A DNA stretch of 64,000 nt from Halomonas binhaiensis. Lineage in GTDB: Bacteria > Pseudomonadota > Gammaproteobacteria > Pseudomonadales > Halomonadaceae. The notes beneath the pieces are model-generated. The model saw only the letters and a list, made by a program, of their open reading frames with translations. It was not told the origin of the DNA and did not search any database. The stretch lies in NCBI RefSeq assembly GCF_008329985.2, contig NZ_CP038437.2, positions 2,170,001-2,234,000 on the forward strand. The letters run 5' to 3'. A program made the translations under genes and the position numbers. This document shows, piece by piece, positions 1 through 64,000 of the stretch (the first letter of the stretch is position 1; every line of letters begins with the position of its first letter).

Positions 1-3000
1 TCACGGTTCTTGGTAGTCTGCTGGCGGATATGGTTCAGGCGCTCGATGACCGTTTCGCGAGATTCATCGGCATAGACTTCGATGACATCGTTGTCCACGC
101 AGTTGGCAGGCCACAGGCCAACGACGCCGCGAGCTTGAATGAGTTTCTCATCAACCAGGTGCTTGAGCATCTCCTGGGCATCGGCATAGAGATTGCGTGC
201 TGCCTCGCCGACCACTTCATCATTGAGAATCTTCGGATACTTGCCTGCCAGTTCCCAGCTCATGAAGAAGGGCGTCCAGTCGATGCGATCGATCAGTGCA
301 TTGAGATCGTAGTCATCGAACACTTTGAGTCCGGTGAAGGTGGGCTTGGGTGGTTCATAGCCCTGCCAGTCGAGCTGCATCTTGCGCTCGCAGGCACTGG
401 CGTAGTCCAGGTCGGCCGCCTTGGGGCGGCGCTTGGCATTGCGCTCACGAACCTTGTCGTACTCTTCCCGGATGTCTGCCACGTAGCTTGGCTTGAGCTC
501 TGGCGACAGCAGACGGCTGGCCACGCCTACGGCACGCGAAGCATCGGTGACATAGATGACCGGCTCCTGGTACTGGGGTTCGATCTTTACTGCAGTATGA
601 GCCTTGGAGGTCGTGGCGCCCCCGATCAACAGTGGCAGGGAAAAGCCTTGGCGCTGCATTTCCTTGGCCACATGAACCATCTCGTCCAGCGAAGGGGTGA
701 TCAGGCCGGACAGGCCGATCAGGTCGGCCTTTTCTTCCCGAGCGGTCTGCAGGATCTTTTCTGCCGGAACCATCACGCCAAGATCGATGACGTCATAGTT
801 GTTGCATTGAAGCACCACGCCCACGATGTTCTTGCCAATGTCGTGGACATCACCCTTGACCGTGGCCATGACGATCTTGCCCTTGGCCTGGGTGTCCTCG
901 GTCTTTTCCGCTTCGATGAAGGGGATCAGATAGGCGACCGCCTGTTTCATGACGCGAGCGGACTTTACCACCTGGGGCAGGAACATCTTGCCGGCACCGA
1001 ACAGGTCCCCGACCACGTTCATGCCATCCATCAGCGGCCCTTCGATCACCTCGATCGGGCGATTGGCCTTGAGGCGCGCCTCCTCAGTATCGGCTTCGAT
1101 GAAGCTGGTGACACCCTTGACCAGAGCATGCTCGATACGCTTGCCGACCTCCCAGCTGCGCCACTCAAGGTCCTCTTTCTTGTCGGCGCTGGTGCCATCG
1201 CCCTTGTAACGGTCGGCAATTTCGAGCAGGCGTTCGGTGGCCTCGTCATTACGATTGAGCACCACATCTTCCACTGCCTCGCGCAGTTCACTGGGCAGAT
1301 CGTCATACACGGCCAATTGACCGGCGTTGACGATGCCCATGGTCAGACCTGCGCGAATGGCGTGATACAGGAAAACCGAGTGAATGGCCTCGCGTACCGG
1401 ATTGTTGCCGCGGAAGGAGAACGACACATTGGACACACCGCCGGATACCATGGCATGAGGCAGGTGGGTGGTGATCCACTGGGTTGCCTCGATGAAGTCC
1501 ACTGCGTAGTTGTTGTGCTCTTCGATCCCGGTCGCGATGGCAAAGATATTCGGATCGAAGATGATGTCCTCTGGCGGAAAACCAATGTCATCGACGAGCA
1601 GGCGATAGGCGCGTTCGCAGATCTCGGTCTTGCGCTGGAAGGTGTCTGCCTGACCTTCTTCGTCAAAGGCCATCACCACCACGGCGGCACCATGACGGCG
1701 GCATTCCGTGGCCTGCTGGCGGAAGGATTCCTCTCCTTCCTTGAGCGAGATGGAGTTGACGACGGCCTTGCCCTGAATGCACTTGAGCCCTGCTTCGATG
1801 ATGTCCCACTTGGAGGAGTCCACCATGATCGGTACCTTGGCGATATCGGGCTCGCCAGCGATCAGGTTAAGGAAGCGCACCATGGCTTCCTTGGACTCCA
1901 GCATGCCCTCATCCATGTTGATGTCGATGATCTGGGCGCCGTTCTCGACCTGGTCCAGGGCCACTTCCAGGGCGGTGGTGAAATCCTCTTCGACAATCAG
2001 GCGCTTGAAGCGCGCAGAACCGGTGACATTGGTACGTTCACCGACATTGACGAACAGGGAATCCTGCTCGATGTTGAACGGCTCGAGGCCAGACAGGCGG
2101 CAGGCCTGAGGACGTTCAGGGATGGCACGTGGCTTCAGGTCCTTGATGGCCTGATAAATGGCGGCAATGTGCTCTGGCGTTGAACCACAGCAACCCCCAA
2201 TGATGTTGACCAGGCCGCTGCGTGCAAACTCGGCCACGATCTCGGCCATTTCTTCGGGCGTTTGATCGTATTCGCCAAACTCGTTGGGCAGGCCGGCATT
2301 GGGGTGGGCGGATATGAACGTGTCTGCCTTGGTCGAGAGTTCCTCGACATAGGGGCGCAATTCTTCAGCGCCGAGGGCGCAGTTGAGACCAACACTCAAG
2401 GGCCTGGCATGACGCACTGAGTTCCAGAAGGCTTCCGTGGTCTGGCCTGACAAGGTGCGCCCAGATGCGTCCGTGATCGTGCCCGAGATCATGACCGGAA
2501 GACGGACCCCGGTTTCATCGAAGATCTGCTCCAGCGCGTAGATCGCCGCCTTGGCATTGAGCGTGTCAAAGATGGTTTCGATCATGATCAGATCGGCACC
2601 ACCTTCGATCAGGGCCAGAGCTGCTTCGCGATAGTTGTCGCGCAGTGCGTCAAAGGTGACATTGCGCTTGGCAGGGTCGTTGACGTCCGGAGACAGTGAC
2701 GCTGTGCGGGAAGTCGGGCCCAGTACGCCCGCGACATAACGCGGAATGCCGGTTTCCTGGCCAACGGCATCACAGACTTCCCGTGCAAGGCGCGCTGCCT
2801 CACGGTTGAGTTCGGCCACCAGGGCTTCCATTCCATAATCGGACTGGGATAACTGGGTGCTGTTGAAGGTATTGGTTTCGACGATGTCCGCACCGGCTTC
2901 GAGATATTGCCGATGAATGCGTGACACGACTTCAGGGCAGGTCAGGACCAGCAGGTCGTTGTTGCCCTTGAGGTCGGTGGGCCAATCCTTGAAACGCTGC

Positions 3001-3128
3001 CCCCGGAAGTCTTCTTCACTGAGAGAAGCATTCTGCAGCATGGTGCCCATGCCACCGTCCAGCATCAGGATGCGTTGCGTGAGGCTTTCGGTCAGGCGGG
3101 TAACTTGGGCAGTAGGAACGGCAACCAT
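1..3128 (-). CDS. metH: Cobalamin-dependent methionine synthase, cut by the left edge
   Basis: Transfers a methyl group from 5-methyltetrahydrofolate to homocysteine through cobalamin, in the cytoplasm. About 1042 residues are present. The homocysteine domain has the zinc cysteines in GLNCALG and [10 protein letters not shown]. The pterin domain follows ([16 protein letters not shown]). The B12 domain has DVHDIGKN with its cobalamin-ligand histidine near residue 759, the same number as in E. coli MetH. The activation domain is only begun. E. coli MetH is 1227 residues, so roughly 185 C-terminal residues should lie beyond the edge (inference). The start is ATG at 3128, MVAVPTAQ. The frame is open throughout. 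It is divergent from nfuA. Confidence 0.97.
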
Positions 3129-3272
3129 TGCAGGGGAGTCTCCAGCTAGCACTTGTGGCGGTCAGCGTATTTCAGGCGCGTATTCTTGCGTAAGGCATTT
3201 ATAAGCGCGCATTTTTATGTCAGGAGCGCAATGTGCATGAGCAAAATGTGAATCGACATGCGCGTTCCTTTG

Positions 3273-3319
3273 TTTTAGCAATCGATGTTTTAGCAATCGA
3301 GTATTTTAACAATCGAGTG
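3273..3319. repeat. Three imperfect 15-16 bp direct repeats upstream of metH
   Basis: Three head-to-tail copies of TTTTARCAATCGA plus 2-3 variable bases lie at 3273-3287, 3288-3303 and 3304-3319. They are about 145-190 bp upstream of the metH start codon. They could be a regulator-binding array, or the same kind of slippage duplication seen at many other places in this window. Confidence 0.75.
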
Positions 3320-3442
3320 TACCGGCGATCGAATGGCCCCATTAACTGAGACCAGGTGCGAAATTGCCTGGGGGCAGTAGCTTACCAAAAAAGCACGTTG
3401 TCAAAGTACAAAGTCATTCATGCTGTTCAGTGAAAGTATTCA

Positions 3443-3526
3443 TGATGGGTGATGGGTGATGGGTGATGGGTGATGGGTGATGGGTGATGGGTGATGGGTG
3501 ATGGGTGATGGGTGATGGGTGATGGG
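3443..3526. repeat. Perfect 12-copy TGATGGG heptamer array
   Basis: Exactly 84 bases, twelve uninterrupted copies of TGATGGG, between divergent metH and nfuA. Each unit has a GGG run spaced by TGAT, so the G-rich strand has the run pattern of a G-quadruplex, with 4-nt loops. Perfect heptamer arrays are prone to copy-number change by slipped-strand mispairing. The array ends about 200 bp before nfuA and begins about 315 bp before metH. Confidence 0.97.
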
Positions 3527-3728
3527 AAATATGCCGGGCGATGCTTCGGATGCTTGATGAGAATAATTCCGACTAAAACACTCGGGATTGTGTCTGATCA
3601 TAGTGTCGCTTACCATGGCACTATCTGCTCCTGACCTGGCCGGAGAAGTTTGATTGATGCCGGCCTGGCCAATGCTGCCATAGGAGCCGCGCGGCCTCTG
3701 CGCGCAGAGAATACATAGTGAGAGATCC

Positions 3729-4319
3729 ATGAGCGAAAACATCCAGATCACCGACAGTGCACAGGACTACCTCGCAGAGCTGCTTGAAAAGCAGAATGTG
3801 GAAGGAATTGCCGTGCGAATCTTCATTACCCAGCCAGGCACCCCGTATGCCGAGACCTGCCTGGCCTACTGTCGCCCCGGGGAAGAGGAGCCCAGTGATC
3901 AACTCCTGGAGCTTGCCAAGATCAATGTCTACCTCGATGCCAACAGTGTACCGTTTCTTGAGGACGCCGTGGTCGACTTCAATGCTGACCGCATGGGTGG
4001 GCAGCTGACCATCAAGGCGCCAAACGCCAAGATGCCCAAGGTCAATGCCGATAGTCCGCTGGAGGATCGCATCAACTATGTGCTCTACAGCGAGATCAAT
4101 CCCGGTCTTGCCGCTCACGGTGGTGAAATCAAGCTGGTTCAGCTGACCGAAGACCAGGTGGCAGTGCTGGCATTTGGTGGTGGTTGCCAGGGTTGTGCTG
4201 CCGTCGATCTTACCCTGAAGGAAGGGGTGGAAAAGACACTGATGGAGCGTATCCCTGAGCTGGCCGGTATTCGTGATGTGACTGACCATACGGATACCAC
4301 GAACGCTTATTACCGCTAA
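3729..4319 (+). CDS. nfuA: Fe-S biogenesis protein NfuA
   Basis: Iron-sulfur cluster carrier that delivers 4Fe-4S clusters to apo-proteins in the cytoplasm, important under oxidative stress or iron limitation. At 196 residues it has the usual length. The N-terminal half is a degenerate A-type carrier domain (ISC/HesB-like). The C-terminal Nfu domain carries the cluster-binding pair in [11 protein letters not shown] (Cys153 and Cys156). The start is ATG at 3729 with a purine-rich GAGAGA just upstream. It is monocistronic and followed by repeat copies of its own stop region and a GC-rich hairpin. SufE (29347) and Zur lie elsewhere in the window. Confidence 0.97.
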
Positions 4320-4356
4320 GGTCTGTTACTGCTGAGGTCTGCTACCACTGAGCCCT
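4310..4356 (+). repeat. Tandem duplication of the nfuA stop-codon region
   Basis: The last bases of nfuA (TTACCGCTAAGGTCTG, 4310-4325, stop TAA) are followed by TTACTGCTGAGGTCTG (4326-4341) and a decayed third copy (4342-4356). Each copy keeps a stop codon at the same offset (TAA, TGA, TGA). The 16-bp period puts them in different frames. This is one of a set of similar structures in the window. Confidence 0.85.
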
Positions 4357-4373
4357 ACAGCTGATCGGTTACG

Positions 4374-4393
4374 CGCCGCCCTTGTGGGCGGCG
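4374..4393. terminator. Hairpin between convergent nfuA and kfrA-like gene
   Basis: Perfect 8-bp arms CGCCGCCC and GGGCGGCG with loop TTGT, followed on the plus strand by TTGTTGTTG. It sits between two convergent genes, so it probably terminates both. The uridine tract is imperfect. Confidence 0.65.
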
Positions 4394-4413
4394 TTGTTGT
4401 TGCTGCTGCAAGA

Positions 4414-5442
4414 TCAACTGTCTGACGTTGTTGACGCTGTCGTATCGCTTTCCTTTTCGTTTCTGGCGGCTTCGCGCCGCTGGGCGGCGAGGGACCAGAT
4501 CTTTTCGTCGAGTTTTGCTTCCAGGGCATGGATGCGCTCCGCTTGCGTGGCAAGCTGGCGTTTCTGCTCCTCGATGCGTTCACTGAGCAGCTCATTTTCA
4601 TGCTGCCTGGCACGTGCATTATCCTCGGCTCTGGAACGCGCCAGAAGCGTTTCCTTGTGGTGCTTTTCTTCTTCCAGCAGGTCTGCGCGGACACGCTGCA
4701 ATTGCTGTTGTAGCGTTTCATAGCGCTGTTCAGCCTGTTGAAGCTTCTGGGCATGGGACTTTTCTGCTGCCTGCCGTTCCTGGCGTGCATCATCAAGCAT
4801 GCCCATCAGGCGGGCTTCGGCTGTCTCATGGCGCTGTTCTTCCTGGCGCAGGCGCTCGGTGTGTTCCGCCTGGAGCTCACCAAGGGCAACCTGGTGCGCC
4901 TGGGCCAGGCGCTCATTTTCCTGCTGCAGGCGTGCCAGCTGATCTTCCAACTGTGCAGAACGCTGGCGCTCTTTCTCTAGTTGCTGCTCCTGGGCCTGGA
5001 CGGTGGATTCCATGCGGGCCGAATTGGCGATGCTTTCCTGCAGGCGCTTTTCGGTAGTGACCAGGTGGGCCGAGAGAGCTGACTCGCGTTGCTCGGCATC
5101 TTCGGCCCTGCGGTCGGCGTCTGCCACTCGTTCCTGGGCTGCCGTGACCTGACGGTCGGCCTCTTCTCGGTAGTGAGAGAGGTTATCGGTTGCTGCCGTC
5201 TGGGCCTGGCTCCACAGCTCTTCCGCCAGTGCCTGCAGTTCGGCAGGCATGCCCTGGGGAGGAGGTACATCGGTGCGCTCCTCCCGACGAGTCCGCCATT
5301 CCCTCAGGTGTTCGCTGATCGTCGTGAAGCTACCGGTGCCAAGAATGTTGCGCACCTTCTGCACACTGGGCGCTTCCTGGCGCTGGAGCAGCGTATCGAT
5401 TGCACGCTGTACGTCGTCGAAAGTAATCCCTGTTCGAGCCAT
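4414..5442 (-). CDS. KfrA-like DNA-binding coiled-coil protein
   Basis: 342 residues. Residues 1-60 form the N-terminal DNA-binding region of the KfrA family (ITFDDVQRAIDTLLQRQEAPS then VRNILGTGSFTTISEHLREW), a helix-turn-helix. Residues 70-330 are almost uninterrupted heptad sequence rich in E, Q, R and A, predicting a long coiled coil. The tail is polar. KfrA was described on IncP plasmids as an autoregulated DNA-binding protein with an alpha-helical tail, and chromosomal homologues are common. No plasmid genes adjoin, so this is a chromosomal orphan whose role cannot be read from context. The start is ATG at 5442, preceded by AAGGTGA. Confidence 0.85.
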   Translation of the reverse strand: MARTGITFDDVQRAIDTLLQRQEAPSVQKVRNILGTGSFTTISEHLREWRTRREERTDVPPPQGMPAELQALAEELWSQAQTAATDNLSHYREEADRQVTAAQERVADADRRAEDAEQRESALSAHLVTTEKRLQESIANSARMESTVQAQEQQLEKERQRSAQLEDQLARLQQENERLAQAHQVALGELQAEHTERLRQEEQRHETAEARLMGMLDDARQERQAAEKSHAQKLQQAEQRYETLQQQLQRVRADLLEEEKHHKETLLARSRAEDNARARQHENELLSERIEEQKRQLATQAERIHALEAKLDEKIWSLAAQRREAARNEKESDTTASTTSDS

Positions 5443-5497
5443 GAGTCGTCACCTTGGGGCGTAACCTTGGAAGAGTGCTGTTCGTTCGCGTGAGTGC

Positions 5498-5529
5498 TTT
5501 CGAGCAAGCACTGTTCGAGCAAGCGTTAC
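5498..5529 (-). repeat. Tandem duplication at the 3' end of corA
   Basis: Two 16-bp units sharing TTCGAGCAAGC (5498-5513 and 5514-5529) overlap the corA stop codon and extend into the gap before the kfrA-like gene. This is the same architecture as at nfuA and zur, although here the copies do not repeat coding sequence. Confidence 0.7.
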
Positions 5530-6479
5530 AGCCAGCCTTTTCGCTTGAAATACCAGAAGGGTGCAATGCCGGATGCGACCATCAGGCCAAGCGCCCATGG
5601 GTATCCCAGCATCCACTTCAATTCGGGCATGACCTCAAAGTTCATGCCATAGATGCTGGCCACCAGAGTGGGTGGCAGAAAGACAACAGCGGCAATGGAG
5701 AACATCTTGATGATCTGGTTTTGCTCGATATTGATGAAACCTTGGGTCGAGTCCATCAGGAAGTTGATCTTATCGAATAGAAACGTGGTGTGTGACATCA
5801 GCGTTTCAATGTCGCGCATGATTTCGCGCAGCGTTTCCAGGTGTTCTGGCTGAGTGCGCATGTGGCGCAGCAGGAAGGAGATATTGCGCTGAGTATCCAT
5901 CAGGCACAGGCGAATCTTCCCGTTGCTGTCTTCCAGGCGTGCCAGCCTGTCAATGGCATCTTCCAGGCTGGCCTGCTCATCTTCCAGCACCAGATAGCTG
6001 ACTTCTTCAAGCTGCTGGTGCAGGTCTTCCAGCGTGTCAGCGTGATTTTCCACCTTCTGTTCGAACAGGGTGACCAATAATTCTTCGGGTGACTGGGCCT
6101 CGACCTGGCCTCGTCGGGCGCGCATGCGCAGCAGACGAAAGTCCGCCAGCTCGCTTTCGCGAATGGTGATCAGGCGCTGGCTTTGCAGAATGCAGGCAAC
6201 CGTTTCGGTGTGATGGCGATTCTCGGACTGGGTGAGAAACAGCGAGTGGATGTGCACGCCAGCCTGGTCGACGAAGCAGCGAGCAGAGGCCTCGATCTCT
6301 TCAATGTCATCTGATTCGGGAAGGTCGGTATGCAGCAGGCCTTGAAACAGTGAGCGTTCCTCATCATCAGGGTCGCGTGCATCAATCCAGTCCGCCTCCG
6401 CCAGAGCGCGCTCCGTTTGATCATCCGGGAGGCGACATTCCCGAATGGTTCCTTCCTGGATCTTGAATAGTCTCAGCAT
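5526..6479 (-). CDS. corA: CorA-family magnesium/cobalt channel
   Basis: Inner-membrane pentameric divalent-cation channel. The start is ATG at 6479 (MLRLFKIQEGTIRE), giving 317 residues, next to 316 in E. coli CorA, with GAGGT 7 bases upstream. An in-frame ATG further out would only add an unconserved 29-residue leader. A long acidic cytoplasmic domain (residues 1-250) precedes two C-terminal membrane segments, with the signature YGMNF at the first helix end and WMLGYPWALGLMVASG as the second. The C-terminus KRKGWL is basic, as expected inside the cell. It is followed by the divergently evolving repeat at its stop codon. Confidence 0.95.
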   Translation of the reverse strand: MLRLFKIQEGTIRECRLPDDQTERALAEADWIDARDPDDEERSLFQGLLHTDLPESDDIEEIEASARCFVDQAGVHIHSLFLTQSENRHHTETVACILQSQRLITIRESELADFRLLRMRARRGQVEAQSPEELLVTLFEQKVENHADTLEDLHQQLEEVSYLVLEDEQASLEDAIDRLARLEDSNGKIRLCLMDTQRNISFLLRHMRTQPEHLETLREIMRDIETLMSHTTFLFDKINFLMDSTQGFINIEQNQIIKMFSIAAVVFLPPTLVASIYGMNFEVMPELKWMLGYPWALGLMVASGIAPFWYFKRKGWL

Positions 6480-6814
6480 CGCGGTACCTCGATGTATAGG
6501 CGAATCCTGTGTCATCGCCGGGATGGCCTGTATGGCTCGGCTGTCTCCGGTATTCCTGGCCTGCATGTGCGCTGCGATTGTAGAGCAACACGGTATTGGC
6601 GAATAGGCCGCCGGGACGGGGCTGCGTATCAGCCGTCATTCACATTGCCATTTCTCAGTATTGTCTGGTGAGGGTTTGTCGTCACTGTTTGTCTTCGACA
6701 GGCCTTCGCTGATCAGTCTAGCGTATTTTTAGTGTAATTACATAATGCATAATAACGTAAATATATTTATTAAATATAATATAAAATCAAGATTACCCGT
6801 ATTATCTTGATTTT
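6480..6814. other. Intergenic region before the tyrosine recombinase, AT-rich at its right end
   Basis: The first 170 bases have ordinary composition and hold the corA promoter region. The stretch 6720-6816 is strikingly AT-rich against the GC-rich surroundings and ends in an inverted repeat (6781-6816). No gene is supported. The composition suggests a recombinase promoter or binding region, or a remnant of transferred DNA. Confidence 0.5.
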
Positions 6815-6816
6815 AT
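6781..6816. repeat. Inverted repeat with 13-bp perfect arms at the recombinase 5' end
   Basis: ATAAAATCAAGAT (6781-6793) and ATCTTGATTTTAT (6804-6816) are exact reverse complements around a 10-bp spacer, TACCCGTATT. This spacing of two inverted arms resembles a core site for a tyrosine recombinase, but it could also be an operator. It overlaps the first possible ATG of the recombinase frame, which makes that ATG a doubtful start. Confidence 0.85.
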
Positions 6817-8161
6817 GCTGCTACACTGGGCAAAAATGGATGGCAGGAGCACGTCTAAGCACCTGCGAAGGCAAGCAAAACCAGGCACGAAAGCTAGGCA
6901 CGAAAACCAGGCACGAAAAATAGACAAAAAACCGGCAAGCAAAAGCAGCGGAATGAAAAGAATGCGCCACCAAGGCAAAGGCAAAGGCAAAGGCAAAGAC
7001 ATAGACAAGGGGGCTGTTGGCCGCTCGAATACCGGCATCGTGCGGCATGACGCTGCGATTACAGAGCAGGGTGAGCTGGTGTCGGCTGCGATCCCGGCGA
7101 CCAGCGATGCCCAGGCCGTAAGTGCCTGGTTGAGAGAATATCGTGGCAGTCCCCAGACCCTGCGCACGTACCGGCGTGAAGCCGAGAGGCTGCTGTTGTG
7201 GGTGGCCGAGCAGGGCGTTGACTTGAGGTCCCTGCGCCGTCATCACCTCGATGATTTCGAAGCCTTCCTTTGTGATCCTCAGCCGCGCGAGCGCTGGGTG
7301 GGGCCCGTCAAATCCCGACAGTCGCCGGACTGGAAACCCTTTCGTGGCCCGTTGTCGGCATCCAGCCGACGCCAGAGTCTGGTAATCCTGCAGGGCATGA
7401 TGAGCTGGTTGATGGAAGCGGGGTGGATCACGCACAACCCCTTTCGCCTGATGCGCGATAAGCGTCGCCGTCTGGACAATCAGGCAGGGCGTGTCGAGCG
7501 CTATCTGGAGCGACCGCTATGGGGCTGGCTGTGGGCGTGGCTGTGTCGTCAGTTGCCCGATGCGGCCAGCCTGCGTGAACGCAAGCTGTGGACGCGTCGA
7601 CGCCTGGTGTTTGGTTTTGCCTATCTGATGGCGCCGCGTATCTCCGAAATGAGCCAGGCACGCATGAGCGACTTGTTCGTGCGTGAAGGCCGATGGTGGT
7701 GGCGAGTGGTCGGAAAGGGGGCCAAGACAGCGGAAATTCCTGTGCCGGAAGATATGATGCTGCTGATTCGGCAAATTCGTGTGGGTTATGGACTAGCGGA
7801 AAATCCGGGGCTGGATGATGGGCCCATCCTGCGCCGCCTGGATGACAAGAGCCCGCTGGGTGAGAATCAGCTGTATCGCCTGATTCGTACAACCTTTGCT
7901 CAGGCAGCCGATGTGCTGGAGCAAGAAGGGGGGGATGCCCTGGCTGTCATGCGGCTAAGGCAGGCAACCCCCCATTGGCTACGTCACACGGCCTTGACCC
8001 ACCAGGCCCAGGCCGGTGTCGAGCTACGCTACCTGGCGGCCACTGCCCGCCATGCCCGGCTTGATACCACCTCCCGTTACCTGCATACCGAAGACGAAGA
8101 GTGGCACCGCCAGCAATCCTGGCACCGACTGCCGGGGGCTGATGACAGAGAGCCGGACTGA
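6815..8161 (+). CDS. Solitary tyrosine recombinase / phage-integrase family protein
   Basis: 448 residues from the first ATG. A SAM-like core-binding domain (about 90-230) precedes a catalytic domain with the family residues: Arg in APRISEM, Lys in GKGAKTAEIPV, HWLRH, and the His/Tyr end HARLDTTSRYLH. The first 80 residues are low-complexity, basic, repeat-encoded sequence (RHENQARK, KGKGKGK). The first ATG lies in an inverted repeat, so translation may begin later, for example at 6953 (MKRMRHQG). There is no excisionase, phage gene or tRNA alongside. It could be a cryptic-element remnant or a host recombinase. It is not XerC or XerD by sequence. Confidence 0.85.
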   Translation: MLLHWAKMDGRSTSKHLRRQAKPGTKARHENQARKIDKKPASKSSGMKRMRHQGKGKGKGKDIDKGAVGRSNTGIVRHDAAITEQGELVSAAIPATSDAQAVSAWLREYRGSPQTLRTYRREAERLLLWVAEQGVDLRSLRRHHLDDFEAFLCDPQPRERWVGPVKSRQSPDWKPFRGPLSASSRRQSLVILQGMMSWLMEAGWITHNPFRLMRDKRRRLDNQAGRVERYLERPLWGWLWAWLCRQLPDAASLRERKLWTRRRLVFGFAYLMAPRISEMSQARMSDLFVREGRWWWRVVGKGAKTAEIPVPEDMMLLIRQIRVGYGLAENPGLDDGPILRRLDDKSPLGENQLYRLIRTTFAQAADVLEQEGGDALAVMRLRQATPHWLRHTALTHQAQAGVELRYLAATARHARLDTTSRYLHTEDEEWHRQQSWHRLPGADDREPD

Positions 8162-8192
8162 AGCCGGCTCCTGCAAGGCCCGAGCGGCCGTC

Positions 8193-8957
8193 TCAGCGCC
8201 CCATCCAGCCGCCGTCGACAGTCAGGATGCTGCCGTGCATATAATCGGAGGCCGAAGAGGCCAGGAAGACGGCCGGTCCGGCGAAGTCCTCGGGCTGCCC
8301 CCAGCGCCCAGCAGGGATGCGCTCGAGAATAGCGCGAGAACGGGTTTCGTCATGACGCAGCGCCTCGGTATTGTCGGTGGCGATATAGCCCGGCGCGATG
8401 GCATTGACGTTGACGCCACGGCTGGCCCACTCATTGGCGAAGGCCTTGGTCAACTGGGCGATGCCTCCCTTGCTGGCGGCATAGCCAGGTACCGTGATTC
8501 CCCCCTGGAACGACAGCAGCGAAGCGGTGAACACGATCTTGCCATGACCACGCTGGCACATTGCGCCACCGATCGCGCGGGTCAGCACGAACTGGGCTGA
8601 AAGGTTGATCTCGATGACCCGATCCCAGAGCTCATCGGAATGCTCGGCAGCCGGAGCACGTTCAATGGTACCGGCATTGTTGAACAGGATATCAATGGGC
8701 TGCTGCGCCAGCCGGTCGGCCAGTCCCTGCACGGCATCACGATCTGAGAAGTCACAACGAATCGCGGTGAAGGTGCGTCCTGCTGCGCGTACGGCGGCAC
8801 CGATATCAGCGCCATCCTCGGGCATGGCAGCGCTGACACCGATCACATCGGCACCGGCTTCGGCCAGCGCCACGGCAATGGCGCCCCCGATGCCTCGCCT
8901 TGCGCCAGTCACCACGGCTGTACGTCCCGCCAGATTGAAGTTGTCCAGAATCGACAT
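8193..8957 (-). CDS. SDR dehydrogenase, KduD-like
   Basis: 254 residues, the length of 2-deoxy-D-gluconate 3-dehydrogenase (KduD). It has the Rossmann motif TGARRGIG, the NNAG motif, and the catalytic YAASK with the preceding serine region. The C-terminus ILTVDGGWMGR matches the KduD-type ending. It probably oxidises a keto-deoxy sugar acid with NAD. GGAGAG precedes the ATG at 8957. It is the last gene of a long minus-strand operon (17304 to 8193) and lies 2 bases after the zinc dehydrogenase, so translation is probably coupled. The exact substrate is not determined. Confidence 0.85.
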   Translation of the reverse strand: MSILDNFNLAGRTAVVTGARRGIGGAIAVALAEAGADVIGVSAAMPEDGADIGAAVRAAGRTFTAIRCDFSDRDAVQGLADRLAQQPIDILFNNAGTIERAPAAEHSDELWDRVIEINLSAQFVLTRAIGGAMCQRGHGKIVFTASLLSFQGGITVPGYAASKGGIAQLTKAFANEWASRGVNVNAIAPGYIATDNTEALRHDETRSRAILERIPAGRWGQPEDFAGPAVFLASSASDYMHGSILTVDGGWMGR

Positions 8958-8959
8958 GC

Positions 8960-9991
8960 TTACTCTCCCTGAGTGATAGTGATCAACGTCTTGAGCGCTT
9001 CAGCGTTGCCGGTCAGGCTGGCAAAGGCATCTCCGATGCGCTCCAACGGCTGCTTGTCGGTAATGATGGCGTCGACATCGATAGCGCCAGACCCCAGTAG
9101 TTCCAGGGCACGATCGAAATCCTCCGGCTCATAGACTCGCGCCCCGATCAGCTCCAGTTCGCGCCAGAAGAAACGGAACATGTCCACCAGCGGGCGGTTG
9201 GCATGAATCGCCACCATGACGATACGTCCGCGTGTGGCCGCCACTTCGGTCATGAGATCGACGCCCGGCTGGCTGCCGGATACCTCGAACACCACATCGG
9301 CGCCCTTGTTGCCGGTGCGCTCATTGATCAGTGCCACCACGTCGGTTTCCAGCGGGTTGACGGCCTCCAGGCCCATGGCATTGGCCATGCGAATGCGCGT
9401 GGAGTTGATCTCGCTGAGGATGACGTCAGCGCCCTCGGCCTTGGCGGTCAAGGCAATCAGGGTGCCGATGGGGCCGCCGCCGATGACCAGAGCACATTCG
9501 CCGGCTTTCAGGCGTGCGCGGCGGACATCGTGTGCGGCCACGGCAGTGGGCTCGACCAACGCCGCGGCTGCCAGTGACAGATTGTCCGGCAGGGCGTGCA
9601 GGAGCTTCGCCGGGACCGTCCAGAAGCGCTTGAAGGCGCCATCCGTATCGATGCCCATGAACTTGAGATTGTGACAGATATGGGCGTGGCCATTGTTGCA
9701 GGCGGGACAGTCGCCACAGTTGTCGAGCGGGCGAACCACGACACGATCGCCACAGCGATAGCCATCGACGCCTTCACCGACCTCGACGACGGTACCTGCC
9801 ATCTCGTGGCCGAACACGCGCTGGTCGCCGATTCGGGCATCCATATGGCCGAGATAGGCATGCAGGTCGGTGCCACAGATGCCACAGAAAGCAATCTCCA
9901 GGCGCACCTCGCCGGGCCCTGGCGCAGCAACGGGTTGGTCAACGATCTCGAAGTGGCCATCGCCACGATAGACAGCAGCAGGGTTATTCAT
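8960..9991 (-). CDS. Zinc-dependent medium-chain alcohol/sugar-acid dehydrogenase
   Basis: 343 residues from ATG at 9991 (MNNPAAVYRGDG), preceded by AAGGAA. An upstream in-frame ATG lacks family sequence. Catalytic-zinc region CGICGTD and FGHEMAG; structural-zinc cysteines in CGDCPACNNGHAHIC; nucleotide-binding GGGPIGTLIALTAKAEGA. This is the L-threonine/sorbitol dehydrogenase-like MDR group. In the operon it follows the enolase-superfamily dehydratase and precedes the SDR, so it likely oxidises a sugar, sugar acid or keto-deoxy intermediate. It could instead act on an unrelated polyol. Confidence 0.88.
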   Translation of the reverse strand: MNNPAAVYRGDGHFEIVDQPVAAPGPGEVRLEIAFCGICGTDLHAYLGHMDARIGDQRVFGHEMAGTVVEVGEGVDGYRCGDRVVVRPLDNCGDCPACNNGHAHICHNLKFMGIDTDGAFKRFWTVPAKLLHALPDNLSLAAAALVEPTAVAAHDVRRARLKAGECALVIGGGPIGTLIALTAKAEGADVILSEINSTRIRMANAMGLEAVNPLETDVVALINERTGNKGADVVFEVSGSQPGVDLMTEVAATRGRIVMVAIHANRPLVDMFRFFWRELELIGARVYEPEDFDRALELLGSGAIDVDAIITDKQPLERIGDAFASLTGNAEALKTLITITQGE

Positions 9992-10046
9992 AAGGGTTCC
10001 TTGTCCTTGTGTCTCACGGGGGTTGAGGGAGCAGTGGATAGCGATG

Positions 10047-11171
10047 TCATGCGGCATTTCTATTGCCGGCAATCTGGTGCTGCATGACGCGATGCGGGAT
10101 CAGTCGTTCCCAATCGAAGCTCACACCGATACCAGGCTCTTCGGGAGCAATGGCCCGGGCGTCACGGATCACCAGTGGACGCTGGGTGTAGCGGTCGATG
10201 GGGAAGGAATGGACCTCCAGCCACCCAGCATTGGGCTGAGCGGACACCAGGCTGACATGCAGCTCCTGCATGCCATGGCTGCAGACGGGAATACCGGCCT
10301 GTCGGCAGCGCTGTGCCGCCGCAAGCCAGCCGGAGATACCGCCACAGTTGGAAGCGTCCGGCTGCAGCCATGAGAGTGAAGCATCGCGCAGCGCGTGCTC
10401 GAACTCCTCGATGATGTGCAGGTTCTCGCCCATGGCCAGGGGCATTCCGGTCTCTTGCGCGATACGCGCATAGCCGAGGTAGTCATCGGGAATGATGGGC
10501 TCTTCGAACCACAGCAGATCGAAGGGCATGAAGGCATGAGCGGCCTTGATGGCCTGATCGACACTGAGGCCATAATTGGCATCGACCATGAAGGTGATGT
10601 CCTTGCCGATCAGATCACGGACCGCACTGACCCGCTCAATGTCCTCGTTCAGGTCCGGCTTGCCGACCTTGATCTTGACGGCCTCGACGCCGCTGGCGAG
10701 ATAACCTTCGACATTGCTCAACAGGCGGGGCAGGGAGAAGTTGAGGTCAACACCGCCACAATAGGCCCGGCAGCGGGTATCGTGACCACCGGCCATCTGC
10801 ACCAGCGGCTGGCCGAGACGTTTGCCACGCAGGTCCCACAGTGCAATGTCCAGCGCGGAAATCGCGAAGGAGGCGATGCCGCCGCGGCCGACATAGTGCA
10901 CATGCCACAGCATCTCGTCATAACGTGCAGCGACGTCCTCGGCATCACGTTCGATGAGCAGTGGCGCCAGATCCTGCTCGAGCAGGGCGAGAATGGCCTT
11001 GCCGCCACGTCCGCCGGTATAGGTATAGCCTGTTCCCTCGAGGCCGTCCGAGGTACGGATGGTGGCGGTGATCAACTCGAAATGAGTGTGCAGCCCATGC
11101 TTTGCATCACCCAGGGGCTCATCGAGCGGTACCCGGTACAACTGCAGGTCGATGTGTGAAATCCGTGTCAT
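10047..11171 (-). CDS. Mandelate racemase/muconate lactonizing family sugar-acid dehydratase
   Basis: 374 residues from ATG at 11171 ([14 protein letters not shown]). Enolase-superfamily architecture: N-terminal capping domain, then a TIM barrel with base KIKVG (KxK), metal ligands in DANYG, WFEEPI and GENLH, and the general-acid/base histidine in SHGMQELH. The KxK plus histidine set places it in the mandelate racemase subgroup, like galactarate/talarate or other acid-sugar dehydratases, which make 2-keto-3-deoxy acids. The substrate is not resolvable by eye. It starts 5 bases after the permease stop, so it is cotranscribed with the importer. Confidence 0.88.
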
Positions 11172-11176
11172 GAGTC

Positions 11177-12154
11177 TCAGTCTCCGGCAAGGGGGCGGGT
11201 GATCTTCACTTGAAGGAGGATCACGATGAACAGGAAGGCGCCGCGGATCACCATCTGCCAATAGGCGCTCAGGTTGAAGGTGCCGAGGCCGTTTTCGAAG
11301 TTGAGCAGGTTGAAGATCAGTCCCAGCATCAATGCACCCGCCACGCTGGCGGGAATCGAGCCGCGCCCACCGGTGAGCAGGGTTCCACCGACGACGACGG
11401 AAGCGATGGCTGTCAGTTCCCAGCCGAGACCTTCGAGAGGCTGGCCGGCACCGAATCCGGAAGCGAGGAAGACCCCCGCCAGACCCGCGCAGCCGCCGCA
11501 GATCACGTAAGCCCAGGCGCGGGCCCATCCCGAGGAAAGGCCCATCAGGTTGGCGGTATCCTCGTTGTCTCCAGCGGCCAGCATGACGCGCCCCAGTGGC
11601 CAGTGTTCCACCAGCAACCACAGGGCAATGCCGACCACTACCGTCAACAGCATGCTCCAGGGCAGCCATCCCGCCACGTTGTTCATGCCGAGTTGGGTGA
11701 AATTGCTGGTCCAGTCCACCGGCACAGTCCTGGCGTCGCTGATCACCAGTGCGGTGCCCTTGGCTGCCAGTAGCGTCGCCAGGGTAGCGATGAAGGGAGG
11801 AATACGCATGATTACGATCATGAAGGCATTGAGTGCGCCCGCAGCCAATCCAGTAAGCACGCCAACCGGTAGCGCGACCTCCAGGCCATGGGCGCTGAAG
11901 CCGGCGGCAGTGACCGAGGACAGTGCCGCTACTGTACCGACCGAGAGGTCGATGCCCCCGGTCATGATCACCAGACACATGCCCATGGTGATCAGCACGA
12001 ACATGGCGTTGTAATTGAGAAATGAACTCAGGTTGTAGAGGCTGGCGAAATTGTCATAGCGCAGCGTGCCCAGCAGGATAAGCAGCAGCACGCCGATCAT
12101 CACACCGGTGCTCTGTCCATGGTCGGCGATATGCCGGCGAACGAGAGTCGTCAT
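11177..12154 (-). CDS. Sugar ABC transporter permease, YjfF-like
   Basis: 325 residues from ATG at 12154 ([12 protein letters not shown]), one base after the preceding permease stop. Hydrophobic throughout, with the RbsC-type permease signatures [15 protein letters not shown] and [13 protein letters not shown]. Together with the neighbouring permease it matches the two-permease layout of the E. coli galactofuranose importer YtfQ-YtfR-YtfT-YjfF. It forms half of the membrane channel. The specificity for galactofuranose itself is inference from that layout. Confidence 0.9.
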
Positions 12155-12155
12155 C

Positions 12156-13154
12156 TCAATGCCCTCCGCGCAGGGATTGAAGGTAGACGGCGCCAACGAT
12201 GATCGCGGCCTTGACGATCAGGGCGACTTCATCGGGTACGCCATTGGCGAGCAAGGTGTAGCGAACCAGTTGGATGATCGCAGCACCGATGATCACGCCG
12301 ATGAAGGGGGCTCGTCCGCCCTGCAGCAAAGCGCCACCGACCACTGCCGCCGCAATGGCATCGAGCTCCATCAGTTGGCCGTTGCGCGCGGCGTCGGAGG
12401 CAGAATTGATGGCCACGCTGATCATGCCGGCCAGCCCGGCGAGCAGGGCGCAAAGGGTATAGGCGATCATGCGCACCCGGGCCACGGGGACCCCGGCCAA
12501 TTCCGCGGCGCGTGGGTTACCACCGCTGGCAAGCAGGTAGCGACCGAAACGGGTGCGCGACACCACGAATACCGCAATGGCGGCAATGAGTATTACCAGC
12601 CAGCCTTGGATGGGGACGCCCAGCAGTCGCCCGGACCCCAGGTACTCGAACATCGGGTTGTCGAAGGTCTGCAGGTTGCCGTTGGTCAGCACCTGAGCGA
12701 GACCGCGACCCGAGATGAACAGGATCAGAGTGGCGACAATCGGCTGGACGCCGAAGCGGCTGACCAGCATGCCATTGAACAGCCCGCACAGCGTGGCGAC
12801 CCCGAGGGCCGCGATGATCGCAACCAGCGTCATTATCAGCGGAAAATCCTGACCCGCGGAGGACAGGAAAATCAGCGGTACGATCGCGCCTGCCAATGCC
12901 ATGACTGCGCCCACCGACAGATCTATGCCGCCAGTGGCGATGACCAGTGTCATGCCCATGGCAACAATGGCGATGGTCGCCACCTGGGTGATGTTCACCG
13001 AGAGCGTCTGCATGGACATGAAGTTGGGGGTGATCAGGGCGTTGAAGCCGATCAGCAGCAGCAGGGCGAGCAGTGGCCCACTGTGGCGCAGCCGATACTG
13101 CAGCCTCGGAGCCGGTGTGGCTGCGGGTGAGGCTGTGGAGGACGTGATCTTCAT
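12156..13154 (-). CDS. Sugar ABC transporter permease, YtfT-like
   Basis: 332 residues. A short polar, Ser/Ala/Pro-rich N-terminus precedes about eight or more membrane segments. RbsC-type motifs are [18 protein letters not shown] and VVGGALLQGGRAPF. It overlaps the ATPase gene by 4 bases (ATGA), indicating coupled translation. It pairs with the second permease to form a heterodimeric pore, as in the YtfT/YjfF importer. Confidence 0.9.
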   Translation of the reverse strand: MKITSSTASPAATPAPRLQYRLRHSGPLLALLLLIGFNALITPNFMSMQTLSVNITQVATIAIVAMGMTLVIATGGIDLSVGAVMALAGAIVPLIFLSSAGQDFPLIMTLVAIIAALGVATLCGLFNGMLVSRFGVQPIVATLILFISGRGLAQVLTNGNLQTFDNPMFEYLGSGRLLGVPIQGWLVILIAAIAVFVVSRTRFGRYLLASGGNPRAAELAGVPVARVRMIAYTLCALLAGLAGMISVAINSASDAARNGQLMELDAIAAAVVGGALLQGGRAPFIGVIIGAAIIQLVRYTLLANGVPDEVALIVKAAIIVGAVYLQSLRGGH

Positions 13155-14734
13155 GCTTGTGTCTCCCTGGAAGCACTGGGCCGGACGGATGCCTCCTGCT
13201 TTCCGTGGCCATCATCGGATGTCGGGGGCTGGCCACCCGAGAGGGCGGCGACAAGGGTCGACTCGCTCAGGCCCGGGTTGTTCAAGGTGTCGATGGAGCG
13301 GCCTTCATGCATCACCACCACGCGATGCGCGCCCTCGATGAGCTCGTCGAATTCGGAGCTGATCAACAGCACTGCACCGCCCTGGGCTCGGTAGTCCTGG
13401 ATGATGCGCTGGATTTCCTGGCGGGCGCCGATGTCCACGCCCCGGGTCGGTTCGTCGAGAATCAACAACTGGGGTTCGGTAGCCAGCCAGCGCGCCAGCA
13501 GGACCTTCTGCTGGTTGCCGCCGGACAGCTCGCGAATGGGCTGGTCCATATCCGAGACCTTGATCTGCAGGGCCTCGATGTAGTGCTCGACCAGTTTGCG
13601 CTCGGCCTCGTGGTCGATCTGCACACCTTTGCAGAGTGACGGCAGGATGGACAGGGTCAGGTTTTCCCGCACGCTCAGGTCGGCAACGATACCTTCGCGT
13701 TTGCGATCTTCGGCCAGCAGGGCGATGCCCTGATGAATGGCTGCGCTGGCATTGACCGGGCGGTAGCTGCCACCTTCGAGGCTCATCTGTCCATCGCTCA
13801 GGGCGTCCATGCCAAACACGGCCCGAGCCACCTCGGTGCGACCGGAACCGAGCAGTCCGGCCAGGCCAACGATCTCGCCGCGATGCACCTGCAGGCTGGC
13901 GCAACGCAGGTGTCGGCGAGTCGCAATATCCCTTGCCTCGAAGAGCAGTTCGCCTACCGGTTCGAGTTCTCCCCCGAAGTCAGTAGCGCCATGGGTTTCG
14001 ATGTCGTTGACATCCTTGCCCAGCATGTCGGCGACGAGTACCGCCTTGCGGGTATCACTGATGGCATGGTCCGCCACCCAGGCACCGTTGCGCATGATGG
14101 TGACGTGATCGCAGATCTCGAACAGCTCGTCGAGGAAGTGTGAAACATAGAGCACCGCCGTGCCGCGCTGCTGGAGCCGTCGGATGGCTTCGAACAGTTG
14201 CAGCACTTCGGATTCATCCAGTGAGCTGGTCGGCTCGTCCATGATCACCAGCATGGCATCACGTGAGACGGCACGGGCAATGGCGACCAGTTGCTGAATG
14301 GCGGTGGAGTATTCCTCCAGCGGACGGCGCACATCGATATCGACGCCAAGTCCGGCCAGAATATCGCTGGCCTGCTGGTGGGCACGTTTCCAGTCGATGA
14401 AGCCGCCAAGGCGCCGGGGCTCGCGACCCATGACGATGTTTTCGGTCACGCTGCGCAGGCCGACAAGATTCAGTTCCTGATAGATGGTCGCGATGCCCGC
14501 TTCCTGCGCCTGAGCGGGGCGCGAGAACAGGCAGGGCTGGCCGTTGAAGGTAATGTCACCGCCATCGCGTTGGTGAACGCCGGTCAGCACTTTGATCAAC
14601 GTCGACTTGCCGGCGCCGTTCTGGCCAATCAGGGCATGTACCTCACCGCGCTGGATGGTCAGTCGTGCATCTTCGAGGGCGAGCGTCTTGCCGAACTGCT
14701 TACGCACGCCCTGAATATCGAGCAGTGGTTGCAT
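13151..14734 (-). CDS. Sugar ABC transporter ATP-binding protein, YtfR/RbsA type
   Basis: 527 residues with two fused nucleotide-binding domains. Domain 1 has Walker A GQNGAGKST, a degenerate signature (YSTAIQQLVAIAR) and Walker B LVIMDEPTSS. Domain 2 has a degenerate Walker A (GLLGSGRTE), the canonical signature LSGGNQQKVLLAR and LLILDEPTRGVD. This asymmetry is standard for monosaccharide importers of the RbsA/YtfR class. It energises uptake by the two permeases downstream. Confidence 0.95.
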   Translation of the reverse strand: MQPLLDIQGVRKQFGKTLALEDARLTIQRGEVHALIGQNGAGKSTLIKVLTGVHQRDGGDITFNGQPCLFSRPAQAQEAGIATIYQELNLVGLRSVTENIVMGREPRRLGGFIDWKRAHQQASDILAGLGVDIDVRRPLEEYSTAIQQLVAIARAVSRDAMLVIMDEPTSSLDESEVLQLFEAIRRLQQRGTAVLYVSHFLDELFEICDHVTIMRNGAWVADHAISDTRKAVLVADMLGKDVNDIETHGATDFGGELEPVGELLFEARDIATRRHLRCASLQVHRGEIVGLAGLLGSGRTEVARAVFGMDALSDGQMSLEGGSYRPVNASAAIHQGIALLAEDRKREGIVADLSVRENLTLSILPSLCKGVQIDHEAERKLVEHYIEALQIKVSDMDQPIRELSGGNQQKVLLARWLATEPQLLILDEPTRGVDIGARQEIQRIIQDYRAQGGAVLLISSEFDELIEGAHRVVVMHEGRSIDTLNNPGLSESTLVAALSGGQPPTSDDGHGKQEASVRPSASRETQA

Positions 14735-14788
14735 GTTTGCTCCCTAGCCGCATGGAATGGTCAAGACACCACTCCATGCAGTCCGGTC

Positions 14789-14814
14789 TCAGTAGGCTTC
14801 TTTCAGTAGGCTTC
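14789..14814 (-). repeat. Exact duplication of the binding-protein gene's last 12 bases
   Basis: On the minus strand GAAGCCTACTGA, the final 12 bases of the binding-protein gene including its stop codon (14803-14814), is repeated exactly at 14789-14800 after a 2-base gap. The copy ends in its own TGA in another frame. Confidence 0.92.
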
Positions 14815-15771
14815 GTCGATATGATCGGCGGCATTGTCGGCGGTGAAGATGCGATCCTCCACACGCACCCAGGGCTCGACGGGTTCTCCGGCGGCATAGC
14901 GGTTGAGCACATCGCAGGCGACCGGGCCGAAGAAGGGCGAGGATTCGACAGACACCCCCATCTTGCCGTTGATGATGGCTCTCAGGGCATCACGGGTGCC
15001 GTCGATAGACACCACCAGAACGTCTTCGCCGGGCGTGCGTCCGGAAACTTCCAGTGCCTGGATAGCACCGATGGCCATCTCGTCGTTATGCGCATACACC
15101 ACATCGACGTTGGGGTGGGCCTGGAGCAGCGTCTCCATTACCTGGCGCCCGGTATCCCGCGAGAAGTCGCCGGACTGGGAGGCGATGATGGTCATGTTGT
15201 CCTGTTCGGCGATGACCTCATCGAACCCCTGCTTGCGATCATTGGCCGGGGAAGAGCCGGTAGTGCCTTCCAGTTCAATGATTCTGGCTTCGTCGCCTTC
15301 GAAGTTGTCCACCAGCCACTGCGCCGCCGTCTGCCCTTGCTCCACGAAGTCCGAGCCAAGGAAGGCCACATAGTGCTCACCGGCCTTGGCTACGGCAGGA
15401 TCGACCTGGCGGTCGACGAGAAATACGGGAATGCCAGCGGCCCGTGCCTTCATCACGGCAGGAATCAGAGCGCGTTCTTCCCGTGGGGGCAGGAAGATGG
15501 CATCCATGCCCTGGGCGATCATGCTGTCGACATCGGCAACCTGTTTGGCTGCGGACCCCGCGGCGTCGGTCACGGTCAATTTCCAGTTGCACTGCTCAGC
15601 GACGTCTCGGAAGGACTGGGTTTCCGCAATGCGCCAGGGGTTGTTGCTCTCCATCTGGGCGAACCCCACGCGGTAGCTGTCCTTCTGCTCCAATGGCGGT
15701 AATTGCTGGGAAGCCGCCAGGCCACTGGTACACATCAGTACGGCGCCCATCATGAGTTTGAAGGTTTTCAT
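14803..15771 (-). CDS. Periplasmic sugar-binding protein, YtfQ-like
   Basis: 322 residues with a Sec signal peptide (MKTFKLMMGAVLMCTSGLAAS) and a type-1 periplasmic-binding fold. Family features are VGFAQMESNNPWRIAETQS near the N-terminus, VFLVDRQVD and VVSIDGTRDAL. YtfQ of E. coli (galactofuranose) begins its mature part in the same way. AGAGGT precedes ATG 15771. Its importer genes follow on the same strand. The ligand is probably a furanose or related sugar, by family resemblance and layout only. Confidence 0.88.
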   Translation of the reverse strand: MKTFKLMMGAVLMCTSGLAASQQLPPLEQKDSYRVGFAQMESNNPWRIAETQSFRDVAEQCNWKLTVTDAAGSAAKQVADVDSMIAQGMDAIFLPPREERALIPAVMKARAAGIPVFLVDRQVDPAVAKAGEHYVAFLGSDFVEQGQTAAQWLVDNFEGDEARIIELEGTTGSSPANDRKQGFDEVIAEQDNMTIIASQSGDFSRDTGRQVMETLLQAHPNVDVVYAHNDEMAIGAIQALEVSGRTPGEDVLVVSIDGTRDALRAIINGKMGVSVESSPFFGPVACDVLNRYAAGEPVEPWVRVEDRIFTADNAADHIDEAY

Positions 15772-15837
15772 ATCGATACCTCTTGTCTTGTCGTTATTCG
15801 GGGGAGCGGCTATTGGCAGAAGGTGGCCGATGTGGCA

Positions 15838-17304
15838 TCAGTCCGCCCAGTTCAAGTAGCTGGTCTGCTTCTTGAGATAGGCAGAGAAGCCGTGCTTGCC
15901 GTCCTCGCCACCAATGCCGGAGTGTCGCCAGCCGGAGTGATAGCCCTGAACCTGCTCGCCATTGCTACGATTGATATAGAGTTCGGCGAACTTCAGCTCC
16001 TGGGGCAGGCGCATCAGGCGCTGCATGTCGCGGGTAAAGACGTAGGCCGACAGGCCATAGCTGGAATCATTGGCAAAGGTCAGCGCTTGCTCGAAATCAG
16101 TGACCCGCTGGATCACGGCTACCGGGCCGAACACCTCCTGACTGATCAGCGGTGAAGTGTTCTGCCGAGTCTCGATGACGGTGGGGGCGTACCAGTAGCC
16201 TCTGGCATAGTCGCCCTCGTTGAGCGGGCCTCCCTGGAGCAACACCTGCGCACCAGCCTCGACACTGCTGCCGACCAGTTGATCGATCTTGTCGACCTCT
16301 ACGCGGCTGACCTTGGGGCCGAGATCGGGGTTGGACAACGGATCGCCGATGCTCAGGCGCCTCGAGGCGGCAACGAACTTCTCGCTGAACTCGTCGGCGA
16401 TGCTTTCATGCAGATACATGCGTTCGTTGCAGGTGCAGATCTGCCCACAGTTGGTGTATCGGGCGGTGACCGCCGCTGCCACAGCCTTGTCGATATCGGC
16501 ATCTTCCATGACGATGAACGGCGCCTTGCCTCCCAGCTCCAGGCGCAGGATCTTCAGCTCATCGGCGGCGGAGCGGAATATCTCGCGGCCGGCTCGCGTG
16601 CTGCCTGTCATGCTGATCAGGTCCGAACGCGGATCCTCGACCAGAGCGCGTCCAAGCTGTGCACCGCGCCCGGTGACCACATTGATGACGCCAGGCGGAA
16701 ACCCCACGCGTTCCGCCAGGGCGGCGATGAACAGCCCTGAAAAAGGGGTGATCTCGTGGGAAAGCAGCACCACCGTATTACCTGCCACCAGCGCAGGTCC
16801 CAGCTTGCGGGCGGCAAGCGCTGCGGGATAGTTCCAGGCGGTGAGCGCAACGACGACGCCCACCGGGAGGGAACGGATCTGAATCTCTTCGCGGGGGTTG
16901 TCCGAGGCGACGATCTCACCTTCAATGCGCCGCGCCCAATGGGAGGCGTAGTCGAGAAAATTGTGGGTGGCCTCGACTTCTCCTTGTGCCTGGGCCAGGG
17001 GTTTGCCCTGTTCGAGACAGATGATGTGGGCGAGCTGCTCACTGTGACCGGCGACTTCGGCGGCAAGGCGTGCTACCAGCCTGCCACGTTCGATGGCCGG
17101 GCGGCGTCCCCAATCACGCTGGGCGCGAGTGGCAGCGGCCAGTGCAGCATCGGCGATGGTTTCATCACCTTCGCCAATGGTGCCGAGCAGTGATTCATTG
17201 GCCGGGTTGTCGACTTCAATTCGCGGATGAGTGCAGGAATGCCAGCGTCCATCGATGAACATGTCGGCATTCAGTGCATTTTTACCGAGCTGCGAGAAAT
17301 CCAT
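15838..17304 (-). CDS. Aldehyde dehydrogenase, AldA (lactaldehyde/glycolaldehyde) type
   Basis: 488 residues. ALDH features: LTAWNYP, FTGS-equivalent SMTGSTRAGREI, catalytic Glu in LELGGKAPFIV, and catalytic Cys in NCGQICTCNER. The C-terminal block (ELYINRSNGEQVQGYHSGWR, then SGIGGEDGKHG) closely resembles E. coli AldA. It probably oxidises a short hydroxyaldehyde produced at the end of a deoxy-sugar or sugar-acid route. It is the first gene of the minus-strand operon, with a FadR-type operator 22 bases upstream of its start. Confidence 0.87.
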   Translation of the reverse strand: MDFSQLGKNALNADMFIDGRWHSCTHPRIEVDNPANESLLGTIGEGDETIADAALAAATRAQRDWGRRPAIERGRLVARLAAEVAGHSEQLAHIICLEQGKPLAQAQGEVEATHNFLDYASHWARRIEGEIVASDNPREEIQIRSLPVGVVVALTAWNYPAALAARKLGPALVAGNTVVLLSHEITPFSGLFIAALAERVGFPPGVINVVTGRGAQLGRALVEDPRSDLISMTGSTRAGREIFRSAADELKILRLELGGKAPFIVMEDADIDKAVAAAVTARYTNCGQICTCNERMYLHESIADEFSEKFVAASRRLSIGDPLSNPDLGPKVSRVEVDKIDQLVGSSVEAGAQVLLQGGPLNEGDYARGYWYAPTVIETRQNTSPLISQEVFGPVAVIQRVTDFEQALTFANDSSYGLSAYVFTRDMQRLMRLPQELKFAELYINRSNGEQVQGYHSGWRHSGIGGEDGKHGFSAYLKKQTSYLNWAD

Positions 17305-17325
17305 ACGGCGACCCTATCTGAAGTT

Positions 17326-17336
17326 TGGTATGACCA
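17326..17336. promoter_or_regulatory. FadR/GntR-type operator near the aldehyde dehydrogenase start
   Basis: TGGTATGACCA is a perfect palindrome of the TNGTNNNACNA form recognised by many FadR-subfamily GntR repressors. It lies in the divergent region between the catabolic operon and the gntR gene at 17563. Confidence 0.7.
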
Positions 17337-17469
17337 TAATTGTTAGAAAGAGTGGCTATGGTCAGTCAACTGTTATTAGGGCGATTTATGGTGACTGGTT
17401 AAAAAAGTCATAAAAAACAAAAGATAGTGTGACATATACTTTTGTTTAAGATCGTATTTATTGATATTT

Positions 17470-17480
17470 TTGTACGACCA
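17470..17480. promoter_or_regulatory. Second FadR/GntR-type operator, near gntR
   Basis: TTGTACGACCA matches TNGTNNNACNA and lies 82 bases before the gntR start. With the site at 17326 it suggests one regulator controlling both divergent transcripts, including its own. The stretch 17400-17470 between the sites is AT-rich, as expected of promoters. Confidence 0.6.
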
Positions 17481-17562
17481 AACTAGATTCGACATCATCA
17501 AGAAGGGCACCAGGGGCCGTACCTGAGGCCATTGGGGAAGACCCGTATCTTCCGGGGGAGTC

Positions 17563-18270
17563 ATGGGTATGGATACAAGAACCGCCGAACATATCAGTGA
17601 CGATATCGAGGTTCGCATCGTCAATGGTGATCTGGTCGAAGGCAAACCGCTGCCGGCCGAGCGCAGCCTGATGGAGGAGTACGGAGCCAGCCGTACGGTC
17701 ATTCGTGAGGTGATCACGGCGCTGACGGCAAAGGGCTTTCTGCGCAGCCGTCCCCGTTTCCGTCCGATCGTCTGCCGCCCTGACGCCAGCGCCGCCATGC
17801 ATGCTGCCGGGGGCGTCATCAAGCACCTGCTGGCCAGCTCACAGAGCGTCCATGACCTCTATCAGGTCCGTGTGTTGTGTGAGCGCATGCTGGTACGGGA
17901 TGCCGCGGTGGGCGCGAAACGTGAGGATATCCAGCGCCTGCGTCGGGCACTGGATGACAACGAACAGGCCATCGATGATTCGGCGCAGTTCTATGCCACG
18001 GATGTTGCCTTTCACCGCCAGTTGTATGTGATTTCCGGCAATTCAGTGTTTCCGGCGATTCATCAGGCCTTTGTCGAGTGGCTGGCGCCACAGTGGTCGC
18101 AGATGCCACGCAGCCCGGAACGTAACCGCACCAACTTTCTTGCCCACCAGGCGATCTTCGAGGCGATTCTCAGCCGTGATCCGGATCTGGCCGAGAAGGC
18201 ATTGATCTCGCACCTGGACAGCTCCTGGCAGTTCGTCAGTTCAACGTTTTTTGCCGAGGAAACACCATGA
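17563..18270 (+). CDS. GntR-family (FadR subfamily) transcriptional regulator
   Basis: 235 residues. Winged helix-turn-helix at residues 10-70 (LPAERSLMEEYGASRTVIREVITAL) and a C-terminal FCD ligand domain whose metal-binding aspartate and histidines fit DVAFHRQLY and FLAHQAIFEAI. GGGGGAG precedes ATG 17563; an ATG 6 bases on is an alternative. It is divergent from the sugar-acid operon and followed by a GMC oxidoreductase gene 16 bases later. It is the probable local repressor, binding the two TNGTNNNACNA sites. Confidence 0.9.
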   Translation: MGMDTRTAEHISDDIEVRIVNGDLVEGKPLPAERSLMEEYGASRTVIREVITALTAKGFLRSRPRFRPIVCRPDASAAMHAAGGVIKHLLASSQSVHDLYQVRVLCERMLVRDAAVGAKREDIQRLRRALDDNEQAIDDSAQFYATDVAFHRQLYVISGNSVFPAIHQAFVEWLAPQWSQMPRSPERNRTNFLAHQAIFEAILSRDPDLAEKALISHLDSSWQFVSSTFFAEETP

Positions 18271-18286
18271 GCCCGAGGATATTTCC

Positions 18287-19984
18287 ATGAAGGAGTTTGA
18301 TCATATCGTTGTTGGCGGTGGTGCTGCCGGTTGTGTGGCGGCGGCGCGTCTTGTCTCCGAGCAGGGCGCTCGGGTGTTGTTGCTCGAGGCTGGACATTCC
18401 AATCGCCATCCATTGCTGGACATGCCGCCGGGCATCTTCAAGATGATCAACGGCTCGAAGTTCATGCGCTATCACCAGACTCTGCCACAGCCTCAACTGG
18501 ATGGCCGTGTGCAGGACATTCCCCAGGGCAATGTGCTGGGGGGCGGGTCATCGGTCAATGCCCAGGTATACATGCGCGGCAGGCCAGATGACTATGATGA
18601 GTGGGAACGTGAGCTGAGTGGTAATGCCGATCATGTCGGCTGGGGCTGGAGAGATGTGCTGCCGCACTTCCGGGGCATGGAAGACAACAACCGGTTATCC
18701 AATGCCTATCACGGCCAGGGTGGGCCGCTACTGGTGTCGGACCCCGGTCACATTGATTCGGTGTCGCGCTGGTTCGTGCAGGCCGTGCAGCAACTGGGCG
18801 AGCCGTACAACCACGACTTCAATGGTGATTCCCAGCGCGGTGTGGGGTTCTATCAATTCATGAACCGTGCTGGGCGCCGCAGTTCCTCGGCCTACGCCTT
18901 CATCAGTCCGTTGAAGCGCGACCCGCGGCTCGAGGTGCAACTGCATTGTGAAGTGCAGCGGGTGATGATCGAGAATAGCCGCGCCGTGGGGGTGGTCTAC
19001 CGCGACAAGGCCGGCAAGGAGCAGGTTGCCCGAGCGCGAGGAGAGGTCATTCTGGCTGCAGGTGCACTGGTGACGCCCAAGCTGCTGATGCTGTCGGGTA
19101 TCGGCCCGGCGGATCACCTGCAGGAACATGGTATCGAGGTGCAGGTGGACCTGCCGGGAGTCGGGCAGAACCTGATCGACCATCCCGAAGTGCCGATTAC
19201 CGCTTATGCCAAACAGCCCTGTGGCTATTATCGCCAGGGCGATGGCTGGCGCATGCTGCGCAACGGCCTGCAGTTCAAGTTGTTCGGCAGTGGCCCAGTA
19301 ACATCAGCAGGGGTAGAAGCCGGGGCATTCGTCAATCCGCTTGATCCCACTGCACCACCCAGCATCCAGGCCTTCTGCGTGCCTATCGTCTATCTGGATC
19401 GCGACGCCCGTGATTCAATGCAGGATGGCTACGGCATGACGGTCACCACAGTAGTGGTCAAGCCGCGCTCGCGTGGCAGCGTGCGCCTGCGCTCCAGCGA
19501 TCCAGCCGATATGCCTCTGGTGTCACCTAACCTGTTGCAGGATCCTGCGGATATGGATGACATGGTTGCCGGGCAGCGTTTTTTCCTCAAGGCCTTCCGA
19601 CAGGGGCCATTGAAGGAACGCATGCGTGAAGTGGCGCTGCCGCAATCCGCCATCGATCCGACGGATGAGGAACTGCGTGCCCATTGCCGGCGCCATGTCA
19701 AGACCAACTACCATCCTGCTTCCACCGCGCGAATGGGGGCGGATGATGACCCCATGGCGGTGCTCGACAGTCATATGAGAGTGCGTGGTATCAAGGGGCT
19801 GAGAGTCTGCGACATGTCCGCGGTACCCAATATCAACGCCGGGAATACCGCTGCACCAGCGATGATGTTAGGCAGTCGGTGCGCCGAGTTGATCAGCCTG
19901 CCCAGTAGCGCTGCCAGGCCAGGTGTTACGGCGGAAGATCGCTCGCAGCCTGTGCCTCAGGAGATGGGATCGCCCTCTGCGTAG
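18287..19984 (+). CDS. GMC-family FAD oxidoreductase (choline-dehydrogenase-like)
   Basis: 565 residues from ATG 18287 (MKEFDHIVVGG), with GAGGAT upstream. The FAD-binding motif is VVGGGAAGCVAAARL, the GMC signature regions are GNVLGGGSSVNAQVYMRG and GALVTPKLLMLSGIG, and the catalytic His/Asn region is TNYHPASTARMG with NINAGNTAAPAMM. It oxidises an alcohol or sugar hydroxyl and passes electrons to the respiratory chain or oxygen. It has no signal peptide. It is cotranscribed with gntR, so it probably serves the same pathway. The substrate is unknown. It converges on tetR with a 5-base gap and no obvious terminator. Confidence 0.9.
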   Translation: MKEFDHIVVGGGAAGCVAAARLVSEQGARVLLLEAGHSNRHPLLDMPPGIFKMINGSKFMRYHQTLPQPQLDGRVQDIPQGNVLGGGSSVNAQVYMRGRPDDYDEWERELSGNADHVGWGWRDVLPHFRGMEDNNRLSNAYHGQGGPLLVSDPGHIDSVSRWFVQAVQQLGEPYNHDFNGDSQRGVGFYQFMNRAGRRSSSAYAFISPLKRDPRLEVQLHCEVQRVMIENSRAVGVVYRDKAGKEQVARARGEVILAAGALVTPKLLMLSGIGPADHLQEHGIEVQVDLPGVGQNLIDHPEVPITAYAKQPCGYYRQGDGWRMLRNGLQFKLFGSGPVTSAGVEAGAFVNPLDPTAPPSIQAFCVPIVYLDRDARDSMQDGYGMTVTTVVVKPRSRGSVRLRSSDPADMPLVSPNLLQDPADMDDMVAGQRFFLKAFRQGPLKERMREVALPQSAIDPTDEELRAHCRRHVKTNYHPASTARMGADDDPMAVLDSHMRVRGIKGLRVCDMSAVPNINAGNTAAPAMMLGSRCAELISLPSSAARPGVTAEDRSQPVPQEMGSPSA

Positions 19985-19989
19985 GCACC

Positions 19990-20619
19990 TCATTCCTTGT
20001 TGTGGCAGACTCCTGGCCCGCCAGTCAATGACGCCCATGCCGCCATGGCGCAGTTCGCGACATCCAGCAATTCCTGTCGTGTTGCGCCATCGCGGGCCAG
20101 GATCGACATGCCGTGCTGTACGGTGGCGTAGTAATTGGCAATGGCTCGGCAATCCATGGACGCTGCCAGCTCGCCTTCCTTGACGGCACGCTGCAGGCGC
20201 TGCTCGATGGCACAACGGTTATGATTGCGATGTTGCTCCAGCTCTTCGCCGATCTCCGGGTTGCCTCCTTGTGATTGCGGGCTGGCCAGGACAATCAGAC
20301 AGCCCCTTGAAGGGGAGTGCTGGCTGAAGGTCAGCGCCGTTGCGTGGAGTACGTGGCTGATGGCATCACGTGCACAGTCAATGCTGTCCAGCGGTCCCCA
20401 GATACCGCCGCCGCCTGCGCTCATGTATAGCTGTACCGCTTCGCGAAACAGGGCTTCCTTGCTGCCGAAAGCGGCATACAGGCTTGGTGAGTTGATGCCC
20501 ATGGCTCGGGTCAACTCGCTCATCGAGGCATTGTCGAAACCCCTTTCCCAGAATACTTCCATCGCCTGTTGCAGGGCCTTTTGTCGATCAAAAGTACGTG
20601 GTCGTCCACGTGGCGCCAT
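19990..20619 (-). CDS. TetR-family transcriptional regulator
   Basis: 209 residues. N-terminal helix-turn-helix MSELTRAMGINSPSLYAAFGSKEALF at about 33-58, then a helical ligand-binding domain rich in Cys (RGCLIV, DCRAIANYY). The start MAPRGRPRTFD is typical of the AcrR-like group found next to short-chain dehydrogenases. It is divergent from the SDR at 20754, and a pair of near-identical operator-like repeats fills the intergenic region. Confidence 0.92.
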   Translation of the reverse strand: MAPRGRPRTFDRQKALQQAMEVFWERGFDNASMSELTRAMGINSPSLYAAFGSKEALFREAVQLYMSAGGGGIWGPLDSIDCARDAISHVLHATALTFSQHSPSRGCLIVLASPQSQGGNPEIGEELEQHRNHNRCAIEQRLQRAVKEGELAASMDCRAIANYYATVQHGMSILARDGATRQELLDVANCAMAAWASLTGGPGVCHNKE

Positions 20620-20636
20620 GGCTCACCTCATTTATA

Positions 20637-20655
20637 TGCCGATCGATACAAAAAT
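20637..20655. promoter_or_regulatory. Operator-like repeat 1 of the tetR/SDR divergent region
   Basis: TGCCGATCGATACAAAAAT, 18 bases from the tetR start. It matches the second copy (20697-20715) at 17 of 19 positions, and GATCGATACA is identical in both. The copies lie 60 bp apart, one near each gene, as expected of autoregulated TetR operators. Confidence 0.72.
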
Positions 20656-20696
20656 ACCTTGACAGTGGGGGCGGAGTCCAGTCAGTGTTAATTATG

Positions 20697-20715
20697 TGCT
20701 GATCGATACATAAAT
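20697..20715. promoter_or_regulatory. Operator-like repeat 2 of the tetR/SDR divergent region
   Basis: TGCTGATCGATACATAAAT. Here the site is partly palindromic: ATGT and ACAT flank a central GATC-containing core. It lies about 40 bases before the SDR start. Confidence 0.7.
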
Positions 20716-20753
20716 CATTTGACGGAATTTCTGTCTGGAACAGGAGCACAACC

Positions 20754-21494
20754 ATGAGCGATCTGAACGGAAAAGTGGCATTGGTGACTGGCGGCAGCCG
20801 CGGTATCGGGGCTGCGATTGCCAGACGCTTGGCAGCCGATGGTGCAGCGGTGGCCATCACCTACGCCAGTCGAGAGGACGATGCGTTCCAGGTGGTGTCG
20901 GACATCGAAGCCTCAGGCGGTAATGCCATTGCCATTCAAGCGGATAGCCGTAATCAGCAAGCGATTGAAAGGGCGGTGGAAAGCGTTGTCGAAAGCTATT
21001 CAGGCCTGGATATTCTGGTCAACAATGCTGGTGTATTCGTTGTCGGGGATTTCATGGAATTCAGTCTTGATGAGCTTGATGATTCCCTGGCGATCAATTT
21101 GCGAGCCCCTTTCATTGCCATGCAGGTCGCGGGTAAGCATCTGCGTGAAGGCGGACGCATCATCAATATCGGCAGTAATCTGGCATCACGCGTGCCATGG
21201 CCGGGCATCAGCCTGTATGCCATGACCAAATCGGGCCTGGTGGGGTTGACCAAAGGGGCAGCAAGGGATTTCGGGACACGCGGGATCACCGTCAATGTGG
21301 TTCACCCTGGCTCGACCGACACGGACATGAACCCTGCTGGCGGGGATCATTCCGACATGCAGCGTGGCGCGATGGCTATTCCCCGCTACAACGAGGCAAG
21401 TGATGTTGCCGGGCTCGTACGCTGGCTGGCGGGGCCGGAAGGGCGTTCGGTCACGGGGGCGGAGTTGACCATAGATGGTGGATCGAACGCATGA
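20754..21494 (+). CDS. SDR-family oxidoreductase (3-oxoacyl-reductase-like)
   Basis: 246 residues. NAD(P)-binding TGGSRGIGAAIARRL, the NNAG motif (LVNNAGVFVVGDF), catalytic YAMTK, and C-terminus GAELTIDGGSNA. This is a classical short-chain dehydrogenase of the FabG-like/quinone or carbonyl reductase group. AGGAG precedes ATG 20754. It is under probable control of the divergent TetR gene, a pairing commonly seen for detoxifying reductases. The substrate is unknown. Confidence 0.9.
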   Translation: MSDLNGKVALVTGGSRGIGAAIARRLAADGAAVAITYASREDDAFQVVSDIEASGGNAIAIQADSRNQQAIERAVESVVESYSGLDILVNNAGVFVVGDFMEFSLDELDDSLAINLRAPFIAMQVAGKHLREGGRIINIGSNLASRVPWPGISLYAMTKSGLVGLTKGAARDFGTRGITVNVVHPGSTDTDMNPAGGDHSDMQRGAMAIPRYNEASDVAGLVRWLAGPEGRSVTGAELTIDGGSNA

Positions 21495-21533
21495 TCACGC
21501 GACGTTGATCCAGCCACAAGGCTGAACGCGGTG

Positions 21534-21560
21534 AGGATGCAGCATGTCATGCTGCATCCT
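21534..21560. terminator. Bidirectional hairpin between the SDR and aidB-like genes
   Basis: Perfect 12-bp arms AGGATGCAGCAT and ATGCTGCATCCT with a 3-base loop, lying between two convergent genes. There is no strong U tract, so termination is probable but not certain. Confidence 0.65.
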
Positions 21561-21581
21561 TCTGGTCTCCAGACCCTGTTT

Positions 21582-23198
21582 TCAGATTCGGTCCAGCAGT
21601 TGCGACGATATTCCGTCGCCGAGTGCTCCGATGACGTGTCCACGTTCGTTGGCAATGCGAGTGGTGACGAAGGCGTCGGAAACGGCAGCAACGCCTGCAC
21701 GAATCAGCACTGAAGCGGTGAGCAGCAACGCAGTGCGTTCTGCAAACCAGCGTGCCTCGCTTTCCCCAGGTAGCTTCGGCCAACGTTCGATATGGGTACT
21801 AAGTGCCGCATCGTAGCGGCGGTCGCTACCCTGAGCGGCGAGCAGTTCCTGGCGGAGCACTTCCGCAGCCAGGGGCTCCTTTGCCAAGGTACGCAGGATG
21901 TCGAGGCAGATGACATTGCCCGAACCTTCCCAGATGCCATTCAGCGGTGCTTCTCGATAGTAAAGGGGCATGCCTGTTTCCTCGATGTAACCCATGCCGC
22001 CGAGCATCTCCATGGCTTCATAGGTGACAATCGGGCAGCGCTTGTTGCCAAGGAATTTGGCCAATGCCACTCCGATTCGGGCAAAGGCGCGGTCCTCGTC
22101 GCTGGTGCCATCAAAGGATCTTGCCACCCGTAGTCCCAGCGCGAGGGCTCCTTCGACATCCAGTGTCAAATCACCAAGCACAGCCTGCATCAAGGGCTGG
22201 TCAATCAGAGTGCGGTTGAAGGTGCTGCGATGACTTATCCAGTGATGAGCCGTGCTCAGGGCTCCACGCATCAGGCCTGCAGGAGCGAGTGCAGTATCCA
22301 GGCGGGTGTGGTGCACCATCTCGATAATGGTGCGTACGCCTGCGCCTTCGTCACCCAGTCGCCAGGCCAGGGCTCCGTGGTACTCGATTTCCGAGGAGGC
22401 GTTGGAGCGGTTGCCCAGCTTGTCCTTGAGGCGCTGGATATGGATGGCATTGCGTTCATCCTCCAGCCAGCGAGGTACCAGAAAGCAGGTCAGCCCACCG
22501 GGAGCCTGGGCGAGGGTCAGGAAGCCATCCGACATGGGGGCGGAGCAGAACCACTTATGACCGAACAAGCGGTAGGCGTCACCTTCCGCCTCGGCGCGGG
22601 TGGTGTTGCTGCGCAGGTCCGAACCACCCTGTTTTTCAGTCATTGCCATGCCCAAGGTGGCGGAGGTCTTCTGCTCGATAGGACGGAGGGATGGATCGTA
22701 ATGGTTGGCTGTCAGGCGGGGCCGCCATAGTTCGGAGAGGACGGGGTTGGCGGCCAGCGCCGGAACGGCGGCATAGGTCATGGTCAGAGGGCAGCAGTGG
22801 CCCGGCTCGGTCTGGCTGGCGAGATAGACCATGGCGGCATGGGTAACATGGCCTCCGGGATTGCCCTGCCATGCAACGCTGGCGTAGCCGGCGGCCTGAG
22901 AGGTTTCCATCATTCGATGCCAGGCTGGGTGATAGTGCACTTCATCCAGGCGTCGCCCACCTTGGTCAAATAGTACCAGCTCTGGTGAATGGCGATTGGC
23001 TTCCATTCCCGCTTCACGCATTTCCTGACTCCCCATCTTCCGGGCGTAGTCAGTGATGGCAGCAACCTGCCCACCTTCACGCTCCATGGCCTCGCGCAGG
23101 GCAATGTCGGTCGACCAGAGGTCAACGTCGCCGCGCACCGGCGGCTGGTTGACTACCTCATGTGTGGTGAGGGTTGAGCGTGGCATTGAATCCGTCAT
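21582..23198 (-). CDS. AidB-like acyl-CoA dehydrogenase
   Basis: 538 residues from ATG 23198, preceded by GGGGAGG. It matches E. coli AidB along its length: LDEVHYHPAWH, GMAMTEKQGGSD, SNTTRAE, GHKWFCSAPMSD, RLKDKLGNRSNASSE, EAMEMLGGMGYIEE and IWEGSGN. AidB is an FAD-containing acyl-CoA-dehydrogenase relative induced with the Ada response in E. coli and able to bind DNA. No ada or alkA gene is present here. Instead it is divergent from AlkJ/AlkK-like genes, so a catabolic acyl-CoA dehydrogenase role is equally possible. Confidence 0.92.
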   Translation of the reverse strand: MTDSMPRSTLTTHEVVNQPPVRGDVDLWSTDIALREAMEREGGQVAAITDYARKMGSQEMREAGMEANRHSPELVLFDQGGRRLDEVHYHPAWHRMMETSQAAGYASVAWQGNPGGHVTHAAMVYLASQTEPGHCCPLTMTYAAVPALAANPVLSELWRPRLTANHYDPSLRPIEQKTSATLGMAMTEKQGGSDLRSNTTRAEAEGDAYRLFGHKWFCSAPMSDGFLTLAQAPGGLTCFLVPRWLEDERNAIHIQRLKDKLGNRSNASSEIEYHGALAWRLGDEGAGVRTIIEMVHHTRLDTALAPAGLMRGALSTAHHWISHRSTFNRTLIDQPLMQAVLGDLTLDVEGALALGLRVARSFDGTSDEDRAFARIGVALAKFLGNKRCPIVTYEAMEMLGGMGYIEETGMPLYYREAPLNGIWEGSGNVICLDILRTLAKEPLAAEVLRQELLAAQGSDRRYDAALSTHIERWPKLPGESEARWFAERTALLLTASVLIRAGVAAVSDAFVTTRIANERGHVIGALGDGISSQLLDRI

Positions 23199-23420
23199 GG
23201 GGCCTCCCCTGTGTTGATGCATTAGTGTCGATATTGTCGTTATTGACGCTTGTGCTCATTGCACTGGCCATGTCTTGAAGCGTTGCACAGATGTCTGTGA
23301 ATTCCACTTGGACTAAAGTTTGTACATATTTATTGGTCAAGTGTACGAATTTTTTCTAGAGTTCAACAAAGTTCAGACCAACACGCCAGAAAAACAACAA
23401 GTACAACCTGAGAGGTGATC
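23199..23420. promoter_or_regulatory. Divergent promoter region between aidB-like and alkJ-like genes
   Basis: 222 bases. Two imperfect direct repeats of a TTGG(A/T)C...TGTAC(A/G) pattern lie at 23309-23326 and 23334-23349 in an AT-rich stretch. They are candidate binding sites for the TetR regulator encoded at the end of the cluster (28515). This is inference from position only. Confidence 0.4.
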
Positions 23421-25097
23421 ATGGAGTACGACTACGTCATCGTCGGCGGAGGCTCCGCCGGCGCCACACTTGCCAACCGGCTCAGTGCAGACCCTGACAA
23501 TCGGGTATGCCTGCTTGAAGCCGGGAAGAATGGTTCCAGCCTGCTGGTGAGAGCTCCTGTATGTGTGGTGGCCATGATGCCAGGCTATGGCAAGATCAAT
23601 AACTGGGCCTTCAGGACGGTACCGCAGCCAGGCATGAATGATCGCTGTGGCTACCAGCCCCGTGGTCGCTGTCTGGGAGGTTCCTCGGCGATCAATGCCA
23701 TGCTGTATGTACGCGGCCACCGTGCTGACTATGACGACTGGGCCGAGCTAGGCAATGAAGGCTGGGATTGGGACTCGGTGCTGCCATATTTCCGCAAGGC
23801 TGAAAACAACGTGCGCGGTGCCAGCCATGCCCATGGCGGTGATGGTCCGCTCCAGGTCAGCGATCAAGAGCAGCCGCGTCCGATTACCCGGGCTTTCATC
23901 GATGCGGCTGCATCATTGCAGATCCCCGAGACCCATGACTTCAATGCCGGTGACAATGAGGGGGTTGGATACTTTCAGGTGACTCAGTTTCACCAAGGAA
24001 AGCACAAGGGCGAACGTTGCTCGACAGCACATGGATATCTGCATCCCATCATCGGGGAGCGCCCCAACCTGACGGTGATCACCCAGGCACATGCCACACG
24101 GATACAGTTCGATGGCAAGCGTGCCACTGGCATCCGCTATACAAAGGATGACACTGAACATCACGTCAAGGCCCGTCGCGAGGTCATTCTGGCTGGTGGT
24201 GCCTTCGGTTCCCCACAACTGTTGCAGTTGTCGGGTGTCGGGCGGCCGGAAGATATCCAGCCGCATGGTATCGAGATGGTCCACGAATTGCCGGGGGTAG
24301 GGCAGAACCTGCAGGATCATTTTGATTACATTCAGGCCTACAAGACAAAAGACACCAATCTGTTTGGCTTTGGCGTCAAGGGTGGATTACGTCTGCTGGG
24401 TCAGGCGCCACGTTGGCGCAAGCATGGCAATGGCATGATCGCTTCGCCTATCGGTGAAGCCGGAGCATTTCTCAAGACCGACCCTGCACTTGACCGTCCT
24501 GATATCCAGCTTCACTTCGTTGCGGCAATTGTCGATGACCATGCTCGCAAACTGCATTGGGGCTACGGCTATTCCGTACATGTCTGCCAATTGCGCCCCT
24601 GGTCGCGAGGTTCCGTGTTCCTGACATCTGGCGACCCTCACGCCGCACCGGGCATTGATCCCAATTTTCTCAGTGATCCCCGTGATCTAGAGGTCATGAT
24701 CAAGGGAGCGAAGCTCACACGCGAGATCATGCATGCTTCACCATTGGTGGAGTACAAGCACAAGGAGCTGTTCGGTATTCACGACAACATGAGTGATGCC
24801 GAGTGGGAGGCAAGCATTCGTGCACGTGGCGACACTATCTATCACCCGATCGGCACCTGTCGCATGGGGCACGATGACCTGGCGGTCGTAGATACTGAAT
24901 TGAGGGTGAAGGGACTTGAAGGGCTCAGAGTCGTGGATGCTTCGGTGATGCCCAAACTGGTCAGCGGTAATACCAATGCACCCACCATCATGATCGCTGA
25001 AAAGGCGGCGGACATGATTCTCGGCAGGACATGCGCAGACGGGGCAGTGTCTCGGCAGGCAATCACACAGGAGGGCCTGGCATGCGTGGACAAATGA
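23421..25097 (+). CDS. AlkJ-like GMC alcohol dehydrogenase
   Basis: 558 residues from ATG 23421 (MEYDYVIVGGG), with GAGAGG upstream. That is the length of Pseudomonas AlkJ, which oxidises medium-chain alcohols and feeds electrons into the membrane chain. Motifs are VGGGSAGATLANRL, PRGRCLGGSSAINAMLYVRGH, IYHPIGTCRMG and NTNAPTIMIAEKA. The last 16 bases overlap the acyl-CoA synthetase gene. Substrate range (aliphatic or terpenoid alcohols) cannot be told from sequence. There is no alkane hydroxylase in the window. Confidence 0.9.
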   Translation: MEYDYVIVGGGSAGATLANRLSADPDNRVCLLEAGKNGSSLLVRAPVCVVAMMPGYGKINNWAFRTVPQPGMNDRCGYQPRGRCLGGSSAINAMLYVRGHRADYDDWAELGNEGWDWDSVLPYFRKAENNVRGASHAHGGDGPLQVSDQEQPRPITRAFIDAAASLQIPETHDFNAGDNEGVGYFQVTQFHQGKHKGERCSTAHGYLHPIIGERPNLTVITQAHATRIQFDGKRATGIRYTKDDTEHHVKARREVILAGGAFGSPQLLQLSGVGRPEDIQPHGIEMVHELPGVGQNLQDHFDYIQAYKTKDTNLFGFGVKGGLRLLGQAPRWRKHGNGMIASPIGEAGAFLKTDPALDRPDIQLHFVAAIVDDHARKLHWGYGYSVHVCQLRPWSRGSVFLTSGDPHAAPGIDPNFLSDPRDLEVMIKGAKLTREIMHASPLVEYKHKELFGIHDNMSDAEWEASIRARGDTIYHPIGTCRMGHDDLAVVDTELRVKGLEGLRVVDASVMPKLVSGNTNAPTIMIAEKAADMILGRTCADGAVSRQAITQEGLACVDK

Positions 25098-26710
25098 TGT
25101 ATCAGGCGCTGACCACTGGCTCCCTGATCGATCATGCAGCGCGTTATCACGCTGGCACAGAAATCGTTTCTGTTGCCACCAAAGGAGGCGTCGAACGTAC
25201 CTGCTGGGCAGACATCTCGGCAAATGCCCGTCGCCTGGCATCGGCGCTTGATCATCTTGACGTCCCGGCTGGAGCACGTTGTGGCACCATTGCCTGGAAC
25301 AACCGCCGTCACCTCGAAATCTATTTTGGTGTCGGTGCGGGAGGGCGTGTCACTCATACCATCAATCCACGATTGTCGCCGGAACACCTTATCTACATCA
25401 TCAATGATGCCGCCGATGAAGTGCTGTTCTTCGACCACACCTTCCTGCCGTCTATCCACCAGCTTCAGCCCCACCTGAAAACAGTGAAGCACTTTGTGTT
25501 GATGGATCCCCGCGATGAGGAAGCGCTGAGCACTCTGGGCTCCCTGAAATTCTTCGATGAACTGGTTGCTCATGGCGATGCGCAACACGCTTGGCCCGAG
25601 CTCGATGAAACCACGCCAGCGGCACTGTGCTACACCTCAGGTACCACTGGTAAGCCCAAGGGCGTGCTCAATTCTCACCGTTCACTGGTCTTGCATGCCC
25701 TGGGAGGCAACCAGCCTGATGGCACCTGTATCTCGGCTCGCGACTCGCTGTTGCCTGTGGTGCCAATGTTTCACGTCAATGCCTGGGGCATTCCCTTCAT
25801 TGCTGCCATGGCTGGTGCACGCCTGGTGTTACCCGGCCCGAACTTGGATGGCGACAGCCTGCTCAAGCTGTTGACCGAGGAAAAGGTCAATGTGGCCTTT
25901 GGTGTGCCGACCATCTGGATGGGGTTGATGGCAGCATTGAAGAGCTCTGGTGCTCAACTGCCGGATCTGGAACGGTCCTTTGTTGGTGGCACAGCCTTGC
26001 CGCCCTCGATGATCAATACCTTCCGCGACGATTATGGCGTCGAACTGATTCACGCCTGGGGCATGACCGAGACCACGCCTATCGGCACCATCAACATGCC
26101 TTTGCGTAAGCATAGCGAGCTGCCCTTGGAGCAGCAGCGTGAAATACGTCATGCCCAGGGGCGTCCGATCTTCGGCGTCGAACTCAGAGTGGTGGATGCC
26201 GAGGGCAACACGCTACCCAATGATGGCGAGAGTCAAGGCAGCCTCCAGGTGCGGGGTCATTGGGTCGTCGAATGTTATTACGGCAGCAAGGAACATGCCT
26301 TGACTGACGATGGTTGGTTCGATACCGGAGATATCGCCACGCTCGATGAGAATGGATATCTGGTCATCCGTGATCGCGCCAAGGACATCATCAAGTCGGG
26401 GGGCGAATGGATCTCCACCGTGGATCTGGAGAATATCGCCATTGCCCATCCGGGAATTGCCAATGCAGCAGCCATTGCCGCCAGGCACCCCAGATGGGAT
26501 GAGCGGCCGATACTGCTCTGCGTGCGTGCACAAGGCTCCAGTGTCGAGGAGTCGGAGCTGCTGGCCAATTACGAGGGCAAGGTGGCGAAGTGGCAGATTC
26601 CTGATCGGGCGGTCTTCGTCGATACGCTGCCCATGAGTGCCACTGGCAAGGTACTGAAGAACCGACTGCGGGATGAATATGGCCAAATCTTGGCGGAGGA
26701 CAGGGAATGA
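25082..26710 (+). CDS. AlkK-like medium-chain acyl-CoA synthetase
   Basis: 542 residues from ATG 25082 (MRGQMMYQALTTGSL). AGGAGG lies just upstream, inside alkJ, and the start aligns with AlkK (MLGQMM). Adenylate-forming motifs are YTSGTTGKPKGV, VPMFHVNAWG, IHAWGMTETTP, DGWFDTGDIA and the A10 lysine region PMSATGKVLKNRLR. It activates fatty acids with ATP and CoA. It overlaps both neighbours, forming a tight operon with AlkJ-like and aldehyde dehydrogenase genes: alcohol, aldehyde, acid, acyl-CoA. Confidence 0.93.
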   Translation: MRGQMMYQALTTGSLIDHAARYHAGTEIVSVATKGGVERTCWADISANARRLASALDHLDVPAGARCGTIAWNNRRHLEIYFGVGAGGRVTHTINPRLSPEHLIYIINDAADEVLFFDHTFLPSIHQLQPHLKTVKHFVLMDPRDEEALSTLGSLKFFDELVAHGDAQHAWPELDETTPAALCYTSGTTGKPKGVLNSHRSLVLHALGGNQPDGTCISARDSLLPVVPMFHVNAWGIPFIAAMAGARLVLPGPNLDGDSLLKLLTEEKVNVAFGVPTIWMGLMAALKSSGAQLPDLERSFVGGTALPPSMINTFRDDYGVELIHAWGMTETTPIGTINMPLRKHSELPLEQQREIRHAQGRPIFGVELRVVDAEGNTLPNDGESQGSLQVRGHWVVECYYGSKEHALTDDGWFDTGDIATLDENGYLVIRDRAKDIIKSGGEWISTVDLENIAIAHPGIANAAAIAARHPRWDERPILLCVRAQGSSVEESELLANYEGKVAKWQIPDRAVFVDTLPMSATGKVLKNRLRDEYGQILAEDRE

Positions 26711-28443
26711 CAACGGCAGAGCAGGACATGGCGACAACGGCTTCCCTGTACCCCCAGCATGAGGCGGCACTGAAGTCGTTGTTCAGAGCCAGACATCGAT
26801 GGGCACGAACGTCGGTGGAAGAACGGCTGGCTATCCTCCAACAGATCAAGGATGCATTGCTTGAGGTGGCCGAAGGCTGGGTGCTGGCAGCGGCCAGGGC
26901 CAAGGGCTTGAGTCCTGACAGCCCTCTGGTAGGTGAAGAATGGTTGGCGGGTCCTGGAGCAATGATGGCCGGGTGCAATGGCTTGATGGACACCTTTGAG
27001 CAATGGGAGAGGAAGGCCTTTCTCATGCGCCTTCCACGACGCACCATGCCAGGCGGTCGCTTGTCGTTGCGTGTGACGCCTGCCAATATCTGGGATCGGC
27101 TACTGTTGTCCGGCGTTTCGGCAGATGTATGGATGCAGCCCGAAGTTACCGAGGCCAATCTGGCGGAGCATGCGGCGTTAGCCTATGACGTGTCGATGGA
27201 GCAGCGCGAGGGTAAGGTGGCCTTGATCCTGGGAGCTGGCAACGTGGCATCCATTGCTCCGCTTGATGTATTCCATAAGCTCTTCGTCGAAAATCAGGTA
27301 TGTCTGCTCAAGCTGAATCCTGTCAACGACTATCTGTTGCCATTCCTTGAAAAGGCGCTGGCAGCGCTGATCGACCGTAATGCATTGCATATCGTCAAGG
27401 GCGATGGTGCTGTAGGCGCCTGGCTGACTGATCATCCGTATGTTGAGGAGATGCATATCACCGGCTCCCAGGCGACTCATGACGCCATCGTATGGGGCAC
27501 AGGCGAGGAAGCCAGGCGTAACCGCAAGGCTGGCACGCCACGCAATCGCAAGCGATTCACCTCGGAGCTGGGTGCTGTGTGCCCGACCATCGTAGTACCC
27601 GGCCCATGGAGCAAGGCAGATATTGCCTTCCAGGCCGAGCAGCTGGCCACTCAGAAACTACAGAACTCGGGTTTCAATTGTGTCGCCTGCCAGGTGCTGG
27701 TCATGCCCCGAGGCTGGGAGCATGGTGCAGAGTTGCTGGAGCAGTTGAAGGCGGTCATGGCGAGTTCGACACGTCCGGCCTATTACCCGGGCGCCGAGGA
27801 TCGACTGGCGGCCTTTCGTGCAACGGCGATCGATCCTGTGGAAGTGGCGCGGGGAGAAGCCCCTCCGCTGATCATGGCCAATACCAGTGACTGTGACGAC
27901 TTCCGTCAGAATGAAGTCTTTGGTCCGGCCATGTCGGTCACGGAGCTTTATGCTTCGGATGCTGAAAGTTATCTGCGCTCGGCAATCGATTATGCCAACC
28001 AGCAGTTACATGGCACCTTGGGCGCCAACATCGTCATCCATCCCAACACCATGGAGGCCATAGGGCGCGATCGTTTCAACGAGCTCATCTGTGAACTGCA
28101 TTATGGCACTATCGCCATCAACACCTGGTCGGGGATAGGTTTCCTGTTGCCAACATGTCCTTGGGGAGCCTTCCCGGGACATACGCTGGAAGATGTACAG
28201 AGTGGTATCGGGGTTGTGCATAACAGTCTGATGCTGGAGAAGACCGAACGCACCATCGTCGAGGCACCGTTTCGGCCATTCCCTCGGACCCTGCTGAGTG
28301 GTCGACCAACATTGCTACCCAGGCCACCATGGTTCATCACCAACCAGCGCCAGGACCGAGTAGCGAAGCTGTTGGTTGATTTTTACCATGCCCCGGGTTG
28401 GTGGAAACTGCCACGATTGTTCTTCCACTCGTTGCTGGGCTAG
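26707..28443 (+). CDS. Atypical aldehyde dehydrogenase-family protein
   Basis: 578 residues, longer than the usual 480-500. It overlaps alkK by ATGA. The ALDH fold is recognisable from catalytic Cys in NSGFNCVACQVLV, general-base Glu in TSELGAVCPTIV, ITGSQATHDAIV and EVFGPAMSV, but the usual PWN and KPSE motifs are replaced (IAPLDVFHK, KLNPVND). The C-terminal 90 residues extend beyond normal ALDHs and end in an aromatic, basic tail. By position it should oxidise the aldehyde made by the AlkJ-like enzyme. An acylating or non-standard activity is possible. Confidence 0.8.
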   Translation: MTTAEQDMATTASLYPQHEAALKSLFRARHRWARTSVEERLAILQQIKDALLEVAEGWVLAAARAKGLSPDSPLVGEEWLAGPGAMMAGCNGLMDTFEQWERKAFLMRLPRRTMPGGRLSLRVTPANIWDRLLLSGVSADVWMQPEVTEANLAEHAALAYDVSMEQREGKVALILGAGNVASIAPLDVFHKLFVENQVCLLKLNPVNDYLLPFLEKALAALIDRNALHIVKGDGAVGAWLTDHPYVEEMHITGSQATHDAIVWGTGEEARRNRKAGTPRNRKRFTSELGAVCPTIVVPGPWSKADIAFQAEQLATQKLQNSGFNCVACQVLVMPRGWEHGAELLEQLKAVMASSTRPAYYPGAEDRLAAFRATAIDPVEVARGEAPPLIMANTSDCDDFRQNEVFGPAMSVTELYASDAESYLRSAIDYANQQLHGTLGANIVIHPNTMEAIGRDRFNELICELHYGTIAINTWSGIGFLLPTCPWGAFPGHTLEDVQSGIGVVHNSLMLEKTERTIVEAPFRPFPRTLLSGRPTLLPRPPWFITNQRQDRVAKLLVDFYHAPGWWKLPRLFFHSLLG

Positions 28444-28514
28444 TTTCGCCACTTCTACATACATATATCGATCTCCATCGGGAGATACGGACAGACAGCA
28501 AAGCAGATGGACAT

Positions 28515-29168
28515 ATGAATCAACAACTGTCGCACCCGGAACCATCGCACTCAGAAACCAAGCTCGAGGAACGCGCACGGCGCAAAGCGGCAAAGCGTGA
28601 GGCAAAGAAGACCGAGATTGCGGTCAGCACTCTGGATGCACTGAAACGTCTGGGATACGCCAATACCACCATGCGCGACATTGCCGAGCACTCCGGCATG
28701 TCGCTGGGCAGCCTGACCTATTACTTTACCGACAAGTCGGAGCTGATCACCTATTGCGTACGTCTTTACAAGGCTGAGTTCATAGGTCGTATCGAGAGTG
28801 CCGTAAGCGGCCATACCATGCCCGACAGGATTCTCGATAGCCTGGCCGCTGAGCTGGCGAGGTCGATCACTGATGACTTATCCACCCATCGGCTGTGGTA
28901 TGACATTCGCAGCCAGGCGATGTTCGACCCGAGCTTTCGTCCAGTGGTGGCGGAGATCGAGGACAAACTCAAGCAAACGTTGGGCGCTGCACTACGGGCG
29001 GCAGGCATGAAAGGGGAGAAAGGTCTGCCATTGGGGTATGCCATGCTCGACGGTGTCTTTCGCTTGCTGCTGCAGAATACATCAGCCGATCATCAGCCCT
29101 GCGATGAGTTGAAACGTCAGTTTCGAATGGCGCTGGAAGGTATTGTCCAGATGACACACTCGTCCTGA
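28515..29168 (+). CDS. TetR-family transcriptional regulator
   Basis: 217 residues from ATG 28515 (MNQQLSHPEPSH). Upstream in-frame codons extend into the ALDH gap and look spurious. A basic linker (ARRKAAKREAKK) precedes the helix-turn-helix TTMRDIAEHSGMSLGSLTYYF at about 50-70. The C-terminal domain carries LWYDIRSQAMFDP. It is the last gene of the alkJ-alkK-ALDH run, 71 bases after the ALDH, and is the probable regulator of the cluster, acting on the 23199-23420 region. Confidence 0.9.
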   Translation: MNQQLSHPEPSHSETKLEERARRKAAKREAKKTEIAVSTLDALKRLGYANTTMRDIAEHSGMSLGSLTYYFTDKSELITYCVRLYKAEFIGRIESAVSGHTMPDRILDSLAAELARSITDDLSTHRLWYDIRSQAMFDPSFRPVVAEIEDKLKQTLGAALRAAGMKGEKGLPLGYAMLDGVFRLLLQNTSADHQPCDELKRQFRMALEGIVQMTHSS

Positions 29169-29346
29169 TCCGCGACTTTCTTGTGGAGAATCCGACTTGT
29201 AAAGAGTCCGACCTTGAGATTCTCCGTTGCTCGGGAGCGACCTGGCGAGAACTGCAACCGATCGTTATTGCCATGGGGTGAGCGCTCGACGGGACGACGC
29301 CAGGATTCTGTGAGGGTATAATTGATGCAACGATTCCGGAGGCATC

Positions 29347-29775
29347 ATGACCAGCATTACCACTGCAGAACAAGCTCAGCAGGAACTGCTCGAAGAGTTC
29401 CAACTGTTCGACAACTGGATGGACCGCTATCAGTACATCATTGATATGGGCAAGGCATTGCCGTCCTTTCCTGACGACTGGAAACTGGATGAACTGAAAA
29501 TTCAGGGGTGCCAGTCGAATGTCTGGATGCGCCACGAGCGTCGTGGTGATGCTCTGCACTTCGATGCCATCTCTGATGCTGCCATCGTATCTGGGCTCAT
29601 CGCGGTACTGATGCGTATCTACAATGACCGCATGCCGTCGGATATTGTCGCTACCAGCCCCCACTTCCTCAAGGACCTGGGACTGGACAAGCATCTCTCG
29701 CCTACGCGCAGCAATGGCCTCAACAGCATGCTGGAGCGCATCTATCAGGTCGCCCATCAGGAAGCAGCGGCATAA
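29347..29775 (+). CDS. sufE: SufE-family cysteine desulfurase activator
   Basis: 142 residues. SufE accepts persulfide sulfur from a cysteine desulfurase for Fe-S assembly. The acceptor cysteine is in IQGCQSNVWM, and the family features LDNWMDRYQYIIDMGK-like N-terminus and FLKDLGLDKHLSPTRSNGL are present. No suf operon adjoins, so this is a solitary copy (it could be CsdE in function). GGAGG precedes ATG 29347. Three 14-16 bp repeats follow its stop codon. Confidence 0.93.
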   Translation: MTSITTAEQAQQELLEEFQLFDNWMDRYQYIIDMGKALPSFPDDWKLDELKIQGCQSNVWMRHERRGDALHFDAISDAAIVSGLIAVLMRIYNDRMPSDIVATSPHFLKDLGLDKHLSPTRSNGLNSMLERIYQVAHQEAAA

Positions 29776-29819
29776 CCTGAAATAGATGACCTGAATATAG
29801 ATGGCCCGAATATAGATAG
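29775..29819 (+). repeat. Three tandem 14-16 bp repeats after the sufE stop
   Basis: ACCTGAAATAGATG (29775-29788), ACCTGAATATAGATG (29789-29803) and GCCCGAATATAGATAG (29804-29819), starting at the last base of the stop codon. Confidence 0.85.
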
Positions 29820-29852
29820 GACTGAGCATGCGGGGTAACCCGGACAGGAGGA

Positions 29853-30425
29853 ATGAACGTGGTGGGTGGTGTTGACACAGCCTCTGGTCATCAACCTCTT
29901 CTGGTGCGTGATGCCAATGATTCAGACATGGCTACGGTGCAGAGCATCTATGCGCACCATGTCCTGCATGGGCTGGCCACTTTCGAGGAAGTCCCTCCTG
30001 CTGTCGATGAACTGATGGCACGGCGCAAGGTCATTCTCGACGCAGGGTTGCCATTCCTGGTGGCAGAGCATTGTGGCGACATCGTCGGCTATGCCTATGC
30101 AGCAAGCTACCGACCGCGTGCAGCCTACCGGTTCAGTGTCGAGAATTCTGTGTATGTTGCCGAAGGTTGTGGTGGCAATGGCGTCGGTAGTGCTCTGCTG
30201 GAAGCGTTGATCAAACGCTGCGAAAAGGGGCCGTGGCGGCAGATGCTGGCAGTGATCGGCAACAGTGAGAACGCGGCATCCATTGCATTGCACCAGCGAA
30301 TGGGGTTCGCGATGACTGGGACATTTAGTGCTGTTGGCTTCAAGCATGGCCGGTGGGTGGATACCGTCCTGATGCAGCGCGCCCTGGGTAAAGGGGCTGA
30401 GTCACGTCCCGATGTTTCTTCCTAG
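29853..30425 (+). CDS. GNAT acetyltransferase, phosphinothricin-acetyltransferase-like
   Basis: 190 residues. GNAT fold of the Pat/Bar-like group: VRDANDSDMATVQSIYAHHV, GYAYAASYRPRAAYRFSVENSVYV, acetyl-CoA loop CGGNGVGSALLEAL and the MGF motif HQRMGFAMTG. It likely N-acetylates an amino-acid-like compound (phosphinothricin, methionine sulfoximine or related). AGGAGG lies only about one base before ATG 29853, so initiation at GTG 29859 or 29862 is better spaced. It is convergent with yidD, 5 bases apart. Confidence 0.88.
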   Translation: MNVVGGVDTASGHQPLLVRDANDSDMATVQSIYAHHVLHGLATFEEVPPAVDELMARRKVILDAGLPFLVAEHCGDIVGYAYAASYRPRAAYRFSVENSVYVAEGCGGNGVGSALLEALIKRCEKGPWRQMLAVIGNSENAASIALHQRMGFAMTGTFSAVGFKHGRWVDTVLMQRALGKGAESRPDVSS

Positions 30426-30430
30426 GTTAT

Positions 30431-30844
30431 TTATCCTTGGGATTGAGAGCTTCTGCCGGATTGGAAGCTTCTGTCGGATTGCTGATGTGGTACAGGAGTG
30501 GCCGAGGGAGCAATGGGACGAAACTGTGCATCTAGCTCCGGGTCTTCCTGACACATGGTCTCGCTCGGCCCGCCGGGCACCGGGTCTATACCACTGCCTC
30601 CGCCAGGGCGGCAGCGCATGATGCGCTTGAAGGTCAGCCAGCCACCCTTGAGTGGCCCATGCACCTGGATGGCCTCCTTGCCGTAATGAGAACAGCTTGG
30701 CCAGTAGCGGCAACGAGGTCCGAGAATGGGGCTGAGCAATAGCTGATAGGCTTTGATCAACACCACGGCAGGCAGGGCGAGACAGCGCCGCAGCAGGGAG
30801 GCCTGCGCGCCGGAAGCGGCATCTTTTCTTTTCTCGTTGCACAT
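30431..30844 (-). CDS. yidD: YidD-family membrane protein insertion efficiency factor
   Basis: 137 residues. The YidD core (about 20-85) is clear: [40 protein letters not shown] then RCRPGG, with an N-terminal amphipathic stretch for membrane attachment. YidD normally sits between rnpA and yidC near the origin. Here it is alone near the terminus. Normal YidD is 70-90 residues. The extra C-terminus is polar, low-complexity sequence ending in 18-bp repeats ([16 protein letters not shown]). Confidence 0.92.
30440..30481 (-). repeat. In-frame 18-bp repeats in the yidD C-terminus
   Basis: CAATCC begins three units spaced exactly 18 bp (30476-30481, 30458-30463 and 30440-30445 on the minus strand). 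They encode [12 protein letters not shown] and QSQG followed by the stop. The repeat period is a multiple of 3, so the frame is kept. Confidence 0.88.
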
Positions 30845-30973
30845 GGTGTTGTCCTCGCTGGCTTCAGGCCCTGATAAGCCCGAGTTGCCAGTCAGTTCCT
30901 GGGCGCTTGTTGCTCGGAAGCTTCACCCTCGAAAACCAGCCCCTTGAAAACGGTGGTCTTGAATGTCTGGTTC

Positions 30974-31048
30974 TTTGAGACCTGGCTCCTTGAAACCTGG
31001 CTCCTTGAAACCTAGCTCTTTGAAACTTGGCTCTTTGAAACCTGGCTC
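30974..31048. repeat. Five-unit 15-bp minisatellite covering the hisI 3' end
   Basis: Units of the form CTTGAAACCTGGCTC at 30974-30988, 30989-31003, 31004-31018, 31019-31033 and 31034-31048, with decayed units further left to about 30930. On the hisI strand each unit reads GAGCCAGGTTTCAAA, five codons long. The unit at 31004-31018 carries CAG to TAG, which creates the hisI stop. Confidence 0.93.
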
Positions 31049-31485
31049 TTGGTAGAATAGAGCGTATCAGGATCAATCAGCGGCGAGCTGGTAATGCGAG
31101 CCTGATTCCCCTCCAGGCCGACATAGAAGCAGCTCTTGCGTCCAGTGTGGCAAGCAGGGCCTGTTTGATCGACCTGCAGCAACAGGGTATCCCCATCACA
31201 GTCCAGGGCGGCGCTCTTCAAATGCTGCTGCTGCCCTGAGGATTCCCCTTTTCGCCACAGCTTCTGGCGCGAACGTGAATAGTAGCAGACACGGCCAGTA
31301 TTCAAGGTTTCTTCCAGCGCCTCGCGATTCATCCAGGCCATCATCAGTATTTCTCCGCTGTCATGCTGCTGAGCAATGGCGGGCAATAGCCCATCACCAT
31401 TGAAGCGGATGGCATCCAGAACTTCACTAATGGGGAGGAGAGTGTCGGGGGCGGCGCGTTCAAGACGCTTGAATGTGTCACTCAT
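31012..31485 (-). CDS. hisI: Phosphoribosyl-AMP cyclohydrolase HisI
   Basis: Opens the adenine ring of phosphoribosyl-AMP, step 3 of histidine synthesis. 157 residues. Motifs are MMAWMNREALEETL, GRVCYYSRSRQKLWRKGESSG and the zinc cysteines in ALDCDGD and GPACHTGRKSCFY. The C-terminus KSQVSKSQVSKS is encoded by 15-bp repeats rather than by conserved family sequence, so array changes would alter the tail length. It stands apart from other his genes. hisE is not fused and not adjacent. Confidence 0.94.
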   Translation of the reverse strand: MSDTFKRLERAAPDTLLPISEVLDAIRFNGDGLLPAIAQQHDSGEILMMAWMNREALEETLNTGRVCYYSRSRQKLWRKGESSGQQQHLKSAALDCDGDTLLLQVDQTGPACHTGRKSCFYVGLEGNQARITSSPLIDPDTLYSTKSQVSKSQVSKS

Positions 31486-31543
31486 GACTAGGGTCCAGTA
31501 AAAAGGGGCTTTTTATGTCGCTAACGCAGAGGGCTTTTTTTAT

Positions 31544-31598
31544 CGCTGAAGGCTCTTTCTAGCGCTGAAGGCTCTTTGTCGCTAACGCTGAAGGCTCT
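31544..31598 (-). repeat. Three copies of the zur 3' end, each with a stop codon
   Basis: On the minus strand the 13-mer AGAGCCTTCAGCG occurs at 31586-31598 (the end of zur), 31563-31575 and 31544-31556. It is followed by TTAG, CTAG and ATAA respectively. All three therefore read Ser-Leu-Gln-Arg-stop, with CGT, CGC or CGA for Arg. A more decayed copy lies near 31525. Spacings of 23 and 19 bp are out of frame. Confidence 0.92.
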
Positions 31599-32028
31599 GA
31601 CGACAATCCTGGCACAAACCAAGCAACTCAATGGTCTGGCGCTGGACCTGGAAGCCTAGTTCATGGGCCCGGGATGCCAGTTGATCGTTGATCTCGTCCA
31701 GGTGCAGTTCTTCGACTCTGCCGCAGTCGCGGCAGATCAGCAGTTGAAAGCGATGTGTATGCTCTGGACAGTGGCAGGCGACATAAGCATTGAGTGATTC
31801 AATGCGATGCACCAGCCCCTGGTCAATCAGGAACTCCAGTGCGCGGTACACCGTTGGAGGACGGGCCGCGGCATGTTCGGTGGCAAGCCGATCCAGCAGG
31901 TCGTAGGCTTTCAGGCCTCCGCTGGTGTCTGCGATCAGTTCGAGCACGCGGCGCCGAATCGGAGTGAAACGGACACCACGGCGTGCACAATGCTGTTCAG
32001 CCTGGTGGAGCAATGCTGTATCGGTCAT
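31582..32028 (-). CDS. zur: Zinc uptake regulator Zur (Fur family)
   Basis: 148 residues. Winged helix with VRFTPIRRRVLELI and RPPTVYRALEFLIDQGLVHRI, metal-site residues CHCPEHTHRFQ, and structural-zinc cysteine pairs CRDC and CQDC. These features fit Zur rather than Fur: two CxxC pairs and no HHDH cluster. It represses zinc uptake when zinc is sufficient. No znuABC lies adjacent. The 3' end is duplicated downstream. Confidence 0.92.
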   Translation of the reverse strand: MTDTALLHQAEQHCARRGVRFTPIRRRVLELIADTSGGLKAYDLLDRLATEHAAARPPTVYRALEFLIDQGLVHRIESLNAYVACHCPEHTHRFQLLICRDCGRVEELHLDEINDQLASRAHELGFQVQRQTIELLGLCQDCRQSLQR

Positions 32029-32092
32029 GTTGTCCAGGTATCGATTCTCGAATCACCAGTCTACGCTGCTGCCGCGGTGCGGGCCAGCAGGC

Positions 32093-33079
32093 TTAGACAG
32101 CGGCAGGAACATCCGTTTCCACCTGTAGCTCACCCTGGCGGGCGAAATGCTGCTGGGAGAATGCCACCCGTTCTTCGACAGGGACACCTTCCGGCTGACG
32201 CTCGATCAGGTCCAGGCGGCTACGCAGCCCTTCACCATTGGCCATCTGGATGGCCAGGCCCGGGCGCGCATTGAGCTCGAGCAGCATGGGGCCATGATCA
32301 CGATCGAGGACCATGTCGGTTCCCAGATAGCCGAGCCCTGTCATTTCATAGCACCCCGAGGCCAGCTCCAGCAGTTTGGTCCAGCCGTTGATGCGCAGGC
32401 TGGAAAGTTCGTGCCCGGTATCCGGATGATCCGTACGTGAACGATCGAACTGTACTCCACGAACGGCACGTCCACTGGCGATATCGATGCCAACCCCGAC
32501 TGCGCCCTGGTGGAGGTTGGCCTTGCCGTCCGAGGCCGCAGTGGACAGACGCATCATGGCCATTACCGGGTAGCCCTTGAAGACGATGACGCGAATGTCC
32601 GGCACGCCTTCATAAGTGTATTCGGCGAAACTGGTATCGAAGTTGATCAGCGCCTCGACAAGAGCAACGTCCGGAGAGCCGCCAAGGGAGTACAAGCCGG
32701 ACAGGATGTTCGAGACATGGCGTTCCACATCTTCGATATCCAGTTCGGCCCCGCTGGGCTTGAGGAAGTGCTTGCCAACGACCTTCTCGATCACCAGGAT
32801 GCCCTTGCCGCCGCTCCCCTTGGCGGGCTTGATCACAAAGCCGTTGTGGCCGGCAAGCATCTCGGCAATATGCTGGACACCAAACTGAGTGGTGACAGTG
32901 CCAATCAGTCCCGGCGTAGTAATGCCGTACTCTTGAGCCAGCAATTTGGTCTTTAGCTTGTCATCAACCAGAGGATACAGCCTGCGGTCGTTGTAGCGAC
33001 CGATGTAGCGGATGTTCCTTCGGTTCATGCCAATGATGCCCTTGGCCTTCAGCTTGCTTGGGCTGGTCCAGTTACGCAT
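32093..33079 (-). CDS. RimK-like ATP-grasp amino-acid ligase
   Basis: 328 residues from ATG 33079 (MRNWTSPSKLKAKGIIGMNRRN). ATP-grasp features: FVIKPAKGSGGKGILVIE nucleotide loop, DIRVIVFKGYPVMAMMRL and the metal-binding C-terminal LLELNARPGLAIQMAN. The family is annotated alpha-L-glutamate-ligase-like, related to RimK which adds glutamates to ribosomal protein S6. Here it is the third gene of a minus-strand operon with a 7TM/inactive-transglutaminase protein and a retropepsin-like lipoprotein. Its acceptor is unknown. The gap to the upstream gene is 25 bases. Confidence 0.92.
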   Translation of the reverse strand: MRNWTSPSKLKAKGIIGMNRRNIRYIGRYNDRRLYPLVDDKLKTKLLAQEYGITTPGLIGTVTTQFGVQHIAEMLAGHNGFVIKPAKGSGGKGILVIEKVVGKHFLKPSGAELDIEDVERHVSNILSGLYSLGGSPDVALVEALINFDTSFAEYTYEGVPDIRVIVFKGYPVMAMMRLSTAASDGKANLHQGAVGVGIDIASGRAVRGVQFDRSRTDHPDTGHELSSLRINGWTKLLELASGCYEMTGLGYLGTDMVLDRDHGPMLLELNARPGLAIQMANGEGLRSRLDLIERQPEGVPVEERVAFSQQHFARQGELQVETDVPAAV

Positions 33080-33104
33080 GGCCTGGTCCTCCGTGACACA
33101 TGAC

Positions 33105-34619
33105 TTAGTCCTCCGTGACCGGCTTGAAGCGTCGCAGCTCCAGCAGGCGGTAACCGGTGTAGTTGCCAAGCAGCAGGATCATTGCCATAAGGATCAACTG
33201 AACCCCGAGGAAATTGAAGGTGATATGGCGGATCCAGGGGTTGTTCATCGCCAGGTAGGCCAGAACAGCAGTGATCAGGCTACCGCCACCCTGCTTGAGC
33301 ACTTCCTTGGGGCCTTCTTCCTCCCACAGGATCGACATCCGCTCGATGGTCCAGGAAAGAATGATCATCGGGAAGAAGGTGATGGTCAGGCCGGCATTGA
33401 GGCCCATGCGGTAGGACACTACCGTGAAGATCGAGATGATCGCGATGACGGTTATGATCACCGCCGTGACGCGTGCCACCAGAAGTAGATTGAGATGGGA
33501 AAGATAACTTCGGATCACCAGGCCGGTGGCGACTACCAGCAGGAAGCCCACCAGGCCTGTCAGCAGCGAGGTCTGGATGAAGGCCAGGGCAATCAGTACG
33601 GGCATGAAGGTACCCGAGGTCTTGAGGCCGACCAGCACCCGCAGGAGCACCACCACCAGAGCGCCGATGGGGATCAGTAGAATGGTCTGGAACAACGCCT
33701 GCTCTTCCAGCGGCAGGCTATGAATGGAGAAGTTCAGCAGGGTGTCATTGTCTTCGGCCAGCTGGCTGCGTACAGCGGCGGCAGCCGGCTGGTTGCGGGA
33801 CAGCATGGAGAAGGAAATACGAGAATTGCTGCCGCCTTCGACTTCAAGCACGGCCTGTCCGGCATTTTCCCACATCAACAGGTTGTCAGGGCGCCCCTGG
33901 ACTCCGGTGGTCGGGTCGAACAGCATCTGCCGGCCATCATCATAGATCTGCAACCATGAGGTCAGGCTCTGGCGACGACGGCCATCTTCCAGCATCAGAC
34001 CACTGACTTCCTGGGCAGGCACGCCAGCCTGGTTGAGCAAACGTACCAGCAGAGGGACACGGTCGAACTGGGTCAGCAACAGGCGAGCATTTTCTCCCTG
34101 GCGCTCGTCTGTGAATTCGGAGATCAACTCGCGAGTGAAGGTGGAAGCATCCGAAGAGTGGGACCAGGCATCGGAGATGACCTGCTCGGCAGCGGTGTCA
34201 TAGGGGCGTTCCCAGGCCACTTCCTGAAGTTTCGTGACAGCAGGTGCTTCTGACGCCTTGCGCAGGTCATCAGTGACCAGCACCTGGGCGCTGTAGTACA
34301 GGCGCTGGTCGCCGGTGGCCTCACGCGTAGACCATTCGGCACGACGGGCGCCTGCTTCCTGCAGGAAGGACAGTCCATAACCGGGTGAGGCCGTGTGTTC
34401 GGTCAGAACACGAAAACCAGGTTGCGATGAAGGCAATGCCATATCCACCTTGGCCGGACCGCCATTGCCATCAAAAATTACCTGGGCCTCGATTTCCCAT
34501 ACCTGGCGCTGTTCACCTGGTGTCCAGGGAACTTCGAATTGCACATGCCGATGAATGCTCATGGCAATGCCCGCCACCATCAACAGGGCGACGATCAGAT
34601 AAAAGGGGAGTCTGGACAT
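33105..34619 (-). CDS. Inactive transglutaminase fused to seven transmembrane helices (UUP1-like)
   Basis: 504 residues. One N-terminal membrane anchor (MSRLPFYLIVALLMVAGIAMS), a periplasmic region with a degenerate transglutaminase-like domain (about 150-260: LLVRLLNQAGVPAQEVSGL, TSWLQIYDDGRQMLFDPTTG, lacking an obvious catalytic Cys), then about seven hydrophobic helices from residue 315 on. Such proteins regularly occur with RimK-like ATP-grasp and retropepsin-like genes. A sensor or transport role for ligated peptides has been proposed in comparative genomics but not established here. Confidence 0.9.
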   Translation of the reverse strand: MSRLPFYLIVALLMVAGIAMSIHRHVQFEVPWTPGEQRQVWEIEAQVIFDGNGGPAKVDMALPSSQPGFRVLTEHTASPGYGLSFLQEAGARRAEWSTREATGDQRLYYSAQVLVTDDLRKASEAPAVTKLQEVAWERPYDTAAEQVISDAWSHSSDASTFTRELISEFTDERQGENARLLLTQFDRVPLLVRLLNQAGVPAQEVSGLMLEDGRRRQSLTSWLQIYDDGRQMLFDPTTGVQGRPDNLLMWENAGQAVLEVEGGSNSRISFSMLSRNQPAAAAVRSQLAEDNDTLLNFSIHSLPLEEQALFQTILLIPIGALVVVLLRVLVGLKTSGTFMPVLIALAFIQTSLLTGLVGFLLVVATGLVIRSYLSHLNLLLVARVTAVIITVIAIISIFTVVSYRMGLNAGLTITFFPMIILSWTIERMSILWEEEGPKEVLKQGGGSLITAVLAYLAMNNPWIRHITFNFLGVQLILMAMILLLGNYTGYRLLELRRFKPVTED

Positions 34620-34642
34620 GATTCTTCCTTGCTAGGGACGTA

Positions 34643-34666
34643 ATGCCGGGATGAGAGACCCGGCAT
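34643..34666. other. Intercistronic hairpin in the ATP-grasp operon
   Basis: ATGCCGGG and CCCGGCAT arms around ATGAGAGA, in the 61-base gap between the protease and 7TM genes. There is no T tract on the minus strand, so partial attenuation or mRNA stabilisation is more likely than full termination. Confidence 0.55.
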
Positions 34667-34680
34667 ACTGGCATTGGGTC

Positions 34681-35535
34681 TCAGAGAGATTCCTGGTCGT
34701 CTTGCTTGGTGTCGGTGGCTTCTTCATCGGCAGAGTCACTGGCAGGTTCGCCGCCAGGGAACTCGGGGCGAGCGTGGAGATAATGCTCTGCTACATCGAT
34801 GATAGCGATATCCATCAGGAACCGACGGCCCAACAGTACCGGGTAATTGAGTTCGGTACGGTCGGCAAGCGTAAATTCCACCTGTTCCCGAATAGGGCCC
34901 AGGGTCATCAAAAGACTGACAACAGGACGGCTTTGCGAGCCATTGGCCTGTGCCACCTTTACCTCTCTCTCTATCGGGGCTTCGATCCACTTGTCCCGAA
35001 CACTATCAATGACGACATCGTCGTCAGTGAGGCCGAGCTTGAAGCGTACCCAGGAATCACCGTCGCGCTCAAAGGTGCGGATATCCTGGGCACTCAGAGA
35101 AGAGGTGTTGGCTCCGGAATCGATGCGGGCCTTGAGGTACGTGCCGACACTGGGCAAGCCGATCCATTCGTTGCGCCCGACCAGTTCCTTGTCGCTGACT
35201 CCGTCAATATCGACATGGCGACATTCACTGGCCGCTGGTGCTGGAGTAGATCCGCTAGCGGCATTAGCCAATTCAGATCGCAGGCTGCGCAGTTGGCCAT
35301 TGATGGCACGGACATCGGAGTTGATCACCTGATCGCGTACAGCACCTTCACTCAGCATGCTCTGAGTCAAGTTGCACTGGCTGGCCAACTGGGCCTCGAG
35401 CCGTGCAAGACCCGCATCGAACTGGGCAGGGGAAACAGGAACAGGAGGAGGCGTGCGATCGACCGGCGCCAGGGCACAACCGCCCAACAGCAGGGCGCCC
35501 ATCAGGGGAAAGACATAAATCGGTCGAAGTGGCAT
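34681..35535 (-). CDS. Retropepsin-like aspartic protease lipoprotein (ATP-dependent zinc protease family)
   Basis: 284 residues from ATG 35535 (MPLRPIYVFPLMGALL). The lipobox LLGGC gives a lipoprotein. A short helical linker follows, then a retropepsin-like domain with the catalytic LKARIDSGANTSSL (DSG in place of DTG) and LGRRFLMDIAIIDV. The databases' name for the family is misleading: the visible active site is that of an aspartic protease. First gene of the operon with the 7TM and ATP-grasp genes, which suggests a make/sense/cut system for a glutamylated or amino-acid-tagged cell-envelope substrate (inference). Confidence 0.9.
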   Translation of the reverse strand: MPLRPIYVFPLMGALLLGGCALAPVDRTPPPVPVSPAQFDAGLARLEAQLASQCNLTQSMLSEGAVRDQVINSDVRAINGQLRSLRSELANAASGSTPAPAASECRHVDIDGVSDKELVGRNEWIGLPSVGTYLKARIDSGANTSSLSAQDIRTFERDGDSWVRFKLGLTDDDVVIDSVRDKWIEAPIEREVKVAQANGSQSRPVVSLLMTLGPIREQVEFTLADRTELNYPVLLGRRFLMDIAIIDVAEHYLHARPEFPGGEPASDSADEEATDTKQDDQESL

Positions 35536-35708
35536 GACGCTAGCGTCCTTGTATCGGCAATACATGAAAATGATTGTGAAAGATCGAGCCGTTGCGCCGC
35601 CCATTCAGGGCGGCGTTCAATTCGATAAATGAAGCGATGATAAGGAGCGGTGCCGGTCATGTCCACGGTCTGCCGTCGATAGTCGAGGCATTCTTGTGTG
35701 TGAAAGCG

Positions 35709-35825
35709 TCAATGATGCAGTGCTATCTGCCGATCGCAACTGTGTTGAACCAGAGCTTCGTCGTGGCTCACCAGAAATAACGCGCAGTGTCTTTCCTGGG
35801 CCAGTTCCACCAGCAAGGCAACGGT
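35709..35825 (-). pseudogene. C-terminal remnant of an ABC-transporter ATPase
   Basis: The minus strand reads TVALLVELAQERHCALFLVSHD followed by EALVQHSCDRQIALHH and a stop. ALFLVSHDEALV is a typical H-loop region of a LolD/MacB-type ABC ATPase, preceded by the helix after the D-loop. Upstream the frame is closed by stop codons (the nearest is 4 codons away), so the Walker and signature motifs are gone. This is a decayed 3' end left by deletion. Confidence 0.7.
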
Positions 35826-35902
35826 TTTTGATCACTACCATCGTCGATGCTACCAATGTCTTAGCAATTGGGGATACCTCAAACCGTGCGGAATGAGCTA
35901 CT

Positions 35903-35942
35903 AATGATAAGCTCATGTAACCGGTTACATGAGCTTATCATT
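35903..35942. promoter_or_regulatory. 40-bp perfect palindrome with LacI-type core operator
   Basis: Each arm is 20 bp, and the left arm reads AATGATAAGCTCATGTAACC. The 16-bp core ATGTAACCGGTTACAT (35915-35930) has the central CG and symmetric half sites of LacI-family operators. It lies about 96 bases before the 3-keto-glycoside operon. No lacI-type gene is in the window. A cruciform or mRNA hairpin role is an alternative. There is no T tract. Confidence 0.85.
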
Positions 35943-36038
35943 CAAGTTGGCTTGCCATTCAAGACAGCCACGCTGGAACGGCTGCATGAATGCAGCTTGA
36001 TACGTCATCAGTTCAAAACAACAAGGAGTCGTTGCGCC

Positions 36039-36923
36039 ATGACTGTCACGTCAAACAATCTTGTTCATCGCCATTTGCTCAAGGGAGTGCTGCTGTCTGG
36101 CATGGGCCTGCTGTGTGCCTCGCCAGCAGGGGCTCAGGATAGCGGTCAAGAAACCGCATTGCCCATTGCCGTGCAGATGTACACATTGCGGCACCTGGGC
36201 TCCCTGGATGATCAGTTCGCCGCCGTGGAACAAGCCGGTGTCGATGCCGTGGAACTGGTAGGTGACCAGGATGTCAGCGCTGAAGAAATGACAACGTTGC
36301 TCGACAAGCATGGCCTTGAGGTCATCTCCAGCCATGTGCAGTTGAACAAGCTGCGCAGCGACCTGGATGAGGTGGTCGCTTTCCACAAGGCCATTGGTAA
36401 CGACACCATCGTCATCCCATATCTGGAAGAAGAGGCTCGGCCCACAGACAAGGCTGGCTGGCAGGCATTGGGCGAAGAAATAGGGGAACTCGCCGATGAC
36501 CTGGCTCAGCAGGATCTGCATTTGGCCTATCACAATCACGATTTCGAAATGCAGTCCTATGACGGAGAAACTGCGCTGGAAATATTGCTGGATGCAGCAG
36601 GCCCTGAAGTGATGGCAGAGGTCGATGTGGCCTGGGTTGCTCGTGCAGGTCTGGATCCAGCAGATTACCTGGCCAATTTCGAGGACCGTCTGTTCGCCAT
36701 TCATGCCAAGGACAATGCGCCTGAAGGCACGGCTGAGGACGAAAAAGGCTTTGCCGCCCTGGATCAAGGTGTTCTCGATTGGGCAGCGATTCTGCCTGCT
36801 GCCGAGGCTGAAGGTAATCCCTGGTACATCATCGAACACGATCAGCCGGCAGACGCACAAGCTGTCATCGAGCAGGGGGCCAGCTTCCTCAAGTCCACCC
36901 TGGTGGATGTGGTCAAGCGTTAA
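36039..36923 (+). CDS. Exported sugar isomerase/epimerase-like TIM-barrel protein
   Basis: 294 residues from ATG 36039 (MTVTSNNLVHRHLL), with AAGGAG 11 bases upstream. A signal peptide (hydrophobic GVLLSGMGLLCASPAGAQ) predicts export to the periplasm. AP-endonuclease-2/xylose-isomerase-like TIM barrel with metal-ligand positions in AVELVG, LAYHNHDFE, EVDVAWVARAG, IHAKD and WYIIEHDQ. First gene of the 3-keto-glycoside operon, where such proteins are thought to isomerise or cleave 3-keto sugars. The exact activity is inferred. Confidence 0.88.
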   Translation: MTVTSNNLVHRHLLKGVLLSGMGLLCASPAGAQDSGQETALPIAVQMYTLRHLGSLDDQFAAVEQAGVDAVELVGDQDVSAEEMTTLLDKHGLEVISSHVQLNKLRSDLDEVVAFHKAIGNDTIVIPYLEEEARPTDKAGWQALGEEIGELADDLAQQDLHLAYHNHDFEMQSYDGETALEILLDAAGPEVMAEVDVAWVARAGLDPADYLANFEDRLFAIHAKDNAPEGTAEDEKGFAALDQGVLDWAAILPAAEAEGNPWYIIEHDQPADAQAVIEQGASFLKSTLVDVVKR

Positions 36924-36986
36924 GGAACGACCTTTTGGGTACGCGGTTCAGAGACAACAAGAAGACCGGAACAAGGAGGAGGAAGC

Positions 36987-38672
36987 ATGGCGAACCAGCA
37001 TTATGATGCCATCGTCGTAGGCTCTGGCATCAGTGGAGGATGGGCGGCCAAGGAGCTGACAGAAAAGGGCCTCAAGGTGTTGATGCTTGAGCGGGGGCGC
37101 AACATCGAGCATGTCAAGGATTACCACAACGCTCACAAGGAAGCCTGGGACTATCCTCATCGAGGCGAAGCCACCCAGCAGATGAAAGATGATTACCCGG
37201 TTCTCAGTCGAGACTACCCGCTCAATGAGCAGACTCAGGGCATGTGGGCCAACGAGAAGGACTGCCCCTATGTCGAGGAAAAGCGCTTCGACTGGTTTCG
37301 AGGCTATCACGTGGGTGGCCGTTCCCTGATGTGGGGGCGCCATAGCTACCGTTGGTCGGACCTGGATTTTGAAGCCAATCAGCGCGATGGCATCGCGATT
37401 GACTGGCCGATCCGCTATGCCGACCTGCAACCCTGGTACGACCATGTAGAGCGCTTTGCTGGCATTTCCGGTTCCCGGGAAGGCCTGGACGTGCTGCCGG
37501 ATGGTCAGTTCCTTCCGCCTATCCCACTGAATGTCGTGGAAAAGGACATGGCTGAACGACTGAAGAAGTCATTCGGTGGAACCCGGCATCTGATTCATAG
37601 CCGCGTGGCCAATATCACTGAGCCCAAGCCTGAACAAGGGCGTGCCAACTGTCAGTTCCGCGACAAATGCTGGCTGGGGTGTCCGTACGGTGCGTACTTC
37701 AGTACTCAATCGTCGACTCTGCCCGCGGCCATGGCCACCGGCAACCTGACCCTGCGGCCTTTCTCCATTGTCACCCAGGTGCTGTACGACAAGGACAAGA
37801 AGAAGGCGCGTGGTGTCGAGGTCCTGGATGCAGAAACCAACCAGACCTACGAATACACTGCGGATGTAGTGTTCCTCAATGCCTCTGCGTTCAACTCGAC
37901 CTGGATCCTGATGAACTCGGCCACGGACATCTGGCCGGATGGCCTTGGCAGCAGCAGCGGTGAGCTGGGCCACAATGTCATGGATCACCATTTCCGTCGT
38001 GGTGCGGCAGGTACCATCGAAGGTTATGACGACCGTTACTACTACGGGCGCCGTCCTGCGGGCTTCTATATCCCTCGTTTCCGCAATCTCGGCGATGAAC
38101 AACGTGATTATCTGCGTGGCTTCGGTTACCAGGGCTCGGCCAGTCGCCAGGGTTGGGAGCGCAACATTGCGGAATTGAGCCCAGGAGCTGCCTTCAAGCA
38201 GGCGCTAAGCGAGCCAGGCGGCTGGACGGTTGGCATGACAGGCTTTGGCGAAATGCTGCCATACCACGACAACCGCATCTCCCTGAATCACAGTGTGACC
38301 GACAAATGGGGCCTGCCAGTACTGGCCATGAACGTGGAGCTCAAGGAAAACGAGCAGGCCATGCGCAAGGACATGACCCAGGACGCCATGGACATTCTTG
38401 AAGCCGCCGGCGTGAAGAATGTAAGAGCGGTAGAGAAAGACTATGGTCCTGGCATGGGCATCCATGAGATGGGAAGCGCGCGCATGGGCCGTGATCCAGC
38501 CACTTCGGTACTCAATGCCCATAACCAGGTGTGGGATGCACCCAATGTATTCATCACCGATGGGGCTTGCATGACGTCGGCTTCCTGCGTGAACCCGTCG
38601 CTGACATACATGGCACTGACTGCGCGGGCCGTGGATTTCGCCGTATCCGAACTGAAGAAGGGGAATCTGTGA
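36987..38672 (+). CDS. GMC oxidoreductase, glucoside 3-dehydrogenase-type large subunit
   Basis: 561 residues. AGGAGG precedes ATG 36987. FAD motif VVGSGISGGWAAKEL, GYHVGGRSLMWGRHSYR, a Cys-rich CQFRDKCWLGCPYG segment, and the GMC C-terminus IHEMGSARMG with SCVNPSLTYMALTARA. This subgroup partners a small gluconate-2-dehydrogenase-subunit-3-like protein and includes glucoside/glucose 3-dehydrogenases, one of them characterised from a Halomonas strain. It probably oxidises the C3 hydroxyl of glycosides. It has no signal of its own, so export by hitch-hiking on the Tat small subunit is likely. Its stop overlaps the next start (TGATG). Confidence 0.9.
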   Translation: MANQHYDAIVVGSGISGGWAAKELTEKGLKVLMLERGRNIEHVKDYHNAHKEAWDYPHRGEATQQMKDDYPVLSRDYPLNEQTQGMWANEKDCPYVEEKRFDWFRGYHVGGRSLMWGRHSYRWSDLDFEANQRDGIAIDWPIRYADLQPWYDHVERFAGISGSREGLDVLPDGQFLPPIPLNVVEKDMAERLKKSFGGTRHLIHSRVANITEPKPEQGRANCQFRDKCWLGCPYGAYFSTQSSTLPAAMATGNLTLRPFSIVTQVLYDKDKKKARGVEVLDAETNQTYEYTADVVFLNASAFNSTWILMNSATDIWPDGLGSSSGELGHNVMDHHFRRGAAGTIEGYDDRYYYGRRPAGFYIPRFRNLGDEQRDYLRGFGYQGSASRQGWERNIAELSPGAAFKQALSEPGGWTVGMTGFGEMLPYHDNRISLNHSVTDKWGLPVLAMNVELKENEQAMRKDMTQDAMDILEAAGVKNVRAVEKDYGPGMGIHEMGSARMGRDPATSVLNAHNQVWDAPNVFITDGACMTSASCVNPSLTYMALTARAVDFAVSELKKGNL

Positions 38673-39253
38673 TGCAGCGTCGAGAACTGCTGAAGATGAT
38701 TACCGTGGCGACTGGCGCCGCCATGGTGGGCGGCAATGCCATGTTTACCTGGGCTGCGGGCGATGCTGAAAAGGTGCTGTTCAATGCTGAACAGCGTGGC
38801 ATCCTGGAAGAAGTCTCGGAGACCATCCTGCCCCGTACGCAAACCCCAGGCGCCAAGGACGCCAAGGTGGCCGAGTTCATGGAAGTGTTCGTACGTGATT
38901 GCTACACCGAGCAACAGCGCGCCATCTTCTTGCAGGGTGTCAGTGACATTCAAGCACGTAGTGACGAGAAGTATGGGCGCAGTTTCATGGAGATGGATGC
39001 CAATGAGCGTGAAGAGCTCATCGCTGTCCTCGACAAAGAGGCATTGGCCGAACTCCAGGAAAAGGGGATCGAACCAAGCATCGATGATGAGACCGGCGTG
39101 ACCAATGGCTTTACCCTGATCAAGCAGCTCACGCTGTTCGGCTTCTTTACCTCGAAGGTCGGTGCCACAGAAGTACTGAGCTATGTGGCGGTGCCCGGGC
39201 GTTACGATGGCGATCTGACCTACCAGCCTGGAGAGCCAGCCTGGGCGACGTGA
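38672..39253 (+). CDS. Gluconate 2-dehydrogenase subunit 3-family small subunit with Tat signal
   Basis: 193 residues. The N-terminus MQRRELLKMITVATGAAMVGG has a twin arginine followed by ELLK and a hydrophobic stretch, as in Tat leaders. The rest is a mostly helical domain (LEEVSETILPRTQTPGAKDAKV, VTNGFTLIKQLTLFGFFTSK, LSYVAVPGRYDGD) typical of small subunits that escort GMC dehydrogenases. It overlaps the GMC gene by one base (TGATG coupling). Its role is export and maturation, and possibly electron transfer, for the large subunit. Confidence 0.9.
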   Translation: MQRRELLKMITVATGAAMVGGNAMFTWAAGDAEKVLFNAEQRGILEEVSETILPRTQTPGAKDAKVAEFMEVFVRDCYTEQQRAIFLQGVSDIQARSDEKYGRSFMEMDANEREELIAVLDKEALAELQEKGIEPSIDDETGVTNGFTLIKQLTLFGFFTSKVGATEVLSYVAVPGRYDGDLTYQPGEPAWAT

Positions 39254-39350
39254 TCCGTTTTTCCTTCGGCACAATCTATAGCCGTATGCGCTATGCCGTA
39301 TGTGTCGTCATGCATTGTTCAACTTGATTCTCGATGTGTCATTCATTGAA

Positions 39351-39375
39351 AGCGGCCTCTGTGACAGAGGCCGCT
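39351..39375 (+). other. Strong hairpin inside the 3-keto-glycoside operon
   Basis: AGCGGCCTCTGT and ACAGAGGCCGCT are exact 12-bp arms, separated by one G, in the 139-base gap before the DUF1080 gene. No T run follows. It overlaps the leader just before the ribosome-binding site, so it may set relative expression or mRNA stability. Confidence 0.75.
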
Positions 39376-39392
39376 GACAGGGAGGTGTTGTC

Positions 39393-40208
39393 ATGCCGCA
39401 GAGCTCGTCTCTTCGTGGGTTTTCCCGTTTGGGAGCCGCCTGCATGCTGTTATGCGTATCTGGTGGTACCGTGCTGGCGTCTGATGAACTGTCAGCGCAA
39501 GAGTTGACACCGGAAGAGCAGCAGGCCGCCAAGACAGAAGTATGGGAGCCTGTGCCAGAGAAAGTCTCGGCGGAACCGGGCCAGGCTCCCTCTGATGCTG
39601 TCGTGCTGTTTGATGGAACAAACCTCGATGCCTGGGAAGGCGAAGAGGGTGGCAGCGCGCCATGGAAAATCGAAGATGGGGCTGTCAGCGTTGCCCGGGG
39701 ACAAGGTGGCATCCGTACCAAGGACGCATTCTGCGACATGCAATTGCATGTCGAATGGCGCGCACCTGCCGACACGCAAGGCTACGATGGCCAGGATCGT
39801 GGCAACAGCGGCATCTTCCTGCAGGAGCGTTATGAAGTGCAGGTACTGGATTCCTGGGACAATCCCACCTACGCCAATGGCCAGGCTGCATCGGTCTACA
39901 AGCAGCATATCCCGTTGGTGAATGCTTCACGGGCACCGGGAGAGTGGCAGAACTACGATATCATCTTCACTGCGCCACGCTTCGATACCAACGGTGAGCT
40001 TGAATCACCGGCCTATGTCAGTGTGCTGCACAACGGCGTGCTGGTGCAGAACCATGTCGAGATCCAGGGCAATACGGAATGGATAGGAGAGCCTGAGTAC
40101 ACGGCACATGACTGTGCTCCGTTGTATCTCCAGGATCACGACGCTGATGTAAGCTATCGCAATATCTGGGTCAGGCCATTGAGTGGCGAGCCCGATAGCG
40201 AGAGCTGA
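39393..40208 (+). CDS. Exported DUF1080 protein, 3-keto-disaccharide hydrolase-like
   Basis: 271 residues with a signal peptide (LGAACMLLCVSGGTVLAS). The DUF1080 fold, a concanavalin-like beta sandwich, is marked by VVLFDGTNLDAWEG, RGNSGIFLQERYEVQVLDSWDN, WQNYDIIFTAPRF, PAYVSVLHNGVLVQN and the end VSYRNIWVRPL. Members hydrolyse 3-keto-glycosides in related systems. Last gene of the operon, so the set (isomerase, dehydrogenase, hydrolase) would oxidise a glycoside at C3, cleave it and process the keto sugar outside the cytoplasm. Confidence 0.88.
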   Translation: MPQSSSLRGFSRLGAACMLLCVSGGTVLASDELSAQELTPEEQQAAKTEVWEPVPEKVSAEPGQAPSDAVVLFDGTNLDAWEGEEGGSAPWKIEDGAVSVARGQGGIRTKDAFCDMQLHVEWRAPADTQGYDGQDRGNSGIFLQERYEVQVLDSWDNPTYANGQAASVYKQHIPLVNASRAPGEWQNYDIIFTAPRFDTNGELESPAYVSVLHNGVLVQNHVEIQGNTEWIGEPEYTAHDCAPLYLQDHDADVSYRNIWVRPLSGEPDSES

Positions 40209-40242
40209 TGAGGCGGAAATTGGAAGGCTGACACTGCATGAA

Positions 40243-40272
40243 TGGCCCCGACAGCAGGGATGCTGCCGGGGC
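40243..40272. terminator. Hairpin terminator between DUF1080 and nhaC-like genes
   Basis: GGCCCCGACAGC and GCTGCCGGGGCC form 11 of 12 pairs around AGGGAT, followed by TTGTATGT on the plus strand. It lies between convergent genes. Confidence 0.75.
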
Positions 40273-40299
40273 CTTGTATGTCCAGCGTAGGGAAGGCGG

Positions 40300-41793
40300 C
40301 TAGCGGGCGATCGGCTCTGCCACTTGTTCTCCGACGCCATTCTCGGTGACGTCGCCCTCCACGGCAATGCGTCGCACCCCGAACCAGCCCGTCCACGGGC
40401 CAGCTACTGCAAGCACTATCGAGAAGAGCAGGCCGAGATAGTTGAACAGGGCCCAGGGAGCATACTCTATGGTTGCTACGCCCAGGGTGGCGGCCATGTA
40501 CACCGCCGATACTGTCCAGGGGGCCAGTGGTTCCGGGATCATGCCGCCGTCCTCGAGGCTGCGTGACAGATTCAGGGGGTGCAGACCGCGCTTGCGATAC
40601 TGTTCGGCGAACAACTCGCGAGTCAGGAAGAAGGTCACGTAACTGTTGCCCGTCGCGAGGATGATCGCCATTCCCGCTGCCAGCGAGGCAAGGATGGTGC
40701 CGGTAGCGGAGCGTACGTAGGCAAGGGTCCTGTTCAGGACGACCTGCAGAACGCCGGAGGCTTCCAATGCCGAGGCAAAGAAGAAGGCGCAGAACACGAA
40801 GAGTACCGCGCCATGCATGCTGTAGAGCCCACCACGATTGAGCAGAGTCAGCAGCGCCGGCAGGAGACTGTCCACATCGATTTCCGGGTGGATCATGCTC
40901 AGCAACTCGACATTGAAACCTGACACTGCGGCTGAGGCCACGGCTGATAGCGGTGCCTGTTGCACGATAAGGGCCAGCACGATGGCGCATAGCGTAGCAA
41001 GGAACAGCACTACTAGAGTGGGCTTCTTGCGGATGGAGCCGGTCAGCACGATGACCACCGGTAGCATCAACCACAGATTGAGATCGAAGAGAGAGCGAAT
41101 CTGCTCGGCACCTTCCGCAATGGCAGCAGGCGTTGCTGTGCTATCTCCCATATTCAGGCCCAGCAACAGATAGACGGCAGCAGCAAGTACTGCGGCCGGC
41201 AACGAAGTGAACATCAGATGGCGGATATGTCGATAGAGATCTACGCCGACGACCATGGAGGCCATGATAGTGGTATCGGAAAGTGGTGACAGCTTGTCAC
41301 CGAAATAAGCCCCGGAAAGCACTGCACCAGCGGTAATGGCGAGATTGACGTCCATGGCCGTGGCGATGCCCATGATGGCCACTCCCAATGTACCGGCGGA
41401 ACCCCAGGACGTGCCGGTAAAGGTCGACACGATTGCTGTTCCGAAGAAGGCCATCACATACAGGTAACGTGGATCCACCAGTTCCAGGCCGTGGTAGATG
41501 AAGTAAGGGATGGTGCCGGAGATCATCCAGGTACCGATGATCATGCCGATGCTGTAAAGCACGAGGATAGCGGTCAGGGCTGTCTTGATCTTGTGGCCCA
41601 TGATGTCCATTACCGATTGCCAGGTGCCGCCATGAAGGATAGTGAAAAGCGTTGCCACCGCACCGCAACTGATCAGCACCAGTTCAGTGTGCAGACCTGA
41701 GATGACGATGCCATAGGTAATCGCGACAGCAATGGCGGTTACCAGTAATAGCGATGGTACGAAACCCGGTTGTAATTGTTGCTGAGCTGGCAT
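40300..41793 (-). CDS. NhaC-family Na+/H+ antiporter
   Basis: 497 residues with about 11-12 membrane segments. NhaC-family features are the FTGTSWGSAGTLGVA, SGAYFGDKLSPLSDTTIMAS and LFVFCAFFFASALEASGVL regions and the GNSYVTFFLTRELF segment. Exchanges sodium for protons, or an organic substrate pair as in malate-lactate antiporters of the family. It is second in a two-gene operon with a trans-sulfuration-type PLP enzyme, which suggests the substrate may be a sulfur-containing or amino compound rather than simple pH control. Confidence 0.9.
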   Translation of the reverse strand: MPAQQQLQPGFVPSLLLVTAIAVAITYGIVISGLHTELVLISCGAVATLFTILHGGTWQSVMDIMGHKIKTALTAILVLYSIGMIIGTWMISGTIPYFIYHGLELVDPRYLYVMAFFGTAIVSTFTGTSWGSAGTLGVAIMGIATAMDVNLAITAGAVLSGAYFGDKLSPLSDTTIMASMVVGVDLYRHIRHLMFTSLPAAVLAAAVYLLLGLNMGDSTATPAAIAEGAEQIRSLFDLNLWLMLPVVIVLTGSIRKKPTLVVLFLATLCAIVLALIVQQAPLSAVASAAVSGFNVELLSMIHPEIDVDSLLPALLTLLNRGGLYSMHGAVLFVFCAFFFASALEASGVLQVVLNRTLAYVRSATGTILASLAAGMAIILATGNSYVTFFLTRELFAEQYRKRGLHPLNLSRSLEDGGMIPEPLAPWTVSAVYMAATLGVATIEYAPWALFNYLGLLFSIVLAVAGPWTGWFGVRRIAVEGDVTENGVGEQVAEPIAR

Positions 41794-41813
41794 GTGGAAT
41801 CCTCCTGAAGCGC

Positions 41814-42953
41814 TCAGTGATCGAGGGCGTTCAACCCCCTGGCAAGATCGGCAAGGATGTCGTCGATGTCCTCCAGACCAATGGCAAGACGAATAAGTGG
41901 CTGTCCACTGCCATCGGGACGCATGGGAGACACCGCGAGACTTTCATAACCGCCCCAGCTCACCCCGATGCGGAACAGCTGAAGCGCATCGATGAATCTG
42001 GCGATCCGGGAATAGGTCGGCTGCTGGATTCGGAAGCTCAATAGTCCCGTGTGACCACTGAGCTGCTTTTCTGCCCAATTGGCGACCTGGCCTGATGCGA
42101 GACTGGGATGATGGACTTCCAGCACCTGAGGCTGGGCAGCGAGGAACCTGACGACGTGCAGTGCGTTGCGCTGATGTTCTGCCATGCGCAATGGCAGCGT
42201 ACGCAGACCTCGTAGAACCAGCGCGGCATTCTGTGGGGCCAGGGCGGCACCAAGCAGTTGATGGCCGACAGCGAACAACCGGTCAACCATCTCGGAGGAG
42301 CCGATGACGGCGCCTCCGACGACGTCGCTGTGCCCCCCGATGTACTTGGATAAGGAATGAATGACGAGATCGAAGCCGTGTTGCAGTGGTTTCTGGAACA
42401 GCGGTGTGGCCCAGGTGTTATCAATGACCGTGATGATGTTGCGGGTACTGGCCAGACGAGCGATGGCATCCAGGTCTGCCAGCTCCATCAGCATGGATGA
42501 AGGGCTTTCCACGTAGATGAGGCGGGTAGTGGGACGTAGCGCGGCCTCGATATCATCGTCGCCGCGAATGCCGTCATGCGCGATGCCATAGGCACCAAGC
42601 TGGTCGAGCAGCTCGACCGTCGGGCCATAAGTCTGGTTGATGCGCAGTACATGGTCACCCTGACGCAGTAGCGAGAACAGTGTGGCTGCGATGGCTCCCA
42701 TGCCCGAGGCAAATGCCTTGCAGGCTTCACCACGTTCAAGAGCCGCAAGCTTGTGCTCCACCAGCTTGATGCCGGGGTTGAGTCCACGGCTATAGATGTA
42801 GTGTTCGCGTTCCTTCAACTGAGCGCGACTGAAAGTTTCCAGATCAGGAAAGGTGAAGATGCTGGTCTGGTAGACTGGCGGAGTGACCGCACCATGGTGG
42901 CCCGCGTCTTCTTCAAAGGCATGATGGCAGATGTAGCGATCCTGGCTGTCCAA
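41814..42953 (-). CDS. PLP enzyme of the cystathionine lyase/methionine gamma-lyase family
   Basis: 379 residues. Cys/Met-metabolism PLP fold: PPVYQTSIFTF, YSRGLNPGIKLVEHKLAALE, ASGMGAIAATLFSLL, VIDNTWATPLFQKPLQHG and the PLP lysine in HSLSKYIGGHSDVVGG. WGGYESLAVSP near the end matches cystathionine beta-lyase-like members. It cleaves a C-S bond or a related amino acid side chain. It is 20 bases upstream of the NhaC gene and divergent from a GntR regulator. Which thio-amino acid it uses is not determined. Confidence 0.88.
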   Translation of the reverse strand: MDSQDRYICHHAFEEDAGHHGAVTPPVYQTSIFTFPDLETFSRAQLKEREHYIYSRGLNPGIKLVEHKLAALERGEACKAFASGMGAIAATLFSLLRQGDHVLRINQTYGPTVELLDQLGAYGIAHDGIRGDDDIEAALRPTTRLIYVESPSSMLMELADLDAIARLASTRNIITVIDNTWATPLFQKPLQHGFDLVIHSLSKYIGGHSDVVGGAVIGSSEMVDRLFAVGHQLLGAALAPQNAALVLRGLRTLPLRMAEHQRNALHVVRFLAAQPQVLEVHHPSLASGQVANWAEKQLSGHTGLLSFRIQQPTYSRIARFIDALQLFRIGVSWGGYESLAVSPMRPDGSGQPLIRLAIGLEDIDDILADLARGLNALDH

Positions 42954-42993
42954 TTGCGTACCTCGTCATACGATTTATGTTAGTAGCTGTCAG

Positions 42994-43006
42994 CCTGTCT
43001 GATAGG
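42994..43006. promoter_or_regulatory. Near-palindromic operator candidate between PLP gene and gntR
   Basis: CCTGTCTGATAGG is symmetric at 5 of 6 pairs around a central T. It lies in the divergent spacer and could bind the GntR product. Evidence is weak: a single copy. Confidence 0.35.
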
Positions 43007-43112
43007 TCAAGCTAGCATGGAGCGCTACTTGCATCAATTGAACCGGCGAAGGTATACGATTACGTTCGACCAGGTGAGTTGCCAACCAATAACGGGGTGC
43101 TTGTTCAAGATA

Positions 43113-43787
43113 ATGAAACGGCTCTATTTATCCGATACCGTTGCCGGTGAGATCAGCACCTGGATCAACGAGAAACAGCTCAAGGCGGGTGATCAGTTGC
43201 CTTCGGCATCTGAATGGATGGTACGCCTGGGAGTAGGGCGCTCAACGCTGCGAGAGGGCCTCAAGAAACTCGAGGCTGAGGGCATCATCGAGATCATCAA
43301 CGGCAAAGGCATATTCGTCAGTGAACAGAAGACCTTTCAGCTGTTGGAAACACTCGGACTGAGTGATGCCAAAGAGCACCTGCTGGAGATGCTGGATGTA
43401 CGCCAGGCGCTGGAAGAACGTGCCATTGTGCTGGCAACGCAGCGTGGATCAGAGGCAGCTTTCGCGGAAATGGCCACGCATCTCGAGGCCTATGAACGGG
43501 CGAGAGAAAAAGAGGACTTTCTTGGCATCAGCGAGGCCGATGCGGCGTTTCATCTGGCCATCTACGAGGCCTGCGGCAACAGTGTGCTGGTAGGCCTGAT
43601 CAGGCTGATGCATGACGATCTGTATGTTTCCTGGGACAGCCTGGAAGATCGCCTGCAGGTATTTGACGCCAGCTTCGATCATCACGTCGAACTGCTTGAT
43701 GCCATGCGCCAGCGTAACGAGTCCGCTGCTGTCAGCGCCTTCGGCGCTCTGATCGAGGCGACTCGGCGCACTGTCGAAGAGATGTAG
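43113..43787 (+). CDS. GntR-family (FCD) transcriptional regulator
   Basis: 224 residues from ATG 43113 (MKRLYLSDTVAGEIS). An upstream in-frame ATG adds 32 unconserved residues. Winged helix LPSASEWMVRLGVGRSTLREGLKKLEAEGII, and FCD domain with metal-site positions in ADAAFHLAIYEACGN and FDHHVELLDAM. It is divergent from the PLP enzyme/NhaC operon and is probably its regulator. It is followed by 16-bp repeats and a strong terminator. Confidence 0.9.
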   Translation: MKRLYLSDTVAGEISTWINEKQLKAGDQLPSASEWMVRLGVGRSTLREGLKKLEAEGIIEIINGKGIFVSEQKTFQLLETLGLSDAKEHLLEMLDVRQALEERAIVLATQRGSEAAFAEMATHLEAYERAREKEDFLGISEADAAFHLAIYEACGNSVLVGLIRLMHDDLYVSWDSLEDRLQVFDASFDHHVELLDAMRQRNESAAVSAFGALIEATRRTVEEM

Positions 43788-43788
43788 C

Positions 43789-43834
43789 CGACAGCTCTTC
43801 GTAACGACTGCTCTGTATAACGACTGCTCTGGGC
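43789..43834 (+). repeat. Three 14-16 bp repeats just after the gntR stop
   Basis: CGACAGCTCTTCGTAA (43789-43804), CGACTGCTCTGTATAA (43805-43820) and CGACTGCTCTGGGC (43821-43834), beginning one base after the stop codon. The first two end in TAA. Confidence 0.85.
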
Positions 43835-43850
43835 AAGGCATGCACGCACC

Positions 43851-43884
43851 ATAAAAGGCCGAGGTTACTGCCTCGGCCTTTTAT
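43851..43884. terminator. Strong bidirectional terminator between gntR and fabF
   Basis: ATAAAAGGCCGAGG and CCTCGGCCTTTTAT are exact 14-bp arms around TTACTG. The A/T ends give a U tract in both directions, a classic intrinsic terminator for two convergent genes. Confidence 0.95.
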
Positions 43885-43912
43885 GGTGTTATTTCAACAT
43901 GGTGTTATTTCT
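43883..43912 (-). repeat. 14-bp duplication after the fabF-like gene
   Basis: ATGGTGTTATTTCA (43883-43896) and ATGGTGTTATTTCT (43899-43912) differ at one base. They overlap the right end of the terminator and lie 25 bases beyond the fabF stop. Confidence 0.8.
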
Positions 43913-43936
43913 TCATGCTTCGCATCCGCCCTGGCG

Positions 43937-45205
43937 TTACTCGAAGCGACTGACGATCAGAGCTGCATTGACCCCACCAAAGCCAAAGCCGTTGCATAGT
44001 ACATGCTGGGTCGCCTGTTCCCGGGCAACGCCTGGTACAAAGTCCAGGTCCTGCATGTCTGCATCAGCGCTATCCATGTTCAGTGTTGGCGGCAATCGAT
44101 TGGTCATCGTGGCCATGGCACTGAACAGGCTCTCCACGCCACCGGCAGCTCCCAGCAGGTGCCCGGTCGCGGATTTGGTGGAAGAAATCGGGATATTGGG
44201 CAAGTCATCACCAAAGACACGCCGGAGCGAAGCAACTTCGGCCCTGTCACCCACCGGAGTGGATGTGGCGTGGGCGTTGATATAGCTGATATCCCTGGGC
44301 TCCAGCTCAGCCATGCGCAACGCAGTGTGGATAGCATCGGCGGCACCTGCACCGTCTTCCGGGCCCGCCGTGATGTGGTAGGCATCAGCGCTGGTGCCAT
44401 AACCTCTGACAATGGCCAATGGCGTGGCGCCACGCTTCAAGGCGTGCTCCAGGGTCTCGATGACCATCAATCCCGCGCCTTCTCCCATGACGAAACCATT
44501 GCGTGACTGATCAAAAGGGCGAGAAGCACTGGCTGGCGCCTGCTGCTCGGTCGACAGCGCCTTGAGTGCATGAAATCCCGCCAGGGAAAGAGGGTCGACA
44601 CAGGCCTCGGCGCCACCGACCAGGGCAACGTCAGCTTCTCCACTGCGTATCATGCGCATGCCATCGCCGATGGCTTGCAGGCCTGCTGCACAAGCCGTGA
44701 CAGGGCAACCCAAGGGACCACGGAAGCCATAGCGAATCGACAGCTGGCTGGCTGCCATGTTGGCAAGAAAGGCTGGCACCGTAAAAGGTGACAAGCGTCG
44801 ATGACCTTGCTGAGTCAGGGTATTCTGCGCTTGGGTGATGGTCGGAAACCCACCGATTCCCGTTGCGATGATGGTTGCCGTGGCGCGTTGCCCTTGCGGA
44901 TCTTCCGGGAACCAGTTCGCCTGGGACAAAGCCTGCTCCGCGGCAGCCAGAGCATACAAGGAGAACAGATCCTGCTTGCGGCGTTCCTTGGGGCTGACGA
45001 CCTGGTCCAGGTCGAGTCCGGCCTCGTCATCGTCAGCAATCTCCGGAACCAGGCCCGCTATCTTGATGGGCAGAGCACTGGTATCGAAGCGTGAAATGAG
45101 GCCGATTCCTGAGCGCCCTGACACCAGGCGTTCCCAAACGGCCTTGACGCCGCAACCCAATGGGCTGACCATGCCCATGCCGGTGATGACAATAGGTGAT
45201 TTCAT
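43937..45205 (-). CDS. FabF-like beta-ketoacyl-ACP synthase II
   Basis: 422 residues. Condensing-enzyme triad: Cys in GCPVTACAAGLQAIGDG, His in YINAHATSTPVGD and His in SSTKSATGHLLGAAGGVES. GFGFGGVNAAL is at the C-terminus. It elongates acyl-ACP with malonyl-ACP. It is away from the usual fabD-fabG-acpP-fabF locus and stands alone next to a divergent TetR gene, so it is probably a second, conditionally expressed synthase. GGAG precedes the ATG at 45205. Confidence 0.92.
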   Translation of the reverse strand: MKSPIVITGMGMVSPLGCGVKAVWERLVSGRSGIGLISRFDTSALPIKIAGLVPEIADDDEAGLDLDQVVSPKERRKQDLFSLYALAAAEQALSQANWFPEDPQGQRATATIIATGIGGFPTITQAQNTLTQQGHRRLSPFTVPAFLANMAASQLSIRYGFRGPLGCPVTACAAGLQAIGDGMRMIRSGEADVALVGGAEACVDPLSLAGFHALKALSTEQQAPASASRPFDQSRNGFVMGEGAGLMVIETLEHALKRGATPLAIVRGYGTSADAYHITAGPEDGAGAADAIHTALRMAELEPRDISYINAHATSTPVGDRAEVASLRRVFGDDLPNIPISSTKSATGHLLGAAGGVESLFSAMATMTNRLPPTLNMDSADADMQDLDFVPGVAREQATQHVLCNGFGFGGVNAALIVSRFE

Positions 45206-45354
45206 ACGACCTCCTGAAAACTGCTCCTGAAACCAAATGTCATCGTGACGCTATCACTGGGCTTTATATGATCAAGATAATATTCAGATAGCACGATGAT
45301 ATTGTTGGAGGATTTCGCGAGTGTTTTCCCAGATTCAATGATGGCGAGGACGTC

Positions 45355-46002
45355 ATGCCATATTCCGCTACTCACAAGGCAAGTTCCAGAGAACGTATTC
45401 TGACTTCAGCCACTGAATTGTTCTGTCGCTACGGCTTCAACAAGGTCTCGATCGGACAGATCATGAAGCTGGCAAAGATGACGCATGGTGCCTTCTATGC
45501 CCATTTTGAGTCCAAGGAAGCGCTGTACCGTGCTTCCATCAGTGAAACCTTGAAGCACAGTCGTGCCGCGCGCCTCGTCAAGGGGCCGTTATCGGTCAAG
45601 CACTTGACGGCACTCGTGGCCAACTACTGCAACCTTCGGGAATTGGAGCGCAAGAGCAAGCCTGGTCCTGAAAACGTACTGTTCAACGAGCTAGGCAACG
45701 ACAACGCCGAGATCAAGGTGCTGTTCGAAGCTTCATATCTGCGTATGAAAAAGATGCTCGAGACTCGCTTGATTGCTCTGAGCCGGCTGAAAAAGCTTCC
45801 ATTCGAGCCGAACCGAGAAGCGATCGCGGAGAAATCTCGCGCCATTCTCGCCTCACTGGTTGGCGCGGTCGCCATCGCCAGAAGCCTGCCTGACGAGCAG
45901 GAACGCATGAGTGTACTGGAGGCCGCCCAGAAGCAGATTCTGCTGACACTTGGAGTTGATGATCGCGAAGTGAATCAGTTGTTCGAGAGTGCCGTAAGGT
46001 AA
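45355..46002 (+). CDS. TetR-family transcriptional regulator
   Basis: 215 residues. HTH region YGFNKVSIGQIMKLAKMTHGAFYAHFESKEALY (about 27-60), preceded by SSRERILTSATELF. The long helical C-terminus (LRELERKSKPGPENVLFNELGND) resembles the CgmR/YvdT-like C-terminal domains. It is divergent from the FabF-like gene across a 149-base AT-rich spacer and is its probable regulator. An attractive but unproven role is adjusting fatty-acid synthesis. Confidence 0.9.
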   Translation: MPYSATHKASSRERILTSATELFCRYGFNKVSIGQIMKLAKMTHGAFYAHFESKEALYRASISETLKHSRAARLVKGPLSVKHLTALVANYCNLRELERKSKPGPENVLFNELGNDNAEIKVLFEASYLRMKKMLETRLIALSRLKKLPFEPNREAIAEKSRAILASLVGAVAIARSLPDEQERMSVLEAAQKQILLTLGVDDREVNQLFESAVR

Positions 46003-46093
46003 GAATGCAGTGGGTAGTTTGCCCGAGGTGGTTATTCGTAAGAGCCGCTATCCGCTACGCTGATAGCCACCATCCTTACCCTGGAGGCAAACC

Positions 46094-46560
46094 ATGTTGC
46101 TGCAAGGCTCCTGTCACTGCGGTGCGGTGACATTCAGCGTCGAGTCCCCACATCCCTATCCCTACCAACGCTGCTATTGCTCGATATGTCGCAAGACGGC
46201 GGGCGGTGGTGGCTATGCCATCAACCTGAGCGGCCAGGCCGAGACCCTTCAGGTCGATGGAAGTCAACATAAAGGCATCTACCATGCCGTCATTGATGGT
46301 GAACCCAGCTCGGGGGAGCGTCATTTCTGCGGCATTGTGCCACGGCATTATGGGTCTATGATCCTCATTGGCCGGAGCTTGTGCACCCCTTTGCCTCGGC
46401 TATCGACACTGAATTGCCAGTACCGCCAGAAAATGTGCATCTGATGCTGGCAAGCAAACCTGATTGGGTCCAGGTAGCACCTCATGAGCACGACAAGTTC
46501 TTTGCTGAGTATCCTGAGGAGAGCATTGCAGAATGGCACCAGCGCCTAGGTTTTGCCTGA
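46094..46560 (+). pseudogene. GFA-family (glutathione-dependent formaldehyde-activating) protein, frameshifted
   Basis: The first frame reads MLLQGSCHCGAVTFSVESPH, then YCSICRKTAGGGGYAINL, up to RHFCG near 46333: a GFA domain with CHC and CSIC zinc motifs. The remainder continues in the frame one base along (CATALWVYDPHWPELVHPF, ending EWHQRLGFA and stop at 46560). A one-base deletion of C in GGCCATTGT at about 46333 explains both halves and would restore CGHCATALW. It is either a recent pseudogene or a sequencing error. Intact length would be about 155 residues. Confidence 0.85.
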
Positions 46561-46585
46561 AAGTGCCTGTGCTTGTTCGTGCTGC

Positions 46586-47164
46586 ATGATAGAGATATGG
46601 AAGGATAACTTGGAAGAACAGCTTCTCATGTGGCTGAAGGCGGATGCCCAGAGGCTCGCGGCTCTTGAACGGGCAAGTGAGCTCGGGCTCCAGGACTGGT
46701 GCCTGGCGGCCGGGTTTGTGCGTAACCTGGTGTGGGACAGGTTGCACGAATATGCGCAGTCGACACCGCTCGACGACATCGATTTAGTCTATTTTGATCC
46801 CCAGGACTCAAGCCCTGAGCGTGATTGGATTCTGGAAACCAGGCTGCGTGAAGTCTCGGACTTGCCATGGTCGGTCAAGAACCAGGCCAGAATGCACGTC
46901 AGAAATGCTGACGCCCCATACGTATCCACTGCCGATGCCATGAGTTATTGGGTCGAAATGGAAACGGCCATTGGGGTACGCCTGGTGAGTGACGGACGGG
47001 AGCTTGAGTTGGTTGCGCCATTGGGTCTGGAGGCCTTGTTTGCTGGTAGCGTGACTCTGAACTGGAAACGACCGAAACCAGATGCCTTCAAGGCCCGCAT
47101 TGAAACGAAGGGCTGGCTGGAGAAATGGCCTCGGCTGGTCATTGTCTCGAGCCTGGACGGCTAG
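46586..47164 (+). CDS. Nucleotidyltransferase-family protein (COG3575-like)
   Basis: 192 residues from ATG 46586 (MIEIWKDNLEEQLL). Nucleotidyltransferase-like features are WCLAAGFVRNLVWDRLH, then the acidic pair in LDDIDLVYFD, plus WSVKNQARMHVRNADAPY and APLGLEALFAG. It belongs to a bacterial family of unknown substrate, often stand-alone. The gene begins 26 bases after the GFA remnant. Two 13-bp repeats start at its stop codon. Confidence 0.85.
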   Translation: MIEIWKDNLEEQLLMWLKADAQRLAALERASELGLQDWCLAAGFVRNLVWDRLHEYAQSTPLDDIDLVYFDPQDSSPERDWILETRLREVSDLPWSVKNQARMHVRNADAPYVSTADAMSYWVEMETAIGVRLVSDGRELELVAPLGLEALFAGSVTLNWKRPKPDAFKARIETKGWLEKWPRLVIVSSLDG

Positions 47165-47189
47165 GTGATGCCAAACGGTGATACCAAAC
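47164..47189 (+). repeat. 13-bp tandem repeat at the nucleotidyltransferase stop
   Basis: GGTGATGCCAAAC and GGTGATACCAAAC are adjacent and differ at one base. The first begins with the last base of the TAG stop. Confidence 0.85.
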
Positions 47190-47299
47190 AGAGCCAAGTG
47201 ATGTGAAGGCCGCTCATGCGGACCTATCATTTTCTACCTTGATTGATATGCTATTTTGGCCAATCAGGTATTTATCCTGCTTTATAAGGAGTGAGCTGG

Positions 47300-47812
47300 A
47301 TGTCTGTCCCCGATCGCGCGAGGGCGCTATTGGTAATATCTATCCTGGCCTGTCATGCGGGGGTGGCAATCTCTCAGGAAAGCACGCCAGAGCAGCAGGC
47401 GGAGGCCTCTGCAGGACAAAGGAAAGTGCTGGCTGTCGGTATGCATAACAGTGGCAAGGCTCTGGCGGAAGTCAGTGCTGCCATTCGGGATGGTACGCAA
47501 GTAACGATCAAGGTGCGTTTCCGGCCAGTAGGTAACGGGTTGGAGGAACCGATCGAGCTTTACGACAATCTGACAGAGCGTGCGTATCAGACGGATTTCT
47601 ACCTGCTGGCGGGCAATCGGAAATATCTGTTGTTGAAAGATACCGAAGACCGTCCCCTGGCACCGTCGACTGCGACCATCAATGCCGGTGATGCCATGTA
47701 CGCTGGCTCCTGGTATGGCGTTTTTCCTGCTCCTCCGGTTGACGAAAACGTCATGCTGTTCCTGCAGGATGTGGAACCGCTGGGTCCCTTCCTGATTCCT
47801 GCACAAGACTGA
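47300..47812 (+). CDS. Exported protein of unknown function
   Basis: 170 residues from ATG 47300, with AAGGAG 8 bases upstream. A signal-like N-terminus (ARALLVISILACHAGVAISQ) is followed by a beta-rich domain (KVLAVGMHNSGKALAEVSAAI, TIKVRFRPVGNGL, YQTDFYLLAGNRKYLLLKD, SWYGVFPAPP). I do not recognise the family. It sits directly before an OmpA-like gene in the same direction, with six bases from its stop to the first ATG, so the two may work together at the envelope. Confidence 0.75.
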   Translation: MSVPDRARALLVISILACHAGVAISQESTPEQQAEASAGQRKVLAVGMHNSGKALAEVSAAIRDGTQVTIKVRFRPVGNGLEEPIELYDNLTERAYQTDFYLLAGNRKYLLLKDTEDRPLAPSTATINAGDAMYAGSWYGVFPAPPVDENVMLFLQDVEPLGPFLIPAQD

Positions 47813-47818
47813 TTGCCC

Positions 47819-48514
47819 ATGTTCACTATCCACTCCTTTCCTTCGGTCCATTCTGGGCTCGCATCTCGTATGCGCAAGCCTGTCATTCGCTCTGCAAGCG
47901 CGGTGCTTTTGTCTCTCGGATTGGCAGGTAGCGTACTGGGGAGCGGCAATGACCCCTATATTCTCGAGGTGACACCGGAAGTACGGGAGCTGGTGGCGAA
48001 TGTGGAGGAGTATGAGCGTGACCCGGTGGAGCTGTCGCAACTGGTGCAGGACGTTGTGGCCCATAATGATGGCTTGATGCTGCATGAGCCTGAGACAGAT
48101 GCTTCCGATGGGGAGCATGAGCGCTTTGTACTGTCTGCTACCAGCGATACCTTGTTCGGCAGCGATGGGAAGACACTTTCCGAAGGCGGTCAGGCCATAC
48201 TGGGGCATCTCGTCGAATTGCTCAGCGAGCTTCCCGAAGTGCTGGTGGATGTCATGGGATATACCGACTCCACGGGAACCAAGGAACAGAACCAGGAAGT
48301 TTCCGATGCCAGAGCTGAGGCTGTCACCAGCTACCTTGTGGACAATGGCATCAATGGGGCACGTATCCTATCCAAGGGGCTTGGTGAAAGTCAGCCTGTC
48401 GCGCCAAATGAAATCGACGGGAATGACAATCCCGAAGGGCGTGCCGAGAACCGCCGCGTAGAGATTATTTTATCTTCTCCTCAAGAGGAAGCGCCGCAGG
48501 AGAAGGTGCAATGA
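47819..48514 (+). CDS. OmpA-family outer-membrane or periplasmic protein
   Basis: 231 residues from ATG 47819. The signal peptide seems to begin at MRKPVIRSASAVLLSLGLAG, so ATG 47870 (214 residues) is at least as likely. The C-terminal OmpA domain (about 110-220) has VDVMGYTDSTGTKEQNQ, ARAEAVTSYLVDNGI, SKGLGESQPVAPN and GRAENRRVEIIL, the peptidoglycan-binding pattern. The N-terminal part is short and has no beta-barrel, so it is probably periplasmic or lipid-free and binds the cell wall. It follows the unknown exported gene. Confidence 0.85.
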   Translation: MFTIHSFPSVHSGLASRMRKPVIRSASAVLLSLGLAGSVLGSGNDPYILEVTPEVRELVANVEEYERDPVELSQLVQDVVAHNDGLMLHEPETDASDGEHERFVLSATSDTLFGSDGKTLSEGGQAILGHLVELLSELPEVLVDVMGYTDSTGTKEQNQEVSDARAEAVTSYLVDNGINGARILSKGLGESQPVAPNEIDGNDNPEGRAENRRVEIILSSPQEEAPQEKVQ

Positions 48515-48539
48515 CAAGGCTCGAGAGGAAGCACGTAAC

Positions 48540-48842
48540 GTGTATAGCTACCTGATTGAGTTCAATGTAAAGGAAGGAGAGGAGGCGGCTTTCGTGGAGC
48601 ATTGGAGCCGTCTCACAGAGTATATACACCAGGAATTCGACGGGCTTGGTTCAAGGCTGCACAAGACGGCTGATGGCCAATATATTGCCTATGCTCAATG
48701 GCCCGATGGCGATTCCAGGGACGCAGAACACGCCTGGACCACAGAAGGCAGGGAGCTGCAGAACAAGATGAGAAATACGCTGCTGAATAGTCGTGTGCTT
48801 TATAAGTTTGCAGTGGTGAAGGATCTTCTGAAAGATCCATGA
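48540..48842 (+). CDS. Antibiotic-biosynthesis-monooxygenase (ABM) fold protein
   Basis: 100 residues starting at GTG 48540 (MYSYLIEFNVKEG), with GAGGAAG upstream. Dimeric alpha/beta-barrel type: YLIEFNVKEGEEAAFVEHWSRLTE then DGQYIAYAQWPDGDS. Family members include small monooxygenases and non-catalytic proteins, so no reaction can be assigned. Its stop overlaps the next possible start by ATGA. Confidence 0.75.
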   Translation: MYSYLIEFNVKEGEEAAFVEHWSRLTEYIHQEFDGLGSRLHKTADGQYIAYAQWPDGDSRDAEHAWTTEGRELQNKMRNTLLNSRVLYKFAVVKDLLKDP

Positions 48843-48883
48843 AGCAAGTAAAACACGTTGTCTTGTACGGGGTATCCTGTGCG

Positions 48884-49231
48884 ATGAGTGTCTCACACGA
48901 ATTGCTCGACTTTCTGCTTGATCAACTTGCTCCCCTGGGCAACGTCTCTGCTCGACGTATGTTCGGAAGCATGGGCGTGTTTCTCGATGGGCGCATGTTT
49001 GGCATTCTCAGCAGAGAAAATCGCTTTTACATCAAGACTGATGCGAACAATCTCGAGAAATTCGTGGAACAAGGGTGCGAACCATTCAGTTATTGGGTCT
49101 CGCAGCCTTCCGGGGAACGCAAGCAAAAACGGCTGTCGTATTACGAAGTGCCCGATTCAGCCCTGGAGGATCAGGATGAACTGATGTTCTGGGCAAGACT
49201 CGGGGTTTCAGCATCAATGCCTTCAGGTTGA
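48884..49231 (+). CDS. TfoX N-terminal domain protein
   Basis: 115 residues from ATG 48884 (MSVSHELLDFLLDQL). An in-frame ATG at 48839 that overlaps the previous stop is an alternative (130 residues). The TfoX/Sxy N-terminal domain is shown by VSARRMFGSMGVFLDGRMFGILSRENRFYIKTD and PFSYW then KRLSYYEVPDSALED. The C-terminal TfoX domain of full-length Sxy is missing, so it is the single-domain type of unknown role rather than the competence regulator. Confidence 0.85.
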   Translation: MSVSHELLDFLLDQLAPLGNVSARRMFGSMGVFLDGRMFGILSRENRFYIKTDANNLEKFVEQGCEPFSYWVSQPSGERKQKRLSYYEVPDSALEDQDELMFWARLGVSASMPSG

Positions 49232-49234
49232 TTC

Positions 49235-49963
49235 ATGTCCCAGAATATCTACGATGACCCGGTATTCTTCGATGGATATGCCCAGCTTCCGCGCTCTCAG
49301 TTCGGTTTGGACGGAGCGCCCGAGTGGGCTTCCATTCACGCTATGCTGCCAGAGCTTCGCGGCAAGAATGTCATTGATCTTGGTTGTGGCTATGGTTGGT
49401 TCTGTCGCAGTGCTCGCCAAGCGGGAGCCGCTGACGTGCTCGGTGTCGACTTGTCTGAAAAAATGCTGGCGCGGGCGCGCGAACTGACGGACGATCCTGG
49501 CATTCGCTATCAGCGAGAAGACCTTGAGCAACTGACACTGCCAGAGCAGGCATTCGACCTGGCCTACAGTGCATTGGCACTGCATTACCTGCCGGATCTC
49601 AAACCTTTCCTGGCGACCATCCATCAGGCCCTGAAACCGGGCGGTTGGATGGTCTTCACCACTGAGCACCCGATCTATACCTGTGCGAAGAGCAAGGAGT
49701 GGGTGATCGATGCTGAAGGCCAGCGCTCATGGCCGGTCAATAACTACCAGAACGAAGGCCCGCGAGTCAGCAACTGGCTGGCAGATGGCGTCATCAAGTA
49801 CCACCGGACTCTGGGCACCACTCTGAATGCACTGATTGCTGCAGGCTTTGAGCTGCGCCACGTCGAGGAGTGGGGGCCGAGCGCAGAACAGGTCGCAGCA
49901 GTTCCTGACTTGGCGGAAGAAGCCGAACGTCCGATGATGGTCCTGATCGCGGCGCAGCGATGA
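49235..49963 (+). CDS. Class I SAM-dependent methyltransferase
   Basis: 242 residues. SAM-binding motif I KNVIDLGCGYGWFCRSA, motif II region VLGVDLSEKMLARARE, DLEQLTLPEQAFDLAYSALALHYL and the post-motif HQALKPGGWMVFTTEHPIY. It resembles the UbiE/Tam-like group, and the substrate is not evident. It starts 3 bases after the TfoX-like stop, so it is translationally linked to it. Confidence 0.9.
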   Translation: MSQNIYDDPVFFDGYAQLPRSQFGLDGAPEWASIHAMLPELRGKNVIDLGCGYGWFCRSARQAGAADVLGVDLSEKMLARARELTDDPGIRYQREDLEQLTLPEQAFDLAYSALALHYLPDLKPFLATIHQALKPGGWMVFTTEHPIYTCAKSKEWVIDAEGQRSWPVNNYQNEGPRVSNWLADGVIKYHRTLGTTLNALIAAGFELRHVEEWGPSAEQVAAVPDLAEEAERPMMVLIAAQR

Positions 49964-50004
49964 AGGTTTCTGGTATGTATTTCTGACTAGGGCACCATGT
50001 TGGA

Positions 50005-52143
50005 TTAATGGGCTTTATCAACTAACGCTAGAAAACTATCCGGCTCAAGAATCTGTGGAAGCACCTCGGGCTCGCTTTCTCCTGGTGCATACCACAGGTA
50101 GAGCGGCACTCCAGAGCGGCCATGTTCTTGCAGGAAAGCGGTGATAGCAGGGTCGCCGTTGGTCCAGTCTCCCTTCATGGTGACCACACCCGCCTGTTCC
50201 AAAGCCTGCTGCGTTGTGGAAGTGTTGATTACCCGCTGTTCGTTTATCTGGCAAGTGATGCACCAGTCTGCGGAAAAGTAGACAAAGACCGTCTTTTCCT
50301 GCTGTTGAAGTTCAGCCAGCCGCTTTTTATCGAAGGGGAGCATCGTTGCTTCCGAAGCGTTTGCTACCCCGTTGGTGACGGGGTCTTCACGCCCAGGAAA
50401 GGAGTGGGGAACCACAATGCTGCCTGCCAACGCGAGCACGACAGCCAGTCCTGCTGGCAGCCAAGCCAGCCGCTTGCCATTGCGTTGGCGCATACCGGTA
50501 AACCAAAGCCCAACCGCCAGCAACATGATCAGAGAAAAGCTCGCTATCAAGCCGTCGTTGCTGAGCTGTCGGCCCAGCACCCAGGCCAGGGCCAGGGCCG
50601 TCAGAAACATGGGGATAGCCATGAGATGTCGGAAGCTTTCCATCCACGGGCCAGGGCGGGGCAGCCAGCGGCTAAGCGCGGGTATGAAACCCAGCAGCAG
50701 AAACGGCAGGGCGATGCCCAGCCCCAGGCCGGCAAAGACAGCCAGCGCGGCAAACGGAGGTAATACCAGCGCTGCGCCGAGAGCCGTGGCCATGAAAGGG
50801 CCAGAGCAGGGCGTCGCCACAAAGGCGGCAAGCACACCGGTCCAGAAAGCACCCGCCATGCCTCCCTGATCAGCCAATCTTGCGCCTTTGCTGATGGAGC
50901 CCAGTTCGAATAATCCGGCCAGATTGAAGCCGATAGCAGCGGTCAACAGGGCAAGCACCACGATAACTCGTGGATCCTGCAGTTGGAACGCCCAACCTAT
51001 CTGAGTACCGGCAGCACGCAGTGCGAGGATAACCGCGCCCAGCATGAGGCAAACGATCACGACGCCTGCGGTGTAGGCCAGTGCTTCACGCCGAGCTTCG
51101 CGTTTACCACCGGACAGGCGCGCCAGGCTAAGCACCTTGAGACTGAGGATCGGGAACACGCAGGGCATGATATTAAGAAGAACACCGCCCAGCAGAGCAC
51201 CGAGCAATGCCGTCAGCAGCAGGGTAGTGGTGTTGCCCTGCTCAGCTGGCATGCCAGCTTCCGGCAAATTCCGGGGGCTATCGTCGCCCGGCGCTGGTGC
51301 ATTCTCATTGTGGCCACGCAATGCCAGGCCGGTGCCGTTGCCCAATGACAGCAGTGCCTCCAACTCAGCAGGCGGGCCAGATGTCTGCCGAGACTTGTCC
51401 AGCAGCATCTCGACGGTCAGCACATCTCCTTCGCGGCTGAAAACCTGTTCTGCTGCGGGGTCGATTATCTTGTCGGTGGCGACAAACAAGTGCGGATTGT
51501 CCAGCTCTACACTGGCGGGGAGGGGGATGCTCAGGCGCAGTCGAGCATCATCCGTCACAGTGAAGCTGGCCGATGAACCCAGCGGTCTCGGAAGCTCTTG
51601 CCGCCATTCGTCGAAACGCGCCTTGCGCTCCGACGGGACCTCGCCATTTCCAGCAACCAGCGTAATAGCCAGCGACGCTTCTTCAGGGACGCAAGCATCC
51701 GCTCGGCAGGCAAGGTATTTGATATCAGCAGTGATGGGAAGCGAGGTTCCCTGCGCTACCGAGTCGTCTATTTCAAAAGGCACCAGTAGCGCATAAGGGT
51801 GCTCGTAGACATGATTCATCAGATCGCCAGTCATCAGCGTCTGCGGTACCGGATAGGCTGGTTCGCCAACACTGACGCCTTCCGGCAACTGCCAATCGAA
51901 CTGCGGTGGCAAGCCAATGTTGCCCGGCTGTTTCCAATATCCGTGCCAGCCTGATTGCGGTTCCATGAGCACGGCCAAGGTACTTGATGTACCTGGTGCG
52001 GGCCGGTCTGTTTCCGCGATTAGCGAGTTCTTGATCAGCACCTCGTCAGAGGCACCGGGCATTCCCTGGGCGGCGGCTGTCTGCAGGAACAACGCGGAAG
52101 ACAGGCAGCAGAGAAGCAGGCAGCGGAACAGGAATGTCGTCAT
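50005..52143 (-). CDS. DsbD-family thiol:disulfide transport protein (ScsB-like)
   Basis: 712 residues from ATG 52143, with a signal peptide (FLFRCLLLCCLSSALFLQTAAAQG). The periplasmic alpha domain has YLACRADACVPEE. The membrane domain has the redox cysteines in NIMPCVFPILSLK and ATPCSGPFMATALG. The C-terminal thioredoxin-like domain has SADWCITCQINE. It carries electrons from cytoplasmic thioredoxin across the membrane to periplasmic partners. The N-terminal domain is of the longer ScsB type rather than classical DsbD. A hairpin and 91 bases separate it from the upstream TlpA-like gene. Confidence 0.92.
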   Translation of the reverse strand: MTTFLFRCLLLCCLSSALFLQTAAAQGMPGASDEVLIKNSLIAETDRPAPGTSSTLAVLMEPQSGWHGYWKQPGNIGLPPQFDWQLPEGVSVGEPAYPVPQTLMTGDLMNHVYEHPYALLVPFEIDDSVAQGTSLPITADIKYLACRADACVPEEASLAITLVAGNGEVPSERKARFDEWRQELPRPLGSSASFTVTDDARLRLSIPLPASVELDNPHLFVATDKIIDPAAEQVFSREGDVLTVEMLLDKSRQTSGPPAELEALLSLGNGTGLALRGHNENAPAPGDDSPRNLPEAGMPAEQGNTTTLLLTALLGALLGGVLLNIMPCVFPILSLKVLSLARLSGGKREARREALAYTAGVVIVCLMLGAVILALRAAGTQIGWAFQLQDPRVIVVLALLTAAIGFNLAGLFELGSISKGARLADQGGMAGAFWTGVLAAFVATPCSGPFMATALGAALVLPPFAALAVFAGLGLGIALPFLLLGFIPALSRWLPRPGPWMESFRHLMAIPMFLTALALAWVLGRQLSNDGLIASFSLIMLLAVGLWFTGMRQRNGKRLAWLPAGLAVVLALAGSIVVPHSFPGREDPVTNGVANASEATMLPFDKKRLAELQQQEKTVFVYFSADWCITCQINEQRVINTSTTQQALEQAGVVTMKGDWTNGDPAITAFLQEHGRSGVPLYLWYAPGESEPEVLPQILEPDSFLALVDKAH

Positions 52144-52186
52144 TGGCTCCAACCCCCGCGCGGCGGGCTATTTCATCAGAAGATAA

Positions 52187-52206
52187 CCGCTCCGTCTCCG
52201 GAGCGG
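52187..52206. other. Intercistronic hairpin in the thiol-redox operon
   Basis: CCGCTCC and GGAGCGG arms around GTCTCC, between the two minus-strand redox genes. The minus strand continues TTATCTT, so weak termination or attenuation is possible. Confidence 0.5.
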
Positions 52207-52234
52207 AAAAGAGGATAGAAGAGAAGGGGGCTGC

Positions 52235-53335
52235 CTATTGGCTGAGACGCTCCACCGCCTCGGTCAGTTTGGTGTCTTGCGGTCCAAGCTTCTCTGTTAT
52301 CTGCCCGTCAGCACTGATCAGCACGACAGAAGGTATCTGTCGAATGTCGAAGGCTCGATGTAGCTCACCCTCGGCATCGAGCACCACGGGAATATCCGTC
52401 TCGGTGCTGGCAAGATAGCTTTCGACATCGGATTCCTTGGTCCACAGGCCAGACATGATACCTACCCACTGTACCTCTTCGTCTTCGCTCAGTTGATTGA
52501 CGGTTTCGCGTACACGACGGCAGGCAGTGGCGGTTTCCGGCTTGCTCTCCGCAAGATAGGACTCACACCAGGTGGCAAAGAACACCACACCCAGTGGCTT
52601 GTCTGAATCTGCTCGAGATAGATCAATGGTACTGCCGTCCCACGTGGTGACAGAGAGATCCTTGACCGTTTGGCCCACCTTCAGCGTATCGGCGCCCGTG
52701 TCTGTGACTTCCTCTTCCTCGGAGGCAGCGGATTGCTTGCCATCTTCCTCGAGTACTGCCTGCAGCGCCTGCTCCAGTTCCTGATCATCTCGATGACCGA
52801 TGTAGGCGATATGACCACTGCGATCAATCAGCACGTGCTGTGGGGTCACGCGCAGGTTCAGGGCTTCGCCTAGCGTGCCATCATCCACCGTGATCGGCAT
52901 GGTCAATCCCATTTCTTCGCGATAGGCTCTCGCCGCCTCGGCAGTATCGGCGTAACCCGTGTTCACGGCGATGACTTGAATATCATCGCCGTGCTCCTCT
53001 TGGAACTTCTGGAAGCCAGGCATCTGCTGGCGACACGGTACACACCAGGTCGCCCAGAATTTTATGTAGACCGGTTTATTGCCGTACAGACTGGCGAGAT
53101 CAATGGTTTCACCGTCCAGAGTGGTCAAACTCATCTCCGGACCGGGTTGGCCGATCAGCGATTCGCCTGCCGCCTTGGCACGCTGCTCGCCGTCGGCATC
53201 CATATCATAGGCCTCATCCTGATCGGCTTGGTCCTGCTCAACGCTGTCCTGATCGGCAGCCTGGATTGGGCCAATGTGGCCGAGCAATAGGGCGAACAGT
53301 ATGGCAACTGAAAGCCAGGATTTTTTGGTCTGCAT
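52235..53335 (-). CDS. Exported double-thioredoxin (TlpA-like) protein
   Basis: 366 residues from ATG 53335 (MQTKKSWLSVAILFALLLG). ATG 53344 is nearly as good. The signal peptide is followed by an acidic linker. Domain 1 (about 55-195) is a TlpA-like thioredoxin with KFWATWCVPCRQQMPGF. Domain 2 (about 215-365) has FFATWCESYLAESKPETATAC: the CxxC is replaced by one Cys in WCESYL and a second 14 residues on. Operon with the ScsB-like transporter, which probably re-reduces it. Its targets may be oxidised envelope proteins. Confidence 0.88.
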   Translation of the reverse strand: MQTKKSWLSVAILFALLLGHIGPIQAADQDSVEQDQADQDEAYDMDADGEQRAKAAGESLIGQPGPEMSLTTLDGETIDLASLYGNKPVYIKFWATWCVPCRQQMPGFQKFQEEHGDDIQVIAVNTGYADTAEAARAYREEMGLTMPITVDDGTLGEALNLRVTPQHVLIDRSGHIAYIGHRDDQELEQALQAVLEEDGKQSAASEEEEVTDTGADTLKVGQTVKDLSVTTWDGSTIDLSRADSDKPLGVVFFATWCESYLAESKPETATACRRVRETVNQLSEDEEVQWVGIMSGLWTKESDVESYLASTETDIPVVLDAEGELHRAFDIRQIPSVVLISADGQITEKLGPQDTKLTEAVERLSQ

Positions 53336-53418
53336 CAATCTCATCCTGTTGGACGGTGGAGTGGCAGTACAACGGGCCAAATACGGACCATATGCGGGCC
53401 ATATACAACAGGCCAATA

Positions 53419-53442
53419 AAGTAGCCGTATAAGTAGCCGTAT
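53419..53442. repeat. Exact 12-bp tandem duplication, ScsC/MocR spacer
   Basis: AAGTAGCCGTAT occurs twice in succession (53419-53430 and 53431-53442). Related GGCCATAT/GGACCATAT fragments lie just to the left. The spacer is upstream of both genes. Confidence 0.9.
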
Positions 53443-53529
53443 TAATAGGGCGCTAGGTAGTCATTCTGAAGCTGATCATGATCCAATAAAAAGTACCAAG
53501 ATTGATAGTTTTTTATGTACCATGGGCCG

Positions 53530-54957
53530 ATGAGCAAGCTTCACTTTTCACTTGATCGCCACGGCAAGCGCTCCTTGGCTGAGCAGATACGCTCGAATAT
53601 CTCTGACGCCATTCGGCAGGGGCATTTATACGAGGGCGCGCGGCTGCCTTCCTGGCGTGATCTCGCCGTACAGCTGGGCGTTTCACGGGGTACCGTTAAA
53701 ACAGCCTATGACAGGCTGAGTGATGATCAGTTGGTCATCTCGAAGGGAGCCGCCGGTACTTTCGTGGCCTCGGTGCTGCCAGCGCTACCAGAGATGACCG
53801 ACCAAGCCTCGCGGCTGCCGTTACCCGATCTCTATCAGGACCTGGAAAGCGCCCCTAAACCCTTTCAAGTGGGCGTGCCCGCGCAAGACGCTTTTCCCCA
53901 CAAGCTCTGGTCTCGAATCATGCTGCGCTGCTCGCGCCAGGCAGTGGCGGAAACATTGCGTTATCCCGACCCGCGCGGAGAGCTGGCATTGCGCAAGGAA
54001 ATTGCTGCCTACCTGGCCGTGTCCCGTGGACTGCAATGTTCTCCTGATCAAGTCATCATCACCAATGGCTATGCTGGTGCACTGGGTTTGGCACTGCACC
54101 TGCTGCGCCTGGATTCGCAACGTGTCTGGGTTGAGGATCCCTGTTATCCACTGGCTCGCCATGCCTTGGCATTGGCAGGATTTACCTCTGTTCCAATTCC
54201 AGTGGATGAGCAGGGGATCTGTGTTGATCAGGGAGTGGGGCTAGCGCCAGACGCTCAGTTGGCGATTGTGACGCCCAGTCAACAAGCGCCATTGGGAATG
54301 CAGCTGTCGCTGGCTCGCCGCCAGGCACTGCTGATCTGGGCCCGGGAAAACGCGGGCTGGGTGATCGAAGATGATTACCTGAGCGAGTTGCAACTAAACG
54401 GCCGGGCATCGCCGGCACTGGCGTCGCTGGATCATGATGGCAGAGTGATTCATATCGGCACTTTCAGCAAAACCATCAGCCCAAGGTTGCGACTCGGCTT
54501 CATGGTGGTGCCGCCCATGTTGGCAAGCCGTGCCGGGGATACTGCAGCAGCATTGTCGCCAGCGTCTGCGCTGCCCAGCCAATTAGCCGTGGCAGAATTC
54601 TTGCGAGACGGCCATTACCTTCGCCACATTCGGCGCATGAAGCGACTGTATACCCAACGGCGAAATGCATTGCTTGAGCTGATGGAAGGAGCGCCTTGCG
54701 TGAGAAAAATGGCCGGTTTGTCGCTACTGGTCGAGCTGCCTGATGACGTTGACGATGTGCACATCGCGGATATGGCGCACAGGATTGGGCTGGCTCCGGC
54801 ACCGCTGTCTCCCTGGTTTGCGAATCGCAGCTTGGCAACTCGAGGCTCTTCGACTCAAGGTAATGCTCGCAAGGGATTGCTCCTGGGCGTGACCAATCTC
54901 TCGAGCCAGGTCCTGGAAGAAGGGTATCGGCACCTGGCTGAGCAGCTCAGATGGTGA
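53530..54957 (+). CDS. MocR-type (GntR-aminotransferase) transcriptional regulator
   Basis: 475 residues from ATG 53530 (MSKLHFSLDRHGKRS). ATG 53515 adds 5 residues. GntR helix-turn-helix LPSWRDLAVQLGVSRGTVKTAYDRL at about 45-70, then a fold-type I aminotransferase domain with VWVEDPCYPLARHAL, IEDDYLSELQLNG and the PLP lysine in HIGTFSKTISPRLRLGF. Members (PdxR, GabR) sense PLP or amine substrates. The GTACCA hexamer occurs at 53497 and at 53518, beside the start, which may be the direct-repeat operator typical of MocR proteins. The target is unknown; the nearby thiol-redox operon or the GNAT gene are candidates. Confidence 0.9.
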   Translation: MSKLHFSLDRHGKRSLAEQIRSNISDAIRQGHLYEGARLPSWRDLAVQLGVSRGTVKTAYDRLSDDQLVISKGAAGTFVASVLPALPEMTDQASRLPLPDLYQDLESAPKPFQVGVPAQDAFPHKLWSRIMLRCSRQAVAETLRYPDPRGELALRKEIAAYLAVSRGLQCSPDQVIITNGYAGALGLALHLLRLDSQRVWVEDPCYPLARHALALAGFTSVPIPVDEQGICVDQGVGLAPDAQLAIVTPSQQAPLGMQLSLARRQALLIWARENAGWVIEDDYLSELQLNGRASPALASLDHDGRVIHIGTFSKTISPRLRLGFMVVPPMLASRAGDTAAALSPASALPSQLAVAEFLRDGHYLRHIRRMKRLYTQRRNALLELMEGAPCVRKMAGLSLLVELPDDVDDVHIADMAHRIGLAPAPLSPWFANRSLATRGSSTQGNARKGLLLGVTNLSSQVLEEGYRHLAEQLRW

Positions 54958-54994
54958 ACAGGCCGGCTGCCTGCTGCCAGATCGAGGAAGATAT

Positions 54995-55531
54995 ATGTTT
55001 CGCATTGAAACACCACGCCTGAGAATACGTTTGTTCTCCAGTGATGATGTTGCGCCTTTGGCCAGAATTATTGGCGATCCTGAGGTAATGAAGTATTCGT
55101 TGCACGGGGTCTACGACGAAAACGCCACACGACAATTCATGGCGTGGTGTCACAATTGCCAGGCCGCGCATGGTTATAGTCCATGGGCGGTAGAAGACAA
55201 GGTGTCAGGTGAGCTGATGGGATTCAGTGGTATTTATCCTGAAACCGTCAATGGCCAAGAGGAAGCCGGCCTAGGTTATCGCTTTGCAAGACATCGCTGG
55301 AATCGAGGATTCGCGACAGAGGCGAATCTGGCCGTGTTGGAATACGTATTTACGCAACGGCAAGTACCAACTGTCATCGCACTGATTGAGCCAGAAAATG
55401 CTGCTTCAGTTAGAGTTGCGGAGAAAACCGGCTTTCGGGATTTCGTGGAGACCAGGTTCGAGAATCGCAACGTGCGAGCATATCGAATATCTCGTGATCG
55501 ATGGCTGGAAACTCGTCAGGCATTAGAGTAA
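54995..55531 (+). CDS. GNAT acetyltransferase, RimJ/RimL-like
   Basis: 178 residues. RimL-type N-terminus ETPRLRIRLFSSDDVAPLARIIGDPEVMKY, a GLGYRFARHRWNRGFATEANLAVLEYVF acetyl-CoA region and VIALIEPENAASVRVAEKTGFRDF. It acetylates an amine, possibly a protein N-terminus or small molecule. It follows the MocR gene on the same strand by 37 bases. Its stop is 27 bases before the dif site. Confidence 0.9.
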   Translation: MFRIETPRLRIRLFSSDDVAPLARIIGDPEVMKYSLHGVYDENATRQFMAWCHNCQAAHGYSPWAVEDKVSGELMGFSGIYPETVNGQEEAGLGYRFARHRWNRGFATEANLAVLEYVFTQRQVPTVIALIEPENAASVRVAEKTGFRDFVETRFENRNVRAYRISRDRWLETRQALE

Positions 55532-55558
55532 ATCGTTCTATCTCTTGAATATCATGCT

Positions 55559-55586
55559 AGTTCGCATAATGTATATTATGTTAAAT
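55559..55586 (+). other. Chromosomal dif site (XerC/XerD recombination site)
   Basis: 28 bases: XerC arm AGTTCGCATAA, central TGTATA, XerD arm TTATGTTAAAT. The E. coli site as recalled begins GGTGCGCATAA and is otherwise identical, so 25 of 28 positions match, including the whole centre and XerD arm. XerCD, activated by FtsK, resolves chromosome dimers here. The location marks the terminus. KOPS octamers on both flanks point towards it. Confidence 0.95.
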
Positions 55587-55767
55587 AACGTCTGAAGAAC
55601 ATACCCGGTCTCCGCCTTGCATTACTAGGCTCGTCCAGTTGGCCTGGACTTCGCTCTAGACATTCCGCAGGTTGTTTGTGGTGCCCATAGCAAGGCTATG
55701 TCTTGTACCATCCATGATGGGATTCCAGTGGTTACCACCCTGAGTTTAGATACTTTTTCATGCAATA

Positions 55768-56022
55768 TTAGTAATGGTACCGACAAGACACGATGTATAG
55801 GGACTCACCTTCGACTTCATAGACAAGTCTGTGCTCGTTATCGATTCGCCTGGACCACGTTCCCGTCAAGTGGTGTTTTAATGGTTCCGGCTTCCCGATA
55901 CCCTCGAAAGGGTCTCGCTTGATCGCTTTCACTAACTCGTTGACTCGCTTAAGAACCTTCTTGTTTGTGCCTTGCCAGTATAGATAGTCTTCCCAGGACT
56001 GATCAGAGAATACGATCTTCAC
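55768..56022 (-). CDS. yoeB: YoeB toxin, ribosome-dependent mRNA interferase
   Basis: 84 residues, the E. coli YoeB length. Family sequence runs throughout: [53 protein letters not shown]. The catalytic residues expected for YoeB (Glu46, Arg65, and the C-terminal His83 and Tyr84) are present in this pattern. It cleaves mRNA at the ribosomal A site when free of antitoxin. It overlaps yefM by 4 bases (ATGA). Confidence 0.96.
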
Positions 56023-56270
56023 TCGATCAGCTCCCTCTCTCTACCTTTTCCCTCTCTCAGCTGCTTCAAGGACTGCTGAAGACGCTCCGCATTGTTAGGT
56101 GACCTGAGCAGATACGCCGTCTCTTCAAGAGCATCGTATTCTTCGAGAGATATGAGTACACACGGCTCACCATTCTGACGTGTGATAAGCGTCGGTGCAT
56201 GGTCGTTAACTGTCTCATCGAGCACAGCAGAAAAATTTTGTCTTGCTTTTGAATAAGTTATGGTTCTCAT
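56019..56270 (-). CDS. yefM: YefM antitoxin
   Basis: 83 residues. [57 protein letters not shown] and the acidic C-terminal toxin-neutralising tail match E. coli YefM. The N-terminal Phd-type fold binds its own promoter. It is first in the yefM-yoeB operon, which stands about 180 bases from dif with AT-rich, otherwise gene-poor surroundings. That is in keeping with acquisition at the terminus. Confidence 0.95.
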
Positions 56271-56292
56271 CTAGAAGCACTCCTTAAGAATT

Positions 56293-56310
56293 TGTACGTA
56301 TTTTTGTACA
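56293..56310. promoter_or_regulatory. YefM-type operator with paired TGTAC(A/G) hexamers
   Basis: TGTACG (56293-56298) and TGTACA (56305-56310) lie 12 bp apart, about 23-40 bases before the yefM start. The E. coli YefM-YoeB operator uses TGTACA core hexamers in similar spacing, so autoregulation is likely. Confidence 0.75.
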
Positions 56311-56407
56311 ATGCCTTTGCTGAGTCAATCCTTGGTGGTCTACAACAACTATCGAACAAGGGTAATCCCTCATTTTTAACGGGGCTCAGGAGTAGAGTCA
56401 GGTCTCT

Positions 56408-56536
56408 ATGGCCTACTTCTGTGCGGCCCGGCGCTACGCCAATGCACCTGACCAGATCGGCGATGATGTGATTTCGGGGCTATCCGATCCGGAAGCCTGT
56501 GGTCAGATGGTTTTGGCTAACATCATCGAAAAATAA
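56408..56536 (+). pseudogene. Orphan 42-residue frame, probably a gene tail
   Basis: Reads MAYFCAARRYANAPDQIG then DDVISGLSDPEACGQMVL then ANIIEK and a stop. The composition is protein-like and GC-rich compared with the flanks. A stop lies 4 codons upstream of the ATG and no ribosome-binding site is visible. I do not recognise the family. It is most likely the 3' remnant of a deleted gene, and overlaps the terminator of the gene on the other strand. Confidence 0.4.
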
Positions 56537-56567
56537 AAAGCGGCTGTCGAACCACTACGACAACCGC
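56529..56567 (-). terminator. Intrinsic terminator of the class III aminotransferase gene
   Basis: Read on the minus strand: GCGGTTGTCG, loop TAGTGGTT, CGACAGCCGC, then TTTTTATTTTT. The stem has 9 of 10 Watson-Crick pairs (plus a G-U) and is followed by a clear U tract 30-60 bases after the stop codon. Confidence 0.92.
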
Positions 56568-56596
56568 AAGAACGTTATAAGAGGCAACAAGGAGCG

Positions 56597-57937
56597 TTAG
56601 CAATGATAGATGGCGCTGACGATATCCTTCGTTGTTTCGATATAGCCAGTGATATCTTCGCTGGTCATGGGCAGCATCAATCCGATCTGACCGCGGTGGA
56701 CCGGATAGTAACCTCGGGTCGCCATTTCCAACGCATAGATGGACATCTTTTTCTCATCTATCTTATGCCAGTAGTCGCGATGCGTGGTGATATTCTGGCC
56801 GGCTTCTCGTGTCAAGGCATAGCCGAGAATCGAGAACGAGCCATAAACGATAAAGGGAATGTTATTTGCTTCCGCCCATGAGTTAAGCTCGGTCTTGATA
56901 CGCTCGGCCATGCCATTGATCTTGTCGAATGCAGCTTCGTCCATGACGTTGAGACAGGCAATCCCAGCCGCGCAAGCCATCGGATGACCGTGATGCGTTC
57001 CGGATACCATGACCTGATTGGCTTCGACAACGCTGAAGACCTCCCTCGATCCGCCGATAGCACCAATCGGCAGGCCGCCACCGATCATCTTGCCCATGAC
57101 GGTCAGATCGGGCTTGACCTCGTAAAGTTTCTGTAAGCCGCCAGTCGATGCACGCAGAGACATGGTCTCGTCGACGATCAGCACCATGCCCAGCTCGTGG
57201 GTCAATTCTCGGATTTTGGCAACAAATGTCTTGTCGAGACTCACAACGCCGCCGGCACCAGACTGAAGCTCCATGATGACGCAGGCGGTATCCTGGGAAT
57301 GGCTACGCAGAATCTTTTCACAGGCTTCGAAATCGTTCTGTACCAGGGTGACGATGTTGTCCACCTTGTATGAAGGGATGCCGTCGGAATCCGGTAGCGA
57401 GCGCGGTTTTTTATCTGGTCCGGGGAAATTGCTTGGGTTTGGATGTGCGGAAACCGCAAGATCGTCAGCAAAACCGTGATAACCGCCCTCAAACTTGGCG
57501 ATTTTCGTCTTGCCGGTGTAGGCTCTCGCGATACGAATAGCCCCCAGGCACGCTTCACTGGCGGAACAGAAGAACTTAACCTGCTCGACCGATTCGATTC
57601 GATCACTCAGCAGGTTGGCCAGCTCCAGTTCGTGATCCGTCGGATTCCCAAAGGAAAACCCCTTATCCATCATGTCAGTAATGGCGTTAACGATATCGGG
57701 ATGATTATGGCCAACAATATTAGTTGAAAAGTTGTTATTCAAGTCCAGAAGACGGTGCCCTTCGATGGTTTTAACATACTGTCCATCCCCTCTCTCGACA
57801 AAAACAGCGTGTGGTCCATAGTTGAAAGTTCGCCGGCTGAATCCACCTGGTATTAGATCACGCCCTGTCAAGGTTTTCGCCTTGGAAGCATGAAATTTTT
57901 CCGAAAAATTATTAAGCGCCTGTTCGTAGGTCAGCAT
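56597..57937 (-). CDS. Class III aminotransferase (glutamate-1-semialdehyde aminomutase-like)
   Basis: 446 residues from ATG 57937 (MLTYEQALNNFSEKF), with GGAG upstream. ATG 57973 adds 12 residues but lacks a ribosome-binding site. Fold-type I features: LDLNNNFSTNIVGHNHPDIV, KFFCSASEACLGAIRIARAYTG, PLP-binding Asp in LIVDETMSLR, and PLP lysine in VMGKMIGGGLPIGAIGG. It is unlikely to be HemL, whose gene is normally elsewhere and whose sequence differs. It transfers or migrates an amino group, probably for the amine catabolism suggested by its divergent neighbours. Confidence 0.88.
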   Translation of the reverse strand: MLTYEQALNNFSEKFHASKAKTLTGRDLIPGGFSRRTFNYGPHAVFVERGDGQYVKTIEGHRLLDLNNNFSTNIVGHNHPDIVNAITDMMDKGFSFGNPTDHELELANLLSDRIESVEQVKFFCSASEACLGAIRIARAYTGKTKIAKFEGGYHGFADDLAVSAHPNPSNFPGPDKKPRSLPDSDGIPSYKVDNIVTLVQNDFEACEKILRSHSQDTACVIMELQSGAGGVVSLDKTFVAKIRELTHELGMVLIVDETMSLRASTGGLQKLYEVKPDLTVMGKMIGGGLPIGAIGGSREVFSVVEANQVMVSGTHHGHPMACAAGIACLNVMDEAAFDKINGMAERIKTELNSWAEANNIPFIVYGSFSILGYALTREAGQNITTHRDYWHKIDEKKMSIYALEMATRGYYPVHRGQIGLMLPMTSEDITGYIETTKDIVSAIYHC

Positions 57938-58095
57938 TACTTTCGACTCCGATAATTGTTTTTCAAACGCCATTATGAAAGTGGCCTATTGATTCTAGGT
58001 TTAGCCATTTTTCGATCAATAGCGAAATCTATATAAATCAATCTATTTTAGTGATCGAGCAGTGAAGCTGCCGGAATATTGATCTACTTCCGGCC

Positions 58096-58124
58096 ATGAT
58101 CATTCGTCGCGATCAAATGATCAT
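58096..58124. promoter_or_regulatory. Inverted repeat in the aminotransferase/permease divergent region
   Basis: ATGATCATT (58096-58104) and AATGATCAT (58116-58124) are exact complements around 11 bases, in the AT-rich 273-base divergent spacer. It may be the binding site for the LysR regulator encoded at 62862, whose family uses such spaced inverted arms. Confidence 0.5.
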
Positions 58125-58210
58125 TAATTCAGTATTGTTTCCTTCAGCCTTTCTGGTGATGCTGCCAACAATAAAAAATCCAATGAATGCAGTCGGAGGA
58201 AAGCCCCCCC

Positions 58211-59623
58211 ATGCCTTGCGAATCGTCCGCGCATCAGCTCAAGCCCGCTTCACTGGGGGTTGCTGATATCGTCTTCTTCGTCGTTGCCGCTGCTGCCCCT
58301 CTGGGGGCAACCTTGGGGGCAGCTCCTGTCGTGTTTGCCATCGGTGGCGCTGGTGCCCCAGGGCTCTATCTCATTGCCTCGATCGTCTTGCTGCTTTTCG
58401 CCATCGGCTTTGCAGCCATGAGCCGCTACGTCGTAAGCGCGGGGGGGGTTGCCGATCTCGTGAGTCGTGGACTTGGCAAGAAGGCGGGGCACATGGCTGC
58501 TGGCGTTGCTCTGCTAGCCTATGTGTGCTTACTCTCCGGTGTTTATGGCCAGTTTGCCGCATTTGGAGCCGATCTCGTCGCCTCAATTTTCAGTGTTGAG
58601 ATAGATTGGCGCATCCTCGCTTTCGCTATCGCTGCCCTGGTCGCTTTGTTCGGCTATCTCAATATCGACCTTTCTGCACGTGTACTCGGCGTACTCATGG
58701 TCCTGGAAGTTCTGATCCTCCTGTTATTCGATATCGCTGTGTTGATGCAGTCCGAATTCGAGAAAGGCTTTCTACAAGGCTTCATGCCGTCTCAGATCGT
58801 CTCGCCGGGAATGGGGGTGGCACTCATGTTTGCCTTTGCCTGCTTCGTAGGTTTCGAGTCGACGACGCTATATGGAGAAGAGGCCAAGAATCCGAAGCGG
58901 ACCGTCCCACGAGCCACCTACATTGCCATTCTCATGATAGGCGGATTCTATACACTGACGACCTGGTGTATCGGTCTGGCCTATCAGACTGGTGATGTCC
59001 AAGCTGCTGCTTCCGATAACTACGTTAACTTTATTTTCGCCGTGAATACGGAGTATGTCGGTGCCTGGTCGACCTTTACGATGAAAATTCTCGCTGTCAC
59101 CAGTATCTTTGCTGTGCTGCTGTCATTTCATAATGCTCTTTGCCGTTACCTTTTCTCGCTCGCTCGCGAACGCTTTCTTCCTGTCGCCTTGAGCTTCGTT
59201 CATCCGCATCAATCGAGCCCGTACATTGCCAGTGTCGTGCTTTCTTGCTCCACGGCTCTCATTCTCCTGGCATTCATGCTCGGGAATGCCGACCCCGTCG
59301 ACAATCTGTACCTCTGGATGGTCGCGCTCGGCACCCTATCCGTCCTGACGCTACAGACGCTGGGTGGCTTTGCCGTGGTCGCCTTCTTCTGGAGGATTGA
59401 GGAAAGAAAATGGTGGAAGCATCAGATTCTTCCCAGCATCGGTGCCGTCGGTTTGTTGCTCATCTCTATCCTGGCCTACGCAAATTTTTCCGAACTCAGC
59501 GGCGTAGAGCGTGGCATCGTCACTCTGCTTCCCTGGTGTATTCCCGCAGTTGCTCTGCTCGGGGCACTCAACAGCCGGCGGGTCGTCGCCCAACATGGTG
59601 CGATCGGCTCCCCAACCAGCTGA
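58211..59623 (+). CDS. APC-family amino-acid/amine permease
   Basis: 470 residues from ATG 58211, with GGAGGAAAG 6 bases upstream. About 12 membrane segments. APC-family features: LGVADIVFFVVAAAAPLGATLG at helix 1, ACFVGFESTTLYGEEAKNPKRTVPRATY, and SFHNALCRYLFSLARERFLP. It imports an amino acid or polyamine. It is divergent from the aminotransferase and followed by an aldehyde dehydrogenase, as in uptake-transamination-oxidation modules for amines. Confidence 0.92.
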   Translation: MPCESSAHQLKPASLGVADIVFFVVAAAAPLGATLGAAPVVFAIGGAGAPGLYLIASIVLLLFAIGFAAMSRYVVSAGGVADLVSRGLGKKAGHMAAGVALLAYVCLLSGVYGQFAAFGADLVASIFSVEIDWRILAFAIAALVALFGYLNIDLSARVLGVLMVLEVLILLLFDIAVLMQSEFEKGFLQGFMPSQIVSPGMGVALMFAFACFVGFESTTLYGEEAKNPKRTVPRATYIAILMIGGFYTLTTWCIGLAYQTGDVQAAASDNYVNFIFAVNTEYVGAWSTFTMKILAVTSIFAVLLSFHNALCRYLFSLARERFLPVALSFVHPHQSSPYIASVVLSCSTALILLAFMLGNADPVDNLYLWMVALGTLSVLTLQTLGGFAVVAFFWRIEERKWWKHQILPSIGAVGLLLISILAYANFSELSGVERGIVTLLPWCIPAVALLGALNSRRVVAQHGAIGSPTS

Positions 59624-59737
59624 TACAACTACAACAACCTGCTCGACGCTTCGTTTCGACCGCCCTGCCCTACGCCGAGCGAAGCTTTAGCTTTCTAGTG
59701 GTAAATGACAGGCCAAAATGACAAGAGTGAGTAGTGT

Positions 59738-61192
59738 ATGAAAATGCTTTCTGATGACATCTTGAACGGTAAATACTTCAACGGCCAATGGGTTGCGGGT
59801 ACGGAGATTTCTCCTGCAATTGAGCCGGCCACTGGGGAGGTATTGGGGCAGTTTGCCATGGCGGATGCCGCCGGGATGGCCTCATCTGCCGCAACAGCGC
59901 GCAACGCTCAACGTAATTGGGCGGCTCAGCCCGGAGAGACGCGTTCGGCGATCATGTACAAGGCGGCCATGTTAATGGAGGAACATCGGGAGGAAATTTG
60001 CGAATGGCTGATCAGGGAGTCCGGCTCCACTAAGCTCAAGGCGGCCTTCGAAGTCGAGGTTTCCATCAAGGCCCTGAGAGAGAGCGCCGGTCTACCGGGC
60101 CAGACCCAAGGTGATGTCCTGCCTTCCGAATCAGGCCATCTGAGCCTGGCTCGTCGGCGTCCGTTGGGCGTGGTCGGGGTCATCTCTCCATTTAATTTTC
60201 CGCTCTATCTGGCCATGCGTGCAGTCGCACCGGCCCTGGCCGTCGGTAATGGCGTCGTGCTCAAGCCGGACCCTCGCACGGCCATTTGCGGGGGACTGGT
60301 CATCGGAAGATTGCTCGAGCTGGCCGGTGTTCCCCAGGGCACTCTTCATGTCCTGCCGGGCGGAGGTGAGACCGGTGCAGCCCTGGTTGCCGACCCCAAT
60401 GTGGCGATGATTCAGTTTACCGGCTCCACCAACGCCGGCCGCAAGGTTGGAGAAGCCGCGGGGCGCCATTTGAAAAAGGTATCTCTCGAACTCGGTGGCA
60501 AGAATTCTCTGATAATACTCGACGATGCCGACCTCGATACCGCCATCGCCAACGCAACCTGGGGCAGCTTCCTCCACCAGGGCCAGATCTGCATGGCAAC
60601 GGGGCGAATCCTCGTTCATCGCAAGATCCATGACGAGTTCGTCAAGCGCATGGCCGCCAAGGCCAAATGCCTCAAGGTAGGCGACCCGCTCCGGAATGAA
60701 GTAGCTCTCGGCCCCATCATCAATGAGCAACAACGTGATCATATTCACGCGTTAGTCCGGTCTGCTGTCGATGCCGGGGCGACGTTAGAAACCGGGGGCA
60801 GCCATGAGGGCCTGTTCTTCGAGCCCACCGTACTCAGCAATGTAACACCGGACAACCCTGCCTACCTGGAAGAGATCTTCGGCCCGGTAGCGGTCATCGT
60901 GCCATTCGATGATGATGAAATGGCCGTGCGACTAGCGAACGATACTGACTATGGCCTGTCAGCCGGTATCATTACCCGGGATGTCGGTCGCGCACTTCGG
61001 TTGAGCGAGCAACTCGACGTCGGACTGCTCCACATCAACGATCAGACCGTGAACGACGAAGTCTGCAACCCCTTCGGCGGCACTGGGCAATCGGGTAATG
61101 GCACGAGTATCGGTGGGCCGGCCAACTGGGAAGAGTTCACCCAATGGCAATGGCTTACCATCAAGCCGGAAGCTCAGGCTTATCCTATTTGA
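59738..61192 (+). CDS. NAD(P)-dependent aldehyde dehydrogenase (benzaldehyde/vanillin DH-like)
   Basis: 484 residues. VGVISPFNFPLYLAMRAVAPAL, KPDPRTA, FTGSTNAGRKVGEAA, catalytic Glu in LELGGKNSLIIL, catalytic Cys in HQGQICMATGR and EIFGPVAVIVPF. The LHINDQTVNDEVCNPFGGTG block resembles XylC/Vdh-type dehydrogenases for aromatic aldehydes. Cotranscribed with the APC permease (114-base gap). By context it oxidises the aldehyde formed after transamination of an imported amine. The substrate itself is unknown. Confidence 0.9.
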   Translation: MKMLSDDILNGKYFNGQWVAGTEISPAIEPATGEVLGQFAMADAAGMASSAATARNAQRNWAAQPGETRSAIMYKAAMLMEEHREEICEWLIRESGSTKLKAAFEVEVSIKALRESAGLPGQTQGDVLPSESGHLSLARRRPLGVVGVISPFNFPLYLAMRAVAPALAVGNGVVLKPDPRTAICGGLVIGRLLELAGVPQGTLHVLPGGGETGAALVADPNVAMIQFTGSTNAGRKVGEAAGRHLKKVSLELGGKNSLIILDDADLDTAIANATWGSFLHQGQICMATGRILVHRKIHDEFVKRMAAKAKCLKVGDPLRNEVALGPIINEQQRDHIHALVRSAVDAGATLETGGSHEGLFFEPTVLSNVTPDNPAYLEEIFGPVAVIVPFDDDEMAVRLANDTDYGLSAGIITRDVGRALRLSEQLDVGLLHINDQTVNDEVCNPFGGTGQSGNGTSIGGPANWEEFTQWQWLTIKPEAQAYPI

Positions 61193-61233
61193 AGCGCCCT
61201 TCCCAGCATCTATGTTGGATAGCCAGGTAGACA

Positions 61234-61258
61234 AGCGGCGGGCTCATTGCCCGCCGCT
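61234..61258. terminator. Hairpin between convergent aldehyde dehydrogenase and HDAC-like genes
   Basis: AGCGGCGGGC and GCCCGCCGCT, perfect 10-bp arms with loop TCATT. There is no strong U tract on either side, but the location between convergent genes supports termination. Confidence 0.7.
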
Positions 61259-61300
61259 GATGTCACAGGAGAGGTGAACAACACCCTTTATTTGATGGCT

Positions 61301-62416
61301 TTACTGAGCCAATCCGTGAGTCTTGGCGACGTTTGCTATGACATCCTTCTGCAACTCCAGATGTCTTTCGGGAGATTGTTGTGCCTTGATGAAGTTCAGC
61401 CCTGGATCTGTGACATCGGTACGCCAGCCACAAAGCTCCTCCATGATGGCAAGTCCACAATAGGGAGTATAGGCTTCCGCATAGCCACCTTCATGGACAA
61501 CAGCAAGCCGCCCCCCACAGATACGTTCCGCCGTTTCTCGCATAATGCGAGTCATGGACCGGTAATCGTCGCTATGCAACATCATCCTCGCCAGTGGATC
61601 GACGCCATTCGCATCGACACCATTGGCAATAATGATCAACTCGGGCTCGAAGCGCTCCAATGCAGGTACAACAACCTTTTCCAAGGCCTCCAGGTAAGCA
61701 GCCCCGCCACTTCCTGGCATCAAGGGAATATTAATGTTAGTTCCTACCGCATCACCCTCCCCTGTATCTTCCAGCCCGCTATACCCGGGAGGGAAACAAC
61801 CGTCCTGATGAATGGAAATAGTCAGGACATCCGGCCGTCCGTAATAGATGGCCTGAGTTCCATTGCCATGATGGACATCCCAATCCACCACCGCGACCTT
61901 TCCAACCCCCAGATGTTTCTTGGCAGACTCGATTGCGATTGGGATATTGGCCAGACAGCATGCCCCCATTGCCTCATCTGGGAGACAGTGATGGCCAGGG
62001 GGGCGCGAAAGAGAGTAGGCATTATCTACCTCTCGCTTGTATACCGCCTCAACGGCAGCTTTCGCCAATCCGGCGGATAATAATGCTATTTCATAGGACC
62101 GAGGACCAACAGGAGATGTTTCAGACATGAACCCTCCCCCATTATCGCTCAGTGTTTTCAAGCAATCCAAGTAATGGGCAGGATGAACTGCTAGTGCCTC
62201 TTCTCTAGAAGCGGATGGAGCGCTACGCACCTCAACTTTACCGATTAACCCCGAAACATCCATTAAGTTTTTTATGCGTCGCTTAGATTCGGGAGACTCG
62301 ACGTTAGGAGAGCTAGGCATGGGCTGCACCCATTGCCCCACTGGAAAAATTAGCGCAGTTTGTCCAGGATTATGCCACATTGTCCTTTCATCATAGAAAA
62401 GTACGCTTTTTCGCAT
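61301..62416 (-). CDS. HDAC-family amidohydrolase (acetylpolyamine-deacetylase-like)
   Basis: 371 residues from ATG 62416 (MRKSVLFYDERTMWH), preceded by AAGGGG. Zinc-hydrolase features of class II histone deacetylase/acetylpolyamine amidohydrolases: SRPPGHHCLPDEAMGACCLANIPIA, the zinc ligands in VVDWDVHHGNGTQ, HQDGCFPPGYSG, and NGVDANGVDPLARM. It removes acetyl or other acyl groups from an amine. Clustered with permease, aminotransferase and aldehyde dehydrogenase genes, it would release the free amine from an acylated substrate. Confidence 0.92.
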   Translation of the reverse strand: MRKSVLFYDERTMWHNPGQTALIFPVGQWVQPMPSSPNVESPESKRRIKNLMDVSGLIGKVEVRSAPSASREEALAVHPAHYLDCLKTLSDNGGGFMSETSPVGPRSYEIALLSAGLAKAAVEAVYKREVDNAYSLSRPPGHHCLPDEAMGACCLANIPIAIESAKKHLGVGKVAVVDWDVHHGNGTQAIYYGRPDVLTISIHQDGCFPPGYSGLEDTGEGDAVGTNINIPLMPGSGGAAYLEALEKVVVPALERFEPELIIIANGVDANGVDPLARMMLHSDDYRSMTRIMRETAERICGGRLAVVHEGGYAEAYTPYCGLAIMEELCGWRTDVTDPGLNFIKAQQSPERHLELQKDVIANVAKTHGLAQ

Positions 62417-62861
62417 TTCAGACCCCTTTATTTTTGAAATATCAATATCACCAGGATGTTTTAAATTCATTCAACCTGGTTAGCGGAAAAAACAGAAAGC
62501 TAATTTATTTCACCAAGGATAATATAAGTAAAAAATCAACCTGCTTTTAAAGCTGAGCAGGCTCGGCCATACGGAAGAGATAGAAAAAGAGGAATTGCAG
62601 AAAATAATCAAGCGACACATTTTCCGAATCCCTGTAGTGCTTGACCAGCGTCTCCTGAGAGATTGGCAAACACCCAAAAGTGGCGCAACAACCAGTTCAG
62701 ATTATTCAATCGAAATCGGTGATCATGGCATCGACAGTGAACACCCCTCAATCGACCGAATCCATACGACCATTAACACGTTACCCACGTGGCTAAAGAC
62801 CACAGTGACTTTATAAAAAGTTCAACGGGATGGCGTCGGAAAAAGAATAAAACAACGAAGC
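62417..62861. other. 445-bp AT-rich intergenic region upstream of the HDAC-like gene
   Basis: Lower GC than the neighbours. It contains the HDAC-like promoter on the minus strand and nothing with gene structure. A 73-codon plus-strand frame (62595-62816) has no ribosome-binding site and no family resemblance. Possibly decayed DNA or regulatory sequence. Confidence 0.5.
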
Positions 62862-63776
62862 TTAACGCCGGTGAGCTCCGAAGAGACAAGAGATATCTTC
62901 TTGAAGCGATTTCCTCACGCATTCCTTGAGCGCGAGAACAGCAGGACTTCGGTTACCCTTGACCGTTACCAACGCCAGCTCGCTTCTTGTGGCATCCTGA
63001 AGTGGGATATAGCGTACTCCGGGGTGCTGAAACATGCGTGCCGCTGATAGCGGATAGGTGTCGAAAGCTCCTTGGTAAGCAATGGCTGCCAGGCTTTCCG
63101 GGATCGATTTGACAAAAGCCCCGACATGACAAGGGTCGACAGAATCGGACCTTAATGACCAATACGACGCCCAATCAGATGGAGCTCCCTCCCCGGCAAC
63201 GGCAAAGGGCTTATCCAATAGTTGCTCTATATTCAAGTGGCTGGCACTTGCCAGTGGGTGAGCAGTGGGAACGGCAGCAACTCGCGGTTCATCAAACATA
63301 ACCTCATATTCTAACCGTGAGTCATCGACCGGCAGCCTCATGAAGGTGGCATCCACACTGCCTGAAACAAGACTCTGAACTTGATTGGTCATGGTCAACT
63401 CCGTCACGATCAGCCGGATATCGGGGTTGGCCTGGCGAAAGCGGGAGAAGATGGTATGCGTCAATTCTCCTGCACCATCACCAAAAAAGCCGACAGTAAA
63501 GGTGTGACGGCTCTGCTCGGCAATGGCGCGGCACTCTGCGATAGTACCTTCCAGACTCACCATCATCAGGTGTGCCTGTTCAATGAACCTCTCACCTGCA
63601 TCGGAAAGGGAAACCCGGCGATTGGTCCGCTCGAAGACCTTGAAGCCCAGTTCATTCTCAAGCTTGGCGATCTGGGCACTCAGTCCTGATTGAGCAATAT
63701 TTTCAATCTCCGCAGCTTTTCCAAAATGAAGGGTCTCGGCAAGGCGAAACATGAGTGAAAGTTGTTTTGTGTCCAT
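62862..63776 (-). CDS. LysR-family transcriptional regulator
   Basis: 304 residues from ATG 63776 (MDTKQLSLMFRLAETL). LysR helix-turn-helix LHFGKAAEIENIAQSGLSAQIAKLENELGFKVFERTNRRVSLS, then the two-lobe effector domain (FTVGFFGDGAGELTHTIFS, DATFMRLPVDDSRLEYEVM). Same strand as and upstream of the HDAC-like gene, at the end of the amine-type cluster. Likely activator of those operons, with the inverted repeat at 58096 as one candidate site. Confidence 0.92.
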   Translation of the reverse strand: MDTKQLSLMFRLAETLHFGKAAEIENIAQSGLSAQIAKLENELGFKVFERTNRRVSLSDAGERFIEQAHLMMVSLEGTIAECRAIAEQSRHTFTVGFFGDGAGELTHTIFSRFRQANPDIRLIVTELTMTNQVQSLVSGSVDATFMRLPVDDSRLEYEVMFDEPRVAAVPTAHPLASASHLNIEQLLDKPFAVAGEGAPSDWASYWSLRSDSVDPCHVGAFVKSIPESLAAIAYQGAFDTYPLSAARMFQHPGVRYIPLQDATRSELALVTVKGNRSPAVLALKECVRKSLQEDISCLFGAHRR

Positions 63777-64000
63777 ATGGATAGCCACCCAGGACGCCTA
63801 TTTCAGGCGTTGAAGCTCAAGGGGAATTTGTTATTCGACTGAACATACCACGGCACCGGCCATGCAAAACAGTGGCACTCCTGCGACACAAGAAATGAGG
63901 CCGGGAGTCTGAAAGGCTCTCCAACGAATCTCCGGGAAAGCCGGTGAGGCACGAAGCCTATGATGAGAGGCGAATCGCCGCCAATAATACACTGAACTTT
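63777..64000. other. Right-edge region, hairpin-rich, unassigned
   Basis: On the plus strand 63940-63980 contains successive small hairpins: a CCGG stem with GAAAG loop (63934-63944 area), AGGC ACGAA GCCT (63947-63959) and GGCG AAT CGCC (63969-63979). It may be the leader of a gene outside the window or a structured RNA such as the 5' end of a group II intron. I cannot decide between these. The minus strand is open from 63803 to the edge but gives protein-unlike sequence. Confidence 0.35.

Follow-up and report, generated by a model that had tools for sequence, protein, structure and literature searches.

Short tandem duplications recur along a stretch of the H. binhaiensis chromosome, many of them at or just behind stop codons, and the question they raise is whether a process or a function specific to gene ends produces them. 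The stretch analysed, 64 kb in length, is referred to here as the window.

Tandem arrays in the window

Tandem Repeats Finder (TRF; score of at least 30, 28 rows for the window) recovered nine of the 12 repeat sites named in a preliminary description of this DNA. The remaining three, at corA (5498), a YtfQ-like gene (14789) and fabF (43883), fall below the score and yet are direct repeats of 11–13 bp with a spacing of 14–17 bp. The arrays considered are the following.

3271..3320, no strand, 16-bp array of 3.2 copies, divergent metH–nfuA spacer (TRF)
3443..3526, plus strand, TGATGGG heptamer in 12 exact copies (TRF; absent from the preliminary description)
4311..4352, plus strand, 16-bp array spanning the nfuA stop (TRF)
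5495..5526, minus strand, 11-bp direct repeat with a 15-bp period right behind the corA stop (below the TRF score)
6877..6919, plus strand, 13-bp array of 3.3 copies in a divergent spacer (TRF; absent from the preliminary description)
14789..14816, minus strand, two copies with a 14-bp period at the stop codon of the YtfQ-like gene (not in the TRF list)
29775..29817, plus strand, 15-bp array of 2.9 copies immediately behind sufE (TRF)
30440..30481, minus strand, 18-bp array that keeps the frame within the final codons of yidD (TRF and protein tail)
30967..31050, minus strand, 15-bp array of 5.6 copies spanning the hisI 3' end (TRF)
31521..31598, minus strand, 19-bp array of 3.9 copies spanning the zur stop (TRF)
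43789..43831, plus strand, 16-bp array behind gntR, upstream of a hairpin at 43845–43890 (TRF)
43883..43920, minus strand, 13-bp direct repeat with a 17-bp period behind fabF (not in the TRF list)
47164..47189, plus strand, 13-bp duplication at the stop of a nucleotidyltransferase gene (TRF)
53372..53442, no strand, two neighbouring arrays with 11-bp and 12-bp units, located away from any stop in a divergent spacer (TRF)

Pfam matches fit the names nfuA, corA, sufE, yidD, hisI, gntR, nucleotidyltransferase and metH (minus strand, start near 3128–3152). The YtfQ-like protein matches Peripla_BP_4, Zur the Fur family, FabF ketoacyl synthase, the MocR-type gene product a GntR-aminotransferase protein, and the ScsC-like one redoxin/thioredoxin families. 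As had been noticed from the sequence, the copies in nfuA, zur and the YtfQ-like gene carry stop triplets at one shared offset (TAA, TGA and TGA in nfuA); the triplets recur because the duplicated segment contains the stop. The yidD and hisI arrays enter the reading frame and extend the protein tail, with SQVSKSQVSKS as the C-terminus of HisI.

Excess over chance and distribution in the genome

The analysis was extended to 1.26 Mb (1.264 Mb) of the H. binhaiensis genome, of which about 1.06 Mb is coding by our own gene calls and 178,553 bp is spacer; spacer arrays were counted at a score of at least 45. The main placement and density statistics rest on a gene caller that keeps open-ended reading frames (1029 genes). 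An earlier caller (1001 genes), which dropped frames running off a stretch, underlies the codon-shuffle control, the spacer periods, the array composition, the unit comparison, the comparison of arrays with the close relative G038 and the pooled relatives; statistics recomputed with both callers came out close. Applied to a single 50-kb stretch of E. coli, the earlier caller found 41 of the 48 CDS stops listed there and made 0 extra calls. It misses yidD in the window, so some "spacer" arrays sit in unrecognised genes.

Arrays are in large excess over chance. The H. binhaiensis sample holds 124 spacer arrays, compared with 2, 2, 1, 0 and 0 in five dinucleotide shuffles, and 78 coding arrays, compared with 14, 15 and 14 after codon shuffling (earlier caller); head-to-tail copies are thus found above chance, as in minisatellites or VNTRs with units of ~7–60 bp. 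Their density is highest in convergent spacers (1.09 per kb), followed by co-directional (0.76) and divergent (0.68) spacers and by coding DNA (0.08). Arrays are scarcest in coding DNA and directly upstream of start codons: the share of co-directional spacer bases within arrays stays level at 4.7–5.9% over the first 150 bp behind stops and drops to 1.3% in the final 20 bp before starts. The period is a multiple of three in 75 of 83 coding arrays and in 44 of 149 spacer arrays (the latter with the earlier caller). Arrays are AT-richer than the surrounding spacers (GC 0.445 vs 0.504; earlier caller).

Most units of 11–30 bp are unrelated in sequence. Among 21,528 pairs of such units, 28 are similar at a score of at least 10, compared with 12–18 in random segments (earlier caller), which rules out the common descent of all units. 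Where an array has at least four copies, adjacent copies diverge by 14–18%; the copies are therefore not fresh, or the process that makes them is error-prone.

Relationship of the arrays to stop codons

Within 20 bp of a stop we found 47 of the 140 arrays with midpoints in spacers. Uniform placement within the same spacer predicts 35.4 (P 0.004), and dealing arrays across all spacers by length predicts fewer still, 24.1; spacers are therefore not uniform. Once the start codon and the 15 bp before it, which take in the ribosome site, are excluded from same-spacer placement (the masked null), the expectation is 42.9 (P 0.18). Within 60 bp of a stop, 68 arrays compare with 57.4 unmasked (P 0.004), 65.1 masked (P 0.27) and 38.1 by length. 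The masked effect within 20 or 60 bp is significant neither in H. binhaiensis nor in G043 or G038, where the counts within 20 bp are 14 vs 12.6 and 14 vs 15.5, respectively. A stop-specific process as the main cause, which the unmasked nulls alone had suggested, is rejected by the masked nulls in the three genomes. Proximity to stop codons is for the most part a side effect, and the arrays are hardly specific to stops.

What survives of the proposed tie between repeats and stop codons is a small residual confined to H. binhaiensis: 34 arrays touch or overlap a stop, compared with 26.5 under the masked null (P 0.03). It persists without the 7–8 bp periods (32 vs 23.3 for periods above 8 bp, P 0.005) and outside the window (27 vs 20.8, P 0.05). 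Under the same null, no such excess occurs in G043 (7 vs 7.8) or G038 (10 vs 9.8).

A rival reading takes the arrays as 3'-end elements, acting in termination, RNA processing or protection of mRNA ends, that are selected just behind stops, and the residual excess speaks for it. The nfuA and gntR arrays lie between the stop and a strong, terminator-like hairpin (4365–4405, z −4.3, and 43845–43890, z −11.2), and in co-directional spacers of 150 bp or less 17 arrays are closer to the stop and 9 to the start. When 11 array RNAs were folded, four were more stable than nearly all shuffles (hisI, z −2.8; nucleotidyltransferase, −2.4; TGATGGG, −7.6; the CTACGAG heptamer described below, −3.0). For each of the other seven, however, at least 23 of 200 shuffles folded as well or better, which leaves a terminator or structured RNA unsupported for most arrays. 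With regard to palindromic (REP-type) units, the folds give the same split, four arrays with unusual structure and seven without. A scan of low sensitivity, which overlooked the gntR hairpin, found no terminator-like site (hairpin plus T run) on an array in 29–48 kb, and no Rfam family reached threshold in 1900–3800. Selected 3'-end elements also sit poorly with the lack of a significant masked excess within 20 or 60 bp, with units that are mostly unrelated, with long co-directional spacers (>150 bp), where the stop is the closer end for 29 arrays and the start for 24, and with copy numbers that are not kept in a relative of 93% identity. We regard this explanation as improbable. The earlier proposal of a tie to stop codons, terminators or 3'-end processing is not supported: array density is largely similar at other intergenic positions, an outcome that the preliminary description had itself named as refuting.

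Copy number and array density in related genomes

The close relative G038, a MAG, is ~93% identical to H. binhaiensis in DNA. Of 24 spacer arrays that could be anchored in it, the segment is longer in H. binhaiensis for 17, equal for 6 and shorter for 1 (earlier caller), and 12 of the 18 differences are near multiples of the unit. Copy number thus differs between close relatives, as in VNTRs, which supports the recurrent, slippage-like process suggested in the preliminary description; on this comparison, most arrays expanded recently. Over the same synteny, H. binhaiensis has 26 arrays and G038 has 12. Scored indel by indel, a crude measure, 12 of 202 indels are tandem vs 0.9 expected.

Within the window, segments are longer than in G038 at the TGATGGG array (+91 bp), nfuA (+32 bp), sufE (+23 bp, with about one copy in G038), yidD (+25 bp), hisI (+148 bp), zur (+43 bp), gntR (+32 bp, fabF repeat included; a 32-bp stretch at that repeat is missing from G038) and the 53372..53442 arrays (+19–20 bp). 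The copies at 3271..3320 have another arrangement in G038 (segment of 99 vs 97 bp), the corA repeat shows a net length difference of 0, the nucleotidyltransferase duplication is of equal length and the YtfQ-like repeat is identical. The array at 6877..6919 has no anchor in G038.

Genomes differ in array density. Among Halomonas, H. binhaiensis (0.69 spacer arrays per kb), G043 (0.58) and G038 (0.55) are array-rich, and H. beimenensis (0.07) and two further records (0.05 and 0.05) are array-poor. Pooled relatives carry 47 arrays in 188 kb of spacer, or 0.25 per kb (75 of 80 loci; earlier caller), and E. coli has 1 array in 38.7 kb. Array-rich and array-poor Halomonas genomes thus offer a setting in which to compare the birth of bacterial minisatellites.

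A probable general duplication process filtered by selection

With a probability of roughly 75%, we attribute the arrays to a genome-wide process of tandem duplication or slippage that is filtered by selection. Short tandem duplication and slippage, with units mostly of 12–19 bp, would be frequent throughout the genome, and commoner in H. binhaiensis and some of its congeners than in other members of the genus. New arrays would persist where damage is small, in spacers, and least over start codons and ribosome sites. They are scarcer in the divergent spacers that hold promoters and far inside long ones, and genes retain them almost only if the unit length is divisible by three. Gene 3' ends would be permissive because duplicating a stop-spanning segment keeps the original stop in place. 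Since arrays seem to survive where harm is small, they are often found just past gene ends, and a striking link to stop codons can arise from selection acting on a general mutation process.

The data show the excess of arrays over chance, their distribution, the frame filter, the lineage-specific copy number and the difference between genomes. Replication slippage as the source of the duplications, and a raised rate in place of weakened selection, are what we infer. Under relaxed selection, the lineage would tolerate looser spacers, in which ordinary duplications pile up. Coding DNA makes up about 1.06 of the 1.264 Mb, and the AT-richness of arrays relative to adjoining spacers also fits such tolerance. 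However, array density is expressed per kb of spacer and does not go up merely because spacers are longer, and coding density is not elevated in step (0.073 per kb vs 0.184 in H. beimenensis). We consider relaxed selection an unlikely source of the difference.

Several observations fit plain slippage plus selection less well. Stop-touching arrays remain in excess after masking in H. binhaiensis, adjacent copies are 14–18% divergent, dealing by spacer length underpredicts near-stop arrays, and the comparison genome is a MAG. Nor does plain slippage predict that unrelated loci share a unit, as is the case for GCTGANGGCTCTT and CTACGAG.

Two recurrent units

The zur array belongs to a family with the core GCTGANGGCTCTT, here read on the plus strand. 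Of 145 genomes from the order, 28 contain tandem pairs of this core, as do 8 of 274 genomes in a class sample (H. binhaiensis counted in both); the reversed-pattern control gives 0 in both sets. The arrays lie in spacers and in coding DNA, in both readings, and the stretch between cores varies among loci and repeats within one locus. Allowing one mismatch, tandem copies number 9 vs 0 in shuffled controls, while the 13 single copies are within them (mean 6.6, maximum 16), which gives no support to a motif scattered in single copies, as an uptake or Chi-like site would be.

These features suggest sequence-specific seeding of part of the arrays: GCTGANGGCTCTT and CTACGAG would be duplication-prone or tiny mobile cores that spread and then amplify with locus-specific flanks. 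A CTACGAG 35-mer likewise has 85 matches vs 0 when reversed. Seeding would account for a minority of arrays only, and no enzyme or mobile element was identified. The core was picked after inspection of the data, with reversed or shuffled patterns as the only controls, and the reversed 13-mer is not always absent (1 match each in 4 of 38 genomes vs 16 of 38 for the true 13-mer). At coding loci the substitutions look like those expected of codons, and some arrays could owe their presence to selection for a repeat peptide. Overall, we give seeding somewhat short of even odds. A fuller version is more tentative: GCTGANGGCTCTT may be a conserved minisatellite core and DNA-level duplication signal in at least two dozen genera of the order containing Halomonas, where arrays with locus-specific spacers keep arising, with CTACGAG in addition placed on the leading strand just behind stops. 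Animal minisatellites have shared cores, and a true duplication signal in GCTGANGGCTCTT would be a bacterial parallel.

CTACGAG forms a dispersed family, unnamed in the preliminary description, that is located just behind stops. There are at least 26 arrays, and arrays of 3–4 units at 4.2545–4.685 Mb may be missed. Of the 26 arrays listed, 16 sit 0–20 bp behind a sense stop (15 by another gene call, which conflicts at one of these stops) and 2 behind an antisense one; the corresponding counts in G043 are 5 of 14 and 2. This position speaks for the 3'-end elements considered above. The leading strand carries 23 of the 26 (P 9e-5; origin near 4.70 Mb by GC skew), an idea formed on the same data as its test; G043 alone gives 10 of 14 (P 0.18). 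Among the matches listed, our literature search returned no bacterial description of GCTGANGGCTCTT or the CTACGAG unit.

Comparison with described repeats

Bacterial minisatellites or VNTRs consist of head-to-tail units of ~10–60 bp, are mostly intergenic and vary in copy number between relatives. The H. binhaiensis arrays share head-to-tail units, a mostly intergenic location and varying copy number; they differ in being unusually dense and in having two units that recur at many unrelated loci. The preliminary statement that no described feature has this form was too strong, since minisatellites, GGGNATC heptamers (PMC4692102) and Borg repeats (PMC9879509) have all been described.

The GGGNATC heptamers of Xanthomonas and Nostoc lie within 50 bp of stops (PMC4692102). 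CTACGAG is likewise a dispersed, identical heptamer close behind sense-strand stops, and among the units considered here it alone shares the heptamers' sense-strand placement near stops; it differs from the described heptamers in its leading-strand bias and absence of G tracts, and the window arrays differ in having mostly longer units of unrelated sequence. Judged by their letters, CTACGAG and GCTGANGGCTCTT, with no three-G tract per unit, would not be G-quadruplex heptamers; TGATGGG (3443–3526) has such a tract in each unit. The small dispersed and heptamer repeats of cyanobacteria, mentioned in PMC2884548 and PMC4692102, are similarly very small, genome-dispersed and tandem, and possibly mobile. 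In H. binhaiensis, in contrast, a 12–13 bp core is shared and the rest of the unit is locus-specific. Borg tandem repeats are described in PMC9879509 as A-enriched and carried by archaeal elements, whereas the arrays studied here lie on a bacterial chromosome and have no strong A bias. The TAACTGA repeats of Beggiatoaceae (PMC4679880) are also dispersed heptamer direct repeats with a patchy taxonomic spread, but are placed mostly just upstream of starts.

Tandem arrays are real and abundant

The genome of H. binhaiensis is one contig of 4.895 Mb, in which the window occupies G000:C1:2170001-2234000, and it was sampled as 61 stretches (1.264 Mb, 1029 called genes, 178,553 bp of spacer between genes). 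Tandem arrays are real and abundant. The spacers taken alone hold 124 arrays called by Tandem Repeats Finder (TRF) with a score of at least 45, versus 2, 2, 1, 0 and 0 in shuffles, and coding sequence holds 78, versus 14, 15 and 14 in codon shuffles. Periods divisible by three make up 75 of 83 coding arrays and 44 of 149 spacer arrays.

Within the window, a preliminary description had named 12 places with 12–18 bp duplications, ten of them at the 3' ends of genes, using gene names that agree with Pfam matches. TRF finds arrays at nine of them; the corA, YtfQ-like and fabF repeats are visible but shorter and under the TRF score. The copies at nfuA, zur and the YtfQ-like gene have their stop triplets at one offset because the duplicated segment holds the stop, and at yidD and hisI the repeats extend into the reading frame, lengthening the protein tail. 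Further TRF arrays, absent from that description, lie away from stops, for example a 13-bp array at 6877 and the following:

Window 3443-3526: TGATGGG array, 12 exact copies, against only roughly one in the relative G038.

The G tracts of this array could, judging by sequence, form a quadruplex.

Arrays differ between related genomes

Halomonas sp. MAG bin15 (locus L053, genome G038) encodes a Zur protein with 99% identity to the one in the window; the other 79 loci kept come from Halomonas, Vreelandella and related genera. Apart from insertions, a single contig of G038 aligns with the window over its first 55.6 kb at 92.9% identity. Another record, G052, has match coordinates identical to those of G038 and is probably the same genome.

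Across shared synteny, 26 spacer arrays are found in H. binhaiensis and 12 in G038. For 24 arrays anchored in H. binhaiensis, the segment is longer there in 17 cases, equal in six and shorter in one; for 11 anchored in G038, it is longer in G038 in three, equal in four and shorter in four. The sufE, yidD and zur arrays have single or fewer copies in G038. The nucleotidyltransferase repeat is as long there as in H. binhaiensis, and the YtfQ-like repeat matches exactly.

Spacer arrays occur at 0.69 per kb in H. binhaiensis, 0.58 in another Halomonas genome (G043) and 0.55 in G038, and relatives' loci around zur carry 47 arrays in 188 kb. Array-poor records are H. beimenensis (0.07), an H. socia record (0.05) and record CP022737 (0.05), densities that rest on one array each in 14.1, 20.2 and 18.3 kb, respectively; E. 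coli K-12 has one spacer array in 38.7 kb. The array-rich genomes may form a clade, with G038 close to H. binhaiensis and G043 presumably belonging with them.

The link to stop codons is mostly a by-product of constraint

Array density is 1.09 per kb in convergent spacers, 0.76 in co-directional, 0.68 in divergent and 0.08 in coding sequence. In co-directional spacers, arrays cover 4.7–5.9% of bases 0–150 bp behind stops and 4.2–6.7% at 20–150 bp before starts; their share is lower over the 20 bp immediately preceding a start (1.3%) and at distances above 250 bp (about 2%).

The proposed recurrence at stops was assessed with 140 spacer-midpoint arrays. Of these, 47 have a stop within 20 bp, versus 35.4 expected if each is placed uniformly inside its own spacer (P 0.004), and 68 have one within 60 bp, versus 57.4 (P 0.004). 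With the start codon and the 15 bp before it masked, these expectations become 42.9 (P 0.18) and 65.1 (P 0.27), and no significant excess is seen at either distance. Masked counts within 20 bp are 14 versus 12.6 in G043 and 14 versus 15.5 in G038. The stop-codon link is mostly a by-product of constraint.

Against this reading counts a small residual of arrays touching or overlapping the stop in H. binhaiensis: 34 versus 26.5 expected after masking (P 0.03), 32 versus 23.3 for periods over 8 bp (P 0.005) and 27 versus 20.8 outside the window (P 0.05). Masked stop-touching arrays show no excess in G043 (7 versus 7.8) or G038 (10 versus 9.8). In co-directional spacers there are 20 overlaps with stops and 2 with starts; in those of up to 150 bp, the stop is the closer end for 17 arrays and the start for 9, and in longer ones the numbers are 29 and 24, respectively. 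Distributed across all spacers in proportion to length, the arrays would be expected to number 24.1 within 20 bp and 38.1 within 60 bp of a stop, so the deep parts of long spacers are array-poor. Stop overlap could be explained by tolerance of duplications beginning within the last codons, with no special mechanism needed.

Possible origin of the arrays

Minisatellites or VNTRs are the correct general kind for these arrays. Other systems compared were Borg repeats (PMC9879509), TAACTGA repeats (PMC4679880) and small variable segments (PMC2884548). The excess, spread, frame filter, recency and between-genome difference of the arrays are seen in the data themselves. We infer that 12–19 bp duplications may be produced by replication slippage at a raised rate and that selection would purge those disrupting frames, starts or promoters. 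In arrays of at least four copies, neighbouring-copy divergence is 0.143 for inner (n = 40) and 0.182 for edge copies (n = 42); inner copies are thus slightly more alike, consistent with array growth from within. Slippage and selection leave the recurrence of one core and one heptamer unaccounted for, and these are the parts worth following.

A recurrent heptamer and a recurrent core

Array units are mostly unrelated (28 of 21,528 pairs score at least 10, versus 18, 12 and 15 in random segments), with two exceptions, the heptamer CTACGAG and the GCTGANGGCTCTT core.

At least 26 CTACGAG arrays occur in H. binhaiensis, from G000:C1 594718 to 4755671; none of the TRF arrays in the window is one. 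GC skew places the origin near 4.70 Mb and the terminus near 2.24 Mb; on that basis, 23 of the 26 listed are leading-strand arrays (P 9e-5). Sixteen of the 26 start 0–20 bp behind a sense stop and two behind an antisense stop; positions no more than 20 bp from any stop make up only about 15.2 of the 179 kb of spacer. In G043, 10 of 14 are on the leading strand and 5 of 14 behind a sense stop, versus 2 antisense. Three or more exact copies are present in 20 of 61 genomes of the genus, H. binhaiensis included. The Xanthomonas and Nostoc heptamers (PMC4692102) are like CTACGAG in place but unlike it in sequence.

The core family includes the zur array:

Window 31521-31598; G000:C1, e.g. 558519, 734219, 1245071, 3386373, 3571388, 3980914: 13-bp core GCTGANGGCTCTT at unrelated loci with differing spacers.

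Exact GCTGARGGCTCTT occurs 25 times in H. binhaiensis (reversed control, 0) and 18 times in G038. Counting H. binhaiensis, tandem pairs of the core are found in 28 of 145 genomes and 24 of 91 genera across the order, and in 8 of 274 genomes and 6 of 222 genera of a class-wide sample (reversed control 0 in both); single GCTGANGGCTCTT copies show no clear enrichment. The 30 loci examined represent 28 distinct arrays, whose cores sit either in spacers or, on either reading, in coding sequence; the stretches between cores are locus-specific. Among these loci, substitutions in coding cores look codon-like.

The 13-bp core is also common to arrays in other genera of the order. The maximum across the order and class-wide samples is reached in G193, a 3.6-Mb genome of the order where the GCTGANGGCTCT core forms 82 tandem pairs. 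At L009:16119-16385, a 25-bp unit that includes GCCTTCAGC, part of the core, is present in 10.7 near-identical copies 51 bp behind a stop. Units beginning ACAGCCCTGA occur at three places (L027:3881-3947, L015:8095-8145 and L054:3916-3946), one of which belongs to a different species.
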